NCBI GenBank assembly: GCA_947561395.2
Contig: OX387194.1
Location: 26,704,536 to 26,768,535, forward strand
Origin: Buxus sempervirens
Lineage: Eukaryota; Streptophyta; Magnoliopsida; Buxales; Buxaceae
DNA: 64,000 nucleotides
Reading direction: 5' to 3'
Below the pieces are notes generated by a model, which was not told the origin of the DNA, did not search any database, and worked only from the letters and a program-made list of their open reading frames with translations. Made by a program: the position numbers and the translations under genes. This document shows, piece by piece, positions 1 through 64,000 of the stretch; the first letter of the stretch is position 1, and the number at the start of each line of letters is the position of its first letter.

Positions 1-194
1 TTCTAGAATTGTATATCGAGTTCGAAGGGGAGGATGAAAATGGACAGCAATTGCTCTCTAATATCAGGAATACCCTTGTCATATATGAGGATCTGTTGGT
101 AATTGCTGTTAAGGATATGACACATATACATGGGCCAAATGAAGAGACAAACAATGACGTGATGTGTGCATTGCATGTGGAATCTCATGGATGA
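1..194 (+). other. Partial open frame at window edge, unidentified
   Basis: The first 190 bases are open in one frame from the window edge to a TGA near 194. They encode an acidic stretch containing LYIEFEGEDENGQQL and ending HVESHG. This could be the tail of a last exon whose upstream part lies outside the window, or chance. I do not recognise a family. No polyadenylation signal stands out in the following bases. Confidence 0.15.
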
Positions 195-1105
195 TCCATG
201 CTTGAACCATGCATGGATTAGTTGCCATGTATGGACTCATGACCATAATATTTACTTTCTAATATTGTGTTGCTGATATCTTTCTAATATGGTGGAGCTG
301 ATTCTAATATGGATTTAGAAAGAGATATGGTGGAGAGATTTGAGGAGTTGTAATCCTAATTTTAATGTATTATAAACAAGATTTCTTTGGTTGACCAAGG
401 TAACTTTTGAAAAGCAAGGGAAAAGATTTGAAAGCCCTCAAATAAAATATAATCAATTAAACCCAATAGGAGACTATTAAAATTTCATAGCTTTGTACAT
501 AGGATGCCTTTCAAACTTTTAGGCATTAAAATAATTACAACCCATTAAGAAATTCCTACTACAATGTATCTACTTTAAACAATTACAATTAAAAAATAGG
601 GCTATAAAATTACAAAAAAATCTCGCTCAATCAATAACATAAACAAAATAACAAATCAATTATTGATTGCGTAACCAAAACCCTATGCCTATTATCTTTG
701 AAAATATTAAAACATCACGTCCAGACTCCACCCCCAGCCTTGCTACCACGTCTCACTCCCGCATCCAGGAGATAAAATGTCCAAGAGAGAGAAAAAATAG
801 AGGATGGGAGATGAAAAGTTTCTGATTTAGTGTTTTACTGGATAACTCAGATTGATGAGATCTAAGTTTCTACTTATACTAAATCTTAATCCTATCACAA
901 CTAAAACTCCTAATTTGTCTACCCATCCACCAATAATATTAGACTTTAATTAGGATAAGCCACTTTAACCACCAAGAGGATATTCTATCTAACCTACTTC
1001 CCAGATATCTAGGAAACCAAAACTTTGTGTGTCCATAGTGGCATTGTAACACTTTAAGTCTCATATAAGGAGACATGCACAACAAAGTGGACCTCATTCA
1101 AATAT
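195..1105. other. AT-rich non-coding stretch
   Basis: No open frame of note, no terminal repeats and no RNA gene are visible. The sequence is AT-rich with A and T runs, ordinary for plant intergenic DNA. Confidence 0.5.
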
Positions 1106-1107
1106 AA

Positions 1108-2400
1108 AAATCATCATCATTATCATAAGCCAGTTCCCACTAAAGTGGGGTCAGCAACAAGTATCTTGTCTTTCCAACCCACTTTATAAAAAATTATATC
1201 TTCAATTAATCTAGTTTTTGTAAGTCTTGTTTTATACACTCCATCAATGTCTTTTTATATCTGCCTCTTACTCGTTTAGATCCTTCCATATCCATACTCT
1301 CACACCTTCTTACAGGTACATCTCTTGGTCTCAACTTTACATAACTAAACCATCTTAACCTACTCTCCTCAATTTTATCCCTAATGCAGTCTATACCTAA
1401 CCACTTTCAAATGTTTTCATTTCTTATTTTGACTTTCTTAGTTTTTCCACAAGACTATCTTAAAATCCTTATCTTGGTAACACTCATCTTCTCAACATGT
1501 TGATTATTTGTTGCCCAGCATTCTGCACCATAGAAATATAGCTGGTCTAATTGCTATCTTATAAACTTATCCTTTAGTTTAAGTGGAACATGCTTATCAC
1601 ACAACACCCTAGAATCACCCCTCCACTTAATCCAACCAGCTTTAATCCTATGTGCAATAGATTCATCAATTTTTCCATATTTTTGTACCATTGATCCAGG
1701 ATTTTTGAACTTATTATTTAAAGGCATATCTTGATTGTCAATCTTAATAGTTTCATTGGCTATATTGTTATTTGTATTAAAAGGGCATTTCATATATTCA
1801 ATCTTTGCACAGGTTATTTGAAAACAATTTGATTCTAAGGTATTTCTCCACAATTCTAGCTTAATATTTATTTATGCATAGCAATTCACCAAGACACCTT
1901 ATTTTGAATTTGTCAACTCATCCATAACTAACGCGAAAAGATAAGGGATGATAGCTGACCCTTGATGCAAACCTATTTAACAAGAAAATCAGTTGTCTCC
2001 CCACTACCAGTTTTCACTTTAGTTAAGGCTCCCTCATACATATCCTTTATTATATAAATATATTTTATTGGTACACCTTTTTTTATAAAAAGTCTACCAA
2101 ATTAATTCTCCTGGAACCCTATCATATGATTTTTCTAAATCAATAAGAATCATATGCAAATCTTTTTTCTAGAATTTTCTATTAACTATCTAAGTCAAAA
2201 TATAGTTTTGGTAGTGGATCTTGCAAGGATAAATCCAAATTGGTTTTCTATCACTCTATTGATTAGCCTTAACCTATGTTCAATCACTCTTTCCCACACT
2301 TTCATAGCATGAATCATAAGTTTAATGCCACGGTAATTTGCACACTGTTTTACATCTTCCTTATTCTTATATATTGGTATTATTGTTATATTAAGAATGT
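1108..2400 (-). mobile_element. RTE-clade LINE, 5'-truncated, 3' half of reverse transcriptase
   Basis: Reading the minus strand from about 2400 down to 1110 gives pieces of a plant RTE-type non-LTR reverse transcriptase. In order they are: YRGIKLM near 2330, NQFGF near 2250, a DMYEGAL-like piece near 2040, MDELT near 1925, then an open block at 1554-1853 with KIEYMKCPFN, AHRIKAGWIKWRG and VLCDKHVPLKLK. This is the characteristic C-terminal order of plant RTE elements. The 3' end carries GACCCCACTTTAGTGGGA and a short ATG/ATC-type trinucleotide run at 1112-1130, as RTE tails do. The frame is interrupted by several stops and shifts, so the copy is dead. The 5' end is lost near 2400, presumably by incomplete reverse transcription. 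No clear target duplication was found. Confidence 0.85.
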
Positions 2401-2641
2401 TTTAATATGAAGAACATAGATCGTTAGTTTAAAACAAAATAAAAAGAGTACATAATAGCAGCGAAAAAAGATAGAACAAACAAAGCGAAAAACAAAGATG
2501 GAGAAAAGGAGAAAAATACGAAGAGGAGAGAGTAAATATAAGAGACAAAGAAGCCGAGGAGTATCACCTTGTTTGCAACAAAGACAAAGCGGACAAGGAA
2601 AGAAAGGTTGCTGGAAGAAAAACAATGGAACAAAAGTTTAA

Positions 2642-2700
<59 letters not shown>

Positions 2701-2940
2701 AACTATCTCGTTTGTTCCTTTGCAACAACCCAGATAACAATGAGGAACAACAAGCAGAACCTAGAAAATGAATATATTATTAAAAGAAAAATGATAGATA
2801 GAGAAAGAAAGGAGGCGAGAAAGATGAAGCGGAGGCAATACATACAACTGCCATTTGTTTGCAACACTAGAAAACGAAGACAAAAGAAAAGCATCGACCC
2901 ACAAAGATGAACAAAGAGAATGATAGGTTTTTTTTCTTTT
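2401..2940. repeat. Purine-rich low-complexity DNA with a (GA)n microsatellite
   Basis: The plus strand is strongly A/G-rich. A near-perfect GA dinucleotide run lies at about 2645-2692. Apparent minus-strand frames here are Phe/Leu/Ser-rich products of the composition and are not genes. Confidence 0.8.
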
Positions 2941-3305
2941 TAATCGAGTTGCCTAATTCTTCGTAATGACTCCCAAATTCTCGTTTATTGGGTAGGGAAT
3001 TAGATAATTTTAAATATAACCTAAAAAGCCAATTCCAAGGAATTGAGTTGTAAATATAATGACAATTTTAAAATATCTAACCAACCAAAAGAATTAGAAT
3101 TGTGAACCAGTTCCCATTCTTACCACAAATTTCACCCCCAATTCCCTCACCAATCGGGACCTTGGAAGATTTGAATTTCACAAATTTATATGATGTGCAT
3201 GGGGTACTACACTAACCTGTGATGATTAAAGGCCAAATGAATTGAAACAAACATAGGCACTTCAAAGTTCAAACCCTCAACTCATAGAAGTCATCGTATT
3301 CAAAC
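2941..3305. other. Unassigned AT-rich DNA
   Basis: I see no coding signal or repeat structure between the GA-rich block and the MITE that begins at 3306. Confidence 0.4.
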
Positions 3306-3612
3306 TAGGTATGACAAGAAGGCAGGTTTTGCTAAAACCGAACCCGCCCTTATAAGGATTTAGGGAATACCAAATCCTAACCAGCCCATTTGAGTGGTAA
3401 TGGGGCGAGTCAGGGTAGACCCGGTTGTACCCGGTTGTAGTATATATATATATCAAATAGAGTATATAAATTAGTAATATATTTATTAATAAAACATGAA
3501 TTCTTTTTATATATTATATATTCGAAATAATATTTTAAACATATAAAATAATATTTTAATATTGGGTGAGCTAAACCCAAACCCGCCACTAACCCGATTT
3601 TGGCCATTCCTA
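3306..3612. mobile_element. hAT-type MITE with 8-bp target duplication
   Basis: The 307-bp element starts TAGGTATGACAAGAAGGCAG and ends with a sequence whose reverse complement starts TAGGAATGGCCAAAATCGGG. It is flanked on both sides by the identical 8-bp ATTCAAAC (3298-3305 and 3613-3620). Terminal TAGG and 8-bp target duplications fit the hAT superfamily. The inside is non-coding, with CCCGCC-like blocks near both ends and a TA run at 3440-3452. It must have been mobilised by a transposase from elsewhere. Confidence 0.85.
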
Positions 3613-3845
3613 ATTCAAACAAACAAAATTGTCTTTTACCGATCGTTAATTTAATGATCATTCAACAAGCCCTATTACTGTATTACAGAAAATGAATAAC
3701 AAGAGCTCTTCATAAGTTTTTTCTCAGGCACTTCAATCGTTTGCTTCTTCTAAATTGAAAATATCCACACAAAATGCACACAAACGCCTTCACCTTGCAT
3801 ATGAATAAAAATTGAAACCCCAAAACATAATTAGGAAAAATAAAG

Positions 3846-4251
3846 ATCTTGAATGTTACCGGAACCCATTGATTCTCACATAGTTGAGAGCAAGGTTGAC
3901 TACTGCACGCTCATCGGTTCGTGTAGGTTGATACAAATCTTCTTCGCCGGAGTGTTGATGCTGAAAGTTACCACTGTCGCTCTCTTTGATGAAAATATTG
4001 ATTACCGAAATAGAATGGAAAGAGTAAGCAGGAACACTAACACCAGGAGTGTAAATCGTGGATTGGAGAAAAGAATAGGTGAGGGTTTTGGCTGAGAGAG
4101 GGAAGAAACGACGGAAGACATGAAAGCGAAGAGAGGAGAACCTACTAACTATATTGAAGTCAATAAGTGTTATCGCGCTTGCTCTCGAATCCTGCGAACA
4201 TTGAGGTGTGAAGGTTTCACGAGGGCTGACGGCGTCTTCACCAGCAAACAT
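3846..4251 (-). other. Possible first exon of an unidentified host gene, minus strand
   Basis: The minus strand is open for 131 codons from an ATG at 4251. The protein has an Arg/Ser/Phe-rich region (VFRRFFPLSAKTLTYSFLQS) that would suit an organelle transit peptide. An acidic region follows, with the pattern DERAVVNLALNYVRINGF at its end. That final pattern loosely recalls the start of the mature part of the mitochondrial ubiquinone-biosynthesis protein COQ9, but the match is too short to name it. A GTAAC follows the GGTTCCG codons near 3858 and could be a splice donor. No continuing exon is seen down to base 1, so this may be an orphan exon, a gene running out of the window, or chance. Confidence 0.22.
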
Positions 4252-4541
4252 TGAGGTGGTATGAATAGTGAATACCCTGAGACTTCATTGAGGATTGAAA
4301 CTTGAAATATTGGGATTAGGTTTCCCTGGTATCAAACAGAAAAAGGGTAAACTTGGAAAACTAGTTTGCCTTTCTAGTAAACTGAATTTTAATTATTACT
4401 ATAAAGTATCATTAAAAGTTAATTTTGCCAAAAAAAAAAAAAGACAAAAAAATGCAAAAAACAAGTGAAAAAAGGAAAAAACGAAGAAAAAAAAAAGAGA
4501 TATAACAGGGAAAAAAAGCTCTTACATTTTCAATCAATTTA

Positions 4542-5968
4542 GAATGTGTTTGTTCACCAGAAAATAAGGAAAACAAAATATTTTTCAGAATTTTAAAATT
4601 TTATAGACGTTTGTTTTAGGAAAAAAAGAAAACTAGGAGAAAATATTTTCCAAATTAAAGGAAAATTGGCGGAAAATAACTTCTGCTAAAATTTGGAGGA
4701 AGTTATTTTCCGCCGGGCGTTACAAATATAACTCTCGTGTTTAGAATTTTTTTTCCTCCTCCTTCGACTCTCTTCTTCCTCCTTTTGGGGCACGACGAAC
4801 GATTTCAACGAAGGTAGCTCGACGAACAACTTTGACTCAATTCTATTTTGCTTGAAAGTGATAAAAACAGGCGGCCGGAATGTGGAGAAGATGGAGGTGA
4901 CGGAGAGGAGGTCTCTGATGGTTAGCACCCACGACTATGGCGATCCCTCGATGAACCGAGGGCATGATCCGAGTACTAAATTTGGGAGGACTCCATCTCC
5001 ATGACCTTCTGTCGATTATGTCACATAATCAATAAATAGAAATCGAGAATGATGATCATCGGTCTTATGGATGCGAATCATAGCTCTGGAGGCAACAATA
5101 ATATCTTTTGAGCTGAGATTTGAAAAGCTGCACCTTATTCTTTGCAGAAGAAACGGACACAATACATCAAACCCACCTTCTCCACAATCTTCCACAAGAC
5201 ACTCCTTGAAGAATAACATTGTTAAGTGATATAGGTGAGCAATCCCTCCAATGTTCAATTTCATTTCGATCATTTTAATAGGAAATTCATGAGCCGAAAT
5301 GTGAAAGGACCCTTTTGTTAGAGAAATCACGTCATTAATTTACTCCTATTCTCCAACTGCTCGACAAAAGGCCTATGATGAGTTGAAATTTATTATGCAA
5401 ACATATTTGTGCCAGTAGTGTTTCGCCTTCTCTCTAAATGGCTATAGCTTATTTAGTGTTGCCTTTATGAACGTCTCGATAATCCTCTCTCTCTCTCTCT
5501 TACACTTTTTTATTTTTATTCTTGTGATGTTTTGTTCACAAAATTTTCGTTTTATGTTTTGCAATCAAAGGATACTGCCTACTGTTTGATCATATTCCTA
5601 AGTGGGCTACACTGTCTATTCCTTGTTATTGACTTATTGAAGGTTTATTGTTTGATGGTGCTTAGGCTAGATATCAAAGCAAAGTAGTTTCATCAATTTT
5701 GTGCTTGGGTTAGACATACGGTATTACAGAAAATACAATGATTTGAATTCCAATTTAGGTTATTGTTCGATGGCTCTCAGCCTGGACATTGTTGCAAAGC
5801 TGTTAGTCCTCAAATTAGATTTGGAGAGCAAAAATTATAGAGATTTAATTTTTGTCTATCAAAATTGACTAGATTCTAAAATATTTTCCATGTTACATCC
5901 AAACACTTGGAAAAAACAAAGAAGGAAAATTTATTCTGGAAAATATTTTCCACTGGAAAAACAGAGCC
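4542..5968. mobile_element. Possible PIF/Harbinger-like non-autonomous element
   Basis: The left end, starting GAATGTGTTTGTTCACCAG, and the reverse complement of the right end, starting GGCTCTGTTTTTCCAGTGG, align at about 14 of 23 positions. Both are followed inward by GAAAATATTTTCC-like sequence. Each end is flanked by TTA (4539-4541 and 5969-5971), the 3-bp target type of PIF/Harbinger elements. The 1.4-kb interior has only short frames, and no DDE transposase could be recognised. The ends are imperfect, so an ancient or composite element is also possible. Confidence 0.4.
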
Positions 5969-6234
5969 TTAAGGAAAAATTCACCTCAGAATGAGAGCTG
6001 GGAATTCCCTTAGAAAAACAAATACCTATATGTTATGTGTCAAAGAATCTTCTTTGTTCCAAGTTACAGATTTTTTTATAGGTATTGTAGTTTAAGTTTT
6101 ATTAGATGTTCATGGTCATTATGTACGGTTTTGTGGATTGATAAACTTTAAAAAAACTAAAGAAAATTTCATGGCCAAACTCAACAACAGTAGAAACTTC
6201 AAAGTTGCTTTTACGTGGTTCCTTTAGGTCTTTA

Positions 6235-6660
6235 CAAGCCTGATTTTGTATTTGATTAAAATTTCTGATGAACTTAGGATGGATTTTGGATTTGATTAAA
6301 AAAAGAAGCCTGATTTTGTAGCGCGCGGATACTTTTTTTTAGCGCCCGAATCATATTTATAAGGGTAATTTGGTCATTTTTTTATAAATTTGTTAACACC
6401 GTTAGGAGGAAGTTAACGGCAGGGGTGCTACGTGTACATTTCACAAAACTAGAGGGGTGTTAGTGATCACTTTCAAAACACAGGGGGTTTAAGTGTCCAT
6501 GCACTAAAACTCAGGGGGTCTAAGTATAATTTTCCCAATAAGGGAAAATTACATTTACACCCCCTGAGTTTTAGCGCGCGGATACTTTTTTTTAGCCCCC
6601 GAATCATACTTACAAGCCTGATTTTGTATTTGATTAAAAAAAGAAGGGGCATTTAGCTTT
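6235..6660. mobile_element. Head-to-head MITE ends (GGGAAAATTA-type terminal repeats)
   Basis: One element end reads leftward to a terminus at 6536 (…TATAATTTTCCC). A second starts at 6542 (GGGAAAATTACATTTACACC). Only AATAA separates them. The two arms are near reverse complements over about 35 bp including CCCCCTGAGTTTTAG. Both continue into a shared GCGCGCGGATACTTTTTTTTAG block. The phrase AAGCCTGATTTTGTA occurs at about 6237, 6307 and 6615, marking duplication breakpoints. Long terminal inverted repeats of this kind are typical of Mutator-like MITEs, but I could not read a 9-bp target duplication. Confidence 0.5.
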
Positions 6661-6710
6661 AGATCTATTGTGATTAATGTTGTGGTTCGTGCTCTCTTAT
6701 GAAGGGCATT

Positions 6711-6866
6711 AGAGTCATTTGACTTTAACAGAAGGTTAAGAGGAGATTAGACACCTAATCCCGTTTTTGTAAAAGAGGTTACAACAGTAGAGTCATTTGA
6801 CTTTAACAAAAGGTTAAGAGGGGATTAGACACCTGATCCCATTTTTATAAAAGAGATTGCATTTTG
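6711..6866. repeat. 78-bp tandem duplication
   Basis: Two adjacent copies of a unit beginning AGAGTCATTTGACTTTAACA start at 6711 and 6789 and differ at a few positions. No coding content. Confidence 0.8.
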
Positions 6867-7004
6867 GAGGCTTGGGAAAGAGATTTTGTGGAGACAAACT
6901 ATTTTAATTGAAACGAATTCATATGAGATCTAAATCACGATGTGAATGATTTAGAATTGGAGATTTTAACTTCTAAATCATATATTGTATTTGTAGGATT
7001 TTTG

Positions 7005-7056
7005 TTTCGGGTGGGGGGGGGTGGGGTGGGTGGTGGTGTTGTGGGGGGCGGCGCAC
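7005..7056 (+). repeat. G-rich tract
   Basis: The plus strand holds repeated runs of three to nine G separated by single T or short GT steps. The composition could form a G-quadruplex. A 17-base A run follows at about 7084-7098. Confidence 0.75.
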
Positions 7057-7131
7057 ATGTGCCATTTCTTAGAAAATTGACACAAAAAAAAAAAAAAACC
7101 TCAAAACCTAAGAGCATCCAACCATCCCCAC

Positions 7132-7221
7132 GAGCATCAGGCTCGAGTGGCAAGGTTCCTCTATTTCTTTTGCATTGAGCATCAGGCTCGAGTGGCAAGG
7201 TTCCTCTATTTCTTTTGCGTT
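7132..7221. repeat. 45-bp tandem duplication with CTCGAG core
   Basis: Two copies of a 45-bp unit (GAGCATCAGGCTCGAGTGGC…) start at 7132 and 7177 and are almost identical. Similar GCTCGAG phrases occur in the Tekay-type LTR at 19.39 kb and near 7333, so this may be a remnant of the same LTR family. Confidence 0.7.
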
Positions 7222-7359
7222 GACGATTGTCCCTCGCTCAACCCATGCTTGGGTGATAACCTCTAATCCATGATCTTTGTCTCGAGCCATGATTGTATTT
7301 GTAATGTCTTAGTTTGGCGCTCAGCTCCTGCTCGAGCATCAACACTAAATTTTGGAAAT

Positions 7360-9890
7360 CTTGTTTTAAATTCTTAAATGACTACCTAAATTATTATCTG
7401 CTTCATTAGCATAATGTGGACGATTCTTGTCGAACTTTAACATATGCGGATGATAATAATAATAAATCGATAAGAATGAATAGCATGTGAAGCCTATTAT
7501 AATGAGTATTATTTCTCTTAAATTATTGATCCAGTCAACTCTATGTATGATGATGATCATGTTATAACATATGATTTATTAGTATTAAGATTATCCAAGT
7601 GACCTTAACAATAGAAAGAATTATTTGAGCAATGGCTTGCTTTAGCTAGGTATTCCTAGCGTGACCTTAATCCGCTATTGGTTGTAAAGATCTATTGGAG
7701 GTGGTTAATTCTTTACCTAATCCATGGCATTCTAGGTTACGGTGGACTTAGCTTCCTTTCCTAGAAAGGTACTAGATTTACCCCGAAATATATGAGCATA
7801 AGAATAACCCACAAGATACATGTGAAAACCATAAATATTTATATTTAATAAATAAACCAAAACCAAACACCTGTATTTCTTTACAAAATATTTGACGAAC
7901 CAAAACCATGCATTATTCCTTAATAAATCAAAACTGTTTGAAAATGAAATATAAATCCAAAAATTTTATCAACGTAAAACCAACCTTAAGACGCCTAAGA
8001 AATCAGTATTTAATTATAACAAATCTGAAAATTATCATAAATTATCCACATATAAATTTGGCATCTTATATTACTAAATCATTTTCAATTAAAAGAAAAC
8101 TCATAATTTGTAGATAAACTAATTTTAACACACCTTTTTGTATAATAATAGCATCAATATTAGTAGATTTATAAGGAATGATTTAAAAATATAAAATAAA
8201 TTTCATGTCATTTTTATAGAATTTTAATCTTACATAAGTCAATTTTGTTCCTTATGTACTAGTAATATTCCCAACCTTATAACTTGATCATTTCTCAACT
8301 AAATCCCTTGAAATTTGATTTGTTAGATTCTAAACTCATAGTACTAAAATTACATGTAGCAGTTTTTCAAAATTCTTTATGGTTAAATAATTATAGCATT
8401 TCAAAGTAAATTTTTAATGAAAACTTGTGTAGACCTGTAACGACCCAACCCAGCGAGGTATTATCGGCTTTGGGCTTAAGCTTGTATGGTTTTGTCCCTA
8501 AAAGGCTCATTAGGTAGAGCGTTATTCTTGACTCTTATACCTTACTGGGCTTTCACCCGTTTCCGATGTGGGATTGGGATGTTACAAGACCAGTAAGCAA
8601 TAAAAATTAATTTAAAAATATTAAACAATAGAATATAATTTAAATTATATTTTTGGGTGAAACTATACAAAAAATACAACTTTCATGAGATCATGTGTCC
8701 TTAATCTATTTCCAATTAGGTGTAGAAATTTCATATAGTTGAAAAATAGGTGCAGAAATCTAGTTTTCTTGGTTTTTGGCTAATATAAGCTTTCAGTACT
8801 TTAAGGAGATTACTTTGCACAAAAAATATGGTTTGAAACTATTCCTAAATCATCCAATAATCGTTATTAGGTCCTTTAAAACCACACCAACATGTGAAAA
8901 CGCCAAGCATAGTCAGATTCAATCAAATAAATCCATAATTAAATCAAGTTTTCCACCATCGAACACATATAGATTAAATCCACATAACCAACCTTCCAAA
9001 TCATTGAAAACTAGCATGAATCCATGTAACTAAACCAAATAAATCTATAAAGACATTGTTTATCGGCTAAACAACAAAACCATGCAGTTTTCCAAAATTT
9101 TGAAGAGTTACTACTTATCTTTAGAATGCAAAAATCCCTTCTCATATGAACCAAAATTACAATTACGTTTTCCTCAAAATTGGACTATGTTGTAAGGCTC
9201 CAAACATTATCTCCACCGTTCAAATTTAAGAACCAATGTCATGACCTCCTCCAAATTTCTACTCGATCTGACGGTAGATCGTTGACGGATCGTGTTTTGA
9301 TAAAAGATAGTTAGGATGGACTGCAATAGTTTTTCTCCTCCATATTCTCTACACCCAAGCATTCTCTTCTAGGGTTTCTCTACACTTCCGAACCTCCAAT
9401 AATATAGCTAAAAAGTCTTAATAGCAACCCATAGTTCTCTATTTATAATGGGGGGTTTAAACATTTCCCTAATTCAGTTAGGTTTAGGGTTTCCTAATTC
9501 AAATAGGCCAATTGGTTTCCTAATCCAATTCAAATAGGGTTTCCTACTTGGATTATAATTTTAATAGACTTTCCTAATCCAACTAGAAATACAAGTCTAC
9601 TTTTTCCAAAACATTATTAATTAGACTTTTTTGTCATATTTTTATTCCCTATTTTTAAATATTACCCAATCACCCTATAGCCTCACTTATTTCCCAATTT
9701 ATGACCACTAATTAAGTATAATCACCAACAGATCCTTTTATCAACTTTTAGGCCATAAATCATGCTATTTAAATTCAAATTAAACTGAACTTAGGTCTAA
9801 TTAAAATCTTTAGATCTATAATTATTTAATTAATCAATTTATTAATTTGGCTAATTAGGAAATGACTAAACTACCCTTAGGCAAATTTCT
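7360..9890 (-). mobile_element. Degenerate Tekay/Del-type LTR remnant, minus strand
   Basis: The reverse complement of about 9060-9130 (a GTAGTAAC-like phrase, then GCATGGTTTTGTTGTTTAGCC) matches 19020-19080 of the solo LTR at 18.0-21.1 kb. The AT-rich stretch 9440-9890, read in reverse, resembles the first 600 bp of that LTR. A TRIM solo LTR is inserted at 8436. The right limit near 9890 is fairly clear. The left limit is a guess, because similarity fades below about 8.6 kb. No coding part. Confidence 0.45.
8436..8586 (-). mobile_element. TRIM solo LTR with 5-bp target duplication
   Basis: This 151-bp unit begins TGTAACGACCCAACCCAGCG and ends GATGTTACA, and is flanked by AGACC on both sides (8431-8435, 8587-8591). 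Its reverse complement matches the LTRs of the TRIM at 63441-63862 (…GGTATAAGAGNCAAGG…, …GGGTTGGGTCGTTACA), so the functional orientation is minus. It is a solo LTR left by LTR-LTR recombination. Confidence 0.88.
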
Positions 9891-9899
9891 AAGTCATCA

Positions 9900-10850
9900 T
9901 ACTTGTCGACTCCATGGCCATTATCGATAAACCCATCACTGCCATTGAGATTAACACCTACTTATTTGCTGACTTTGGCCCTGAGTTTGATTTCATGATC
10001 ACCTCTCTTACAATATCGGTTGAGCCTATCACCTCTGAAGCTATTCTCGGCTACTTGCTTACTCATGTGGCTTGATTAACTCACCAAACAGCTGCCCAAC
10101 TTTCTCCTCCAGAGATTTTAGCTCAATTTATTGCTTGTGGTTCTAACTCCCGCAGTCGCAGACGTAGCTGAGGCTTCTTCTACAGCTCCTGTGATCGTGA
10201 TCTAGGCTATCATCCTTCATCTTCAACCACCTTTCCCCATTCTTCCTCCAATCGACCCATTTGCCAAGTTTGTTCCATACTCTGACAAACTGCATAGTTT
10301 TATTATTGATTATTTAATCAGGCTTTCCAACCCCGTCCTCTCCCTTCTTTCTCTGCTAATTTCTCCTCTCTTCCCACAGCTGATAACTCCACCCTCTGGC
10401 ACTCGGACAATGCGGTGACATACCACTTCACCTCAGATTTTGCCATTATCGCCATCAATCACATTCCATATGTTAGCACCAATCAAGTGAAGGTTAGAGA
10501 TGGATTTGGGCTTCCCATTCAAAATGTCAGCCAATCCCTACTCCCCACACCACCTCTTGCATGTTCCTTTGCTCTCAAAGAATATGGTTTCTATTTGTAA
10601 GCTTAGTGCTGATCATAATGTCTTCTTTGAGTTCCATTCATTGTTTTTCTTTGTGAAGGACAAGCGTTTGGGCCATCTCCTCTTCAGCAATCCAACTAAA
10701 AATAGACTATATGTGTTTCCTACCTCACTATCCATTCAATCCACTGCACATCTTGGTGAACGTGCTCCTCTTCTTCAATGGCACAACCATTTGGGTCATC
10801 CATCCCTTCGTCTTGTTTGTCAAAAAATTTCTCGCTATTAGCTACAGACT
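9900..10850 (+). mobile_element. Broken Ty1/copia gag-pol fragment
   Basis: Pieces of a plant copia polyprotein follow one another on the plus strand. The first is a gag-like stretch resembling the FLAGLGPEFDSFV…LLAH region of RE1-type elements (about 9960-10080). A retropepsin-like stretch with WHSDNAVTYHFTSD follows at about 10400-10560. A GAG-pre-integrase stretch with FFEFHSLFFFVKD and WHNHLGHPSLRLV lies at about 10600-10840. The copy is broken in several places, has no recognisable LTRs and is clearly old. Confidence 0.8.
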
Positions 10851-10972
10851 GTCAGCACTTTTGCACCCTTTGCACTTTGTTTGGCCAGATTACTATGAAG
10901 CCAAGAGTGATGTGTTTCCTTTTCAAACTTCGGTAAGAAATCTATACTTTGTCACATCCAACCTATACTTTG

Positions 10973-11161
10973 TCACATTCTGGATATAATTTTTATGTTA
11001 CCTTTCTTACCAAATCTCTTAATTCCTTGAGATGGATATACCTTGAAAAATACCTTATCACCAACCTCAAAGCTCAACTCACTCCTTCTAGTGTTTGCAT
11101 AACTCTTTTGACGACTCTGAGCTGTAAGTAATCTCTGGCTAATAAAGTTCACATTTTCCAC
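10973..11161 (-). mobile_element. Ty3/gypsy integrase C-terminal fragment
   Basis: A 62-codon minus-strand frame reads LLTAQSRQKSYANTRRSEL followed by FEVGDKVFFKVYPSQGIKRF. This is the region after the integrase core in plant chromovirus-type Gypsy elements. It abuts the Copia fossil in opposite orientation. Only this short fossil piece is left. Confidence 0.8.
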
Positions 11162-11589
11162 ACAATCCTATACAATCTCCAATTTCCTCCCAACATACAG
11201 GTGATCTACATGCTCTGCCATACATTGCATCATACAGTGTCATAACATACACTTGCATTAATACATATCTCCTCATACCTCCATATTTAATTTACTCTCC
11301 CAATTCAATTAATCAGTTCTCACTTTGGTATTAATATTAATCACTATTTAACTCTTCTTGAAGTAAAATCCATGATTAATCTTCTAACTAATTGAAGTTA
11401 CTATTTCAATTCCCAATTACTCAAAATTACTATTATTTATTTCTTTACTAATTTATTTTTAGAAAATAATGCTAATCCCTTTTGCTTAGATCAAATCTTT
11501 ACTCCCCAATATTTTCATGTTTATTTAATTTATTCTCCAATATTTAGATTTATTTTATTATATTATCATATTCAAAGATTTAGGATTTT
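11162..11589. other. AT-rich spacer
   Basis: No gene or repeat ends recognised before the duplicated host segment that starts near 11590. Confidence 0.4.
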
Positions 11590-12528
11590 ACATAAGTAAT
11601 TAAGGACAAGCATTTTTTGGATTTGTTTGGGGTAGAGAGTTTCTCCACGAGAGGTAAGAATTAGAGCAATTAAGCAGGAGAAGATGACACGGCATTCAAA
11701 TTGAGAAAATTTGAGATGGATTGTTTTACAAACCTAATTGTACTAGTACCCACTCTGGACAAAAGTTCAATTGGAATTGTCAAGAGAAAAAAAGGAATGT
11801 ACCTAATTATGTCCAATTGAACCAACAAGAAGATAAAAAATAATTATACTTCCCAAAGAAAGAAAGCTAGAAAATAATTATAGGCTTCTTAAAACTTTGA
11901 TAAAATTTTCAAGGCAATGTTTTGTAATGCTTCATAATAATCTATAGTTTTCAAAGATGCCAACTAGTTTGCTTATGTTATCACCATCACCATTCATGCC
12001 ATTCACTTCCCTAATCCAAACTATAATTTAAGGATAAATTTATTGGGTATTTACAAAATAGTACATGGAAAAGTCTAGTTTGGGGTTCACACTTCACATC
12101 GATGGTCTTTTCCAAACAGACTACCTATATAAGAGGGCTTTATCGTCTATAGTATGTAAGCACAATCATTCTTGCAATTGTCGCACTGTGGTTCTATCAT
12201 AGGAGCCGAGACAATTCTTCTACCGATGTATAGTGATTTCATCACAATAGCCGAGGCAATTATTCCACTTGACACATTGTGATTTTCTCACAAGGGTAAA
12301 ACCAACCTATTGCGACCTTAGCTATATTCTCATTCCTCAATTTCAAGCACAAATATACATTTCTTTTATAACTTATTTATTTGTATGGTTGTGGGCATGA
12401 TTTTTCAATCGGGACTGGGGATCAGACTTGCCATGCCCAATCCCCGTACAAATTGTACTGGATGGCCAGACTAGCCGGTCCCAATTAATCTAGAAAAAAA
12501 AAAACAAAAAAAGAAAAAAGAAAAAACC

Positions 12529-12634
12529 ATGAGAGACTTTAAGCACTTGCTGATGGTTAAGTTCAAGGAAAAGCTTGAAGCAGATGAAATACTTAAAGGG
12601 CTAAAGAAGATGGTTTCAAAAATTGATTCAATTG
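12529..12634 (+). pseudogene. Dabb (stress-response A/B barrel) gene, first exon, copy 1a
   Basis: From ATG 12529 the frame reads MRDFKHLLMVKFKEKLEA, then DEILKGLKKMVSKIDSI, and stops at a good splice donor (G|GTGAGT at 12635) in phase 1. The pattern FKHLxxVKFKE…DEILKGLxxxVSxID is the start of plant dimeric alpha-beta barrel proteins of the At5g22580/HS1 (Dabb) type, small stress-response proteins of about 110 residues. The later part with the SFEWG…FTHAF region is not found downstream. This copy therefore appears to be an orphan first exon, although its own reading frame is open. An oligo-A tract lies just 5' of the ATG. A second copy follows about 100 bp later. Confidence 0.65.
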
Positions 12635-12738
12635 GTGAGTTGTTCCCTTTCTATCATGGTTTATCAGATTGGTCGTGCCTAGCTTGATACAAACTGTACC
12701 AGAACGGCAGGTTTTGATCGATCCAAAAAAAAAAAATT

Positions 12739-12845
12739 ATGCGAGACTTTAACCACTTGCTCGTGTTTAAGCTCACAGAAGGGTTGGAAGTCAATGAAAT
12801 ACTTAAAAGGGGTGAAGGAGATGGTTTCTAAAATTGATTCAAGTG
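12739..12845 (+). pseudogene. Dabb first exon, copy 1b, frameshifted
   Basis: A tandem repeat of copy 1a, including its upstream TACAAACTGTACC-like leader and oligo-A tract. ATG 12739 begins MRDFNHLLVFKLTEGLEVNE. The segment to the GTGAG donor at 12846 is 107 bp instead of 106. One net extra base in the ACTTAAAAGGGGTG stretch shifts the frame after ILK. It cannot encode the normal product. CT microsatellites follow immediately. Confidence 0.65.
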
Positions 12846-12846
12846 G

Positions 12847-14070
12847 TGAGTCCCTCCCTCCCTTACTCTCTCTCTCTCTCCCCCTCCCCATTTCTCAGTC
12901 TCTCTCTCTCTTTCTTGCAGTCTCCCTCTTTCTCTCTCCCTCCCTCCCTCCCTCCCGACCTCTCTCTCTCTTTCTCACACTCTCTTTCGCTCTATCTCTC
13001 TCTATTCTCTCCCCCCTCCTACATTCCTTCCTCCCTTTCTCGCTTCGTAGCCTCCATCAAGGACAAGCTCTATCCCCCTTACCTACCTGCTGTGGCTCCT
13101 TTGCTAGAAATTTCACCCACTTACCTTTTGACCTATGTGCAACATTTGGAAGTCCCTCCCCCTCATTCTCTGTCTCTTTTAGCAGCTCCCTAAAAGGAGC
13201 CTCTTTTTTTTTATAAATCAAAGTTAGCTTGTGTGGCAAAAGCATGAAGTTACTTTGTAGGCTTTACTGCTTGCAAAGCCTGTACATGTTTTCTTTTTTT
13301 GCTTTTAATTCAAAGACTTCAAATGTTTAGAAAGATTCGGACTCGCCCAGTTAAATTAATTCGTTACAACAGATGGTCCCAAACCAAAATATTGGTTTAC
13401 TGGACTGGTACGGGCCAATCCAGTAAACCATGCTCCCTCTCCCTTATTTCTCATTCCCTTTCTCTCTCTTGCTCCCTCCTAACTTCCTTCCCCTCTCTCA
13501 TCGTCTCTCTCTCTCTCTTCCCCTTCCTCCCTTGCTCCTCCTTCTCTTGCTCCCTAGCCTCCATTAAGGACGATCTCTATCTCACTTTGCCACCTTCTAT
13601 AGCTGCTTTGCTAGGGGTCTCATCTAGTGGCCTTTTGACCCATGAGCGGCATTTGGAAGTTCCTTCCCCTCTCTTTCAGTCTCTCTATAGCAGCTTCCTC
13701 AAAGGAGCCTTTCTTGTAAATTCAAAGTTGGCCTGTGTGACTATGACTATACATCAACAGTCACACAGGCGTACGGTCATGTTGCAAGCTTTGCCGCCTA
13801 CAAGGTCTATACAGGTTTTTTTTCCTTTAATTCAAAGACTTCAAATGTCTAGAAAGATCTCGGGCGATCCTGAGTTGGGACCACCTACCTCGAGTCAGAA
13901 CGGTACCACCTGATCGGTTTCAACTTGAGCAGTCCTAAATCGAGACTGCCAGATTAAATCAATCACTTACAACAGATGGTCCTCGACCAGAATACCGGAC
14001 CTAGACCATCTAATCCCGATTTAGACCGGGCGGTATGAACTAGTATTGGCCGGTTCAGTAAACCAGTATT
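12847..14070. repeat. CT-rich microsatellites and a two-copy duplicated block
   Basis: Long TCTC/CCCT runs lie at about 12850-13020 and 13430-13550. After each run a similar block follows (13035-13430 and 13549-14070). Shared phrases are TAGCCTCCAT(C/T)AAGGAC, CATTTGGAAGT, AAAGGAGCC, TTCAAAGACTTCAAATG and TACAACAGATGGTCC. Open frames across this block are Ser/Leu/Pro-rich products of the CT runs and I do not call them genes. Confidence 0.7.
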
Positions 14071-14586
14071 GTGGCTTGTAGGAAATAAAATGAAGATCAA
14101 TCCTGAACATGGAAACAGAGAAAAAAGAATTGAAAGGGATGTGCAAGATACTAATACTTTGTTGTTCACCAGGAAGCAATTTCAAATGAGGTTGGGTTAC
14201 CTGTTGATCAAATATGCTTCTTCCTGAACAATGTCATGCTGACTTTGACGTAAGGAGTTTTCCTGAAAACATCGTTAAAGTAGCGAATGTTGAGTTAAAG
14301 ATCGAGCATTATTTTTAAGCATAAAACTTAAGTAGCTCAATATATAACTACATTATATTATAACATAGTTGTTGGAAGTATAGCATCTATTATTTTTTGT
14401 TGATAGGAAAATTTTTCTTATCCAACAACACAAAAATCATATGCTTGAGAAAAAAATTTCCTGACATAAATTGAGAAGTAGAATTGAGGAAAAGAGCTAC
14501 TTCAGATATTTGTCATAAGTTCAACTCGCAATTCCTTTTGTATAATAAGTCAGGCAACATTAGATTATTATTCGGGGGTGCCACTT
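14071..14586. other. Unassigned stretch with a possible exon remnant
   Basis: Around 14172-14249 a 26-codon open stretch (NEVGLPVDQICFFLNNVML) is preceded by TTCACCAG and followed by GTAAGG, as an internal exon would be. I cannot name it and the signal is weak. The rest is AT-rich and featureless. Confidence 0.2.
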
Positions 14587-17065
14587 TGTAAGAACTCAAA
14601 TTTTCCCAAATATTAAAATAAAATAATAATTAATATTCTTGAGGATTTTTATTGATTGAAATAATTTATTATTGTAGGTGATATCGTTATTAGTGGAGAT
14701 CAGGAGTTTGGCGCAGATCAGACCGTCTGATTGTGAGTTATCACGGTAAGATTAATACTTTAGAGTAAGTTGTGTTTGATTGGGTGAGTGTGTGGAGTTT
14801 GATACATGTGTGTTGCATGGGATTAGAGGGTATATAAATAAGTTAAATATCCTAGAAGAATACGGTTGGAATACTTTGCTCATACTCATTTCGTATTCAT
14901 CAGCCGCAAGAGAGAACGCACACTGAGAGCGACCGTGAGCATTTGGAAGAAGAAGAAGAAGAAGAAGAAGAGAAAAAGAAGAAAGGAGAGGGTTGCTCTG
15001 GTTTTATTCATCCTAAGAGTTGTGTTTCACGTTGGTGTTAGTCTCTGCTCAGAAGAGGAAGAGAGGAAACGATCGTAACAGGTAGGTAGCACTCGTTTTT
15101 TACGCTCGTTTTGTATTCAATGGTTAATCGATTCGTTTGCATGTTCTTATGATGTATTTATATGTATTTAGAATGATAATGATCTTATATGTATGTTAGA
15201 ACTGGTTAGAACATGAAAAATTGGATTTTTCATACACGAATTGTCGTTGTTCAATGGGCGCTAACCTCCCTATGCTCAGCGCTCTTGAGGGCAAGTTGGC
15301 ACCCGTACTAAAACTTTGACCGCCGACGACCGCCAACTGACAATAAGTAGGCATTAAAAATTAAACTACCGCCAACCTGGAATGCCTAGGCGTCCTTGAG
15401 CCCCGCCCCCCCCCCCCCCCCCCCCTCCCCAGTGTCTAGTGCAGAAAAATTGAATTTTTCCAAATTTAATTCCTGATTCAATTCCAAACCATTTTTAATC
15501 AATTTTATTAATCAAATAAGATGTTTTTGAGTCAAATTAAATTACCAAATACCCTGTTTTGCAGAAAAATAAAATAGGGACTTATTTTAGGTTATTAGTT
15601 GCCGAAATTTGTTAATGATAAGAAATTCTAAATTTTACATCAAATAGACTTATAAATTGGGTTAATTAATTATGAGACATTGTATTAGATGTTATTAACC
15701 AGATTTCTATATATTGGACATCCAGATCAGAATTTCAACCCAGATAACCCGATATTGAACAAATTTACAAATTTACCCTTTTATGCACCGCTAGGCACTA
15801 TTATTTACATATTATTAGTCCTTAGGGGTTTTTGGTGCCTAGTGGGCATAGCTGGTTATGGATCCATAGTTTTGGCTAGATAGCTAAGGGATATTTCATT
15901 TGGGTTGAGTTACTTCCTTGTGCGAGTGCGCTTCTTTTGCAAGTTAGTTTGCACTGGAGGGTCCTATGTCTAGAGGGACACCCCGATGCGTCGTTGGTGA
16001 TTCCCTGTACATGTGGATCGGCGACCATCTCCATGTATTGATTTTGGTGTTACATGCTAGTGGTTCATGCCAACTCGGTTGAGTCGTGCGCAGTAAGTCG
16101 ATGACTACGGCTTTTATTTAAGGAGATGTATCAGATTTGAGTATCATTAGTAGCATCGCCCTTAAGTCACCCGATGGTATAACATATGGCCAAGAGTCAT
16201 CTCAAACGTGTATATTTCTTTGTGAGTCTTACAATGACATTGAAATCATGATCACTGGTTCTTATTATTTTGTCACATGCTGGAAGCATGTAGCTGATAT
16301 GTTATGTTTGGATGTGGCTATTTAATACATCCCGGTTTTATTTGGATTATGCTGTTGAATTCTAAATCTTGATTTTCGATATAAATGCTTCTATTCTCTG
16401 ATTCTTAAAATTATTTACATGCTGTTTTGTATTTTATATTCGTTACGAATGTTTATACGAGCTTGCTTATCCGTAACTGCTTAATCGTGCATGAATATCT
16501 ATTTATATATATATGAACTATTGATAGCATGCATGTGTTACCTACTGAGATATTCGTATCTCACCCTACCTCTTTATCTTATTTTTTAGCTGATACGCGA
16601 GAGGGGGATCATAGTGGTGATTTCCAGAGTGATTTTGTTGATTTTTCGCCGGAGGAGTTTTATTATCCTGACTTGATCTGAGGTTGAGGAGAGAGGATTT
16701 TATGAGACTTTTTGACAGTTATTTTTATTTATTTGGTTTTGATTTAACTGAGAGATTAAGAGCTATAGTGACGCTTTGATCTTTACCAGACTTGATTTAT
16801 TTTGGATTGGATGGTTTTATTTACTTTATTCCATATTTATGATGATGTTAGGTTACACTTCTGAACATTGATGTTTCCACACTTTGATATTTATAATTAA
16901 ATGGATTATTTGATTGTTCTAGTCTGGTTATTTGTGGATGATTGTTTGATATGGGCCCAGTAGCATCTCGGATTTGATTGTTGAACTGGATTCGAGTTAT
17001 TACAGTAGCAAACCGGGTTCGGGTTGGGTGCTGGTTTTGCACTGACCTGGGTTCGGGGCGTTACA
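14587..17065 (+). mobile_element. Tekay/Del-type solo LTR
   Basis: A 2479-bp unit starts TGTAAGAACTCAAATTTTCC and ends GGGTTCGGGGCGTTACA. It is flanked by perfect CACTT duplications (14582-14586, 17066-17070). It shares the start, the end and internal landmarks (GGTTATGGATCCATAG…CTAGATAG at about 15850; ACTGAGATAT…ATCTCACC at about 16545-16565) with the LTRs at 18044-21099 and 46772-57129. This CTGAG…CTCA arrangement is familiar from long LTRs of plant Tekay/Del chromoviruses. A TATATAAATA promoter-like box lies near 14830. No internal region or second LTR follows, so it is a solo LTR. A 20-base C run sits at 15406-15425. Confidence 0.85.
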
Positions 17066-17566
17066 CACTTGACCAACTTATAACTGTTTTATAAATCAAT
17101 ATGGTAGCTGCATTTTTTCATTTGTGATCTAATTGGGTTAGTCATCAACAAAATTTCAAAACCTAAGCTTGTTAAGACAAGGAAAAACAAAGAAGGAATT
17201 AGACGTATGGAAGAGTAATAATCAAATGGCCGGACCAGATTATGTGAGAATAATTGCAGTTAAACTGAAAGAAATCAAATTATGTTAAGTAATTAACAAG
17301 AAACGTTTTTGGATTTGTTTGGGGTAGAGAGTTTTTGGAGAGAAAAGAAATCAAGAGAAAATGAGATGGCATTCAAATTGAGAAAATCTGGAAAGGATTG
17401 TTTTACAAACCTGATTGCACTATTACATACTTTGAACCAAAGTTGGATTGAAATTGTCAACAGAAAACAAATTTACCTAATTCTATCCAATTGAACCAAT
17501 GAGAAGATGAGAATAATTATACTTACCAAAAAAAAAAAAGGATAGAGAATGAGTACAACATTCTAG

Positions 17567-20500
17567 TAGGGTTGTTAATGGGTCGGATCCTAATCTTATT
17601 ACCATCCGGTTTCGATTAAGTTTATCCGATGTAATCGGATCTTTATTCGAATAAATGTTTGGCAGATCAAATACAGATCCAAAGATTAGATCTATTTAAT
17701 AATAGGATTCAGATTCAGATCTTACTATATCTGTCCAATAAAAGTCCGAATCTGATTAAATTTAAGGTATAATTGAAATTTTTAGAATTTTATAAGGGTG
17801 TTTAAATGAATAGGCCAACATACTATACAAATAAATAGACTAACATACTATATGTGAAAGTAATATGTTTAAAAAAGGAAAATTTAATTGGATTTTCAGA
17901 TTTTTTAACCAGATTTGGATATTTAATCAGATTCGAATATGGATTTTATAACCATATTTGGATTCGGATTCAATAACAAATATGAAGGATCCGTCGGATA
18001 TTTAATCGGATTCAGATATCCTACAACTTAATCGGATTCTGATTGTAGAATCCTGAATTTTAAGAAATAATAATATAATTGTAAATCTAAATATTAGAAG
18101 AAATAAAATAAATAAGTTTGAAATACTTGAGGATAAATATTTAATCTAAGTATTTGGGAGATTGAAATTATAATCCATACTCATATTATGAAGAGAAATA
18201 ATAAGGAGATTAAATTTGGAAATTTTGGGATAAATTTAATGGTTAAATATGGAATAATAAAGAAAAGGCTATGTTAGTCTTTTCCAAGTAGCCAATTACT
18301 AAATTAATTAGATAAATAATTATTAGAATTGAAATAATCAATTAGATTTAAGTTGGATTAAATTTGGATTTAAGAAGCTTAATTTATAGTTTAAAAGATG
18401 AGAAAATGACCTAATTGTAATTATACTTAATTCGGGGTCTTAAATTTGAGGATAAGAGGAGTTTTGAGATGTTTTAGTAATATTTTAAAATAGGGGAAAT
18501 AGTTAGCACGAAAATTAATTAAATTAGGAGTTTCTTTCGTATGGGATTCTTAAAAGAGGAATTAGGAGAGTGTGATGAAATAAGGAAGTCTTCCAAATAA
18601 AATTTGGAATCCTAATTGGGAAGTTCCTAATCCAATTAGAACTTGTAATTGGGTGAGTTTATAAAAGGAAGGCATTAAGGAAGATTTAGGGTTTTCATTA
18701 CTTCAAATGTATGGAGAAAAGAGGAGAGAAAAGTGGTGCACATGACTGGAAAATAGAGAGAGAAAAATAGTGAGAGAAAAAGAGACTTCAGAGAAAGAGA
18801 AGTTGCAGAAAATTCCAACCAACCACATCAAACGTCAATCTAGAGACAATCAACCATTGGATCGGCCTCAAATTTTGGAGGTTTTGTTCTTAACTGGTGG
18901 GTTTTCAATCTGAATGGTGAAGATGATGTTTGGAGACCCCCCTAGAATTATGTGAAAATTTCAGAAAGTTGGCTATACCTTGAGGTTTATTGGAAAAGAA
19001 GGATTTCGCATTCTTAAGGCAAGTAATAACCCTTTACATTGGAAAAATTGCATGGTTTATTGTTTAGCCGAGAAATATCATGTTATCCGGATTTGTGATG
19101 ATTGAGAAACGTGTTTATGATGTATTAGAAGGATTTGAATGAGATTTAAAGCATGGAAAATAAATATTGTTCGTTTCGTTTAGATTTCTGTTTACTTTGA
19201 TTTTTGGATGAAAAGCATGATTTTGATGATTAGACTTGTTAGTAATTGTTTTAGAATAGTTTAGTGTGTTTAGAGAATGATTTTAGATGTCTTAGAAGTA
19301 ATTTTAAATGATGAAAATAAGTTTTAGAAAATAATTAGAAATTTTGGAAATTTGTCGAAAAACCCAGATTTTACGAAATTATACGGATGCTGGCATCTGG
19401 CTCGAGTAGCCTGGCACTAAAATCATTCAAGATTTTAGGCAGGTTGCCCAATTCTGCTCGAGCACTAATTCAAGTGCTTCACCTGTGTTTTTTTTAGGAA
19501 CTTAAAACCCGAAACCCAGAATTTTGATTTAATCCAGACGCCCGGGATGTGGCCAAGCGCCACGTCGAGCAACCAACTAAGATTTGTGTATTTTGACGTT
19601 TTGGCCTAGTTTTTTTTATTCTAAACTTGTTTTTGACGGATTCCAAATCTTGTACCAACTAAATTATGGTATTTTGAGAGTGTTTGCACTGGCCAAATAA
19701 TTTTATCTGATTTATTGAAGATTTTGGGTACGTTTTGGTGGAATACGTGGTAAGACTAGAGTAGTGGACCTGGGGAATTCCAAGGGGTTTTTATTGTTTC
19801 TTTTTTTATTCTTATAGCTTTCTAAGATGGTTTTAGACAAGTTTTGATCTATGGAATTATTCAAATTCACATACAATAGATTTTGGGTATTTGATTGGAA
19901 ATTTATGGTTTATTGAATCTTGTAATATGATGGGCTCTTCAATATAAGTAGTGTTTATTTATTATCTCCATGAGGGAGTATTTCTGCCAAGAGGGTAGTG
20001 GTTGTTGATTTCAATCTATGAAGCAATGAATTATGTTATGATGGCAATTATTGACATGTATTTTAAAATTATATAATTGTTTTTGGTTGACTTGTGTCTA
20101 GCGGGCTTAGCTCATTATGGATTCATAGTTTAGCTAGATAGTGAGGTATGTCTATCTTTGTTTGGATTAAGTTTAGTTCCATTTATGCGTTTCCTCCAAA
20201 AAAGAGAGGTTATTCCAAGAGGGAATGAGCTATAGCCATCCGTTTCCACTAAGTTGATGTGGTATTTTGTTGGATATGTTGCAACGTTGTTCTTTGGTTG
20301 GATTATACTCGCTAACTTAATACCTTATCAGGTTTAAGTGATCTGTTATGCAAATCAAAGTTCGAAATCCAGAGTAGGCCAGCTTCTTGCTGACCAAAAC
20401 TTAGAGTAGGTCGGTTCATCACACATAAGAGCGTGAGGGGGTGATTGGGACTAGATTTAACCTCTCAAAGTGGTCATATTTCACGAGTCCTATAATGTCA

Positions 20501-21145
20501 CAATTGTATATATAGTTTGTTGTATGAATATTATGTTGGTTTCGGATTATAATTTGTTGGATTTTGGATTTTATATTGTATTTTCTAGTTATGAACTTTT
20601 GGTTTAATCGTTGTACCTCATGAAAATGGTTTATAAATTTATATAGACTGTTTTATAGCATGCATGTTGCTACTTGCTGAGATTTTATATCTCACCCTTG
20701 TTTTTAATATTGGTTTTCAGATACTCTTGGAGAGGACATGCAAGTCGGGGTATAAATACAGATGGTACAACAGAGAACCTTAGATAAGCACTTTATAGCT
20801 TATTGATTTATATATTTGTAGGAGATTTGTTTAGGAATTATTTCTTTTATGGTAGGTTTGAGAAGTATTCAGAATAGTTAGTTTATCCTTTTGAGTACAG
20901 ATTTCATGTATTGAGTTAAGAAGTTTATTTTGAAGATTATAAGTACTTGTATATTGAATTAATGAAGGAGTTATTTAAATTTTGGCATACTTTGATTTAC
21001 ATTTATCCTATTATGTTTTTGTTTTTAATTGCTTTATTATCATTCAAGTAATGCCTTGATCCGTTGGAAAAAAAAAACTACCGGATCCGAGGCGTTACAC
21101 GGATCTTGGTGGATTCGGTTTGAATCCGACCCGTTTACACCCCTA
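17567..21145. mobile_element. hAT-like non-autonomous element, host of a solo LTR
   Basis: The left end TAGGGTTGTTAATGGGTCGG and the reverse complement of the right end TAGGGGTGTAAACGGGTCGG agree at 17 of 20 positions. The flanking 8-bp sequences are CATTCTAG (17559-17566) and CCTTCTAG (21146-21153), one mismatch. Without the solo LTR inserted at 18044 the element is only about 520 bp. It has no coding capacity and contains many copies of an ATCGGATT-like phrase. Confidence 0.82.
18044..21099 (+). mobile_element. Tekay/Del-type solo LTR nested in the hAT element
   Basis: A 3056-bp unit starts TGTAGAATCCTGAATTTTAAG-like and ends GGATCCGAGGCGTTACA. Flanking 5-mers are CTGAT (18039-18043) and CGGAT (21100-21104), one mismatch. 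It shares landmarks with the other two Tekay-type LTRs: a GGCTTAGCTCATTATGGATT phrase at about 20105, CTTGCTGAGAT…TATCTCACCC at about 20672-20698, and a TTTATAAAAGG box at about 18658. No second LTR or internal region. Confidence 0.8.
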
Positions 21146-22190
21146 CCTTCTAGGAACTTGAGAAAATTTGCTGGTTATGGATAGTCCATTTAAGAAGAAG
21201 ATAATAATTATAGCTTCCAAATATTAATTAAAACTTTTAAAAGAAAATAAATTTACCTTCTGTCCAACTAAAGGTGCTTTGTAGGTTGAAAATGAAGTCT
21301 ATATTGTATTCCATACTTGAAGCCAAATATTTTGATACTTGCTCTCGAAGTTATTGGTAAGATGAATAGCACCTTCCTTAATATTAAACTCAGTAAAACA
21401 AGAAGCAATACTTATTACCAGACCCATTTAGGCCGGTGTAATAGCAGACCGTGACATATATGCATGCATACCATCAGGCAACATATGCATGGTTCTTCAA
21501 TATAAATTTTTTCTTTTATTTATTAAAATATATATGTACCTTTACATGTCAAACCAGTGCCGTGTTTGGAGTTGGGTTATGTTGTTGGTCAAAGCCAATC
21601 TAGCACAGCATAGTCGTAGGGAGGCCATTTCACTCCCCTAAATGTAAATTAATTAATAAAACACAACAGATATTTGAAAATGAGCTCCTTCAAACTAAAT
21701 CTGGATTAGGGAAGTGAATTGCATGGGTGGTGATGGTGATAACATAAGCAAACCAGTGGGAATCTTTGAAAACTGTAGATGATTCTGATGCATTTGTAGG
21801 CCATGCCATGTTGTCATCATTGCAAGCAAGAATGGTCATCAGTTTTGCAACCATATATAATAGGTAAAATTATGGTTAAGGATAACTTTATTAGGATATT
21901 TACAAAACCATTCCTTGAAGAGTTTTGTTTGGGGTTCGCACTTCACGTCGGTGGTCCTTTCTAAATGAACTCCCAATATAAGCGGGCTTTATCATATACA
22001 TTATGTAAGTGTAGTAATTCTTTCAATTGAGGCACTGTGGTTCTATCACAAGAGCCGAGGCAATTCTTCCACTTGACACATTATGGTTTTATCACAAGGG
22101 CCGAGTTAAGCTGTTGCGACCTTACATATAGTCTCATTCCTCAGTTCAAGTGTAAATGTAAATATCTTTTATAACTTATTTATATGTATG
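21146..22190 (+). repeat. Middle piece of duplication copy 2, with a local inversion
   Basis: The right part (21870-22190) is colinear with 12020-12385 of copy 1. The stretch about 21690-21790 matches 11935-12020 only as its reverse complement: the phrase TTTGCTTATGTTATCACCAT of copy 1 appears here on the minus strand. About 500 bp at 21160-21690 have no counterpart in copy 1. Confidence 0.7.
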
Positions 22191-22749
22191 TGTTGCCATC
22201 ACTTTCGGCTCGGCTCCGGGATAGGTGAGTGCGCGGGCATGCCAACATCTGTGCCGATGCAAGGAGTCGGAAACTTTTGACCCCGGCACCGTTCGTACGC
22301 AAAACCAGACGGGTTGCGGTTCAGATACGACCCGGCCGCCTATGGATTTGGAGACTTCTAATCCGGTGATTGCTAAGAGGATTAGGGTTTGTCCTCCAAG
22401 GTTCTTCCCCCAATTTTATAGCAATAATTGACGGCTACGTTAGTGGTGGCCGTTTGATGTAGAATCTGTAGAAATAGAGGGCCGTGTGGGATGTCGGCTG
22501 TTTCAAGGATGGATGGGCCGTATGGGGTGACGGTCATTTCAAGGATGGATGGTGATGAGAATCAATAAAAAGTAACAAGAAAACCAACAAAATCTCGGTA
22601 TCTGCTGCCTGTTTCCCTATAGCCGTGATAGGTAGTTGTAGACACCCCAAATTGCACCCCAATATAAGAGATTAATTAAGAAGGGCTCCAAAGGTCTTAT
22701 TTGAGCCTTTACATATGTCAAACTTTCAAAAACTTTCAAAATCAGTGCC

Positions 22750-23015
22750 AACCGCACTGTGTATGCGGTTTTTATAATCTCGGTTTCAACCGCTCTGTAT
22801 GTGCGGTTGCAACCGCACAGACAGCACGGTTCAGGTCCTTGCTTGTTGCGCTGGCAGCCACGTGGCTTCGAGAAGCTTCGGCCGTTAAGCCGCGTGTCCA
22901 GCACTCAATTAAAGCATAACTGAATTGAACCGCCCTGTATATGCGGTTTGTTCAAATTTGTATTGAACCGCACTTTGAGTGGCGGTTCTGTGGAAACCGC
23001 ACTGAGTATACGGTT
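22750..23015. repeat. Cluster of six quasi-palindromic AACCG-N11-CGGTT units (U3)
   Basis: Units lie at 22750-22770, 22788-22808, 22811-22831, 22928-22948, 22966-22987 and 22995-23015. Five are exactly 21 bp and one is 22 bp. The five-base arms are nearly invariant while the core varies (for example CACTGAGTATG, CACAGACAGCA). They lie 200-470 bp upstream of the LTR TATA box. The 3' LTR repeats the cluster at 43852-44117. Confidence 0.9.
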
Positions 23016-23216
23016 TTGGCTGTTTCGAGGCTTTGCGAAATGGCTCGATCTCTGAGCCTTATTTACGCATATTACCTCTCTCTTAGGGACTTGAACTCCC
23101 TATTTCACCCTCCGAAACTTGCTGAATTACACCAATTCATGCCTTGGAGGAGAATTGGAATAATCTAGAAGGCCTTTTTGGCCTACCCTTGGGACTCTTC
23201 TACCCTTGACTTGGCC

Positions 23217-23331
23217 TATAAATAGAGAGGCCCTCCTCTTGCAAATGGCTGACAATTTGAAGCTTAGAAGCTCTGCAAGAAGAAGGAGAAGCTCTGCTGG
23301 ATTGTCTACTGAAGGCTCAAGCTACCAAGGT
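23217..23331 (+). promoter_or_regulatory. LTR TATA box and downstream splice-donor-like site
   Basis: TATAAATA occurs at 23217-23224 in a GC-flanked context, followed 113 bp after its start by CCAAG|GTAAAG with the GT at 23330. The spacing would place the transcript start near 23250 and give a short leader exon. The three Tat-like solo LTRs have the same order of TATA box and (A/C)AG|GTA donor. The same pair is at 44319-44433 in the 3' LTR. Confidence 0.7.
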
Positions 23332-25051
23332 AAAGCTCTCTTTCATTTCCAGTCTTCCCTTTTAAGTTCTAGCAAATCTCTCATCTTCTACCTTTCTGTA
23401 GTGTAAGGCCTTTGTGCATTTTTGTAACCCCAAACCCCTTCTAAAGTACCTGGGAATCCTCTCTAGCCGTAAAACGTGAAGAGAGAGCCTGGGGAAAAGG
23501 AAGGTGGAATGGATCCTCTAGGTTTAGAACCCACAAGTGATGAAAAGCATACTATATGGTTATTTTGAACCCTTGAATGCTTCTCTGATTTTATTTTATA
23601 TTTGGAGAAGATGTGAATCCATGCTCTCAATAGCCATGGATTCCAAGCTTCTCATAGAAATGAGATTTTCCACACTTTCACACTCACTTTTCACTATTTT
23701 CATCAAATGGGCTAGATCTTGGGCTTTCCATGTTCAATATGGAAAATCTGAGGTCCTAGGCCTTAAAATGAGTTTTAGAACTTCATGAGAGGATTTCTTG
23801 TTGATTTTGAGGTTTTGGTCGAATCCACATGCACACATGCACTGGTTTCTATATTTCCTCTTAAAAAAACCTCAAAACAGGACAGATCTGTGGCCTGTCT
23901 TGGAAGACTTATAACTTCATCCTCCGGATGAATTTTTGAGTGATTCCAAAGACATGTGATAGATTGGAAGGTCTATTTAATATCTGGAAATTTTCGTCCA
24001 CTTCCATGTAGCCTATTTTTGACACCATCTCTTCAAAGTTTGTAGGACAGTTCAGCCCAGATTGCTGAACTTGTCGCTTTGATGGTGCACTATTTGCTCA
24101 GTTTTAATCCGTTTCCTATGATTCCAGTTTCTGAGTTTTCTTTAAGAAGTCTATTTTCATTTCCAACAAGTTTCAGCAGATTTCAATCTGTTTTGTGCTT
24201 TGGGTGCTCATTTGACTCAGAAGTGCTCGCTGGCATAGTCCAGAGCTCATCTGTGGTCTTCTAGGCCTGTTCAAGAGAGCACACAAGTCTCATCCGGATA
24301 GAGATTGATGTGCGGTTTTTTTCTTTGGAAAGATGGCACTACATACTTTCTCCATACCAATTTTCAGGGATTTATATTGAGCCAAACTCCACGAATAGAG
24401 CTTTGAAAATGCCTACTTAACACTTTTTCTGAGTTATGGCAGCAGATTTCATATGTGGATTTCTCTCTAGTTTTGAATCGGATCGAGCTGAACTTTTTAC
24501 TGCATATTCTAATATATACCAGTTTTCAAATGGCTTTGGTTTCATTTGATTTAGATTTAAATTGAATGAGTTATGGTTTATCAAAGCTTTCAAGCTCTTT
24601 TGATCGAATTTCTCCAGATTTGCCTTGGCTTGATTTTCTTCATTTTTACTTTGATTTCACTTCACTCATGAAGTTTTAGAAGTGATGAATCCACAAAGAG
24701 AGTCTAAATTCATTAGACTTCTCATGTGGAATGGTCACACACATTGTGCTTGTTAAGCACCTTTTTGTTTATTTTACTAGCAAACAATTTATAGCGTAAG
24801 CAAACATGTGGTAACCGTCTTAGACGGATGAGTGGGGGTGCCTAACACCTTCCCCCGCTCATAAATAATTCCCCGTACCCAATCTCTGGATTTTTCCTCA
24901 TCTTAGAGCTACTTTGGCTCTATTTGACATCTATGAACCTTTTGGTGTCCATTCACACCCTAAGATGGATGGTGGCGACTCTTTACATTTTATTGATCCC
25001 CGCGTGACGATATCGGAGGTCATCCGAGATGACGAATCCATGTCTCACAAC

Positions 25052-25069
25052 TGGCGACTCTGCTGGGGA
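25052..25069 (+). other. Primer-binding site
   Basis: TGGCGACTCTGCTGGGGA begins two bases after the 5' LTR, as expected for a tRNA-primed element. This PBS type is found in Tat/Ogre elements and is usually assigned to a tRNA-Arg; I infer the tRNA from family knowledge. Its first ten bases also occur inside U5 at 24973-24982. Confidence 0.88.
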
Positions 25070-26659
25070 CCACTAGTGGAATTGAACCATGTTTTGATTG
25101 CTTGTGCATGACTGATTGATTTTCATGAATTGTTTGCTGTTTTGCCCATTTGTGATAAGCATGTTTGAGCTGAGTGTTTTTGTTTTTAAATACATGGGAC
25201 CATGAAAATAGGGCGTGTGATGTTTGTATGCTTTGGTTATGCTCAAAACCATGTTAGTGGACCTAGATAGTTTTACCATGCTAGGTTGCTATTTTTGTTA
25301 TGATAAGCATGCTTTGATTAGAACTTTAATATGGTAAGCATGAGATCAGAATTTTGGAGAGATGTTTACTTTGTATCAATCATGCTCACCATGATTCATT
25401 GGCTTTCTTGTACAACATGATAACATGCTTGCATGATGCTGGTGTGAATACATGTTTAGTATGAGCATGCTAGGTTTTTTATTACTTTGTTTTACTCATG
25501 ATTGTTTACTTCAAATATGATTTCCATATCATGCCTTGGTGAATGTGATTGCGCTTGCATGAATAAGAAAAAAGAGTGGCAAGGGTGGGACGTTGTGTTG
25601 AATGTGACCCTCTTTTTCAAATGCACTTGAGCACTTTTTTTATTTTTTACACAGCCTACCTATCACCTATAGGAAGTTGAACAGGAATGTGTGTAGCTTG
25701 GCGCACCGAGGTCGTTACTTCGGAAAGCGAAAGTGAAAACATTCACCTTGGAGACTTTGAGCCAATGATGTGATGACATGGTGGATCTAGAATTCTGGTC
25801 ATACACTAGGCTTGAGCTCTAAGTTGCCAATAAGCCAAAACCCAAAACCCAAAACCCCTACGCGAAGGCGGAGAAACACCCTTTTGGCCAAAATAAACCA
25901 AATGCGATGGGGAAAGGGTTTGTAATTGAGGGAAGGCTATCTTGCATGGCTCAGGTGGTCCAAGGCATGATATGGACGCCATTTGGAAGGTAAACATGAG
26001 GTAACAAGGTAATGTAAGCCTATTATTTGTGGTAACATCTTTACTTTGTAAATATCAAGCTCATGTTGGCCATTTGTGGGGATTTTGTTATTCCCGGAAA
26101 TTTGTTGTTATCCTAGGATTGGTGTAGCCCTTAGAGAGAGTTTTTACTCTTCTTAGGTGTCGTTCTACCCCAAATGTCCATAGGAGGCACCTAAAAGTCC
26201 CAAAATCCATGCATTGGGTGTCCATTTTGGGGAGGGAGCCTAAGCCCTCCTATGTATGAATATTACTAATCCTTTGTTTTGCAGGAAATTTGTGTGGAGA
26301 ACACCCTGGAGCTGCTGGTACAAAGGGATTTTTCCTTTTTAGTTTAAAAATTCTCATTCTCAAGCCCAAGGAGGCTAAAATTGTAATTTTATTTTGATTC
26401 ATGCCCTTGAAGGCCAATTTGTATTGTAACATGTTTCTTTTATCATAAGAAATCTGTTTGTGCATGTTTTTTGGTATCCCCATGCAATTTCATGAAATTC
26501 AAGGGTTAAGCGGGCCTTTAATGCCATTTGATATGTCAAGTGCCCAACTTGGGGCAGTCCAGAAGCCACCCAGTGGTGAACAGTGTGTTTGGGCAAGTAA
26601 CCAAGCTAATAAAACCAATTGGAAAAGGAAACAATTCGAAAATCTGTTTTTCGGCTGAA

Positions 26660-26746
26660 AACCGTCCTGAGTATGCGGTTGTCTGCATTTTCGCTGCAAC
26701 CGCATGTATCATACGGTTTGAGCCAAACCGTTCTGAGTGTGCGGTT
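26660..26746. repeat. Cluster of three AACCG-N11-CGGTT units (leader)
   Basis: Units at 26660-26680, 26698-26718 and 26726-26746, each exactly 21 bp. Two have AACCGT instead of AACCGC on the left arm. They lie 1.5 kb upstream of gag, in non-coding sequence. Confidence 0.88.
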
Positions 26747-27475
26747 TTAAGCCGAAATCCCTTTCTGGCCATGCTAATTAAACATTTCTGGGTCCTTTCA
26801 TCCCTAAGTTATATAAGCAAATGGACAGTGACTCCAAATAAGATAAATGGCATTTAAACCATTCCAAATCCACCCGGATCAAGAAATTAAGGTCATTTTG
26901 AACATATTCACCTAAATTGAGCAAATTAATCCAACTCAAAGTTGAAAATGATGAAATAAAGTTGGCTCAAACCAAAAGTCAGGTCAAGCACCAAATTTTG
27001 CGGTTTAAGCTCATGTTAGGCTCTTTTTACCTAATTTGAACACTTAACCCATCTTAAGTGAAGTAAATGATTAAAAGAAAATTGGTTCAAATAACCAACC
27101 TAATCATACTTCAACCTCAAGAATTAAACTTGGAAATCACAATAAGTTCCCCAAAACATGTTAAGCTTAAAGTGTAATGCAATTCATGAAAAGAAGCTCA
27201 ACTCTTTTAAAATGGGGCAAATTCCAATCAAAAATCAATCTTTAAATCTTTAAACATAAATTGTTCAAACTTTTAAGATTTCTTCCAAAGAGCAATTGGG
27301 TCACTTGGAAACCTTTGAATTCCAAGCAAATAATCATTTAAAAATCAAGTGAAAGGAAAATTTTAAGTAAATCATCTCCTTGAAAGCAATTTGAGTCTCT
27401 TTTTAACTCAAAAACACCTAAGGGGAAATCAAAAATATTTTAGGCATCTGAAAGCCTTGGAATTTCAGAAAATCA

Positions 27476-28049
27476 ACTCATAGGACTCCTGGAAGCCTGA
27501 AATTCCAGACTTTTTCAAAATCTTCATAGGCCTTCTAAAGCCTGAATTTAGAAACTCATAGGACTCCTGGAAGCCTGAAATTCCAGACTTTTTCAAAATC
27601 TTCATAGGCCTTCTAAAGCCTGAATTTAGAAACTCATAGGACTCCTGGAAGCCTGAAATTCCAGACTTTTTCAAAATCTTCATAGGCCTTCTAAAGCCTG
27701 AATTTAGAAAATCATAGGCCCCTGAAAGCCTGCGTAATTCGGGAGGTTGTGGAAGCCTTAATTCCAAAGCATAAGCCCTTGGAAGCTTGCGTGATTCCAA
27801 GTCTTGATTTGTCTACAGGCTTTTACTGTAGGCACATCATCTTTTGTGGGATATGTTGGGAGCCCTAGAATTTTTCAATATTGGTGGGTCTTTTTCGCAC
27901 CAACCAATTCATAAGCCCTTGGAAGCTTGCGTGATTCCAAGTCTTGATTTGTCTACAGGCTTTTACTGTAGGCACATCATCTTTTGTGGGACATGTTGGA
28001 GGCCCTAGAATACTCCTACAAAATTTCTGAGGTTTGATCTTTTTCGTAT
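27476..28049. repeat. 78-bp triplicate and 140-bp duplicate tandem repeats
   Basis: Three nearly identical 78-bp units start at 27476, 27554 and 27632 (ACTCATAGGACTCCTGGAAG…) with a decayed fourth. A 140-bp unit starting CATAAGCCCTTGGAAGCTTG occurs at 27770 and 27910. Tat-lineage elements are known for tandem repeats in untranslated regions that can seed satellites. The minus-strand frame across the 78-bp array exists because 78 is a multiple of three and is not a gene. Confidence 0.88.
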
Positions 28050-28292
28050 CAATCACCTCATCTTAATAAGGTTATGTTAACCATAAATACAAAAATCAAA
28101 AAAAAATATATGAATGCAAAGAGACCCCTAGACTCGTGTTCACCAAGCCTACATGCATGCATGCATAGGTGTGTAAAGTTGATTTGATGGGATACTAACA
28201 TTTTTCTCTTTTGTCTTTTTCTTTTACCAAGGTACTAAGTTCCTACTGCAACCATTGCTCCCCGACGTTCTCAAAGATTAAAAGCTGCTACC

Positions 28293-31200
28293 ATGAACCC
28301 TGCTGAAGAACAATCCACTGTTTCGGCTGAGGCCTTTGCTCAACTGCAAGAGCAAGTGGCAGGGATGACCAAACTATTGGAGAATTTGCTGGCCAACCAA
28401 GCCGCTCAGGCTCAGGTGCAGGCGCAACAGGCGCAGGCTCAGGTTCACCAAGCTTCATCATCCCACAATGCACCACCACAGGCTCCACCCCAGACTGAAC
28501 TTCCACCACCAATCCAACCTATCCCACCTCAACCTGTACTCTCTCATCCAAACCCCGAGCCTATCCTGATCCGGGAGGAGGAATTTGAATGTGAGAGGGA
28601 AAAGGAAAAAGAAAAAGAGAGACTGAGGGTAGAAGTGGAGAGGAAATTTTTGGACAAACTGGAGTCCATTCAGGAGGAATTGAAAGAAGTGAGGGGGATC
28701 AACACGTTGGGTAGTACCAACTTTCAAGATCTCTGCCTGTACCCCGACGCATGCTTACCGGCCAAATTTAAGTGCCCGGATTTTGAGAAATATGACGGCA
28801 CCGGATGCCCAATGAGCCATCTGAAGCTCTACTGTGGGGCGTTATGCCAATTTGGCCGGGATGATGGCATCCTGATCCAGCTATTCCAGAGAAGCCTAAC
28901 TGGGGCAGCCTTGAGATGGTTCGCAACTGTGGACCACGGCAGAATCAGAAGATGGAAGGACCTAGCTGATGCTTTCCTTGCTCAGTACCGTTTCAATGCT
29001 GACATCGTGCCAGATAGGTACGATATGATGAAAATGAGTAAGGGAAGAGACGAGACAGTCAGGCAGTATGCCAAAAGGTGGAGAGAAGCCGCCTCTCAAG
29101 TCAGGCCTCCCATGATGGAGCCAGAGATGGTTACCACCTTCATTGGCACGCTGGGGCATCCATTTTACAATCACTTGGTGGGTCAGGTTACCACCAGTTT
29201 CGCTGCCCTAGTGTTGGTCGCGGACCGGATTGAAGATGGAATCAGATCCGGGCGAATCCACGACCATTCTGCCACGGCTCGTCAACAGGAGCCAACTTTT
29301 GATCCTTCTGCCCAGAAGCAGAAAAATGGGGCAAGAAGGAATGGAGGAAAGAAAGAAGGGGAAGTAAACATGGTACAACCCCAACCACCACAAAAACCCA
29401 TCCAAATCAATATTGCTGCACCTCCACCCAGTCCGGTGCAGCCACAATCAACCTATCAAAACCCTCTCAACATTAATGTTCCTCAGGCAGCAATGCCCAA
29501 CCAAAAAAGGGTATTCTCAAAAGAGGAGAGAGACGCTTGGATGGCGTCCAGAAGGAGCAGGGTCCTTTCCCCTCTTCCTGTGACTCCATCCCAACTTTTG
29601 CCATCTTTGTTAAACGCAGGGTATGTCACCCTGAAAGAGCCAAATCCGAATGCTTCAAAGGGAAAGAATTTCGATCCCTCCACCACCTGTGAATACCATA
29701 TGGGTGCACCAGGACACCCTACAGACAGGTGTTGGCCATTAAAACACGCAATTCAAGATTTGATCGATCAGGGAACCCTGTTGTTTAACACAGCTGCACC
29801 CTCTCCCGCCAGGACTGACATTGGTCAGAATCCTCTGCCCCAGCATAATGGGGCTGGTCCTTCCAATTTTGTAGGGACCATCTCTTTTAGACCTAGGACG
29901 TTTGATCCCTCGCAGTTAATTGCGCCAATAGGGACGTCCGTTAGGGTCTATTTTGACCAGGAAGAGATAGAGGAACAAATCAATGTCATTTCTGGAAATA
30001 ATGGAAATGGCAAGACTGCGGAGGACATTAATGCCTCTTTAAACCGGGCCGCTTCTCTTATGGCCCAGCTTAATGTAGCCAAACCCCCTCTCATTATTAA
30101 TTGCAACCAGGCTGTTGCTTCCCCCACTGCTCCATCATCCAAACCATCTTTGGTCATTAATTATGACCCCACCACTGCTTCAATTACGTCTGTTTCTTCT
30201 CAGACCTTAAAATCCTCTCAACCCAAGGCACCAAGGCAATCTTCGCCTCTGGTTATTGAGGTGCCTTCTTCTAACCTTATTCCCACATCAGCTGCTGCAC
30301 CAAGGTCCCACCTCCAACCCTTGGTATTTAACGTGCCTAAACCCTCTTATTCAGAAACCGCTGTACCTTGGAACTACAGCGAGGGTTATACGACCACTAT
30401 CCCAGTGGCCAGGAATCAGGGTCAGGAGGAGGTAAACCTCATGACAAGATCAGGGAGGTGTGTGGAAGGAAAAGAACAAGAAAAGAAGGAGACAGAGCAA
30501 GTCCAGAAGGGGAAGGCCAAAATAGGGGAAGACACCCCTCAGGTCGACAGTAAGGAGGCAGAGGACCTCCTAAGAATACTGAAAAAGAGTGAATTCAATA
30601 TTGTCGACCAGTTAACCAAGGTCCCTGCCCAGATATCAATACTGGGATTATTGCTTAATTCAGAAAAGCATAGGGACTCATTAATGAAAGTACTCCAGAG
30701 CGCCCACGTGCCCAAAACAATTGAGCCAGACCAGCTCGGCACGATGATCGGCCAGATCCTGTCTCACAATGTAATAAGCTTTTCAGAAAGCGAGATAAGC
30801 CCTGGTGGAGGCTATCACATGGACCCTTTGCACATCACTGTGCTCTGTAAGGGTAGCATGATAGCCAGGGTCCTAATTGACAATGGGTCAGCCTTAAACG
30901 TCTGCCCCCTTGTAACATTTGTGAGGCTTGGTCTAGACCAATCCAAGATAAAGCAGAACGGGAGGATTGTGAGAGCTTTCGATAGCTCCAAAACACACTC
31001 CCTGGGAGAGATTGAACTGCCAATTACCATCGGACCGAATATCTTTAATATCACATTCGAAGTGATAGATATTCCAGCTGCCTTCAATCTACTTCTGGGA
31101 AGGCCGTGGATCCACTCAGCTAGGGCTATACCCTCTACTCTTCATCAAAGAGTAAAATTTATAAGAGGCCAAAGGGTAATAACGGTCCTAGCCGAGAACC

Positions 31201-32069
31201 TAGTCCCTCCCGTCATATCACCTGACGTACCTTTCATTAATGTGGAATTAACGGCAGACAAAATTGCCTTTCACTCTTTTCAGTTTGAAACAGTCAACTT
31301 CATACCTGGGGGGTGTCTAAAAAAGAAAGAGAGGTTGACCTGCGCCAATAAGATGGTGGAGAAAGTCTTAAAGGATTGCAATTTCCACCCAGGAAAGGGG
31401 TTGGGCATTAACCTGCAAGGAAGGGTGACACCTATAGAGGCACAGAGCCTAGTCCCACGAGTAGGACTAGGGATGAAAATGAGAAGATGGAAGAGGGGAC
31501 CACAGAAAGAAAATGAGAGGGGAGAGAATCAAGGAAAGTTCCCTCATTTAAAGGAAACTTTCCCGAGGCCCTCTCATACCATTCAATTGGCTCCTCCTAC
31601 AGATTCCTCCAAGCCTCCGTATTTCAATGACAACCCTTTTAGAAAACCTTTTACCTCAACCCTTCAGCCTTTTATCCCCCTCTCATCCACTTTGGCGCCT
31701 AAAGCCACGGGTGAGCCTGAGCCACTGCCACAAGAGCAGCAGGATTTCACGGAAGAGACAGGGGCATTCTTTGCAATGACAGAGAATGAAGGAAGAGAGA
31801 AAGCAGAAGAAGAGGTTCCTTTTATCGACTGGGCATCAATTAAGATTCCTGATGAAGTCACCTCTGAACTCAGCCCCGAAGCAGAAAAGGGCAGTTTTTC
31901 AAATCCGGTAATGATGGTATCGGATCAAGAGTTTGGGGAAGAACAGGTTTGCACTATACCACCTGTTCCAGAGGGCTTTGTATTGAAAAATTGGGAAGAG
32001 ACCCCTTTGACATTTGAGGCTGCATATGGTTGGCAATCAGCTGCGGCCTCCAAAAAAAAACTCCATTAG
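28293..32069 (+). CDS. Gag-protease polyprotein of the Tat element
   Basis: A single open frame of 1258 codons. The N-terminus is Gln/Pro-rich and contains a Glu/Lys coiled-coil-like segment (about residues 90-135). A retrotransposon gag domain follows at about 160-320 (FEKYDGTGCPMSHL, LTGAALRWF, DRYDMMKM). A zinc-knuckle-like C-x2-H…H-x4-C stretch is at about 466-480. Long Pro/Ser linkers come next. The retropepsin has its active site as VLIDNGSALNVCP near residue 863, a DNGS variant common in plant Tat elements. A G-patch-like GKGLG segment lies near 1030-1055. Gag forms the particle and the protease cleaves the polyproteins. Related Ogre elements place gag-pro and pol in separate frames linked by splicing, and the arrangement here agrees with that. 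Confidence 0.92.
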   Translation: MNPAEEQSTVSAEAFAQLQEQVAGMTKLLENLLANQAAQAQVQAQQAQAQVHQASSSHNAPPQAPPQTELPPPIQPIPPQPVLSHPNPEPILIREEEFECEREKEKEKERLRVEVERKFLDKLESIQEELKEVRGINTLGSTNFQDLCLYPDACLPAKFKCPDFEKYDGTGCPMSHLKLYCGALCQFGRDDGILIQLFQRSLTGAALRWFATVDHGRIRRWKDLADAFLAQYRFNADIVPDRYDMMKMSKGRDETVRQYAKRWREAASQVRPPMMEPEMVTTFIGTLGHPFYNHLVGQVTTSFAALVLVADRIEDGIRSGRIHDHSATARQQEPTFDPSAQKQKNGARRNGGKKEGEVNMVQPQPPQKPIQINIAAPPPSPVQPQSTYQNPLNINVPQAAMPNQKRVFSKEERDAWMASRRSRVLSPLPVTPSQLLPSLLNAGYVTLKEPNPNASKGKNFDPSTTCEYHMGAPGHPTDRCWPLKHAIQDLIDQGTLLFNTAAPSPARTDIGQNPLPQHNGAGPSNFVGTISFRPRTFDPSQLIAPIGTSVRVYFDQEEIEEQINVISGNNGNGKTAEDINASLNRAASLMAQLNVAKPPLIINCNQAVASPTAPSSKPSLVINYDPTTASITSVSSQTLKSSQPKAPRQSSPLVIEVPSSNLIPTSAAAPRSHLQPLVFNVPKPSYSETAVPWNYSEGYTTTIPVARNQGQEEVNLMTRSGRCVEGKEQEKKETEQVQKGKAKIGEDTPQVDSKEAEDLLRILKKSEFNIVDQLTKVPAQISILGLLLNSEKHRDSLMKVLQSAHVPKTIEPDQLGTMIGQILSHNVISFSESEISPGGGYHMDPLHITVLCKGSMIARVLIDNGSALNVCPLVTFVRLGLDQSKIKQNGRIVRAFDSSKTHSLGEIELPITIGPNIFNITFEVIDIPAAFNLLLGRPWIHSARAIPSTLHQRVKFIRGQRVITVLAENLVPPVISPDVPFINVELTADKIAFHSFQFETVNFIPGGCLKKKERLTCANKMVEKVLKDCNFHPGKGLGINLQGRVTPIEAQSLVPRVGLGMKMRRWKRGPQKENERGENQGKFPHLKETFPRPSHTIQLAPPTDSSKPPYFNDNPFRKPFTSTLQPFIPLSSTLAPKATGEPEPLPQEQQDFTEETGAFFAMTENEGREKAEEEVPFIDWASIKIPDEVTSELSPEAEKGSFSNPVMMVSDQEFGEEQVCTIPPVPEGFVLKNWEETPLTFEAAYGWQSAAASKKKLH

Positions 32070-32442
32070 TGGATTGCCCTTTTCCTGAAGGTTTTAACGA
32101 ACCTTCATCTTCAGGAAAAGCCTCTCTAGAAGGTTCTCAAAAAAACCAAAAAAATTTTTCCATTTTTTCTAGAAAATCTAAAGCTTTCAAAATGGTCCAG
32201 ACTGCTTATGAGCCATATATACAGACTGAATTAGAGCAAGTTGAATACGACTTCGACCTCGAGCTCGACTTCGACCTAATGGGGATCGAAGAGGAGATCG
32301 AAGCCGAAGACGATGACCTTCCAAGAGAAATATCATATCAATTGGAACGTCACGAAAGGGTATTCAACCTAATATTGAAGAAACCATTTCCATAAACCTG
32401 GGAACTGAAGAGGACCCAAAAATTGTAAAGATTGGTGCATGC

Positions 32443-35400
32443 TTGTCTGAAATACAGCAGAAGGAAATGTCCCAATTCTTGGCCGATTACAAGGACGTGT
32501 TCGCATGGTCTTATCGGGATATGCCAGGGTTGGATACAGACATGGTTGTACACAGGCTGCCAATCCTGCCAGGAGTAAAGCCTATTAAGCAGAAATTGAG
32601 AAGGTTGAAACCGGAATGGACTTTGAAAGTCAAAGATGAAGTAGTAAAGCAGTTTCAAGCCGGGTTTTTGGCGGTGTCCACATACCCTGATTGGCTAGCC
32701 AATATAGTCCCAGTTCCAAAGAAGGATGGAAAAGTCAGGATGTGTGTGGATTACAGAGATTTGAACAAAGCAAGCCCGAAGGATGATTTTCCATTGCCAC
32801 ACATCGACATCTTGGTTGATAATACGGCAGTGCACAGCCTGTTCTCTTTTATGGATGGCTTTTCCGGATACAACCAAATCAAAATGGCAAAGGAGGATCA
32901 AGAGAAAACCGCTTTTATTACTCCTTGGGGAACCTTCCACTACACAGTCATGCCTTTTGGATTAAAGAATGCCGGGGCAACATATCAGCGAGCCATGACA
33001 GCCCTTTTCCATGATATGATCCACAAAGAGATGGAAGTCTATGTGGATGATATGATCGCTAAATCATGTGAAGAGGAAGACCACTTAATCAATCTAAAGA
33101 GGGTATTTGACCGTCTAAGGAAGTACAGCTTAAGGCTTAATCCAACAAAGTGTGTCTTTGGAGCCACATCCGGGAAATTATTAGGATTCATTGTAAGCAG
33201 AAGAGGGATTGAGATAGACCCGTCTAAGGCCAAGGCAATCATTGAGATGCCAGCTCCTAAGACTGAAAAAGAAGTTAGGGGCTTTCTGGGAAGAATTCAG
33301 TATATCAGCCGGTTCATAGCACAACTCACTGCTATTTGCGAGCCGATCTTTAAACTTCTAAGGAAGAATAACCCAACTATATGGAATGAGGATTGCCAAC
33401 AAGCATTCGACAAAATAAAGGATTATCTTTCAAATCCTCCTGTTCTAGTACTGCCAATTCCAGGAAAACCACTGATTCTGTATCTATCAGTTCTAGAAAC
33501 ATCAATGGGATGCGTATTGGGGCAGCACGATGAAACAGGCAGAAAAGAAAAGGCTATCTACTATTTGAGCAAGAAGTTTACAGATTATGAGACAAGATAT
33601 TCGCCTTTGGAAAAGACTTGTTGCGCTTTGGTCTGGGCGACTCAAAGGCTTAGGCACTATTTCTTAAGCTATTCGACTTTGCTGATCTCAAGGATGGATC
33701 CGCTAAAATATCTGTTTGAGAAGCCGGCTTTAACTGGTAGAACAGCAAAGTGGCAGCTTTTGCTTTCAGAATTCGACCTGACATATGTCACCCAGAAAGC
33801 AATCAAGGGTCAGGCAATTGCTGACCACCTAGCTGAGCACCCATTGCCAGATTATCAACCTCTTAAAACGAATTTCCCGGATGAGGCTATCTTATTTGCT
33901 GAAGAGGAAGAAAGTGAAGACTCTTGGCAGATGTTCTTTGATGGGGCTGCCAATATGAGTGGAAATGGGATCGGCGCAGTATTAGTAAAGCCAGATGGTT
34001 CACATATCCCAATCGCAGTGAAATTGAGGTTTCAGTGCACGAACAACATAGCAGAGTATGAGGCATGTATAATCGGATTACAAGCTGCTCTGGACCATGA
34101 TGTTCAAGAACTTGACGTATATGGAGATTCGAGTCTTATCATCTTCCAAACAACTGGGGAATGGAAAACCAAAGATCATAAATTGATCCCATATCACCAA
34201 TATTTGGAAGAAATAAGTACCAAATTTACTCGAATTTCTTTTAGCTATATGCCAAGGGCTAAGAATCAGTTTGCGGATGCCTTGGCGACATTGGCCTCAA
34301 TGGTTAGTATTCCAGAAGGGGTAGACATACAACCGCTTGAAATTGAAGTCAGAGACGAGCCAGCTTACTGTCTTGTTTTGGAAGGAGCGCAAGAAACAGA
34401 AATACCATGGTTCCAAGATATCAAGAATTTCTTGGATAATCGAAATTTACCAGAAAGCGCTAGTCCCACTGAAAAAAGAACAATACAGAAGTTAGCAGGA
34501 CAGTTTCTTCTAAGTGGTGGGCAGTTGTATAAGAGATCTTACAATAATGTTCTACTCAGATGCGTCACCAAGGTTGAAGCAGAAAGGTTGATTGAAACAG
34601 TGCACGGGGGAGTCTGTGGGCCGCACATGAATGGACACATGCTCGCAAGGAAAATATTGCGATTGGGATATTATTGGTCTACAATGGAGCACGATTGCTG
34701 CCTACATGTTAAGAGATGCCATTTGTGCCAAATATATGCTGATAATAAGCATGCACCACCAAGTGAACTGCACAGCATGACCTCTCCATGGCCATTCTCT
34801 ATGTGGGGTATTGATGTCATTGGGATGATTTCTCCAAAAGCATCTAATGGACACCGGTTCATTCTGGTGGCAATTGATTATTTCACAAAATGGGTTGAAG
34901 CTGCTTCGTATGCAAATATCACAGGAAACCATGTTCTTAAGTTTCTAAAGCACAACATAATTTGTCGCTATGGGTTGCCAAAAGCCATAGTTTCAGACAA
35001 TGCTTCAAATATTAAGAACAAGGATATGAAGGAGATGTGTGAGCAGTTTCAGATAACTCATCACAAGTCAGCCCCTTACAGGCCAAAAATGAATGGAGCG
35101 GTAGAAGCGGTAAATAAGAATATAAAGAAAATAATCCAGAAGATGGTGGTAAGCTATAGAGATTGGCACGAGATGTTGCCATTTGCTCTCCATGCTTACA
35201 GAACCTCGATCCGAACTTCTACTGGGGCAACGCCGTATTCCTTGGTTTATGGCACAGAGGCCGTCTTACCCGTTGAGGTAGAAATCCCTTCATTAAGAGT
35301 GCTTATGGAAACAGAGCTTGAAGAGGCTGAATGGGTTCAGTCTAGATATGAGCAACTTAATCTGATAGAAGAAAAGCGGTTGAATGCGCTTTGCCATGGC

Positions 35401-35655
35401 CAACTGTATCAGAGGAGAATGGCCAGGGCCTACAACAAGAAAGTGAAGCCCAGAGCTTTCCAAGTGGGTAATCTAGTCTTAAAGAAGATATTACCATTTC
35501 TGGAGGACCCTCGTGGAAAGTTTAAGCCAAATTGGGAGGGACCTTATGTAGTGAAGAAGAGCTTGTCAGGAGGCGCTCTTATCTTGACAGAAATGGATGG
35601 GACAGATTTTCCTGAGCCAATCAACTCCGATGCGGTCAAACAATATTTCCCTTGA
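32443..35655 (+). CDS. Pol polyprotein (RT, RNase H, archaeal-type RNase H, integrase)
   Basis: An open frame of about 1070 codons. Reverse transcriptase covers about residues 45-250, with FSGYNQI, MPFGLKNA and the catalytic YVDD at 200-203. A gypsy RNase H follows at about 345-465 (ETSMGCVLGQ, YYLSKKF, WQLLLSEFD). A second, archaeal-type RNase H lies at about 494-620, with acidic residues in FFDGA (D500), AEYEA (E540), YGDSS (D562) and ADALA (D612). The integrase has its zinc-binding histidines and cysteines at about 721-762 and the catalytic triad in GIDVIG (D791), VSDNASN (D852) and NGAVEA (E888). The C-terminus has a VGNLVLKK-type domain, and no chromodomain is visible. The dual RNase H marks the Tat lineage. 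The true start may lie upstream, since relatives splice into this region. Confidence 0.95.
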   Translation: MSEIQQKEMSQFLADYKDVFAWSYRDMPGLDTDMVVHRLPILPGVKPIKQKLRRLKPEWTLKVKDEVVKQFQAGFLAVSTYPDWLANIVPVPKKDGKVRMCVDYRDLNKASPKDDFPLPHIDILVDNTAVHSLFSFMDGFSGYNQIKMAKEDQEKTAFITPWGTFHYTVMPFGLKNAGATYQRAMTALFHDMIHKEMEVYVDDMIAKSCEEEDHLINLKRVFDRLRKYSLRLNPTKCVFGATSGKLLGFIVSRRGIEIDPSKAKAIIEMPAPKTEKEVRGFLGRIQYISRFIAQLTAICEPIFKLLRKNNPTIWNEDCQQAFDKIKDYLSNPPVLVLPIPGKPLILYLSVLETSMGCVLGQHDETGRKEKAIYYLSKKFTDYETRYSPLEKTCCALVWATQRLRHYFLSYSTLLISRMDPLKYLFEKPALTGRTAKWQLLLSEFDLTYVTQKAIKGQAIADHLAEHPLPDYQPLKTNFPDEAILFAEEEESEDSWQMFFDGAANMSGNGIGAVLVKPDGSHIPIAVKLRFQCTNNIAEYEACIIGLQAALDHDVQELDVYGDSSLIIFQTTGEWKTKDHKLIPYHQYLEEISTKFTRISFSYMPRAKNQFADALATLASMVSIPEGVDIQPLEIEVRDEPAYCLVLEGAQETEIPWFQDIKNFLDNRNLPESASPTEKRTIQKLAGQFLLSGGQLYKRSYNNVLLRCVTKVEAERLIETVHGGVCGPHMNGHMLARKILRLGYYWSTMEHDCCLHVKRCHLCQIYADNKHAPPSELHSMTSPWPFSMWGIDVIGMISPKASNGHRFILVAIDYFTKWVEAASYANITGNHVLKFLKHNIICRYGLPKAIVSDNASNIKNKDMKEMCEQFQITHHKSAPYRPKMNGAVEAVNKNIKKIIQKMVVSYRDWHEMLPFALHAYRTSIRTSTGATPYSLVYGTEAVLPVEVEIPSLRVLMETELEEAEWVQSRYEQLNLIEEKRLNALCHGQLYQRRMARAYNKKVKPRAFQVGNLVLKKILPFLEDPRGKFKPNWEGPYVVKKSLSGGALILTEMDGTDFPEPINSDAVKQYFP

Positions 35656-36705
35656 AGGAATATCACAAAGAAATGATCCGAGGCCATTTTTCTTCCTCCC
35701 TCACAAATTCTAATATCCCTAGATTAAACCAAGTTGAGCCTGTTCGTGTTTTAAAGAACCCAAACTGGAGCTTACAGTCGCGACTGGGGCAGGGTTAATA
35801 GAAAAACAAAAAGGGAAATAGAAAAGAAAGGCCAAAAGAAAAAAAAAAGAAGGCCAATATTGGGAATGGGGGGTCGCATCCATTATGACTGTAAGCCCAG
35901 TTGTCCCATTTTCAAGATGTTAAAATGTTGAGCCTATAATAATCTTTTTTCATAAACTCAACCCAGCCTTCATTTCGTCCTATTGGTCAAGTCCTCGGTG
36001 ATCGGGGTGTATTCCTTCAAGCTCAGGATGTCGAAAGGGCAATGACGGAATAAAACAAGCCGGTCCTAGTGAAAACCGTAACAGGCACTAGGGGCAATAT
36101 TGGCAGAAAGAAGGCGAAAGAAAAAAAAAAGAAGAATAAAAGAAAAGGAAGAAACAGGAAAAAGGTCACCAGCCGTACTTGGGATACAGATTGAACTAAA
36201 CCGCCCTTTTCCTACGGTTTTGGCAGAAGGGTTATGCAACCGCATATTGAAGACGGTTTTGGCTAAACCGTTCTGAATGCGCGGTTTTACGCAGCAGAAG
36301 GGAATTGAGCAGATTTTATGCACAGGACTAAACCAGTAGGCTGGGGCAGGCCCCCTGAAAGTGGGAAGGAAACTTGGGGATGAGTCTAAGGGTTCCAAGG
36401 GGGACGGATTGGCTTCCTCCTCATTAACTGAAACACCCTTTTTGCCCAACTCACTTCAATTCATCCAACTATATGGGATTAAAGCATTATGGACCAATTT
36501 ACAATAAAAACACACAAAAATGAAAACTATATTTTGGCCGATGATGAGAAATCAGTGACTTTTCATTAAAACTGTCAGTTTTTACAAGCATATGAGAGTT
36601 CTGAGGCCAATAGTATAAAAACCTACTTTGTATTCTCTATCTTTCCACTAGTGGAGTTTCTCTTTGTACAGAGGTATAAAAAAGAAAAAAATACAATAAA
36701 AGGGG
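35656..36705. other. Non-coding spacer between pol and the antisense genes
   Basis: It contains A-rich tracts and a cluster of three AACCG-N11-CGGTT units at 36199-36219, 36238-36258 and 36266-36286, all exactly 21 bp. No convincing open frame. It would hold the 3' ends of both pol (plus) and the first antisense gene (minus). Confidence 0.7.
36199..36286. repeat. Cluster of three AACCG-N11-CGGTT units (between pol and antisense gene)
   Basis: Same arm sequence and 21-bp length as in the LTR. The order of cores resembles that of the leader cluster at 26660-26746, with the last unit of both reading AACCGTTCTGA. Confidence 0.88.
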
Positions 36706-38360
36706 CTAATCTCTATCCCCTAGCCTTTCCTCAAGCTCTCTGATCCGGGCCGCCTGAACCGCCACAAGCCTCTCAGCCCCATCTGCATCTGGGTCACTGA
36801 GGAATGAGATGACGTCATCTGAGAGGGTCTGCCTAGTCCTCATATCTCGGAGCCGGGCCATGGTCTCGTCATGCCTGCGCCATGCAGCTCTCACCTCGAA
36901 GCGACGGGCCTGTATCTGCTCAGATAATCGCCGCTCCAGATCTTCCTTCTCCAATCTCAAGGTTCGGGCCTCCTCCACCCATATGAGCTGAAGCCGCCTA
37001 TGAGAAGCCCGCTCGGTCTCCAAGAGGTCCTCATAAGTAGGACACGGGATAGCAGGAGGATCCGCCGGTATGGAAGCGCAGCTCTGCACCTGCTCTCTAA
37101 TCCAGAAAATATAATCCTTCTCATGCAATTTAGAGAAGACAGGACCTCTCAAGAAGCAGGCCTGCGACCATTCCTTCAATAGGCGGAAGCAGAGGCCCAT
37201 GGTGGCTGGTGTGAGGGGACCAAGGAGTTCTTCATATCCATGAGGTACCAAAATCCCTTGGGACTCCTCTCCAAACTGCCGGATGACCCTCAAAGGCAAG
37301 TAGAGCAAGGCAGACTTCAAGCCCATAAGCACAGCGAAGTTTTGGTCAGAGAAGCTGATCACTGTCTCGACGGAGGGCTGATAAGCACCAGGCCATCTCA
37401 CCTGGTCGTCCTGAAGAGTCCCCAAGAAAGCAAACCATCCCTGTTTGCCGCCATGTATATTGGGACACCCCCTGTTGCTCATCAAAACAGGAACGTCCAA
37501 TCTGGGGAAGAAGCGCCGGGTTATCTCTTCAACCTGACTCAGGTGGTCAAGTAACCAGAGCTGCACAAAACAGGGAAGCATTTCCAACCTTAGAAAATTT
37601 CAACATGGCCATAAAAATTACAATTCAAAGAAAGAGATTCAGATTTTACCTGAAGTATAGGGGCGCAGGCAAGGAAACTTTTCTGCTTCCTGTGATAGCA
37701 GTCAATCAAGGCCTGGTATATTTCAGCCAGGATCATAGGGGCAAGCCTTTCGCGCTCCCTAACTTGGCAAATGACTGAAATGAGGGATAAATCAACCTCG
37801 CTATCACCTCGGGGGAATAAAAGTTGATTGACCACTATCAATGTCAGAGCGTTGAACCGGGCCGACTGGTTGGAGCTATTTAACAGCTTCTCAGTCAGAA
37901 ATGACTTGGATAGGGTCAATAAAGCGTCGGCTTCCCCTAACTCTTTCTTGTTAATCCCCAAAAAAGTGGAGGCTTCCTTTTTGAAGCTCGGTTTGAGAGG
38001 TGGGTTAACTACTTTCTTAGAAAAGCTAAGGTTGAGGATGGTTTCAACCTCCTCGACTGTAGGGGTCATCTCTTTTTCCCCAAACCTGAAGAGGTTCAAT
38101 TGAGGCTCCCAATGCCCAATTAGTGCCTCTATGATTTCCCATTTTAGGGGAATCTTTGGGATTGAGAGGAGGTGGCCTAGATTGGCAGAGGCCCAATCCA
38201 TCTCATCTTGAGGGGTCATTGAGGAGACCCACCTCTCATAGAATGTATCTACAATGGCATACCTAGTCAAATTAGGAGGTTTGGACCTAATTTTTGGTCT
38301 AGGTGCTGATATTTCAGGTACAGAAGATGAAGAAGGCACAGAAGCTGAACCAGAGGCCAT
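36706..38360 (-). CDS. Antisense accessory gene X, plant-mobile-domain/DUF7745-like
   Basis: Two minus-strand blocks follow each other. The 5' block (38360 down to about 37650) starts MASGSASVPSSSS and continues with FYERWVSSM and WEIIEALIGHWEPQLNLFRF, then KEMTPTVEEVETILNLSF. The 3' block (about 37590-36706) has FVQLWLLDHL and ends in a Glu/Arg-rich coiled-coil tail. The pattern 'WEP…FRFGxxEMTPTVEEVExIL' belongs to plant proteins of the plant-mobile-domain/DUF7745 group that accompany Tat-lineage retrotransposons. A short GT…AG-bordered gap separates the blocks, as a small intron would. Function is unknown. The gene would be transcribed opposite to the element, from a promoter near 38.4-38.6 kb that holds four AACCG/CGGTT units and a TGACGT inverted pair. 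Confidence 0.72.
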
Positions 38361-38435
38361 TAATGGGCAAAAGTGGATTAAAGGCAGCTAGAAGAGAGAA
38401 AATCGCCGAAACAGGGGGCTTCTGACCTAAGCAAT

Positions 38436-38450
38436 ACGTCAAAATGACGT
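38436..38450. promoter_or_regulatory. Inverted TGACGT pair upstream of antisense gene X
   Basis: ACGTCA-AAA-TGACGT lies 76-90 bp upstream of the gene X ATG. TGACG pairs are the as-1-type binding site of plant TGA-class bZIP factors. Regulation is inferred from motif knowledge only. Confidence 0.45.
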
Positions 38451-38491
38451 CCTGCCCGCAATTCGCGGTTTTAAAATAACCTAAGGGCAAA

Positions 38492-38609
38492 AACCGCATA
38501 CACAGAACGGTTGTGCCTAAACCGCACTTAATATGCGGTTGCATTCCCGCAAAGTTTAAAAACCGCGGGATAAGTACGGTTCTTGCACAACCGCCCTGAA
38601 TGTACGGTT
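38492..38609. repeat. Cluster of four AACCG-N11-CGGTT units upstream of antisense gene X
   Basis: Units at 38492-38512, 38520-38540, 38561-38581 and 38589-38609, all exactly 21 bp. They begin 130 bp upstream of the gene X start codon, matching their promoter-proximal position in the LTR. A partial unit (CCCGCAATTCGCGGTT) follows at about 38455-38470. Confidence 0.88.
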
Positions 38610-38839
38610 TTTGCACAAAAAGGGGTTTTACTTCTTTCTTTTAATAAGTCATGTTCCCAGAAAACCTGTTACCTGTATAAACAATTGTAACATGACAAAC
38701 ATACAAAAATAAACAAAAAATCTACAAAAAAAGAAACAAAACCAAAAAAATCTTCTCTTTTCATATAAGCTGCCAATGAATACATCAAGTTTATATACAA
38801 ACATCTGATAAATCCTAATCTAGACCTATCTCTAACAGG

Positions 38840-41689
38840 TCAATCCCTATCGCCTCTACCTCGCCGTCGCTGTTGGATGAAAAAGTGATCTGAGAAGCGC
38901 TGGCCAGCGGGAGATGAAGACTCACCAAGCGAGGATGGACCAGCAGGAAGCACCAGGTTTGCAGGAGGCGCAGGATCGGTAGAAGAGGCTGAGGCTGGAG
39001 CTGGATCATCCCGGGTCAGGTCCATGAAGCATGAAACTGAAGTGTCCGTCGCCAAAGGGACCAGCTCCAGAACCCGAGAGTCCTCCGCAGAAGGAGATGG
39101 ATCTACGGTACTAGCTACGCCGGGAACATCCTCCTCTCTCATAAGCTCGGCCGCCTCTGGCTCAGCTGCGCCGGGAACATCCTCCTCTCTCGTAGGCCCG
39201 GCCGTCTCATGAACCACAGGAATCTCCGATCCACCCTCCGCTGGCTCAGGAGCAGTCTCCGGCTCAGATGAAGGAGCGATCTCAAATACAGGTACAGCCT
39301 CCGGCATCTCGGCCGACTCAGGAACTACACCAGTGGAAGTAGCCTCGGCCGCCACCTCGCTCTCTCTCTCCGGGATCTCTATATCTCCTAAAGAGAAGGA
39401 CAAAGTGCGGGAACTGGATGGTAAAGGCACCACATTCTCCTGGAAGACAAAGACAGGCTGATCAGAAGCAGGAAAGATAAAGAAAAAAAAAATAATACAA
39501 GAAACTAAGGAAGACAGACCTGAGCTCCTGAAGGCCCCGCCTGGCCCTGGGCACTGGCCAACTGGGCCCGCAAGTCAGCAATGAGAGTGGCCTGCCCAGT
39601 AATGATGACATCGCTCTCAGCAATGGCGGCGTCCCTCTCAGCCAGCTGGCGCTCCAGATCCGCATATCGAGCCCGGACCTCCTCTAGCTGTGCCTCCTGA
39701 AATGAGATAAGAAAAGAAAAGATATCAGTAAATAAGAAAGGAAGACTAAAAGACTGCACAAGGAAAGGAGGTTCATACCGTGGTGTCATAGAGGCGGATC
39801 ACTACCCCCCCTATCTCAGTAACTCCACCTCGAACGGGCATGGGCTGCATCAGACAACCCACTGAGACCTGCCCGAACCAGGTATCATAGTCACCATCGA
39901 CTAGAAGGCCATCTCCTGCCTCCCACTCGCCAAAATGGGCAGGGTCGAATGGACCAGGAGGGATAAAAGGGGCTGTAGCTGGAGGAGCCACTGGAATCCG
40001 GAGCTCGCCAGTATGCTGGAAGAAAAATCGCTCGCCGAGGTACCATATACTACCCAACTGCCCAATGAAGAATGGGTACCTCTGGCGCCGCTGATCCAGT
40101 GCGAAAGCGTCATCCACAAAGGGCTGAAAAGCCAGCTCGTCATGCAGGCCGTCAAGACGGGGGACAGATAGCTGAGGGTGAACAAAGAAGAATATCAGAA
40201 TCTGATAAAAAGGAGAAAAGGAAATGAAGAAAAGAGAGACGGGAAAAATGCTTACCTCTCTCCTAAAGGTCCTGTCCAGGTGAGCCCTGGCCGACCTAGG
40301 GCGACTCTTCTCTGAGTCACGCCTAATCTGATTCCACCGGCGGGCCAAGGGAAATGTCCCCTCAGGCAAAGTGGAGGTAGGGCGAAAGTGGGCCACATAG
40401 ACCCGAGCAAAAAACTGAAAAGAAAAAAAAAGGGAGAAGAGAAGAGAAAAAGAAAAAAAGAAGAAGAAGAGAACAAAAGAAAAAAGAAAAAGAAAAGGTT
40501 AAGCAAAAAAGAAAAACAGAAGAAGAGAGAAAAGAAAGGAAAGAAAGAAGAAAAGAATTCATACCTGCAGAAAGGGCCAGAAAAATCTGCAACCTACTCC
40601 AGCTCCCCTGGGAGAAGACAGGCCGGAAACCACTCGTCGCAGGCCCGCTAGCAAGGTGCCATAGACAAGCTGACCCCAAGCGTAGTCCCTCGCTCGGTGC
40701 AAATCCCGGAGAAGACTCAAGAAATGGGGGCTGACCGAAGTAATATCCTCCAGGCAGAAGCAGGAGCCCATCATCAGAAGAAAAAGAAATCTGAAAGCGA
40801 TCGGGAAACTGGGATGCTCCGCTGCTAGGGTGCTGAATCCCCTCTCCACAAATGCCTCCCTCAACCATGTCCGGGAAATACGAGTGATCCTGCTCCGATC
40901 CCACGCCTCCACGGGCATCTCGTCATATCCCAACAGCTCGGCAATCTCCAAGTCCGCCGGCCGATCCATCTCAGTGATGACATCTCCAGTCATCCTGATC
41001 CCGGTAATGAGAGCAAAGTCGGAAGGTCGAATGCCTATCTCCACATCAGGCAGATGGAAGCTCAGGGTCTCCGGGAAAAAGCGCTCCAACAAAGCTAAGA
41101 TCAAGGGCCGATCCTGACGGACGCCGGTGATGGTAATGAAGGGGCCAAATCCAAAACGGCCCATCTCTCGGCGCAGAGAGGACGAGCAAGCCCCTACAAC
41201 ATCAGCAAAAAGGGCCCAGCTCCCTCGGAAATGGGAAGAAGGATATCTAAGAGGGATGTCTGCCCTGACGCCTGCCGAAGGATGCGTCGTCAAACTACTA
41301 AGAAGAGAGGTGTCCCGGATCTGATCTGCTATCTCTGCAGGAATGGCGACACGAGTCGCCCGGGCTCCTGCCCTACCTCTACGACGGCCTCCACTACGCT
41401 CTCGGACCTCACCAGCAGGCTAGAAAGGCGAATAAAAAGGGGTTTAAGTTGAATGTGATAAAAGAAAGGCCGGATATTAAAAAGGGAAAGGGAATACCTC
41501 TGGGATCGACTCCAGCGAATCCCCAGACGCTCCAGAGTCAGAATCTGAAAGCTCCAGACCACTGGGAGAAGAAGGCTCAGGGTCTGGCTCAGCCCTAGAG
41601 GAAGACGCCACATCGGCCGGATCCCTCCGAACCCTCGAAGATGAAGGCTCATCTACGGGACCCCGAGAAGCGCGACGTGTACGGGCCAT
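38840..41689 (-). CDS. Antisense accessory gene Y, multi-exon, mobile-domain-like
   Basis: Six minus-strand open blocks appear between 41689 and 38840, at about 41690-41500, 41420-40570, 40410-40260, 40170-39790, 39700-39520 and 39440-38840. Short purine- or pyrimidine-rich gaps with GT…AG-type borders separate them. The first starts MARTRRASRG. The second contains FHLPDVEIGIRPSDFALITG and AWGQLVYGTLLAGLRR, which resembles the fold pattern of plant mobile domains (FHLPxGExxxxxxDxxxLxG…). The fourth is a GELRIP…DYDTWFGQV segment. The fifth is a coiled coil (LEEVRARYADLERQLAERDA). The last is Glu/Pro/Ser-rich and ends in an RRRGRGDRD basic tail. Function is unknown. Introns can persist because they are antisense to the element's own RNA. 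Domain naming rests on recalled patterns. Confidence 0.65.
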
Positions 41690-43724
41690 CTACAGGACCA
41701 AATTGCAGGGATAAATTCATTATATTCTTCGCATTTAAAGTCATAATTTTCACTAAAGTGTTTTGTTCATGTTTAAAAGTCATAGATTTTTGTTTTATTT
41801 TCTTCACTATTTTGTCCCACATATTAATCATTTTGTTTGGATTGCAGGAAGAAAAAGAAACCAGAAGAGGCACTTCAAAGAGTGTCTGACCGAATCAGAA
41901 TTATTATAAATTCTGTTATAAGAATTATATATAGGAAACGGGATCCCTATATATCTCTCTTATATTGCAAAAAAAAAAAAAAAAAAAAGAGAAGAAGAAA
42001 AGAAAAAAGAAAAAAGAAAAAAAAGAGAGAGCTTTGAAATTCCTAGTTTATCTCTAAGATTTTAGTTGTGGATGTGGGCACGAATTGCCTAAGGCCCCTA
42101 AACTAATGTATATGATTCAATTTCAGGTTTACCAAGGGCAGACAGCACCAAGGACAGCCAAGGCAGGATTATAGTAGCAAGGATCTATTTAAACCTGGTC
42201 GTGGTGGGGTTTTCGGTTGAAAACACCTAATGCAAAGGGCAGAAAGTAATTCGTATTTGCTACAATTAGACAATTGGAACAAATGTGAAGACATGAATAA
42301 ATGGGAACAATAGCCAGATCCAAGCATGCAGAGGTATCAACCAAGGAAAATCAGATATATACTAGCATGAACAAATGAAGAAAGAAGAAGTAATCGATGG
42401 CATTGGCATTCAAAAAGATCACAAATCATCAGAAATCCATGTTGTCGGCAAACATAGCATGTGGGGATTGTCTTCAATCAAGACATTCAAGCATGCCAGA
42501 AAGGCAAAAAATTCCAGTCTAAGGGTCCAGGCTAGCGGAAATAGCAGACCAAGTTTGCAAAGCATAATCAATAAGTTGATCAATCGCCAAGTGCATACAG
42601 TCCGGATGAAATATTGGCAAGAAAAAAAAACAAAGCAAGTAAGCACAGGCCAATTTGGAGGTCTCTCTCGACCAAGAGCAAAATCATGCCAAAAGTCCAA
42701 AGTAATACAGGTCATTGTGAAGTTCAGGCCAATACAGACCATTGGTGCATACAAAATTGGGGATTTTTATCCCATTAACAACAAGGTAACCAAAGCAGTA
42801 AATCAGTGGCAAAAATCGAGTTCGGGTGTAAAATAAGATCATTCAACCATAGAGTCAGGTTGCCAAATTCCGGATGGAAGGTTTGCAAAAAAGGATAAGT
42901 ATTCGGCCACTTACCTGTGATTAGCTGAAATCAAAGCTTTGCAATGAAAAATCGAAGCTGTGGCCTCACCGGAACCCCGAATGCACTCGATTGATGGCGT
43001 GGTTGAAGAAGAGCTCCAGTCGCCCAATTTCTCACAGCCCAAACAGCGGTCAGGTCACGGCAGGAAGAAGAAATCGTTTGGATACCCGCCGGAAAGTGCT
43101 GTAGTTCACCAGGAGAAAAACAAAAATCACCGGAAGAAGATGAAGTCACCGGAGGATGTGATTTCGCCGGAGAAGGAAGGATGAAGACCGGAGAGAAAGC
43201 ACGGTCGCCAGAAAAGAAGAACAGCACCAGAGTTCGAGGGTTTTGCGAAGGCAGAGTGAGGAACCGCGGTCGCGGTCTCGGTTATATGAAACCTAGAAAA
43301 CCGCACACACAGAGCGGTTGGTATTAATATTGATGAAACCCGCACATATAGCACGGTTAAAATTGAGAATGCTAAAAACCGCATGTTCAGTACGGTTGGC
43401 ACCCAAAAATGAATTTTCAAAACTTTTTTCAATCTCTCTCAAAAGATCTATGTCCAGGGCAATTGTGAATTGCAAGAAACACCATCCTACCAACTTTTGC
43501 TTTAAAATTTGCTCAAATCTCACTTCATAGCCACGAGTGCTCTGTGAGAGGCGAGGAGAGGATTTGACCCTTAAGGTTAGGGACTTTTCATCAAATCCTT
43601 TAAACAAATTCTTTTTCAAAAACCATATTGGAGTTCTTGCAGCTCATAATCGAATGGACCTGATCCTGAGAGGTGCAATTTGCGGGTCTTTTGCTCTCCG
43701 CTGCCAATTGATTCCAATCCCAGC
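41690..43724. other. 3' non-coding region of the Tat element
   Basis: A mixed stretch with an A-run and AG-rich track at 41970-42030 and several short unremarkable frames (for example 42375-42836, Lys/Ser-rich, no family recognised). A block at 42960-43200 has repeated CACCGGA/GCCGGA phrases. Four AACCG/CGGTT units lie near the end. Confidence 0.6.
43262..43397. repeat. Cluster of four AACCG/CGGTT units near the 3' LTR
   Basis: Units at 43262-43283 (22 bp), 43299-43319 (21 bp), 43337-43358 (22 bp) and 43377-43397 (21 bp), 340-480 bp before the 3' LTR. Confidence 0.85.
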
Positions 43725-43734
43725 GAAGAGGGGG
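43725..43734 (+). other. Polypurine tract
   Basis: GAAGAGGGGG lies four bases before the 3' LTR (CAGT between), the expected place for the plus-strand primer. Confidence 0.85.
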
Positions 43735-43738
43735 CAGT

Positions 43739-46151
43739 TGTAGACACCCCAAATTGCACCCCAATATAAGAGATTAACTAAGAAGGGCTCCAAAGGTCTT
43801 ATTTGAGCCTTTACATATGTCAAACTTTCAAAAACTTTCAAAATCAGTGCCAACCGCACTGTGTATGCGGTTTTTATAATCTCGGTTTCAACCGTTCTGT
43901 ATGTGCGGTTGCAACCGCACAGACAGCACGGTTCAGGTCCTTGCTTGTTGCGCTGGCGGCCACGTGGCTTTGAGAAGCTTCGGCCGTTAAGCCGCGTGTC
44001 CAGCACTCAATTAAAGCATAACTGAATTGAACCGCCCTGTATATGCGGTTTGTTCAAATTTGTATTGAACCGCACTTTGAGTGGCGGTTCTATGGAAACC
44101 GCACTAAGTATACGGTTTTGGCTGTTTCGAGGCTTTGCGAAATGGCTCGATCTCTGAGCCTTATTTACGCATATTACCTCTCTCTTAGGGACTTGAACTC
44201 CCTATTTCACCCTCCGAAACTTGCTGAATTACACCAATTCATGCCTTGGAGGAGAATTGGAATAATCTAGAAGGCCTTTTTGGCCTACCCTTGGGACTCT
44301 TCTACCCTTGACTTGGCCTATAAATAGAGAGGCCCTCCTCTTGCAAATGGCTGACAATTTGAAGCTTAGAAGCTCTGTAAGAAGAAGGAGAAGCTCTGCT
44401 GGATTGTCTACTGAAGGCTCAAGCTACCAAGGTAAAGCTCTCTTTCATTTCCAGTCTTCCCTTTTAAGTTCTAGCAAATCTCTCATCTTCTACCTTTCTG
44501 TAGTGTAAGGCCTTTGTGCATTTTTGTAACCCCAAACCCCTTCTAAAGTACCTGGGAATCCTCTCTAGCCGTAAAACGTGAAGAGAGAGCCTGGGGAAAA
44601 GGAAGGTGGAATGGATCCTCTAGGTTTAGAACCCACAAGTGATGAAAAGCATACTATATGGTTATTTTGAACCCTTGAATGCTTCTCTGATTTTATTTTA
44701 TATTTGGAGAAGATGTGAATCCATGCTCTCAATAGCCATGGATTCCAAGCTTCTCATAGAAATGAGATTTTCCACACTTTCACACTCACTTTTCACTATT
44801 TTCATCAAATGGGCTAGATCTTGGGCTTTCCATGTTCAATATGGAAAATCTGAGGTCCTAGGCCTTAAAATGAGTTTTAGAACTTCATGAGAGGATTTCT
44901 TGTTGATTTTGAGGTTTTGGTCGAATCCACATGCACACATGCACTGGTTTCTATATTTCCTCTTAAAAAAACCTCAAAACAGGACAGATCTGTGGCCTGT
45001 CTTGGAAGACTTATAACTTCATCCTCCGGATGAATTTTTGAGTGATTCCAAAGACATGTGATAGATTGGAAGGTCTATTTAATATCTGGAAATTTTCGTC
45101 CACTTCCATGTAGCCTATTTTTGACACCATCTCTTCAAAGTTTGTAGGACAGTTCAGCCCAGATTGCTGAACTTGTCGCTTTGATGGTGCACTATTTGCT
45201 CAGTTTTAATCCGTTTCCTATGATTCCAGTTTCTGAGTTTTCTTTAAGAAGTCTATTTTCATTTCCAACAAGTTTCAGCAGATTTCAATCTGTTTTGTGC
45301 TTTGGGTGCTCATTTGACTCAGAAGTGCTCGCTGGCATAGTCCAGAGCTCATCTGTGGTCTTCTAGGCCTGTTCAAGAGAGCACACAAGTCACATCCGGA
45401 TAGAGATTGATGTGAGGTTTTTTTCTTTGGAAAGATGGCACTACATACTTTCTCCATACCAATTTTCAGGGATTTATATTGAGCCAAACTCCACGAATAG
45501 AGCTTTGAAAATGCCTACTTAACACTTTTTCTGAGTTATGGCAGCAGATTTCATATGTGGATTTCTCTCTAGTTTTGAATCGGATCGAGCTGAACTTTTT
45601 ACTGCATATTCTAATATATACCAGTTTTCAAATGGCTTTGGTTTCATTTGATTTAGATTTAAATTGAATGAGTTATGGTTTATCAAAGCTTTCAAGCTCT
45701 TTTGACCGAATTTCTCCAGATTTGCCTTGGCTTGATTTTCTTCATTTTTACTTTGATTTCACTTCACTCATGAAGTTTTAGAAGTGATGAATCCACAAAG
45801 AGAGTCTAAATTCATTAGACTTCTCATGTGGAATGGTCACACACATTGTGCTTGTTAAGCACCTTTTTGTTTATTTTACTAGCAAACAATTTATAGCGTA
45901 AGCAAACATGTGGTAACCGTCTTAGACGGATGAGTGGGGGTGCCTAACACCTTCCCCCGCTCATAAATAATTCCCCGTACCCAATCTCTGGATTTTTCCT
46001 CATCTTAGAGCTACTTTGGCTCTATATGACATCTATGAACCTTTTGGTGTCCATTCACACCCTAAGATGGATGGTGGCGACTCTTTACATTTTATTGATC
46101 CCCGCGTGACGATATCGGAGGTCATCCGAGATGACGAATCCATGTCTCACA
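43739..46151 (+). repeat. 3' LTR of the Tat element
   Basis: Same 2413-bp length as the 5' LTR at a constant offset of 21,102 bases, so no indels separate them. About 11 substitutions were found by eye. The six AACCG/CGGTT units are at 43852-44117 and the TATA box at 44319. It is followed by the second GTAGT target duplication. Confidence 0.95.
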
Positions 46152-49100
46152 GTAGTATAGAGAGAAGAGATCGGGGGCTGCCTTGAAGATTACTGGTTCC
46201 GGGGTATACATAGTGACTGCCCTTAGCCTTGCTTGAAGGAGTAAGAGAGATCGTACCTAGCCGTGATGGAGAATGGCATATCTTCCTAGCTTTGTCTAGG
46301 AGTAAGGGGGATCTCCGTGTGTTGTTGCGACTGGAAGCAACAGGAGGATAGACTACTTCATGCTATGAGGATAGCATGAGAGTAGGGTGGTCTGAGAAGA
46401 CCGAATAAGGGGTCTGAGGAAACCAGAATAGCTAATGTAGTTGTGTGTTGATCGAGGGATCTCTTTCCCTTGTCTACAGGTCCCTATTTATAAACTGTTT
46501 GGCTTGAACACAAAGTCTCCCAACTACCCACTCTTAGGAAGTTGAACCCCACCTTACAAACCACCCACGTTTTTAGAAAGTGGGGGACCCCACTTCCCAT
46601 GTTCTTTTAGAGAGTTCTATCTTGTAACCAACCTCTCACGTAATGGGGTTTCTTAATGGACCCACTTCCATATTTAGGGGGACTTGTAGTCACATAAAAT
46701 TTAATTCAACCGCCGGGCTACGGCGGGAGTAAACAGTGTGGTTGCTACCATGGTTTATTGGATTGGGACCGTGTAAGACCCCGGAATTTGGAAAAACTTT
46801 AATTAAGATTAATTAAATAAAATTTAGTAAGAACAAATAACTAAACCAATGATTCACTAGGTGGGTTTAGTTTAATTGAGATGGTTAAATGGCTCAATGG
46901 CTCAATGGTTTAGTTTAATTAGACCAATGATTCAATAGGTGGATTTGGTTAAATTGAACCGGTCCCATTGGTTTAATGGTTTAGACCAAAAGCAAACAAA
47001 ACAAAGGCATATTGTAAGCACCTCATTTTTGCGCTCCCAGAAAAGTCGGAAATGCAAGTGATAATTGGCCACTTTGCTTTATCTCAATGGACAAAGAATC
47101 TCGACACGGTTCCAACGCAACTGAGTTTGCAGGAATTGGAGTCCGGACGAAGGTTCTGCGGGCCGGTCAAACTTGAGGGGAGTCGAAAGTTGACTTTATG
47201 CTAAACCCCGATCCAGATGCTTACCCCTATGTCATTGGATAGAGAATCCCGATACGGTTCCAACGCAATTGAGTTTGCAGGAATCGGAGTCTGGACGAAG
47301 GATCTGCAGGCCGGTCAAACTTGAGGGGAGCCGAAAGTTGACTTTCTGCTAGACCCCGATCCAGATGCTTACCCCTATGTCATTGGATATAGGGCTCCGA
47401 TATGGTTCTAACGCAACTGAGTTTGCCCAGATCGGAATCCGGATGGGGAGGATATGAGCTGTCGAAGTTTCCGAACAGCAAAACCGGCAAACTGCATACG
47501 TGGCAAAAAGCTGCGCACGTGGCAAGTTGCGCAGGAAAATATCTCGGGGATCAAATCCGTAAATATCCAAACATACGAAATATCCCAGGGATCAAATCTG
47601 TGAATATCCCAGAATATCGGATTAAATAAAAAATATACAGGGACTAAATCTAAAAAAACCGGATTTTCCAACCATTTAGCGGCCGCATTAATTGATTTTA
47701 AATCATTTTGCCGCTCGCGCAAGCAAGGTGAGCGTGAAATGCGCTCGGCACTAGCCAGGCGCCAACCCGGCGGACCCTCTTTTTCCCGTCTATAAAACCC
47801 GCGGCCATCTCTCTCGCAAAGGGTTGGCTATCTTTTTGTTGGGAAATTTTTTGGTGAGAAGCTTTTCTTTGGTTGGCTTTCGGTTTTCCGGAACCTCCTC
47901 TCCCCAGCTCCCACTGCCTTACTTCACCCCAAGCATCCCACCTTGCATGCTCACCTTCCCTTCTCTTCCTCTTCTTCACCTTCCCACCAACAAGAGGAAA
48001 GCCCTTGCTGCTGCTGAAGGAGGAGAGCTCCAGCACTCGTGCCACCTCAAGGAAGAGCCGTCACCTTGCACAAGAGCTTAGGGAACCTCAGGTATTTTTT
48101 CTCACTCATTTTTAACTTTACATACATGAAAATGGGAGTGGTATGAGCTGTTATCGCATATGTTTTTTTTTCTTTCCTTATTATGACATGCATGCGCTTC
48201 CCTTTTGGGTGACATGGAGGTCTCCAAGGGTAAGGGAGACCCCATGCATGACCCCTTTAAGAAGACGAGGGTTTTATTGCTACATCCAGTGCTCAGGAGG
48301 TACCCGGGTTTCATTCCAAGCACTTTTACGAGGAACCTATTCCTCACTTATCTCGTCCGATGTACCCCTATAAACCCCCCTCTCTCTCCTTTCGCTGAAG
48401 GTTTATTGATGCGAATGCGGAGGTTAGGTTTAGTTCCGGTTAGGGGTGCCGTGGAGATGCAAGCTTAGACATGTTGCCGTGTTCTTTTTTCTTCTGGCAT
48501 GACTGTATTTCTTTCTACTGGTGCTTTTCTTTTTTTCCGTTTCTTCTCCCTTGTTTGCAAGTGGTATAAGGTAAGTGTGCGCGCGTGGGAAACGCGGCAC
48601 GGGGTAATTCGGAGTCGCCACCGCCTGATGGGGTGTAGGCGGACACCTGGGTGCCTAACCTTGTCTATTAGGGCTTTTTGGTCTGCGGCTTTGAGATTCT
48701 AAGTAGGGTCTCGGTTGTGGTTCGGGGAAGTCCGTAGACACCCCGGTCCACCCCGTCAGATGACGGGTCCCGTGGGTTCCCTGGTTTGAGTCAGCTTACA
48801 TTGATCTCACCTGATTCCTAATCCGATATGCAATTTTGGTTAAGTCTGGCGGGACCAACTGAGTGGTGTGGGTCCCTTTAGTTGCTTTTATCTTGATTAT
48901 TTAGGTGATCTTGAGTCTGGTTGGGTGGGCCCCGTTGGAAGGCCCACGGTATCCTTGGTGGGCTCAGTCAAGCCCGTGTGCCCTTGTGGGCCTTGGCCTA
49001 TCCTAGGAGGCCCTTTGGGCTTTGGTTGGTGCATTGATTTTACTTTAGATTCAGATTTGAAGGTTAAGTGTTTTTTTTATGCACAAGTGGGCCGGACTGG

Positions 49101-49654
49101 TTTGTGGGCCCACATGGTGGCCAAGTATTTTTATTGGATTTATCTTTTTAATTTTGCCAAAGTGATTCGGACACTGGGCTTGGGGCCCGCGGTCCAAATC
49201 TGGGCTTGTAAGCCCAAGTTACCGGAAGTTAGGGTTTGCACCCTTCCTTGGTTCGGTTGGTGGGCTTTGGCGGGCCCGGTAGGCCCTTGCCCTTGGTCTC
49301 GGCCAAACCACGCAATTCATGCATCAATTTCACATAACGAGGCTCGGGTGGGCCGCATTGGGTTTGGCCCGCCTGGTTCAAATTGCTCATTTTACTTAAG
49401 TTATTTTAATGGCATGCTTTGGTGTTTATTGGGCTTGGTGGGCCCCGTTGGAAGGCCCACTAGAAGTCAAGTTGGACCGGGAGTCCAAGTCCCATGTCGG
49501 GTTTCCGGGTGACCTAGAAACCCTTTTGGTTTATCCGGTTTGGTTCGGAAATATCATTCACATTTAGCAATAATCACAGAAAAAAAACACAAAATAGACA
49601 CTCTGTCAGAGAAAAAATTGGCTCATTGTGCTGGGTCCAAGGGGAGGGATTTAT

Positions 49655-50272
49655 CAAGGCAAAGGGCATTTTCGGGATTTTTCAAGGCAAAGGGCATTTT
49701 CGGGATCTTTTAAGGTAAAGGGCATTTTAGGGATTTTATTTAAGGTAAAGGGCATTTTCGGGATTTTTCAGGGTAAAGGGCATTTTCGGGATTTTATTTA
49801 AGGTAAAGGGCATTTTCGGGATTTCATTTAAGGTAAAGGGCATTTTCGGGATTTTTTAAGGTAAAGGGCATTTTCGGGATTTCATTTAAGGTAAAGGGCA
49901 TTTTCGAGATTTTTCAGGGTAAAGGGCATTTTCGGGATTTTATTTAAGGTAAAGGGCATTTTCGGGATTTTTCAAGGTAAAGGGCATTTTCGGGATTTTT
50001 CAGGGTAAAGGGCATTTTCGGGATTTTATTTAAGGTAAAGGGCATTTTCGGGATTTTTCAGGGTAAAGGGCATTTTCGGGATTTTATTTAAGGTAAAGGG
50101 CATTTTCGGGATTTTTCAGGGTAAAGGGCATTTTCGAGATTTTATTTAAGGTAAAGGGCATTTTCGAGATTTTTCAAGACAAAGGGTATTTTCGGGATTT
50201 TTCAGGGAAAAGGGCATTTTCAGGATTTTATTTAAGGTAAAGGGCATTTTCGGGATTTTTTAAGGTAAAGGT
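49655..50272. repeat. Tandem array, ~28-33-bp unit, about 21 copies
   Basis: The core GGTAAAGGGCATTTTCGGGAT repeats about 21 times. Spacers alternate between TTTTCAGG/TTTTCAA and TTTATTTAA types, which gives a higher-order pattern. It lies within the inner solo LTR and has no protein-coding role. Confidence 0.93.
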
Positions 50273-50275
50273 GAA

Positions 50276-50535
50276 GTGGGCGCACCCAAAAATCGAGGTG
50301 AGCGCGAGGTGAGCGCATCCAATTTTAGGTGAGCACGAGGTGAGCGCATCCAATTTTAGGTGAGCACGAGGTGAGCGCATCCAATTTTAGGTGAGCATGA
50401 GGTGAGCGCGAGGTGAGCGGACCCAAGCTAGGTGAGCACGAGCTCAGCGCGAGGTGAGCGTGAGCTCAGCGCGAGGTGAGCGGACCCAAGCTAGGTGAGC
50501 GCGAGCTCAGTGCGAGGTGAGCGTGAGCTCAGCGC
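50276..50535. repeat. GAGCGC-rich tandem array
   Basis: Repeated GAGGTGAGCGCATCCAATTT and GAGGTGAGCG(C/T)GAGCTCAGC phrases, rich in AGCGC/GAGCTC half-sites. The outer LTR has a related but non-tandem GGCGCGAGC-rich stretch at 52800-52960 on the minus strand. Confidence 0.85.
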
Positions 50536-51018
50536 AGACCCTGGCTCTCTGTTTTTTTTCTCTCCAAACTCCATTTCCGACTGGTTTTAAGCTCTGTAAT
50601 TGGTTTCTGGGGATCCTCAGAACCCCAGCAGACCTCTAACATACCTGGAAATTAATCTAACCTAAGTTGTGAGGATCAAACCTCTTTGCAAACCTACAAA
50701 TCCGAACAAAACACTAACAGAACATAATAAAATCCGGAAACAGACACTAACAACACCATGAATTAACAGAACCCGAATAAGGAAGAAGGGAACGGGGGGC
50801 TTTATCGGGATACATTAGATCTTCGCAGGAACATACTCCTTTAAGATGAAGCCAATAACAAAAGCAAGCAGGCAAAATGAATCCGAAGCAGGCAAAAGAC
50901 CAGATCTGGTCCCGGGAGAGACTTATCTTTCTAAACATGGCCAAATGAATCTAATCTTAGATATGCTGTGTAAAAAATACAAGAGAGAACATTACCTTGA
51001 ATGTTTCGAGACCTTAGA

Positions 51019-51040
51019 GGGGGGGGGGGGGGGGGGGGGG
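51019..51040 (+). repeat. 22-base poly-G run
   Basis: An uninterrupted G run (C run on the LTR's coding strand) within the predicted leader exon of the inner solo LTR. The length may be affected by sequencing or assembly error. Confidence 0.8.
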
Positions 51041-51773
51041 AAGCATCTCCTTGAAGCACAAATGGTTGCCGGAGCAGTTACTCTCCACACCCACAGCGAG
51101 GTCTCCTTCGGGTTTGATGAGGAAGAAGAGGAAGAGAGGAACGGGGTCTTCAAAAGCCGAACAAAGAATGCCGAAAAAAGAAACAGGCAACCTTAAAAAC
51201 TGCCCGGCAAAAAAAGTCTCCAACCACAAGAAGGTCGATCCAAAAAAAAATGCAGAACCTCCAACCATCCGAACCTTCAAAAACTCCGAAGACTTAGTTT
51301 TTTTTTTCGAAAAATCTTCCAACCCTTCTGCGCGAAAAGTCGCGCGGGTTATATAGGCAAGAAAAAAGGGCATGCGCCCACCTTGGCGCCCAGCTCCAGG
51401 TGAGCGCATGCCGCTCGCCACGTCCGCGCGAGCGACATAATGATGAAAATCATTTAATGCCGCCGCTCGCCGGACGTAAAAATCTAAAAAATTCGGATTT
51501 AGTCCCTGGCAATTTTTGATTTAATCCGATATTCTCGGATTTTCACGGATTTAGTCCCTGGGATATTTCGTATGTTTGGATATTTACGGATTTAATCCCC
51601 GAGATATTTTCCTGCGCAACTCGCCACGTGTGCAGCTTTTTGCCACGTGCGCAGATTGCCGGTTTTGCTGCCCGGGAATTTCGTCAGCTCATATTTCCTT
51701 CATCCGGACTCCGATCTGGGCAAACTTAGTTTCATTAGAATCGTATCGGAGCCCTCCATCCCATGACCTAGGG

Positions 51774-52358
51774 GTAGGCCTCTGGATCGGATTTTAGCAG
51801 AAAGTCAACTTTTGGCTCTGCTCAAGTTTGACCGCCCGCAGAACCTTCATCCGGACCCCGATTCCTGCAAACTCAGTTGCGTTGGAACCGTGTCGAGATT
51901 CTCTATCCAATGACCTAGGGGTAGGCCTCTGGATCGGATTTTTGCAGAAAGTCAACTTTTGGCTCTGCTCAAGTTTGACCACCCGCAGAACCTTCATCCG
52001 GACCCCGATTCCTGCAAACTCAGTTGCGTTGGAACCGTGTCGAGATTCTCTATCCAATGACTTAGGGTAGGCCTCTGGATCGGATTTTAGCAGAAAGTCA
52101 ACTTTTGGCTCTGCTCAAGTTTGACCACCCGCAGAACCTTCATCCGGACCCCGATTCCTGCAAACTCAGTTGCGTTGGAACCATGTCGAGATTCTCTATC
52201 CAATGACCTAGGGTAGGCCTCTGGATCGGATTTTAGCAGAAAGTCAACTTTTGACTCTGCTTAAGTTTGACCGCCCGCAGAGCCTTCATCCGGACCCCGA
52301 TTCCTACAAACTCAGTTGCGTTGGAACCGTGTCGAGATTCTCTATCCAATGGCATAAA
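51774..52358. repeat. Four 146-bp tandem repeats in U3 of the inner LTR
   Basis: Units starting GTAGGCCTCTGGATCGGATT begin at about 51774, 51921, 52067 and 52213. They are nearly identical to each other and homologous to the two to three copies at 47090-47400 of the outer LTR. They lie upstream of the TATA box and so may act as an enhancer array. Confidence 0.88.
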
Positions 52359-55300
52359 GCGAGGTGGCCAATTTTCACTTGATCAAAAAGTCAACTTTTC
52401 ACCCCTTAGGGTTTGACTTTCTGTCCAGGGTTTGTTTTTTTGGTTTTTTTTTGTGGGAGTGCAAAAATGAGGTGCTTACAGTAAGGTTAAATGCATGTTT
52501 AGATTTAAGTCCGGTTCCCCTTCTTATGCATGTAACCTCTCTGTTTTGTCTCCCGTTTATCTGGTTACTGTCGTAGGAGTCAAGCATGCCCCTATCCCCC
52601 TTCTTCGTTTGCTGTTGAAAGTGTAAATCATGCTTCTGTAAAGTTAGATTAATTTTGAAGTAGGTTAGAATAATTTCAAAGTATGTTTAAAGGTTTCCTG
52701 GGAGTCTGAGGAACACCGGGGAGGTGTTACATAGCTGAAGAACCCAGCCAGTCATGGAGTTTAAAAAAAACAGAGAGTTGTCTTCGCAGAGGGGTGTCCA
52801 CCGAGCTGGCGCTCAGCCCTTTTCGCGTCCGCCGAGCTCGCACCGGGCACTTTTTTTGCGCTCGCCGAGCTTGCGCGTTGCTTGCGCCCATCTCGCGCCT
52901 TGCTCACGCCTAGCGCCTTTTTTTGTTGATTTCCAGTTCCGCCTGGCTCGCGCCTAGCTCTTGAGGTTAGCGCACCCTCTTAAAAATGCCGAATTGCTTG
53001 TATTTTTGAAAACCCAACACAACCCTTTACCGTACCGTGGGGGGCTTCGCCCCCCGCACCCCCAACCCTATTGTTCTCCGCACGTCCAACACTATTCTGG
53101 GTCCCTTGGACCCAGAATAGTGAGCCGGTCTCCCCTAATAAATGTCAGTTTTGTATATTTTCTGTGATTGTTGCTGGATGTGGGTGTCATTTTCAAACTA
53201 AACCAAATAAACCAACAGGACCTGGAAACCCAACTTGGGACATGGGCCATTGGTCTAATTTGGTACATTAGTGGGCCTTCAAACGGGGCCCAACAAACTC
53301 TAAAGCATGCAAATAAGTAAGTTAAAGTAAAATTAACTGATTAAACCGGGCGGGCCAAACCTAATGCGGTCCACCCGAACCAAACTTGTGAAATTATGTT
53401 TGAAATGCGTAGTTTGGCTGAGACCAAGGGCAAGGGCCTGCCGGGCCCGCCCAAGCCCACGACCAACCAAGTAAGGGTTCAAAACCCTAACTTCACATAG
53501 CTTGGGCTTTCAAACCCAAATCTGGACCACGGGTCGCAAGCCCAATGTCCAGCCCATTTTGGCGAATCTAAGCAAGATAAGTTAAAACACTTGGTCACCA
53601 CTGCGAGACCCACCCAAGGGCCCGCAAAACAATACAGGCACACCTTTTGCATGAAAATCACTTAAGTCTCTAAACTTGAACAGTTAAGTAAAAATCTACA
53701 TTGAACCAAATCCCAAAGGGCCTCCCAGGCTAGACTGAGGCCCACCAGGGGACATGTGGGCCAGACCAAGCCCACAAGGAATCCGTGGGCCTTCCAATAG
53801 GGCCCACCCCACCAGATCCAAATCACTTTAACTAAAAAGATAAAATCAAGTAAAGGGACCCACACCACTCAGGAGGTCCTGCCAGACTTAACCAAATTGC
53901 ATGATGGACTAGGAATCGGGTTAAAAAATAAGTGAGCTGACTCAAACCAGGATAAACCTAAGGGACCCGTCACCCAATGGGGTGGACCGGGGTGTCTACG
54001 GACTTCCCCGGACTGCAACCGAGACCCTACTTAGAATCTCAAGCCGCAGACCAAAGCCTTAATAGACAAAATTAGGCACCCAGGTGTCCGCATGCACCCC
54101 ATCAGGCGGTGGTGACTTCGAATTTTCCCGTGCCGCGTTTCCGACGCGCACACACATATCTCGTTTTTTTTTTCAATTGGGGGTTTGCATTTGGTCGTTA
54201 GGGTTAGAAAAGAAGAGGAGCCGTGGAGAGGAGCCGTGGAAAGGAGCCATGGAGAGGAGAAGAGAGGAGCCGTGGAAAGGAGCCATGGAGAGGAGAAGAG
54301 AGGAGCCATGGAGAGGGAAAAGAGGAAAGAAGAAAAGAGGAAGAGAAGAAGAGGGAAGGGCGTCCACCTTAGTCGCTGTTGGGGTTTAACACAAAAAGGG
54401 AAAAACGAGTGGAGGAGGAGAAAAGAGGAGAAGAGAAGAAGAGGAAGAAGAGAAAAGAGAAAAAGAAAGGAGAAAGAAGAAGAAAGAAGAAGAAGGAAAA
54501 GGGAGAAAGAGAAGAGAGGGTTTGGGCGTGGATTTGCGAAATCTTGTAAGTAGCAATTTTTCTGTTTGATCGACTAATGCTTGGTTTTTGCCTTGCTTTT
54601 GATTTATGTTTGATCGATTCATTATTGTTGATTTCAATCGATGATTGTTGAGTTTATATTGGGTCTCTGTTTGGTTTCCGTCGTGAGTCTGTCTACGTCT
54701 GACAGCGTCTGTCTACGTCTAACAGCGACTGTCTGCGTCTATCTACTTTGGTATCTTTGGTGAAGACCAACATATAAACCAAATCTATCGAAACTGTGTA
54801 TTTTATTGGATGGTTGGGGATTGTTTACTCGCTGAAGGTGTTTGGTTGTTTGCTGAAAATGTTGGTTTGAGAAACCAAACTGACTATGTTTTGACATGAA
54901 TTATGTTGAAAGAAATTCTCAATTAGATGTTGCTTGCTGTAGGTAGTTGGAATTCTCAATTAAACGAATTCTCAATTAGATGAGAAACCAAACTGACTTA
55001 TTTCGGCTGTTCCATTACTTTTCCCCAGTCAGATTATCGTAGTTCCTGTCAATGACTGATTGTGGAGTAACAGGTCCTGTTAGTTCTCTGTTGCATAGGA
55101 AAAGTTCTCCAATTGGAGGTTACTTTACTTCGAAGGTAAAGCTGATTTCTGTTTGTTATTTTTCTCACCGAAGGTAAATCTGGCAACAACTCCAAAGTAA
55201 CACCACCAGCAGATTTGCTTGAGAAATCAGTAGCTAAAATTGTCGAATTAGGTTCTGATTTTGATTTACCATGAGAATTGTAAATTGGGTTTAGATTTTA

Positions 55301-57277
55301 ATTTAGGTGCAGACTTTTATTTTCCGAACTATGGTTTCTTATTGTTGGGAAGTTGTAGTGATTCCATAAGTAAAGAATAGTCTTAGTCTTATTTGAGAGT
55401 TAGGATGATTAAAGCATGGTTAGAATGGTTAGGAAATCTGATTTTAGTACTCCTATGCTACTGTATATGAAGTATCCTTGTGGTTATATAAATCAGAAAA
55501 TTCAATCATGAAAAGGGAATACAATTTGGCATTTATAGAGGTTCTAACTAAAGTTGGGTGTTTGAAGGTTTGTATGGATTTGGAGATGACTATCCTAAGT
55601 CCGATCTTTAGAAAAGGTGTGGGAATGATAAGTTTAATAATAAGTAATGATAGTTTTGGGTTGAGGTAAGTGGATACAAGTTGGAGGTATTAGGTAGTGC
55701 TTAAAGTGTTTTTGGACTACACCCAAGTTTCTATAAAAGTGAATTTGTGGAGTTAATAAATGATAGATTTAGATGTGATGGTCTCTATGGAAATTTTAGG
55801 GTGTTGAGTCTAGATTCTTTTAAAATTATCTTTCTAGTATAAGGTTACTATTAGGTCCTTCAAAATATATTTTCTTTGTGCACTTTTTTTGCACAGATTT
55901 CATTAAAGGTTACCTTACTTCATTCTAGCAACCTTTATGTGATTACTATATGTGAGGATTCAAGAGATCAATATAGAGTTATTCCAAGAACTTCTTGATC
56001 TCAAATGCTTTCTAATATTTCAGATTTGAACTCCCATAAATGATGGGTTTATTTGGTTGGATTTAGTGTGGACATTAATGATTAAATTATCATGCTTGGA
56101 ATCAATTGGAAGGATTTCATGTTTTGGATTTGTGTGAGGAAAGATAAAGTGTTTAGCCAAGGTGGCTTTGGTAAAGGATGTGAATGCTTATTTATGATTT
56201 TATACGAGTCTAGGCCGCATAGAGGGTCGTGGATCCACAGTCCGTCTAGATAGTGCATTAGTGTTGGCTTGTCGCGTTAATACCCCGGGCTATTTGCGTA
56301 CCACCGTGTGGGATCGGTGAGGCCTTCGTGTGTGATCGATGAGCTGCAGCGTGCTAGCCCATGCGTGGGTGCTCCACTCATACGATGACCGTGCGCAGCT
56401 TTGAAGGCGAGTAGTGAGGTGGCAAACTAGCTAAGAGTGTTTAACCCGATTTACAGACACGTTAATCCACGAGTCTGGCATAGACAATTTATTTCTGAAA
56501 TTATATTGTTATTGGTGAAATGCTTTCTTTGCATGCTTTGATTCGTAAAAATGTACCATGTTAATTTATTATCTAAAATTGCATAAAGTTGTTTATATCT
56601 TGCATTATGATGCTTACTGAGACATTAGTCTCATGTAAGTTTTGTTTTTATCGGTTTTGTTTTCAGATCCAGCGGGTGAGAAGCGTAGCAGGGCCGAAGT
56701 AGAGGATTATCCCGAATATAGGCTGGAGGACTACTTCTATCCTGGCTAGTGATAGAAAAGGCAACCTTTTTGGATAATTGTATATTTTTTTTTTGGAAAC
56801 TGTATATATTGTAGATGTTGTAAATGGGAAGAGGGAGAGAGGGTGTGAACTTAGTGAGCTTATTTTTGTTGTATATCTAGATGGTTTAGTTTTTTTTTTT
56901 GAATGGATATATAAATTGTGTTTATCAGGTGATTATTTGTGTGTGCGGGCTTAGCCCATTCTCGTATGTACAGGCGTTATATTGCCGATTTTTTTTTTTT
57001 AAATTTAGGATTCTATTATCTTCATCGTAGTTAGTTTCTTAAGGTGCCTTATGGTAATTTGGGCCCTAATGTAGCGCTCGGGAGCCACTATAAACCCGAT
57101 AAGGGTGGACCTGGTTCTGGGGTGCTACAGACCGGGGATCGGATTGGTCATGTCCAATCCCGATACAAACTATACCGGACTCGTCGGTCCAGGTTGATCC
57201 AAAAATAAAATAAAAATAAAAAATAAAAAATAAAAAATAAAAATAAATTAAAATAAAACCATGAGAGACTTTAAGCA

Positions 57278-58552
57278 TAGGGTTGCTTATCAGGCTAGGC
57301 CGTAAAGCATGCCCGTGCTTGGCTCGGCACATAAGCGACCTGGCATGGCACGGCGCGTGCCCTCCTAGCGGGTAGTGTCATGCCTGCGGGGTGGGCACAT
57401 GGCACGGTAAGGCAGTACTTGCCAGGCACGACGGACCGTGGCTTGCGAAGCATGTGGGTAGCATAGCCTGCGTCACGCATGCCAAAGCTGGCCATGCCCG
57501 CGTGCTAGCCCAATGGTAGGGACGCGCCCATCATGCTGGCACGTGCAACACGCTCGACAGCTAGCCATTTTACCCCCCAAAAAGTGCTTTTTGCAAGCTT
57601 TTTTACCATTTTATCCCTTCAATAGCTATATACCAACCATAAAGGGGTATACTTGTAATTGACTATAAATGACCATTTCTACTTTTCCAGCAGCCATATT
57701 TGAGAGTAGAGGTGGTAAAAAGCCACTTTTGGTTTTCTATAAATAGGCCTAGCCCTTCCCACTCCAAACCAACCAAACCAATCTTCTCATCTCTTCTCTT
57801 CTTATTATCTTAGAGTGTTGTTGAGAGATTTTGCCAACGGTCAACACACTCAGCAGAGTGCCATGGGGGCATCCCTAGGCCGACCATTTGCAAATCTCTT
57901 AACAAAACTCTAAGAAAGTTATAAATTTTTTTTTTTTTTTTTGCTTTCTTTATTTTCTTTTTAGAGTAATATTCAAAGATTTTGTTAATGACCAATAGAG
58001 ACAAAGTACTCACATGGGCGCATCCCTGAGCCCGACCGTTAGCAAATCTTTGAACAAGGCTCTTACAAAATTATCATTTTGTTTTCTTTCTTCATTTTTG
58101 CATCGTCATGTCTACATAGGAGTTGCAGAAGTGTTACTTGTTTCAATTATTGCTTGGATAATCAAGCAGTAATTGAAGCAAGTAACACCTTTGCAATTCC
58201 TTGTCACAGAAGGGTTTACAAATATGTAAGTATTGTTGCATTTTCAAGAATTGTTTAAGCACCATCCATGTTCTGCAAAACATTCTTTACTTGTCTCTTG
58301 CAGCCTACGTAAATGAAATTTTTTTTTTCAAAAACCATCTTGAGGTTTTTTTTATAGAATTTTTTAATTATTACATGCGGCCTGTGGGCGGCCTTTTAGC
58401 CTTGGGGCCAAGGCCCAACACGGCCCACCCTTAGCTGTTTCGTCCTTGGTTTATTTGTAAACGGTAAGGCCGTGTCGTGCTCGGCCCGTGGCCTGATAGG
58501 CACGGGCTAATCATGCTCATTCCGTGCCGAGCCAACCCGATAAGCAACCCTA
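57278..58552. mobile_element. hAT-type non-autonomous element, 1275 bp, perfect 8-bp target duplication
   Basis: Termini TAGGGTTGCTTATC and GATAAGCAACCCTA are perfect inverted repeats over 14 bp and nearly so further in. TTTAAGCA flanks both sides (57270-57277, 58553-58560). Subterminal regions are rich in GGCACGG/GCCGTGC phrases typical of a plant hAT group. The interior has a TATAAATAGG box near 57739 and a degenerate internal duplication (GGGCGCATCCCTGAGCCCGACC-like at about 57867 and 58017). A long hairpin lies at 58119-58200. No transposase domain is visible. Confidence 0.88.
58119..58200. ncRNA. Near-perfect 38-bp hairpin, miRNA-precursor-like
   Basis: Left arm 58119-58156 (GGAGTTGCAGAAGTGTTACT…) and right arm 58163-58200 (…AGTAACACCTTTGCAATTCC) pair at 33 of 38 positions. 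Four of the other five are G-U wobbles in RNA and one is an A-C mismatch. The loop is six bases (GATAAT). A foldback of this length and quality can be processed to 21-24-nt RNAs. Expression is unknown and it could simply be a MITE-derived inverted repeat. Confidence 0.45.
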
Positions 58553-58785
58553 TTTAAGCACTTGCTAGTGGTTAAGTTCAAGGAAGGGGTCTAAGTAGAT
58601 GAGATACTTAAAGGGGCTAAGAAGATGGTTTCTATAATTGATTCTGTTGGTGAATTCCTCCCTCTCATTGTTTACTGGGTTGGCCGTGCCCAGTTACCGT
58701 ACAAATTGTACCGAACTGGTTAGTCTTGATTGATCTAGAAAAAAAACCCAAAAAAAAAAAAAAAAGAGAGATAAAAAAAATAACC

Positions 58786-58840
58786 AAGGGAGACTTTAAG
58801 CACTTGCTGGTGGTTAAGCTCAAGGAAGGTGTGGAAGATA
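58786..58840 (+). pseudogene. Dabb first exon, copy 2b, truncated
   Basis: After an oligo-A leader like that of the other copies, the sequence reads GDFKHLLVVKLKEGVE. The start codon is AAG instead of ATG, and similarity ends near 58836. It is the counterpart of copy 1b at 12739. Unrelated AT-rich sequence follows. Confidence 0.6.
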
Positions 58841-59322
58841 GTTGCACTCATTATACTTTTTCTTTTGATATCAACTTCTACCCTTGTTGGCTTGCTTCTA
58901 AACCTTATGGGGTATGTTTGTACTTTACCTTATTATCTTAGCATTTCCAAGTATCCATTTCAAGATTCCCTTTCCTTTGTAGTTTTTAATGAATTGATTT
59001 CTTCTTTATTTTCAAATTTTTACTTCATCATGGTAAGTCTAGTCATATTAGAAGAAAGTTGAACTCATTATAATTTTTCTTTTTCTTTTTTTATTAATAT
59101 ATCCTTCCACAATCCTGCCTTTGAATATTTTTGCCATGTAGTTTGGTCCATCATTGTAGCATTTTCTTTTGCATGCAATAGCATACAAGTCATTTATTGT
59201 TCAAAATGAGTCATAGCATACACAAAGGCACTTAATACCATTTTTGAAGTGGTTCTTGGACTTTTGTTGTCATATGTTGGATGGACATGCACTTTCCAAT
59301 TTGCCTACTAATTTTGTTTTCT
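58841..59322. other. AT-rich DNA without recognised features
   Basis: Short frames only, with no repeat ends found before the GGAGG target duplication at 59323. Confidence 0.4.
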
Positions 59323-59807
59323 GGAGGTGTAAGCACCTCATTTTTGCACCTCCGGGAAGTGTCGGAAATGAAAACTCTAACAGGCAGATCAAACCCTAGG
59401 AAGCAGTTTTGACTTTCTAGCCAAAGCTGAATTGGTTGTCATACCCTATCCCGATGGATAGGAAATTTTGACACGGTTCCGACACAACTAAGTTTGCCAG
59501 AATTGGAGTCCAGATAAAGAAATTATGAACAAAACAACCCTAGGGGCAAAAATGCAAAAAAGCTGTCCGCGTGGCGAATGTGCAAGTCACATCTGCCAAG
59601 TGGCAAAAGTAAAGGACAAAAGGACAAGAAAGAAAAATATCTTGAATAAAATAATATTATTTTCCAAAATATCTCATTTTTTGCTAATTAAATTAATTAG
59701 AAAATCAAAATTCGGATTCTCTCATTAAGTGAGAGAATCCACATCAAATCAGCCAAATTGGAGAGAGAAAAGGGCATATCTGGAAAAAGTCTTTTTTTAT
59801 TAAAAAT

Positions 59808-60031
59808 AACTGAAATTATACCTCGGTTATACACATTTTGTGTATAACCAAAATATAATTTCGGATCTTTGGATAAGGTTCCCAAATTACACTGATAAAT
59901 TTTTCTGACATTGTCTCTTAAAAAATTATTACTGATTTGATGTATTTGTAACCGAAATTATATTTCGATTACAAGTAAATTGAGTATTCGGCTATACTTA
60001 ATTTCAGTGTAACCGAAATTTAATTTCAGTT
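59808..60031. repeat. Four 21-bp units (AACCG-like arms, AAATTATATTT core) upstream of TATA
   Basis: Units at 59808-59828, 59846-59866, 59950-59970 and 60011-60031. The first two are halves of a larger 51-bp inverted repeat (59812-59862). The best match is AACCG-AAATTATATTT-CGATT. They end 15 bp before the TATA box. Confidence 0.8.
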
Positions 60032-61310
60032 ACATGGTTTTTGTTTATAAAAGCCAAACAGTGGCTCATTTACAAAGGCTCGTGGTTTTGTTTTTCTTCA
60101 ACCCTCTCCCCTGGTACGAAACCTTCTGGTATACCCCACCATCACCCCTCCAAACTCTCAAACCACTCTCTAACACTTCACAACCTCTTCCTACCCTCTT
60201 CCTCTTCATCTTGAACCAAGAAGGACTTGAAGGTGGTGCCATGGAATCAAGGGAGGGGGACCTACTTGCTGTCCAACTTCAAAGGAGCTTCAATACTCTT
60301 CAAACAAGTCTTCTAACCCCAAGGTAAGCTTCCTTGGTATGTTTCATTCAACATATATGAAAATTGGTTGATTGTGAGCATGATTGCCATGTGCTGTTTT
60401 TTGTTTGTCATTGCAAAGAAGAAACTCCCATGGTGAGGGGAGGTGTTTAGGTCAAAAAATGGAGGAAGAGAGATCATGTCAGAGTGAGTTGGGGTTTATT
60501 TTCAAGGCATATCCCCCTTTTTTATTCTCTCTATTTGACAATGAGAAGAGCATGTTCTTTCCACCTCCTTCACATCTCATGTATCCTATTAAAACCCCCC
60601 AAATCCCTTCTTTAATGGCTTTCAAGTTACTGTCATGCTTGCCTCTCTTTGTTTTCTTCTTTCACCATGGAACGTGCTTGTGAAATGTGGTAGGACTTCA
60701 TGTACTTAAGTAGCATATCCCCCACCTCCATTGCCATGATCCCACTCACCTTTTCTAGCTACTGTTTTGTTGTATCTTGCATGCTTCCCTTCCCTTTTCA
60801 TGTACACCAAGCACATGCATATGCATGGTGCATTTAGAAGGCATGATAGGCTTCTTCACTCTTAGGTTCACCTCACACACATGAATAGTATTATGAATAA
60901 ACACATACACATGAATTCACTGTTTTATTGCATGTGATGAGCCTCTTTTAGTATACCCTTATTTATTATTTATATTTTGTGTCAATATGAGCATGATTTG
61001 CCAAGGTGCCATGTTATAGAGTGGAGGTATATGTTTGTATGTATAAGTGGCCTGCACCCACACACACTTCACCATGTCATACTTGTTGTTTTGATTATTC
61101 TCAATGTGGATGTGCACATGGTGTGGCTGGAAGACCAAGACCTAGGCTATTCGGGCCACCTACCTTCCTTTTCTCATGGAGGAAGGAGGAAGGTCCTGTA
61201 GCACAAGAACAAGGACACCTAAGGTCCCTATTCTATCACTTGAGTCCCTGCTCTAGGTGGGAGAGAAGGCCCCAAGCTTCATCTCCCCACCTCATTGCTT
61301 GAAATAAGTA

Positions 61311-61597
61311 AAATGAGCCTAATTAGGCTCATTTCATTAAACCCAGACCACTGTGGGCCCACAGAGGGGCCCACACAGTCCCTGGTTACCCCTATGGACC
61401 AGGGAATCCCAATCCCCTTTAAAAGCACAAAAAAAAAAAATGATTTCATGTGCTTGCCCGAAAACACAGGTCGGGCAAGCAATTTTCTTCACATAGCCAA
61501 AATATAATTTCGGCTATGTGTATATATAGCATGACCGAAATTATATTTCGGTCATGCTATATTAGGGTGTAGTCAAAATGTAATTTCGGTTATACCC
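61311..61597. repeat. Palindrome-rich segment with three more 21-bp units
   Basis: A 24-bp perfect palindrome (AATGAGCCTAATTAGGCTCA core) lies at 61311-61334 and a hairpin GCTTGCCCG…CGGGCAAGC at 61452-61480. Units at 61495-61515, 61533-61553 and 61571-61591 follow. The middle one sits in a palindrome with perfect 17-bp arms (61525-61561). Confidence 0.85.
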
Positions 61598-62682
61598 AGA
61601 AAACCCTAAAAACCCAGGTTTTATTCCCATTGTTGTTTTTCACCCCTTTTAATTGAAACAACCAGATCCAGTAGGGTTTTGGGTCCTTCCCTAACCCAAT
61701 ATGGGCCTTGGGCCCAGCTTGCGCACCCGTGGGCCTTCCAATGGGACCCACCCAAACCAATTAACATACTTTAATAAGCAACAATTGAGCAAGTTAGGGG
61801 CCACACTAATTGAGGCCCAATAAAAGCCCAATGAGAAACATGTTGACTAGATTAGGTTTGGCTTGGCCGGGACTAGGGCTTGGGCCTATTGGGCCCTACC
61901 TCTTTCTTTAAAGAGAGCCTGTTTACTAAGGGTGGGAAGGGATCCAAATCCCATACCCACAAAGACTTGGGCTTTCTAGCCTAAAGCCTAGGAAATGGGC
62001 CCAAGCCCGTTCCTAGCCCAATTGGAGAAGAATTAAACTGGAGATAAGCAACACAAAAGGCAACTCTTGTGAGGCCCACCCAGTAGGCCCACAGACCATC
62101 CAGGCCCATCAAATAAGTTTTAAACATAATTCTTTGTTAAACCCAAAATAAAAGCAATCAAATTAAACCAAACCTTAAGGGGCTTTTCTAGGGTTTGTTT
62201 AAAGCCCATCAAAGGGACATGTGGGCTATGCTTAGCTCACTAGGGATTCCGCGGGCCTTCCAATGGGGCTTGCCCAATCAGACTGAGACCATTTTTATAA
62301 AAGAAGATAGAATCAAGTAAATGAGACCCATACCACTCAAGATGGTCCCCACACAGACTTAACATAAGAATTGCATATCTGAATAGGATTGGGTGCAATA
62401 GAACAAAAGTTGACTTTAAACCAGGAAGACCCGTGGAACCCGTCACTAGACGGGGCGGACTGGGGTGTCTACGGACTTCCCTAGACAGTAACTGAGAACT
62501 TACTCTGAATCTCAAGCCGCAGACCATTAATAGACAACATTAGATGCCCTGCTGTCTGCTTGCATCCCATTAGGCGGTGGCAACTCCAAGATCCTATTTT
62601 CCCGAAAGGAGGTATGCAGCCACGTGCGCCTCGAGTCAAGTCAGCTACGTGCGGTTCCGCGGATTGACGCGTGCACAGGAGG

Positions 62683-63208
62683 TATATACATACTATATTG
62701 ATAATCACTTGCTGCTCCATTTCATGTTTGTGGAATATGATTCTAGCATTTTTGAATGATTTTATAAATTTTGGTTTTAAAAAACTTCTGTAGACACTTA
62801 CTTTACCTAAATTTGCATTCATTGAATAACTAATAATACCAATGTGCATATCTGTGCTGTGTTTACATGTCCTTTAATTGCCTGTTTAGATAAACGTCTA
62901 TAAATGTTGATAAGAACACAAGTGATAATATTTCCTTTATGTCTTTATAATCAGCAACAATGTAATGAATATCTCACTTCCATCTACAGTTGGTAAGGAG
63001 ATAATGCTTGGAATTAAACTAATCTAGTTGTGTTAGCAAAAATATGCTTAGCGTTCCTTTGCTATTCCATCTCGTTTGTGTTTGGAACCCTAGATTTGGG
63101 GAGAAAAGAAAAGAGATTTAAAAAAAATAAGAGAGGAGAAGAAAAATAATAATTTTCTTTTCTTTTTCGGTGTTTAGATAAGATGAGAAATTTGAAGAAA
63201 AGAAAATT
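62683..63208. other. Unassigned AT-rich DNA
   Basis: An AAAAGAAAAG-rich stretch at 63100-63205 is the only pattern. No gene seen. Confidence 0.4.
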
Positions 63209-64000
63209 TGTTTACACCCGCCGTAGCTCGGCAGAAAATAAAAGTCATACGTGGCTATAAACTCTCTAAAAAGTGAGAGTGGGGTCCGTTAGGAAACCCC
63301 AATATGTGGGATAAGTTGGGAAAAAGTCTATGTGGCAACAAAACTCCCTAAAATATGGGAGTCGAGTCCGTTATAACCCCCCAGTATGTAAAAGAGGGAT
63401 CTATTGGAGAGTCTCTCACCGATTAAATGACTAGATTTAGTGTGATATCCCAATCCGACATAAAAAAAACGGATGAATGCCTTATAAGGTATAAGAGACA
63501 AGGTAAACATTTAACTTAGCGAGGCGCCTTTTGAGGACAAAACCGTACGGGGCTTATACCCAAAGCAGACAATACCTTGCTGGGTTGGGTCGTTACAAAT
63601 GGTATTAGAGCTGGATCCAAGTCAAGTAGTCCGTGGCTGGTGTGGGTCTTGGTGTTGGCTGTAGGAAGTGGTTAGATTGATGAGGGCGAGCCCATGTATG
63701 AGGGGCTGGCAGGTTTCTAGGTGATCATTGCATGAGGACGTGCAGCCCGGTAAGGTATAAGAGACAAGGTAAACACTTAATTTAGCGATGCACCATTTGA
63801 GGACAAAACCGTGTGGGCTTAGGTCCAAAGCGGATAATACCTCACTGGGTTGGGTCGTTACATTTAGTTGGAGAAGTTATCAACGTGCAAAGTGGGGTCC
63901 TAACTTCCTAACGATTGAGAAAGTGGGGGTTGGTTGGAAAACTTGCCAGTCAAGAAATAAGCCTATAAAAGGGGGTTGACAACAAGTGAAAAAGGATCCC
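63209..64000 (+). mobile_element. LTR of the same family as the 22-kb solo LTR, cut by the window end
   Basis: It starts TGTTTACACCCGCCGTAGCT, matching the minus-strand start of the LTR at 22191-46735. It continues with GTGGGGTCC and AACCCC phrases in the same order as that LTR and reaches a CCTATAAAAGGGGG box at 63961. A TRIM is inserted at 63441. The right end lies outside the window, so solo or full-length status is unknown. Confidence 0.65.
63441..63862 (+). mobile_element. TRIM element with both LTRs and target duplication
   Basis: The 5' LTR is 63441-63597 (TGTGATATCCCAATCCGACA…GGGTCGTTACA). It is followed after AA by TGGTATTAGAGC, a close match to the initiator-tRNA-Met PBS. The 3' LTR is shorter (about 63746-63862) and lacks the first ~40 bp. 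TTTAG flanks the element (63436-63440, 63863-63867). The internal region is about 150 bp and non-coding. The solo LTR at 8436-8586 is the same family in reverse. Confidence 0.88.

Follow-up and report, generated by a model that had tools for sequence, protein, structure and literature searches.

The window, by which we mean the whole 64,000-nucleotide stretch of DNA that was analysed, contains a complete Tat/Ogre-type LTR retrotransposon on the forward strand (22637-46151; 23,515 bp), recognised by its TG...CA LTR ends, gag, reverse transcriptase (RT), two RNase H domains and integrase. A 5-bp target duplication, GTAGT, is present on both flanks. The 5' LTR (22637-25049) and the 3' LTR (43739-46151), both on the plus strand, are 2413 bp each and differ by 11 substitutions (0.46%); the element is a recent insertion. 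Its primer-binding site, TGGCGACTCTGCTGGGGA (25052-25069, plus strand), is presumably of the tRNA-Arg type. The plus-strand coding span (28293-35655) holds a gag ORF with a G-patch (28293-32069) and an RT-RNaseH-aRH-integrase ORF (32443-35655). The additional RNase H domain (aRH), a criterion for the Tat/Ogre clade of Ty3/gypsy (PMC6317226), was found in pol with Pfam (PF17917/PF17919 plus PF13456). As for the extra ORFs that distinguish Ogre from Retand, PMD is reported in 57% of Ogre elements and Transposase_28 is the type given for Retand (PMC6317226); here, PMD occurs in both extra genes, while Transposase_28 had no Pfam match at E 0.1 in nine ORFs.

These two genes, X and Y, lie on the minus strand. 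Gene X (36706-38360) encodes a DUF7745/PMD protein (Pfam PF24924, 2.1e-21; PF10536, 4.1e-11). The DUF7745/PMD part is in exon 1 (about 37650-38360), the border of which was read from the sequence, and exon 2 lies within the ORF at 36706-37587. Exon 2 contains a predicted helix of 67 residues (185-251), which we take for a coiled coil; the single-sequence model has a mean pLDDT of 47, with values of 73-92 only at residues 201-250. Fold prediction of exon 1 from a two-row alignment gave a pLDDT of 36. Gene Y (38840-41689) probably has several exons, with a start at about 41689 read from the sequence and a PMD in the ORF at 40559-41293 (PF10536, 1.5e-15). X had no solved relative at E 1, and Y gave one weak match only to solved structures (E 0.4). 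At E 0.1, PMD and DUF7745 were the only Pfam matches of X and Y, and no DNA-binding domain was recognised in X.

The original prediction described 26 copies of a 21-bp unit, AACCG-N11-CGGTT, in six clusters confined to the non-coding parts of the element. Scanning the window for AACCG-N8..14-CGGTT, we found 25 exact units with N11 or N12, all at 22750-44117, against a chance expectation with a mean of 0.08 and a largest value of 1 in 100 shuffles. The 26th unit, at 43338, carries a single arm mismatch (ACCCG). All six clusters were recovered. Six units start at 22750, 22788, 22811, 22928, 22966 and 22995 in the 5' LTR (22750-23015), with TATAAATAG at about 23217, ~200 bp downstream, and six at 43852, 43890, 43913, 44030, 44068 and 44097 in the 3' LTR (43852-44117). 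Three units lie in the leader (26660, 26698 and 26726; 26660-26746) and three separate pol from gene X (36199, 36238 and 36266; 36199-36286). The promoter of gene X has four (38492, 38520, 38561 and 38589; 38492-38609), as does the gap before the 3' LTR (43262, 43299, 43338 and 43377; 43262-43397). A weaker GACCG-N11-CGGTC is found at 43186, near this last cluster. None of the 26 units falls in coding sequence, which makes up 50% of the element with the introns of X and Y included, so the predicted confinement holds. The 104 kb of sequence examined around RT at 30 loci, the window being one of these, held no AACCG unit.

The constant length of 21 bp mostly stood, although the proposed split of 22 units at 21 bp and four at 22 bp did not; we count 23 at 21 bp, all exact save 43338, and three at 22 bp (22966, 43262 and 44068). 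The window has 33 instances of CCG-N11-CGG, of which 27 belong to the element; with a spacer of any other length between 0 and 29 there are at most 11. The core had been described as variable, but it is partly constrained: of 17 non-redundant units, 12 have CTG on one strand at positions 8-10, where 0.46 would be expected. Spacing between units had been called irregular. Instead, 11 of 14 non-redundant spacings fall at either 28 bp or 37-39 bp, values that differ by one helical turn (phasing p 0.0003).

The original prediction had also asked for a comparison of arms with cores in other copies of the element. Across 29 copies of X, which are related to each other and were fetched by the X protein rather than by the site, differences from the window were seen at 5 of 1154 arm positions, 15 of 1044 core positions and 105 of 3362 flank positions (arm versus flank, p 6e-9). 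The arms are thus conserved relative to both core and flank in other copies, and they change about seven times less than the flank even though they contain CpG. In two AACCGY loci, L080 and L081, the figures were 4/80 for the arm, 11/72 for the core and 41/234 for the flank (arm versus flank, p 0.005; arm versus core, p 0.054). A first arm test on three LTR pieces gave 13/180 for the arm, 12/36 for position 6, 42/164 for the core and 224/771 for the flank (arm versus flank, p 3e-11), but it was biased because L065 and L066 had been picked for their listed exact sites and two of the pieces share one locus. We therefore relied for arm conservation on the copies fetched by X protein. Just inside the arms, positions 6 and 16 form a C-A apposition in 137 of 197 sites from 30 X loci, all copies of few ancestral sites, and in 11 of 22 units of the window. 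The 137 comes from orientation by blast, which we preferred to the 130 obtained when orienting by anchor strings.

Genome-wide, the AACCG arms were found 19,195 times with N11, 184 times with N10 and 1,428 times with N12; the reversed-pattern control was itself high (1,691, 1,467 and 1,084, respectively). In related elements the 21-bp frame, CCG-N11-CGG, is unchanged while the outer letters differ symmetrically. ATCCGG-N9-CCGGAT has 32,622 sites compared to 28 with N8 and 21 with N10, and GCCCGT-N9-ACGGGC has 14,261 sites versus a control of 8. The three site types in this genome sum to about 66,000 sites, which are not independent events, since all copies descend from few ancestors. Hybrids of AACCGY with CCGGAT (26 sites) were below their control (96). 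Those of GCCCGT with RCGGTT exist (1,618 versus 48), which implies that the GCCCGT branch is looser. Five ATCCGG runs on one contig, chosen by eye among the first 100 places, have offsets resembling the LTR, leader, X-promoter, pre-3'-LTR and 3'-LTR clusters of the window.

Outside the close copies of X, sites precede the start codon in all five homologues examined: L077 (ATCCGG), L078 and L079 (GCCCGT), L080 (AACCGY) and L081 (AACCGY, decayed). In each of the three site types, an antisense X homologue thus has sites ahead of its start. The unit nearest the gene begins at -152 relative to the ATG in the window, where a TATA-like TTTAAAA follows at -115, and also at -152 in L080 and L077. Two site types share this position, and blast found no match between their upstream DNA. 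TATA or TATA-like boxes lie downstream of the sites in the LTR, window X, L077, L078 and L079; a TATA pattern search found no box in L080 or L081. Exon 1 of X is 84 to 91% identical within AACCGY (three sequences), 91% within GCCCGT (two sequences) and 68 to 82% between types. Judged by these six sequences in three groups, with an in-frame stop in L078 and L079, X proteins group by site type.

Between site types, X has a dS of 1.7 or more and a dN of 0.12-0.22, indicating purifying selection. The X protein evolves roughly five times faster than pol, a rough figure taken from X and pol of different loci. Pol of related elements is likewise saturated at synonymous sites, and these data do not set X-specific coevolution apart from plain shared descent. 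Because elements that differ in their sites had RT proteins of 99% identity, we considered a recent module swap in which X and its sites were exchanged over the same pol. This was rejected on the saturation of pol synonymous sites in L036-L040 (dS of 2.4 or more, dN of 0.034-0.039). These are five of the 30 RT loci, strongly unlike the window in DNA and without a 90%-identity X among the nearby matches listed; they were not chosen by site type.

The proposal of a two-fold-symmetric protein-binding site common to the LTR and the antisense promoter is supported, at the level of sequence, by the rigid 21-bp frame and by arms far more conserved than their flanks. With this geometry and layout, with conserved, family-specific arms and in the company of X homologues, we lean towards reading the units as operators for a dimer of a protein that the element itself encodes, most probably X. 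A dimer would read two inverted half-sites 11 bp apart (CCG-N11-CGG) plus the family-specific outer letters. The binding protein would most likely be the element's own, with the antisense PMD protein X as the best candidate. By binding the units ahead of its start, X may regulate itself, and it may also occupy the units upstream of the LTR promoter and those in the other non-coding gaps. A symmetric half-site change in related families is what would be expected if X and the sites diverged together, and each family would then address only its own copies.

The binder could instead be Y, or a heterodimer of X and Y, rather than X alone. Y also carries a PMD, which makes it an equal candidate on chemistry, and one cluster lies about 1.6 kb upstream of its start. 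However, the tightest positional constraint that we saw, comparing the starts of X homologues, is at the start of X, and we consider binding by Y unlikely.

We also find it improbable that a host transcription factor, MYB or other, binds the sites and drives the LTR and antisense promoters. AACCG does include the AACNG core named in the original prediction, and the positions upstream of TATA or TATA-like boxes would suit such a factor. Yet ATCCGG and GCCCGT arms lack AACNG while site length and place are unchanged, and the 5' pyrimidine required by the consensus then put forward, YAACNG, is found in only 13 of 38 half-sites; the MYB reading is not supported on either count. In addition, units occupy the leader, the pol-X gap and the pre-3'-LTR gap, and a single host factor has no need of one arm type per family.

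RNA hairpins acting in packaging, splicing or reverse transcription, an alternative offered from the start, would have self-complementary arms with five outer pairs kept, as here; symmetric arm changes between families would also preserve a stem, and units are present in the leader and 3' region. A hairpin has no need of an exact loop length, though, and one base more or less lowers the count 13- to about 1,550-fold. The C-A apposition adjoins the stem, and the 5' LTR units lie upstream of the TATA box, all of which makes hairpins very improbable. Equally little credence is due to a palindrome tandemly duplicated long ago and inherited without function, for all that 28- and 39-bp spacings suggest such an origin and all copies share descent, given that CpG-containing arms outlast their flanks, that the frame and the -152 position persist where blast finds no match in the upstream DNA and synonymous change is almost saturated, and that coding sequence holds no unit.

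For the operators of an element-encoded protein, our first choice of outcome would be activation or removal of silencing at the element's own copies, as with VANC; autorepression would be the second. More broadly, and tentatively, Tat/Ogre elements may recognise themselves by means of an antisense PMD protein and of 21-bp palindromic operators, particular to each family, throughout the non-coding gaps. Protein and operator would diversify in concert, giving nearly exclusive specificities inside a single genome, and would serve anti-silencing or copy-sensing independently of VANC. If so, retrotransposon PMD proteins would gain a concrete candidate DNA target, and a large plant protein family would gain a candidate DNA code that may bear on the domesticated MAIN and MAIL1. 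LTR retrotransposons would also have evolved cognate protein/motif addressing by a route separate from VANDAL. With a site that is short, abundant, exact in its spacing and known in three specificities, PMD function becomes a matter for a simple binding test.

Gal4-type operators, CGG-N11-CCG, are read by a coiled-coil dimer and likewise consist of inverted CGG triplets 11 bp apart, but in the opposite (everted) orientation to CCG-N11-CGG; no zinc-cluster domain was found among the element ORFs with Pfam. Among plant LTRs, Tto1 (MYB) and ONSEN (heat-shock factor) have host factor sites. As in our element, repeated sites for a protein precede the TATA box of these LTRs; unlike theirs, the sites here extend across all non-coding gaps, have family-specific arms and stand alongside an element gene. 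Extra genes are described in Gypsy elements, and in Retand and others they are antisense between pol and the 3' LTR (PMC5418596, PMC6317226, PMC9289625, PMC11963269, PMC7264820). X and Y resemble the PMD genes of plant Ty3/Gypsy and the antisense extra ORFs of Ogre/Retand in kind and place. The available passages of these five papers give no DNA target of a retrotransposon PMD protein. Among the matches listed, as judged by title or abstract start, none concerned these palindromes or such a target; these were open-licence papers only, and absence from print is not implied. PMD function is called unknown (PMC9289625, PMC7156037), as is that of Tat-type antisense genes (PMC11963269). A DNA-binding regulatory role has been proposed for another antisense protein, TRP28 (PMC11963269), and PMDs captured by MULEs have been speculated to serve anti-silencing (PMC5418596). 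The Arabidopsis PMD proteins MAIN and MAIL1 are linked to a promoter motif, "DOWN," in 25 of 26 commonly downregulated genes, with direct recognition being one of the authors' hypotheses (PMC7156037). This ties a PMD protein to a promoter DNA motif as we propose, but at host genes rather than a transposon's own sites.

The closest parallel is that of VANC proteins and their target motifs in the VANDAL (MULE) DNA transposons of Arabidopsis (PMC5735166, PMC10398659). As here, a short, dense, family-specific motif fills the non-coding parts of one transposable element family, an extra gene is aboard and motifs differ between related families. Tandem duplication of the targets was shown there, while the 28/39-bp spacing only suggests it here; binding and demethylation were also shown there, whereas here binding is proposed from the sequence. 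The VANDAL carrier is a DNA transposon with a 9-base motif in one orientation and a VANC protein. Ours is an LTR retrotransposon, with RT and integrase, that has a fixed-length 21-bp palindrome and antisense PMD genes, and neither X nor Y matched DUF1985, the VANC domain, at E 0.1. Taken together, the best reading is that the system would work like the anti-silencing of VANDAL by VANC and its target motifs, though hosted by an LTR retrotransposon and relying on a different family of proteins.

A single complete LTR retrotransposon of the Tat/Ogre type lies in the window, at 22637-46151. Its 2413-bp LTRs have TG...CA ends, the element is flanked by a GTAGT target duplication, a primer-binding site (PBS) is located at 25052, and a purine-rich tract precedes the 3' LTR. 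At a substitution rate of 1.3e-8 per site per year, the 11 differences between the two LTRs over 2413 positions correspond to about 0.2 million years. The plus strand encodes gag with a G-patch, reverse transcriptase (RT), two RNase H domains and integrase. Downstream of pol lie two antisense genes, X, with DUF7745/plant mobile domain (PMD) matches (2.1e-21 and 4.1e-11), and Y, with a PMD match (1.5e-15). A PMD is reported in 57% of Ogre elements (PMC6317226), and PMC5418596 describes two PMD clades, A1 and A2, as confined to Gypsy elements. At 27475-27718 and 27764-28011, the leader carries a three-copy 78-bp tandem repeat and, just ahead of gag, a 108-bp duplication with copies 140 bp apart.

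This element contains 25 exact units of the palindrome AACCG-N(11/12)-CGGTT, plus one with a single arm mismatch. They form six clusters, with six units in each LTR, three in the leader, three in the pol-X gap, four in the X promoter and four before the 3' LTR, and none of the 26 lies within the coding half. An extra degenerate unit, GACCG-N11-CGGTC, occurs at 43186-43206, just ahead of the cluster that precedes the 3' LTR. Eleven of the 14 non-redundant spacings are either 28 or 37-39 bp, two classes that differ by one turn of the helix (resultant, 0.73; p 0.0003 relative to a uniform 22-45 null that was picked afterwards, with shared descent of some spacings possible).

Across the whole 676-Mb genome, AACCG-N11-CGGTT occurs 19,195 times, compared with 184 for N10 and 1,428 for N12; several of the N12 places with letters displayed are the same as or similar to the 22-bp LTR variant. 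The reversed pattern is itself frequent, at 1,691 (N11), 1,467 (N10) and 1,084 (N12) sites, which makes it an imperfect baseline for these arms. Loci fetched for AACCG matches also contained 21-bp palindromes with different arms. ATCCGG-N9-CCGGAT occurs 32,622 times (control, 36), falling to 28 (control, 16) with a spacer one base shorter and 21 (control, 8) with one base longer, and GCCCGT-N9-ACGGGC occurs 14,261 times (control, 8). AACCGY and CCGGAT arms are combined in just 26 hybrid sites, fewer than the control (96), while there are 1,618 GCCCGT/RCGGTT hybrids (control, 48), which makes the GCCCGT branch the less pure one. The identical 9-base core CCTGAGTAT can occur in both AACCGY and ATCCGG sites, as if the arms alone had been exchanged. 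On one strand, CTG occupies positions 8-10 of the unit, within the core, in 12 of the 17 non-redundant AACCG units (expected, 0.46), in 6 of 16 ATCCGG units (expected, 0.30) and in none of 10 GCCCGT-type units.

In three fetched loci (L001, L004 and L068), AACCGT/GACCG units lie about 0.9-1.0 kb from GCCCGT units that have a TATA-like box alongside; the site counts are therefore per pattern, not per family. In L004 and L068, the GCCCGT units are spaced by 28 bp. In the window, 59808-60031 and 61456-61590 hold further, decayed 21-bp palindromes whose arms are of the AACCGAAAT...ATTTCGGTT type, possibly a fourth arm type in the remnant of another element; one of these palindromes ends about 15 bp ahead of a TATAAAA, and parts of the window at 47-54 and 62 kb have blast matches to L001/L004.

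The arms are conserved. Of the 30 best X copies, which include the window itself, 22 retain the full set of seven units across the two clusters within range, and the other 8 retain three to six. For the X-promoter piece, the 29 other copies differed from the window at 5/1154 arm, 4/231 position-6, 15/1044 core and 105/3362 flank positions (arm versus flank, p 6e-9, which is optimistic since the copies share descent). Two more distant loci differed at 0/40 arm, 4/36 core and 14/117 flank positions (L080) and at 4/40, 7/36 and 27/117 (L081). A comparison of LTRs went in the same direction but was biased by the way its loci were found.

Five ATCCGG-site runs on contig C1, chosen by eye among the first places listed and interpreted as elements, have clusters at 0, 3.6-3.9, 14.9-15.7, 19.4-19.8 and 20.1-20.8 kb, compared with 0, 3.9, 13.4, 15.7, 20.5 and 21.1 kb in the window element; none has an exact-arm counterpart of the pol-X gap cluster (13.4 kb). 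As expected beforehand, a 2.7-kb piece (L077) contained an antisense DUF7745/PMD gene, 73% identical to X, behind the internal ATCCGG cluster. In four loci picked from 118 DUF7745 hits, the sites ahead of X were GCCCGT type (L078 and L079) or AACCGY type (L080 and the decayed L081, where one unit fits the frame CCG-N11-CGG). The proximal unit starts at -152 relative to the X ATG in the window, L080 and L077, and the L078 and L079 units lie between -143 and -226. A TATA-like box is at -115 in the window (TTTAAAA), -117 in L077 (TATAAA) and -99 in L078 and L079 (TATATA); the TATA pattern search gave none in L080 and L081. At E 1e-6, blast matched none of the DNA upstream of the X coding part in L077, L078 and L079 to the window. 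The genome hits also include a separate group of DUF7745 genes in which one uninterrupted reading frame spans about 498 aa (e.g., C6:43794347); this group could represent a different kind of element or a family of host genes.

For X exon 1, identity is 84-91% among the three AACCGY-type sequences, 91% for the two of GCCCGT type and 68-82% across types; between types, dS is at least 1.7 or saturated and dN is 0.12-0.22. We examined 16 RT hits on C1 inside the range of the hybrid list, judging X presence among the matches listed. A GCCCGT/RCGGTT site occupied the leader position, 5.4-6.2 kb upstream of RT, in 9 of 11 hits without a nearby X of 90% identity and 0 of 5 with one (random expectation, 0.3%). 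Thus, protein type and site type go together, an association in which plain descent and X-specific coevolution are not separated.

Across 197 sites of the 30 X loci, positions 6 and 16 gave no sign of pairing (C-A, 137; C-G, 29; T-G, 28; T-A, 3). Together with the fixed spacing, inverted half-sites and phased arrays, this disfavors RNA stems and points to the units as places for protein dimers on DNA. A 67-residue helix, plausibly a dimerization part, is predicted in exon 2 of X. Given dimer-type sites and this helix, we propose that X would bind the units of its own family and, once bound, control the X promoter and the LTR. Other candidate binders are Y or an X-Y pair, or a host protein that recognizes more than one arm type. 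Because CCG/CGG, which can be methylated in plants, is present in all three arm types, binding, by X in our proposal, is possibly methylation sensitive. In the proposed model, X would protect or activate its own copies, much like VANC in VANDAL transposons; alternatively, it might repress itself, with thousands of copies titrating X so that copy number would be reported. In VANDAL elements, family-specific motifs in noncoding regions are bound by the element protein VANC, which removes methylation (PMC5735166), and an anti-silencing role of transposon PMDs was speculated earlier for MULEs (PMC5418596).
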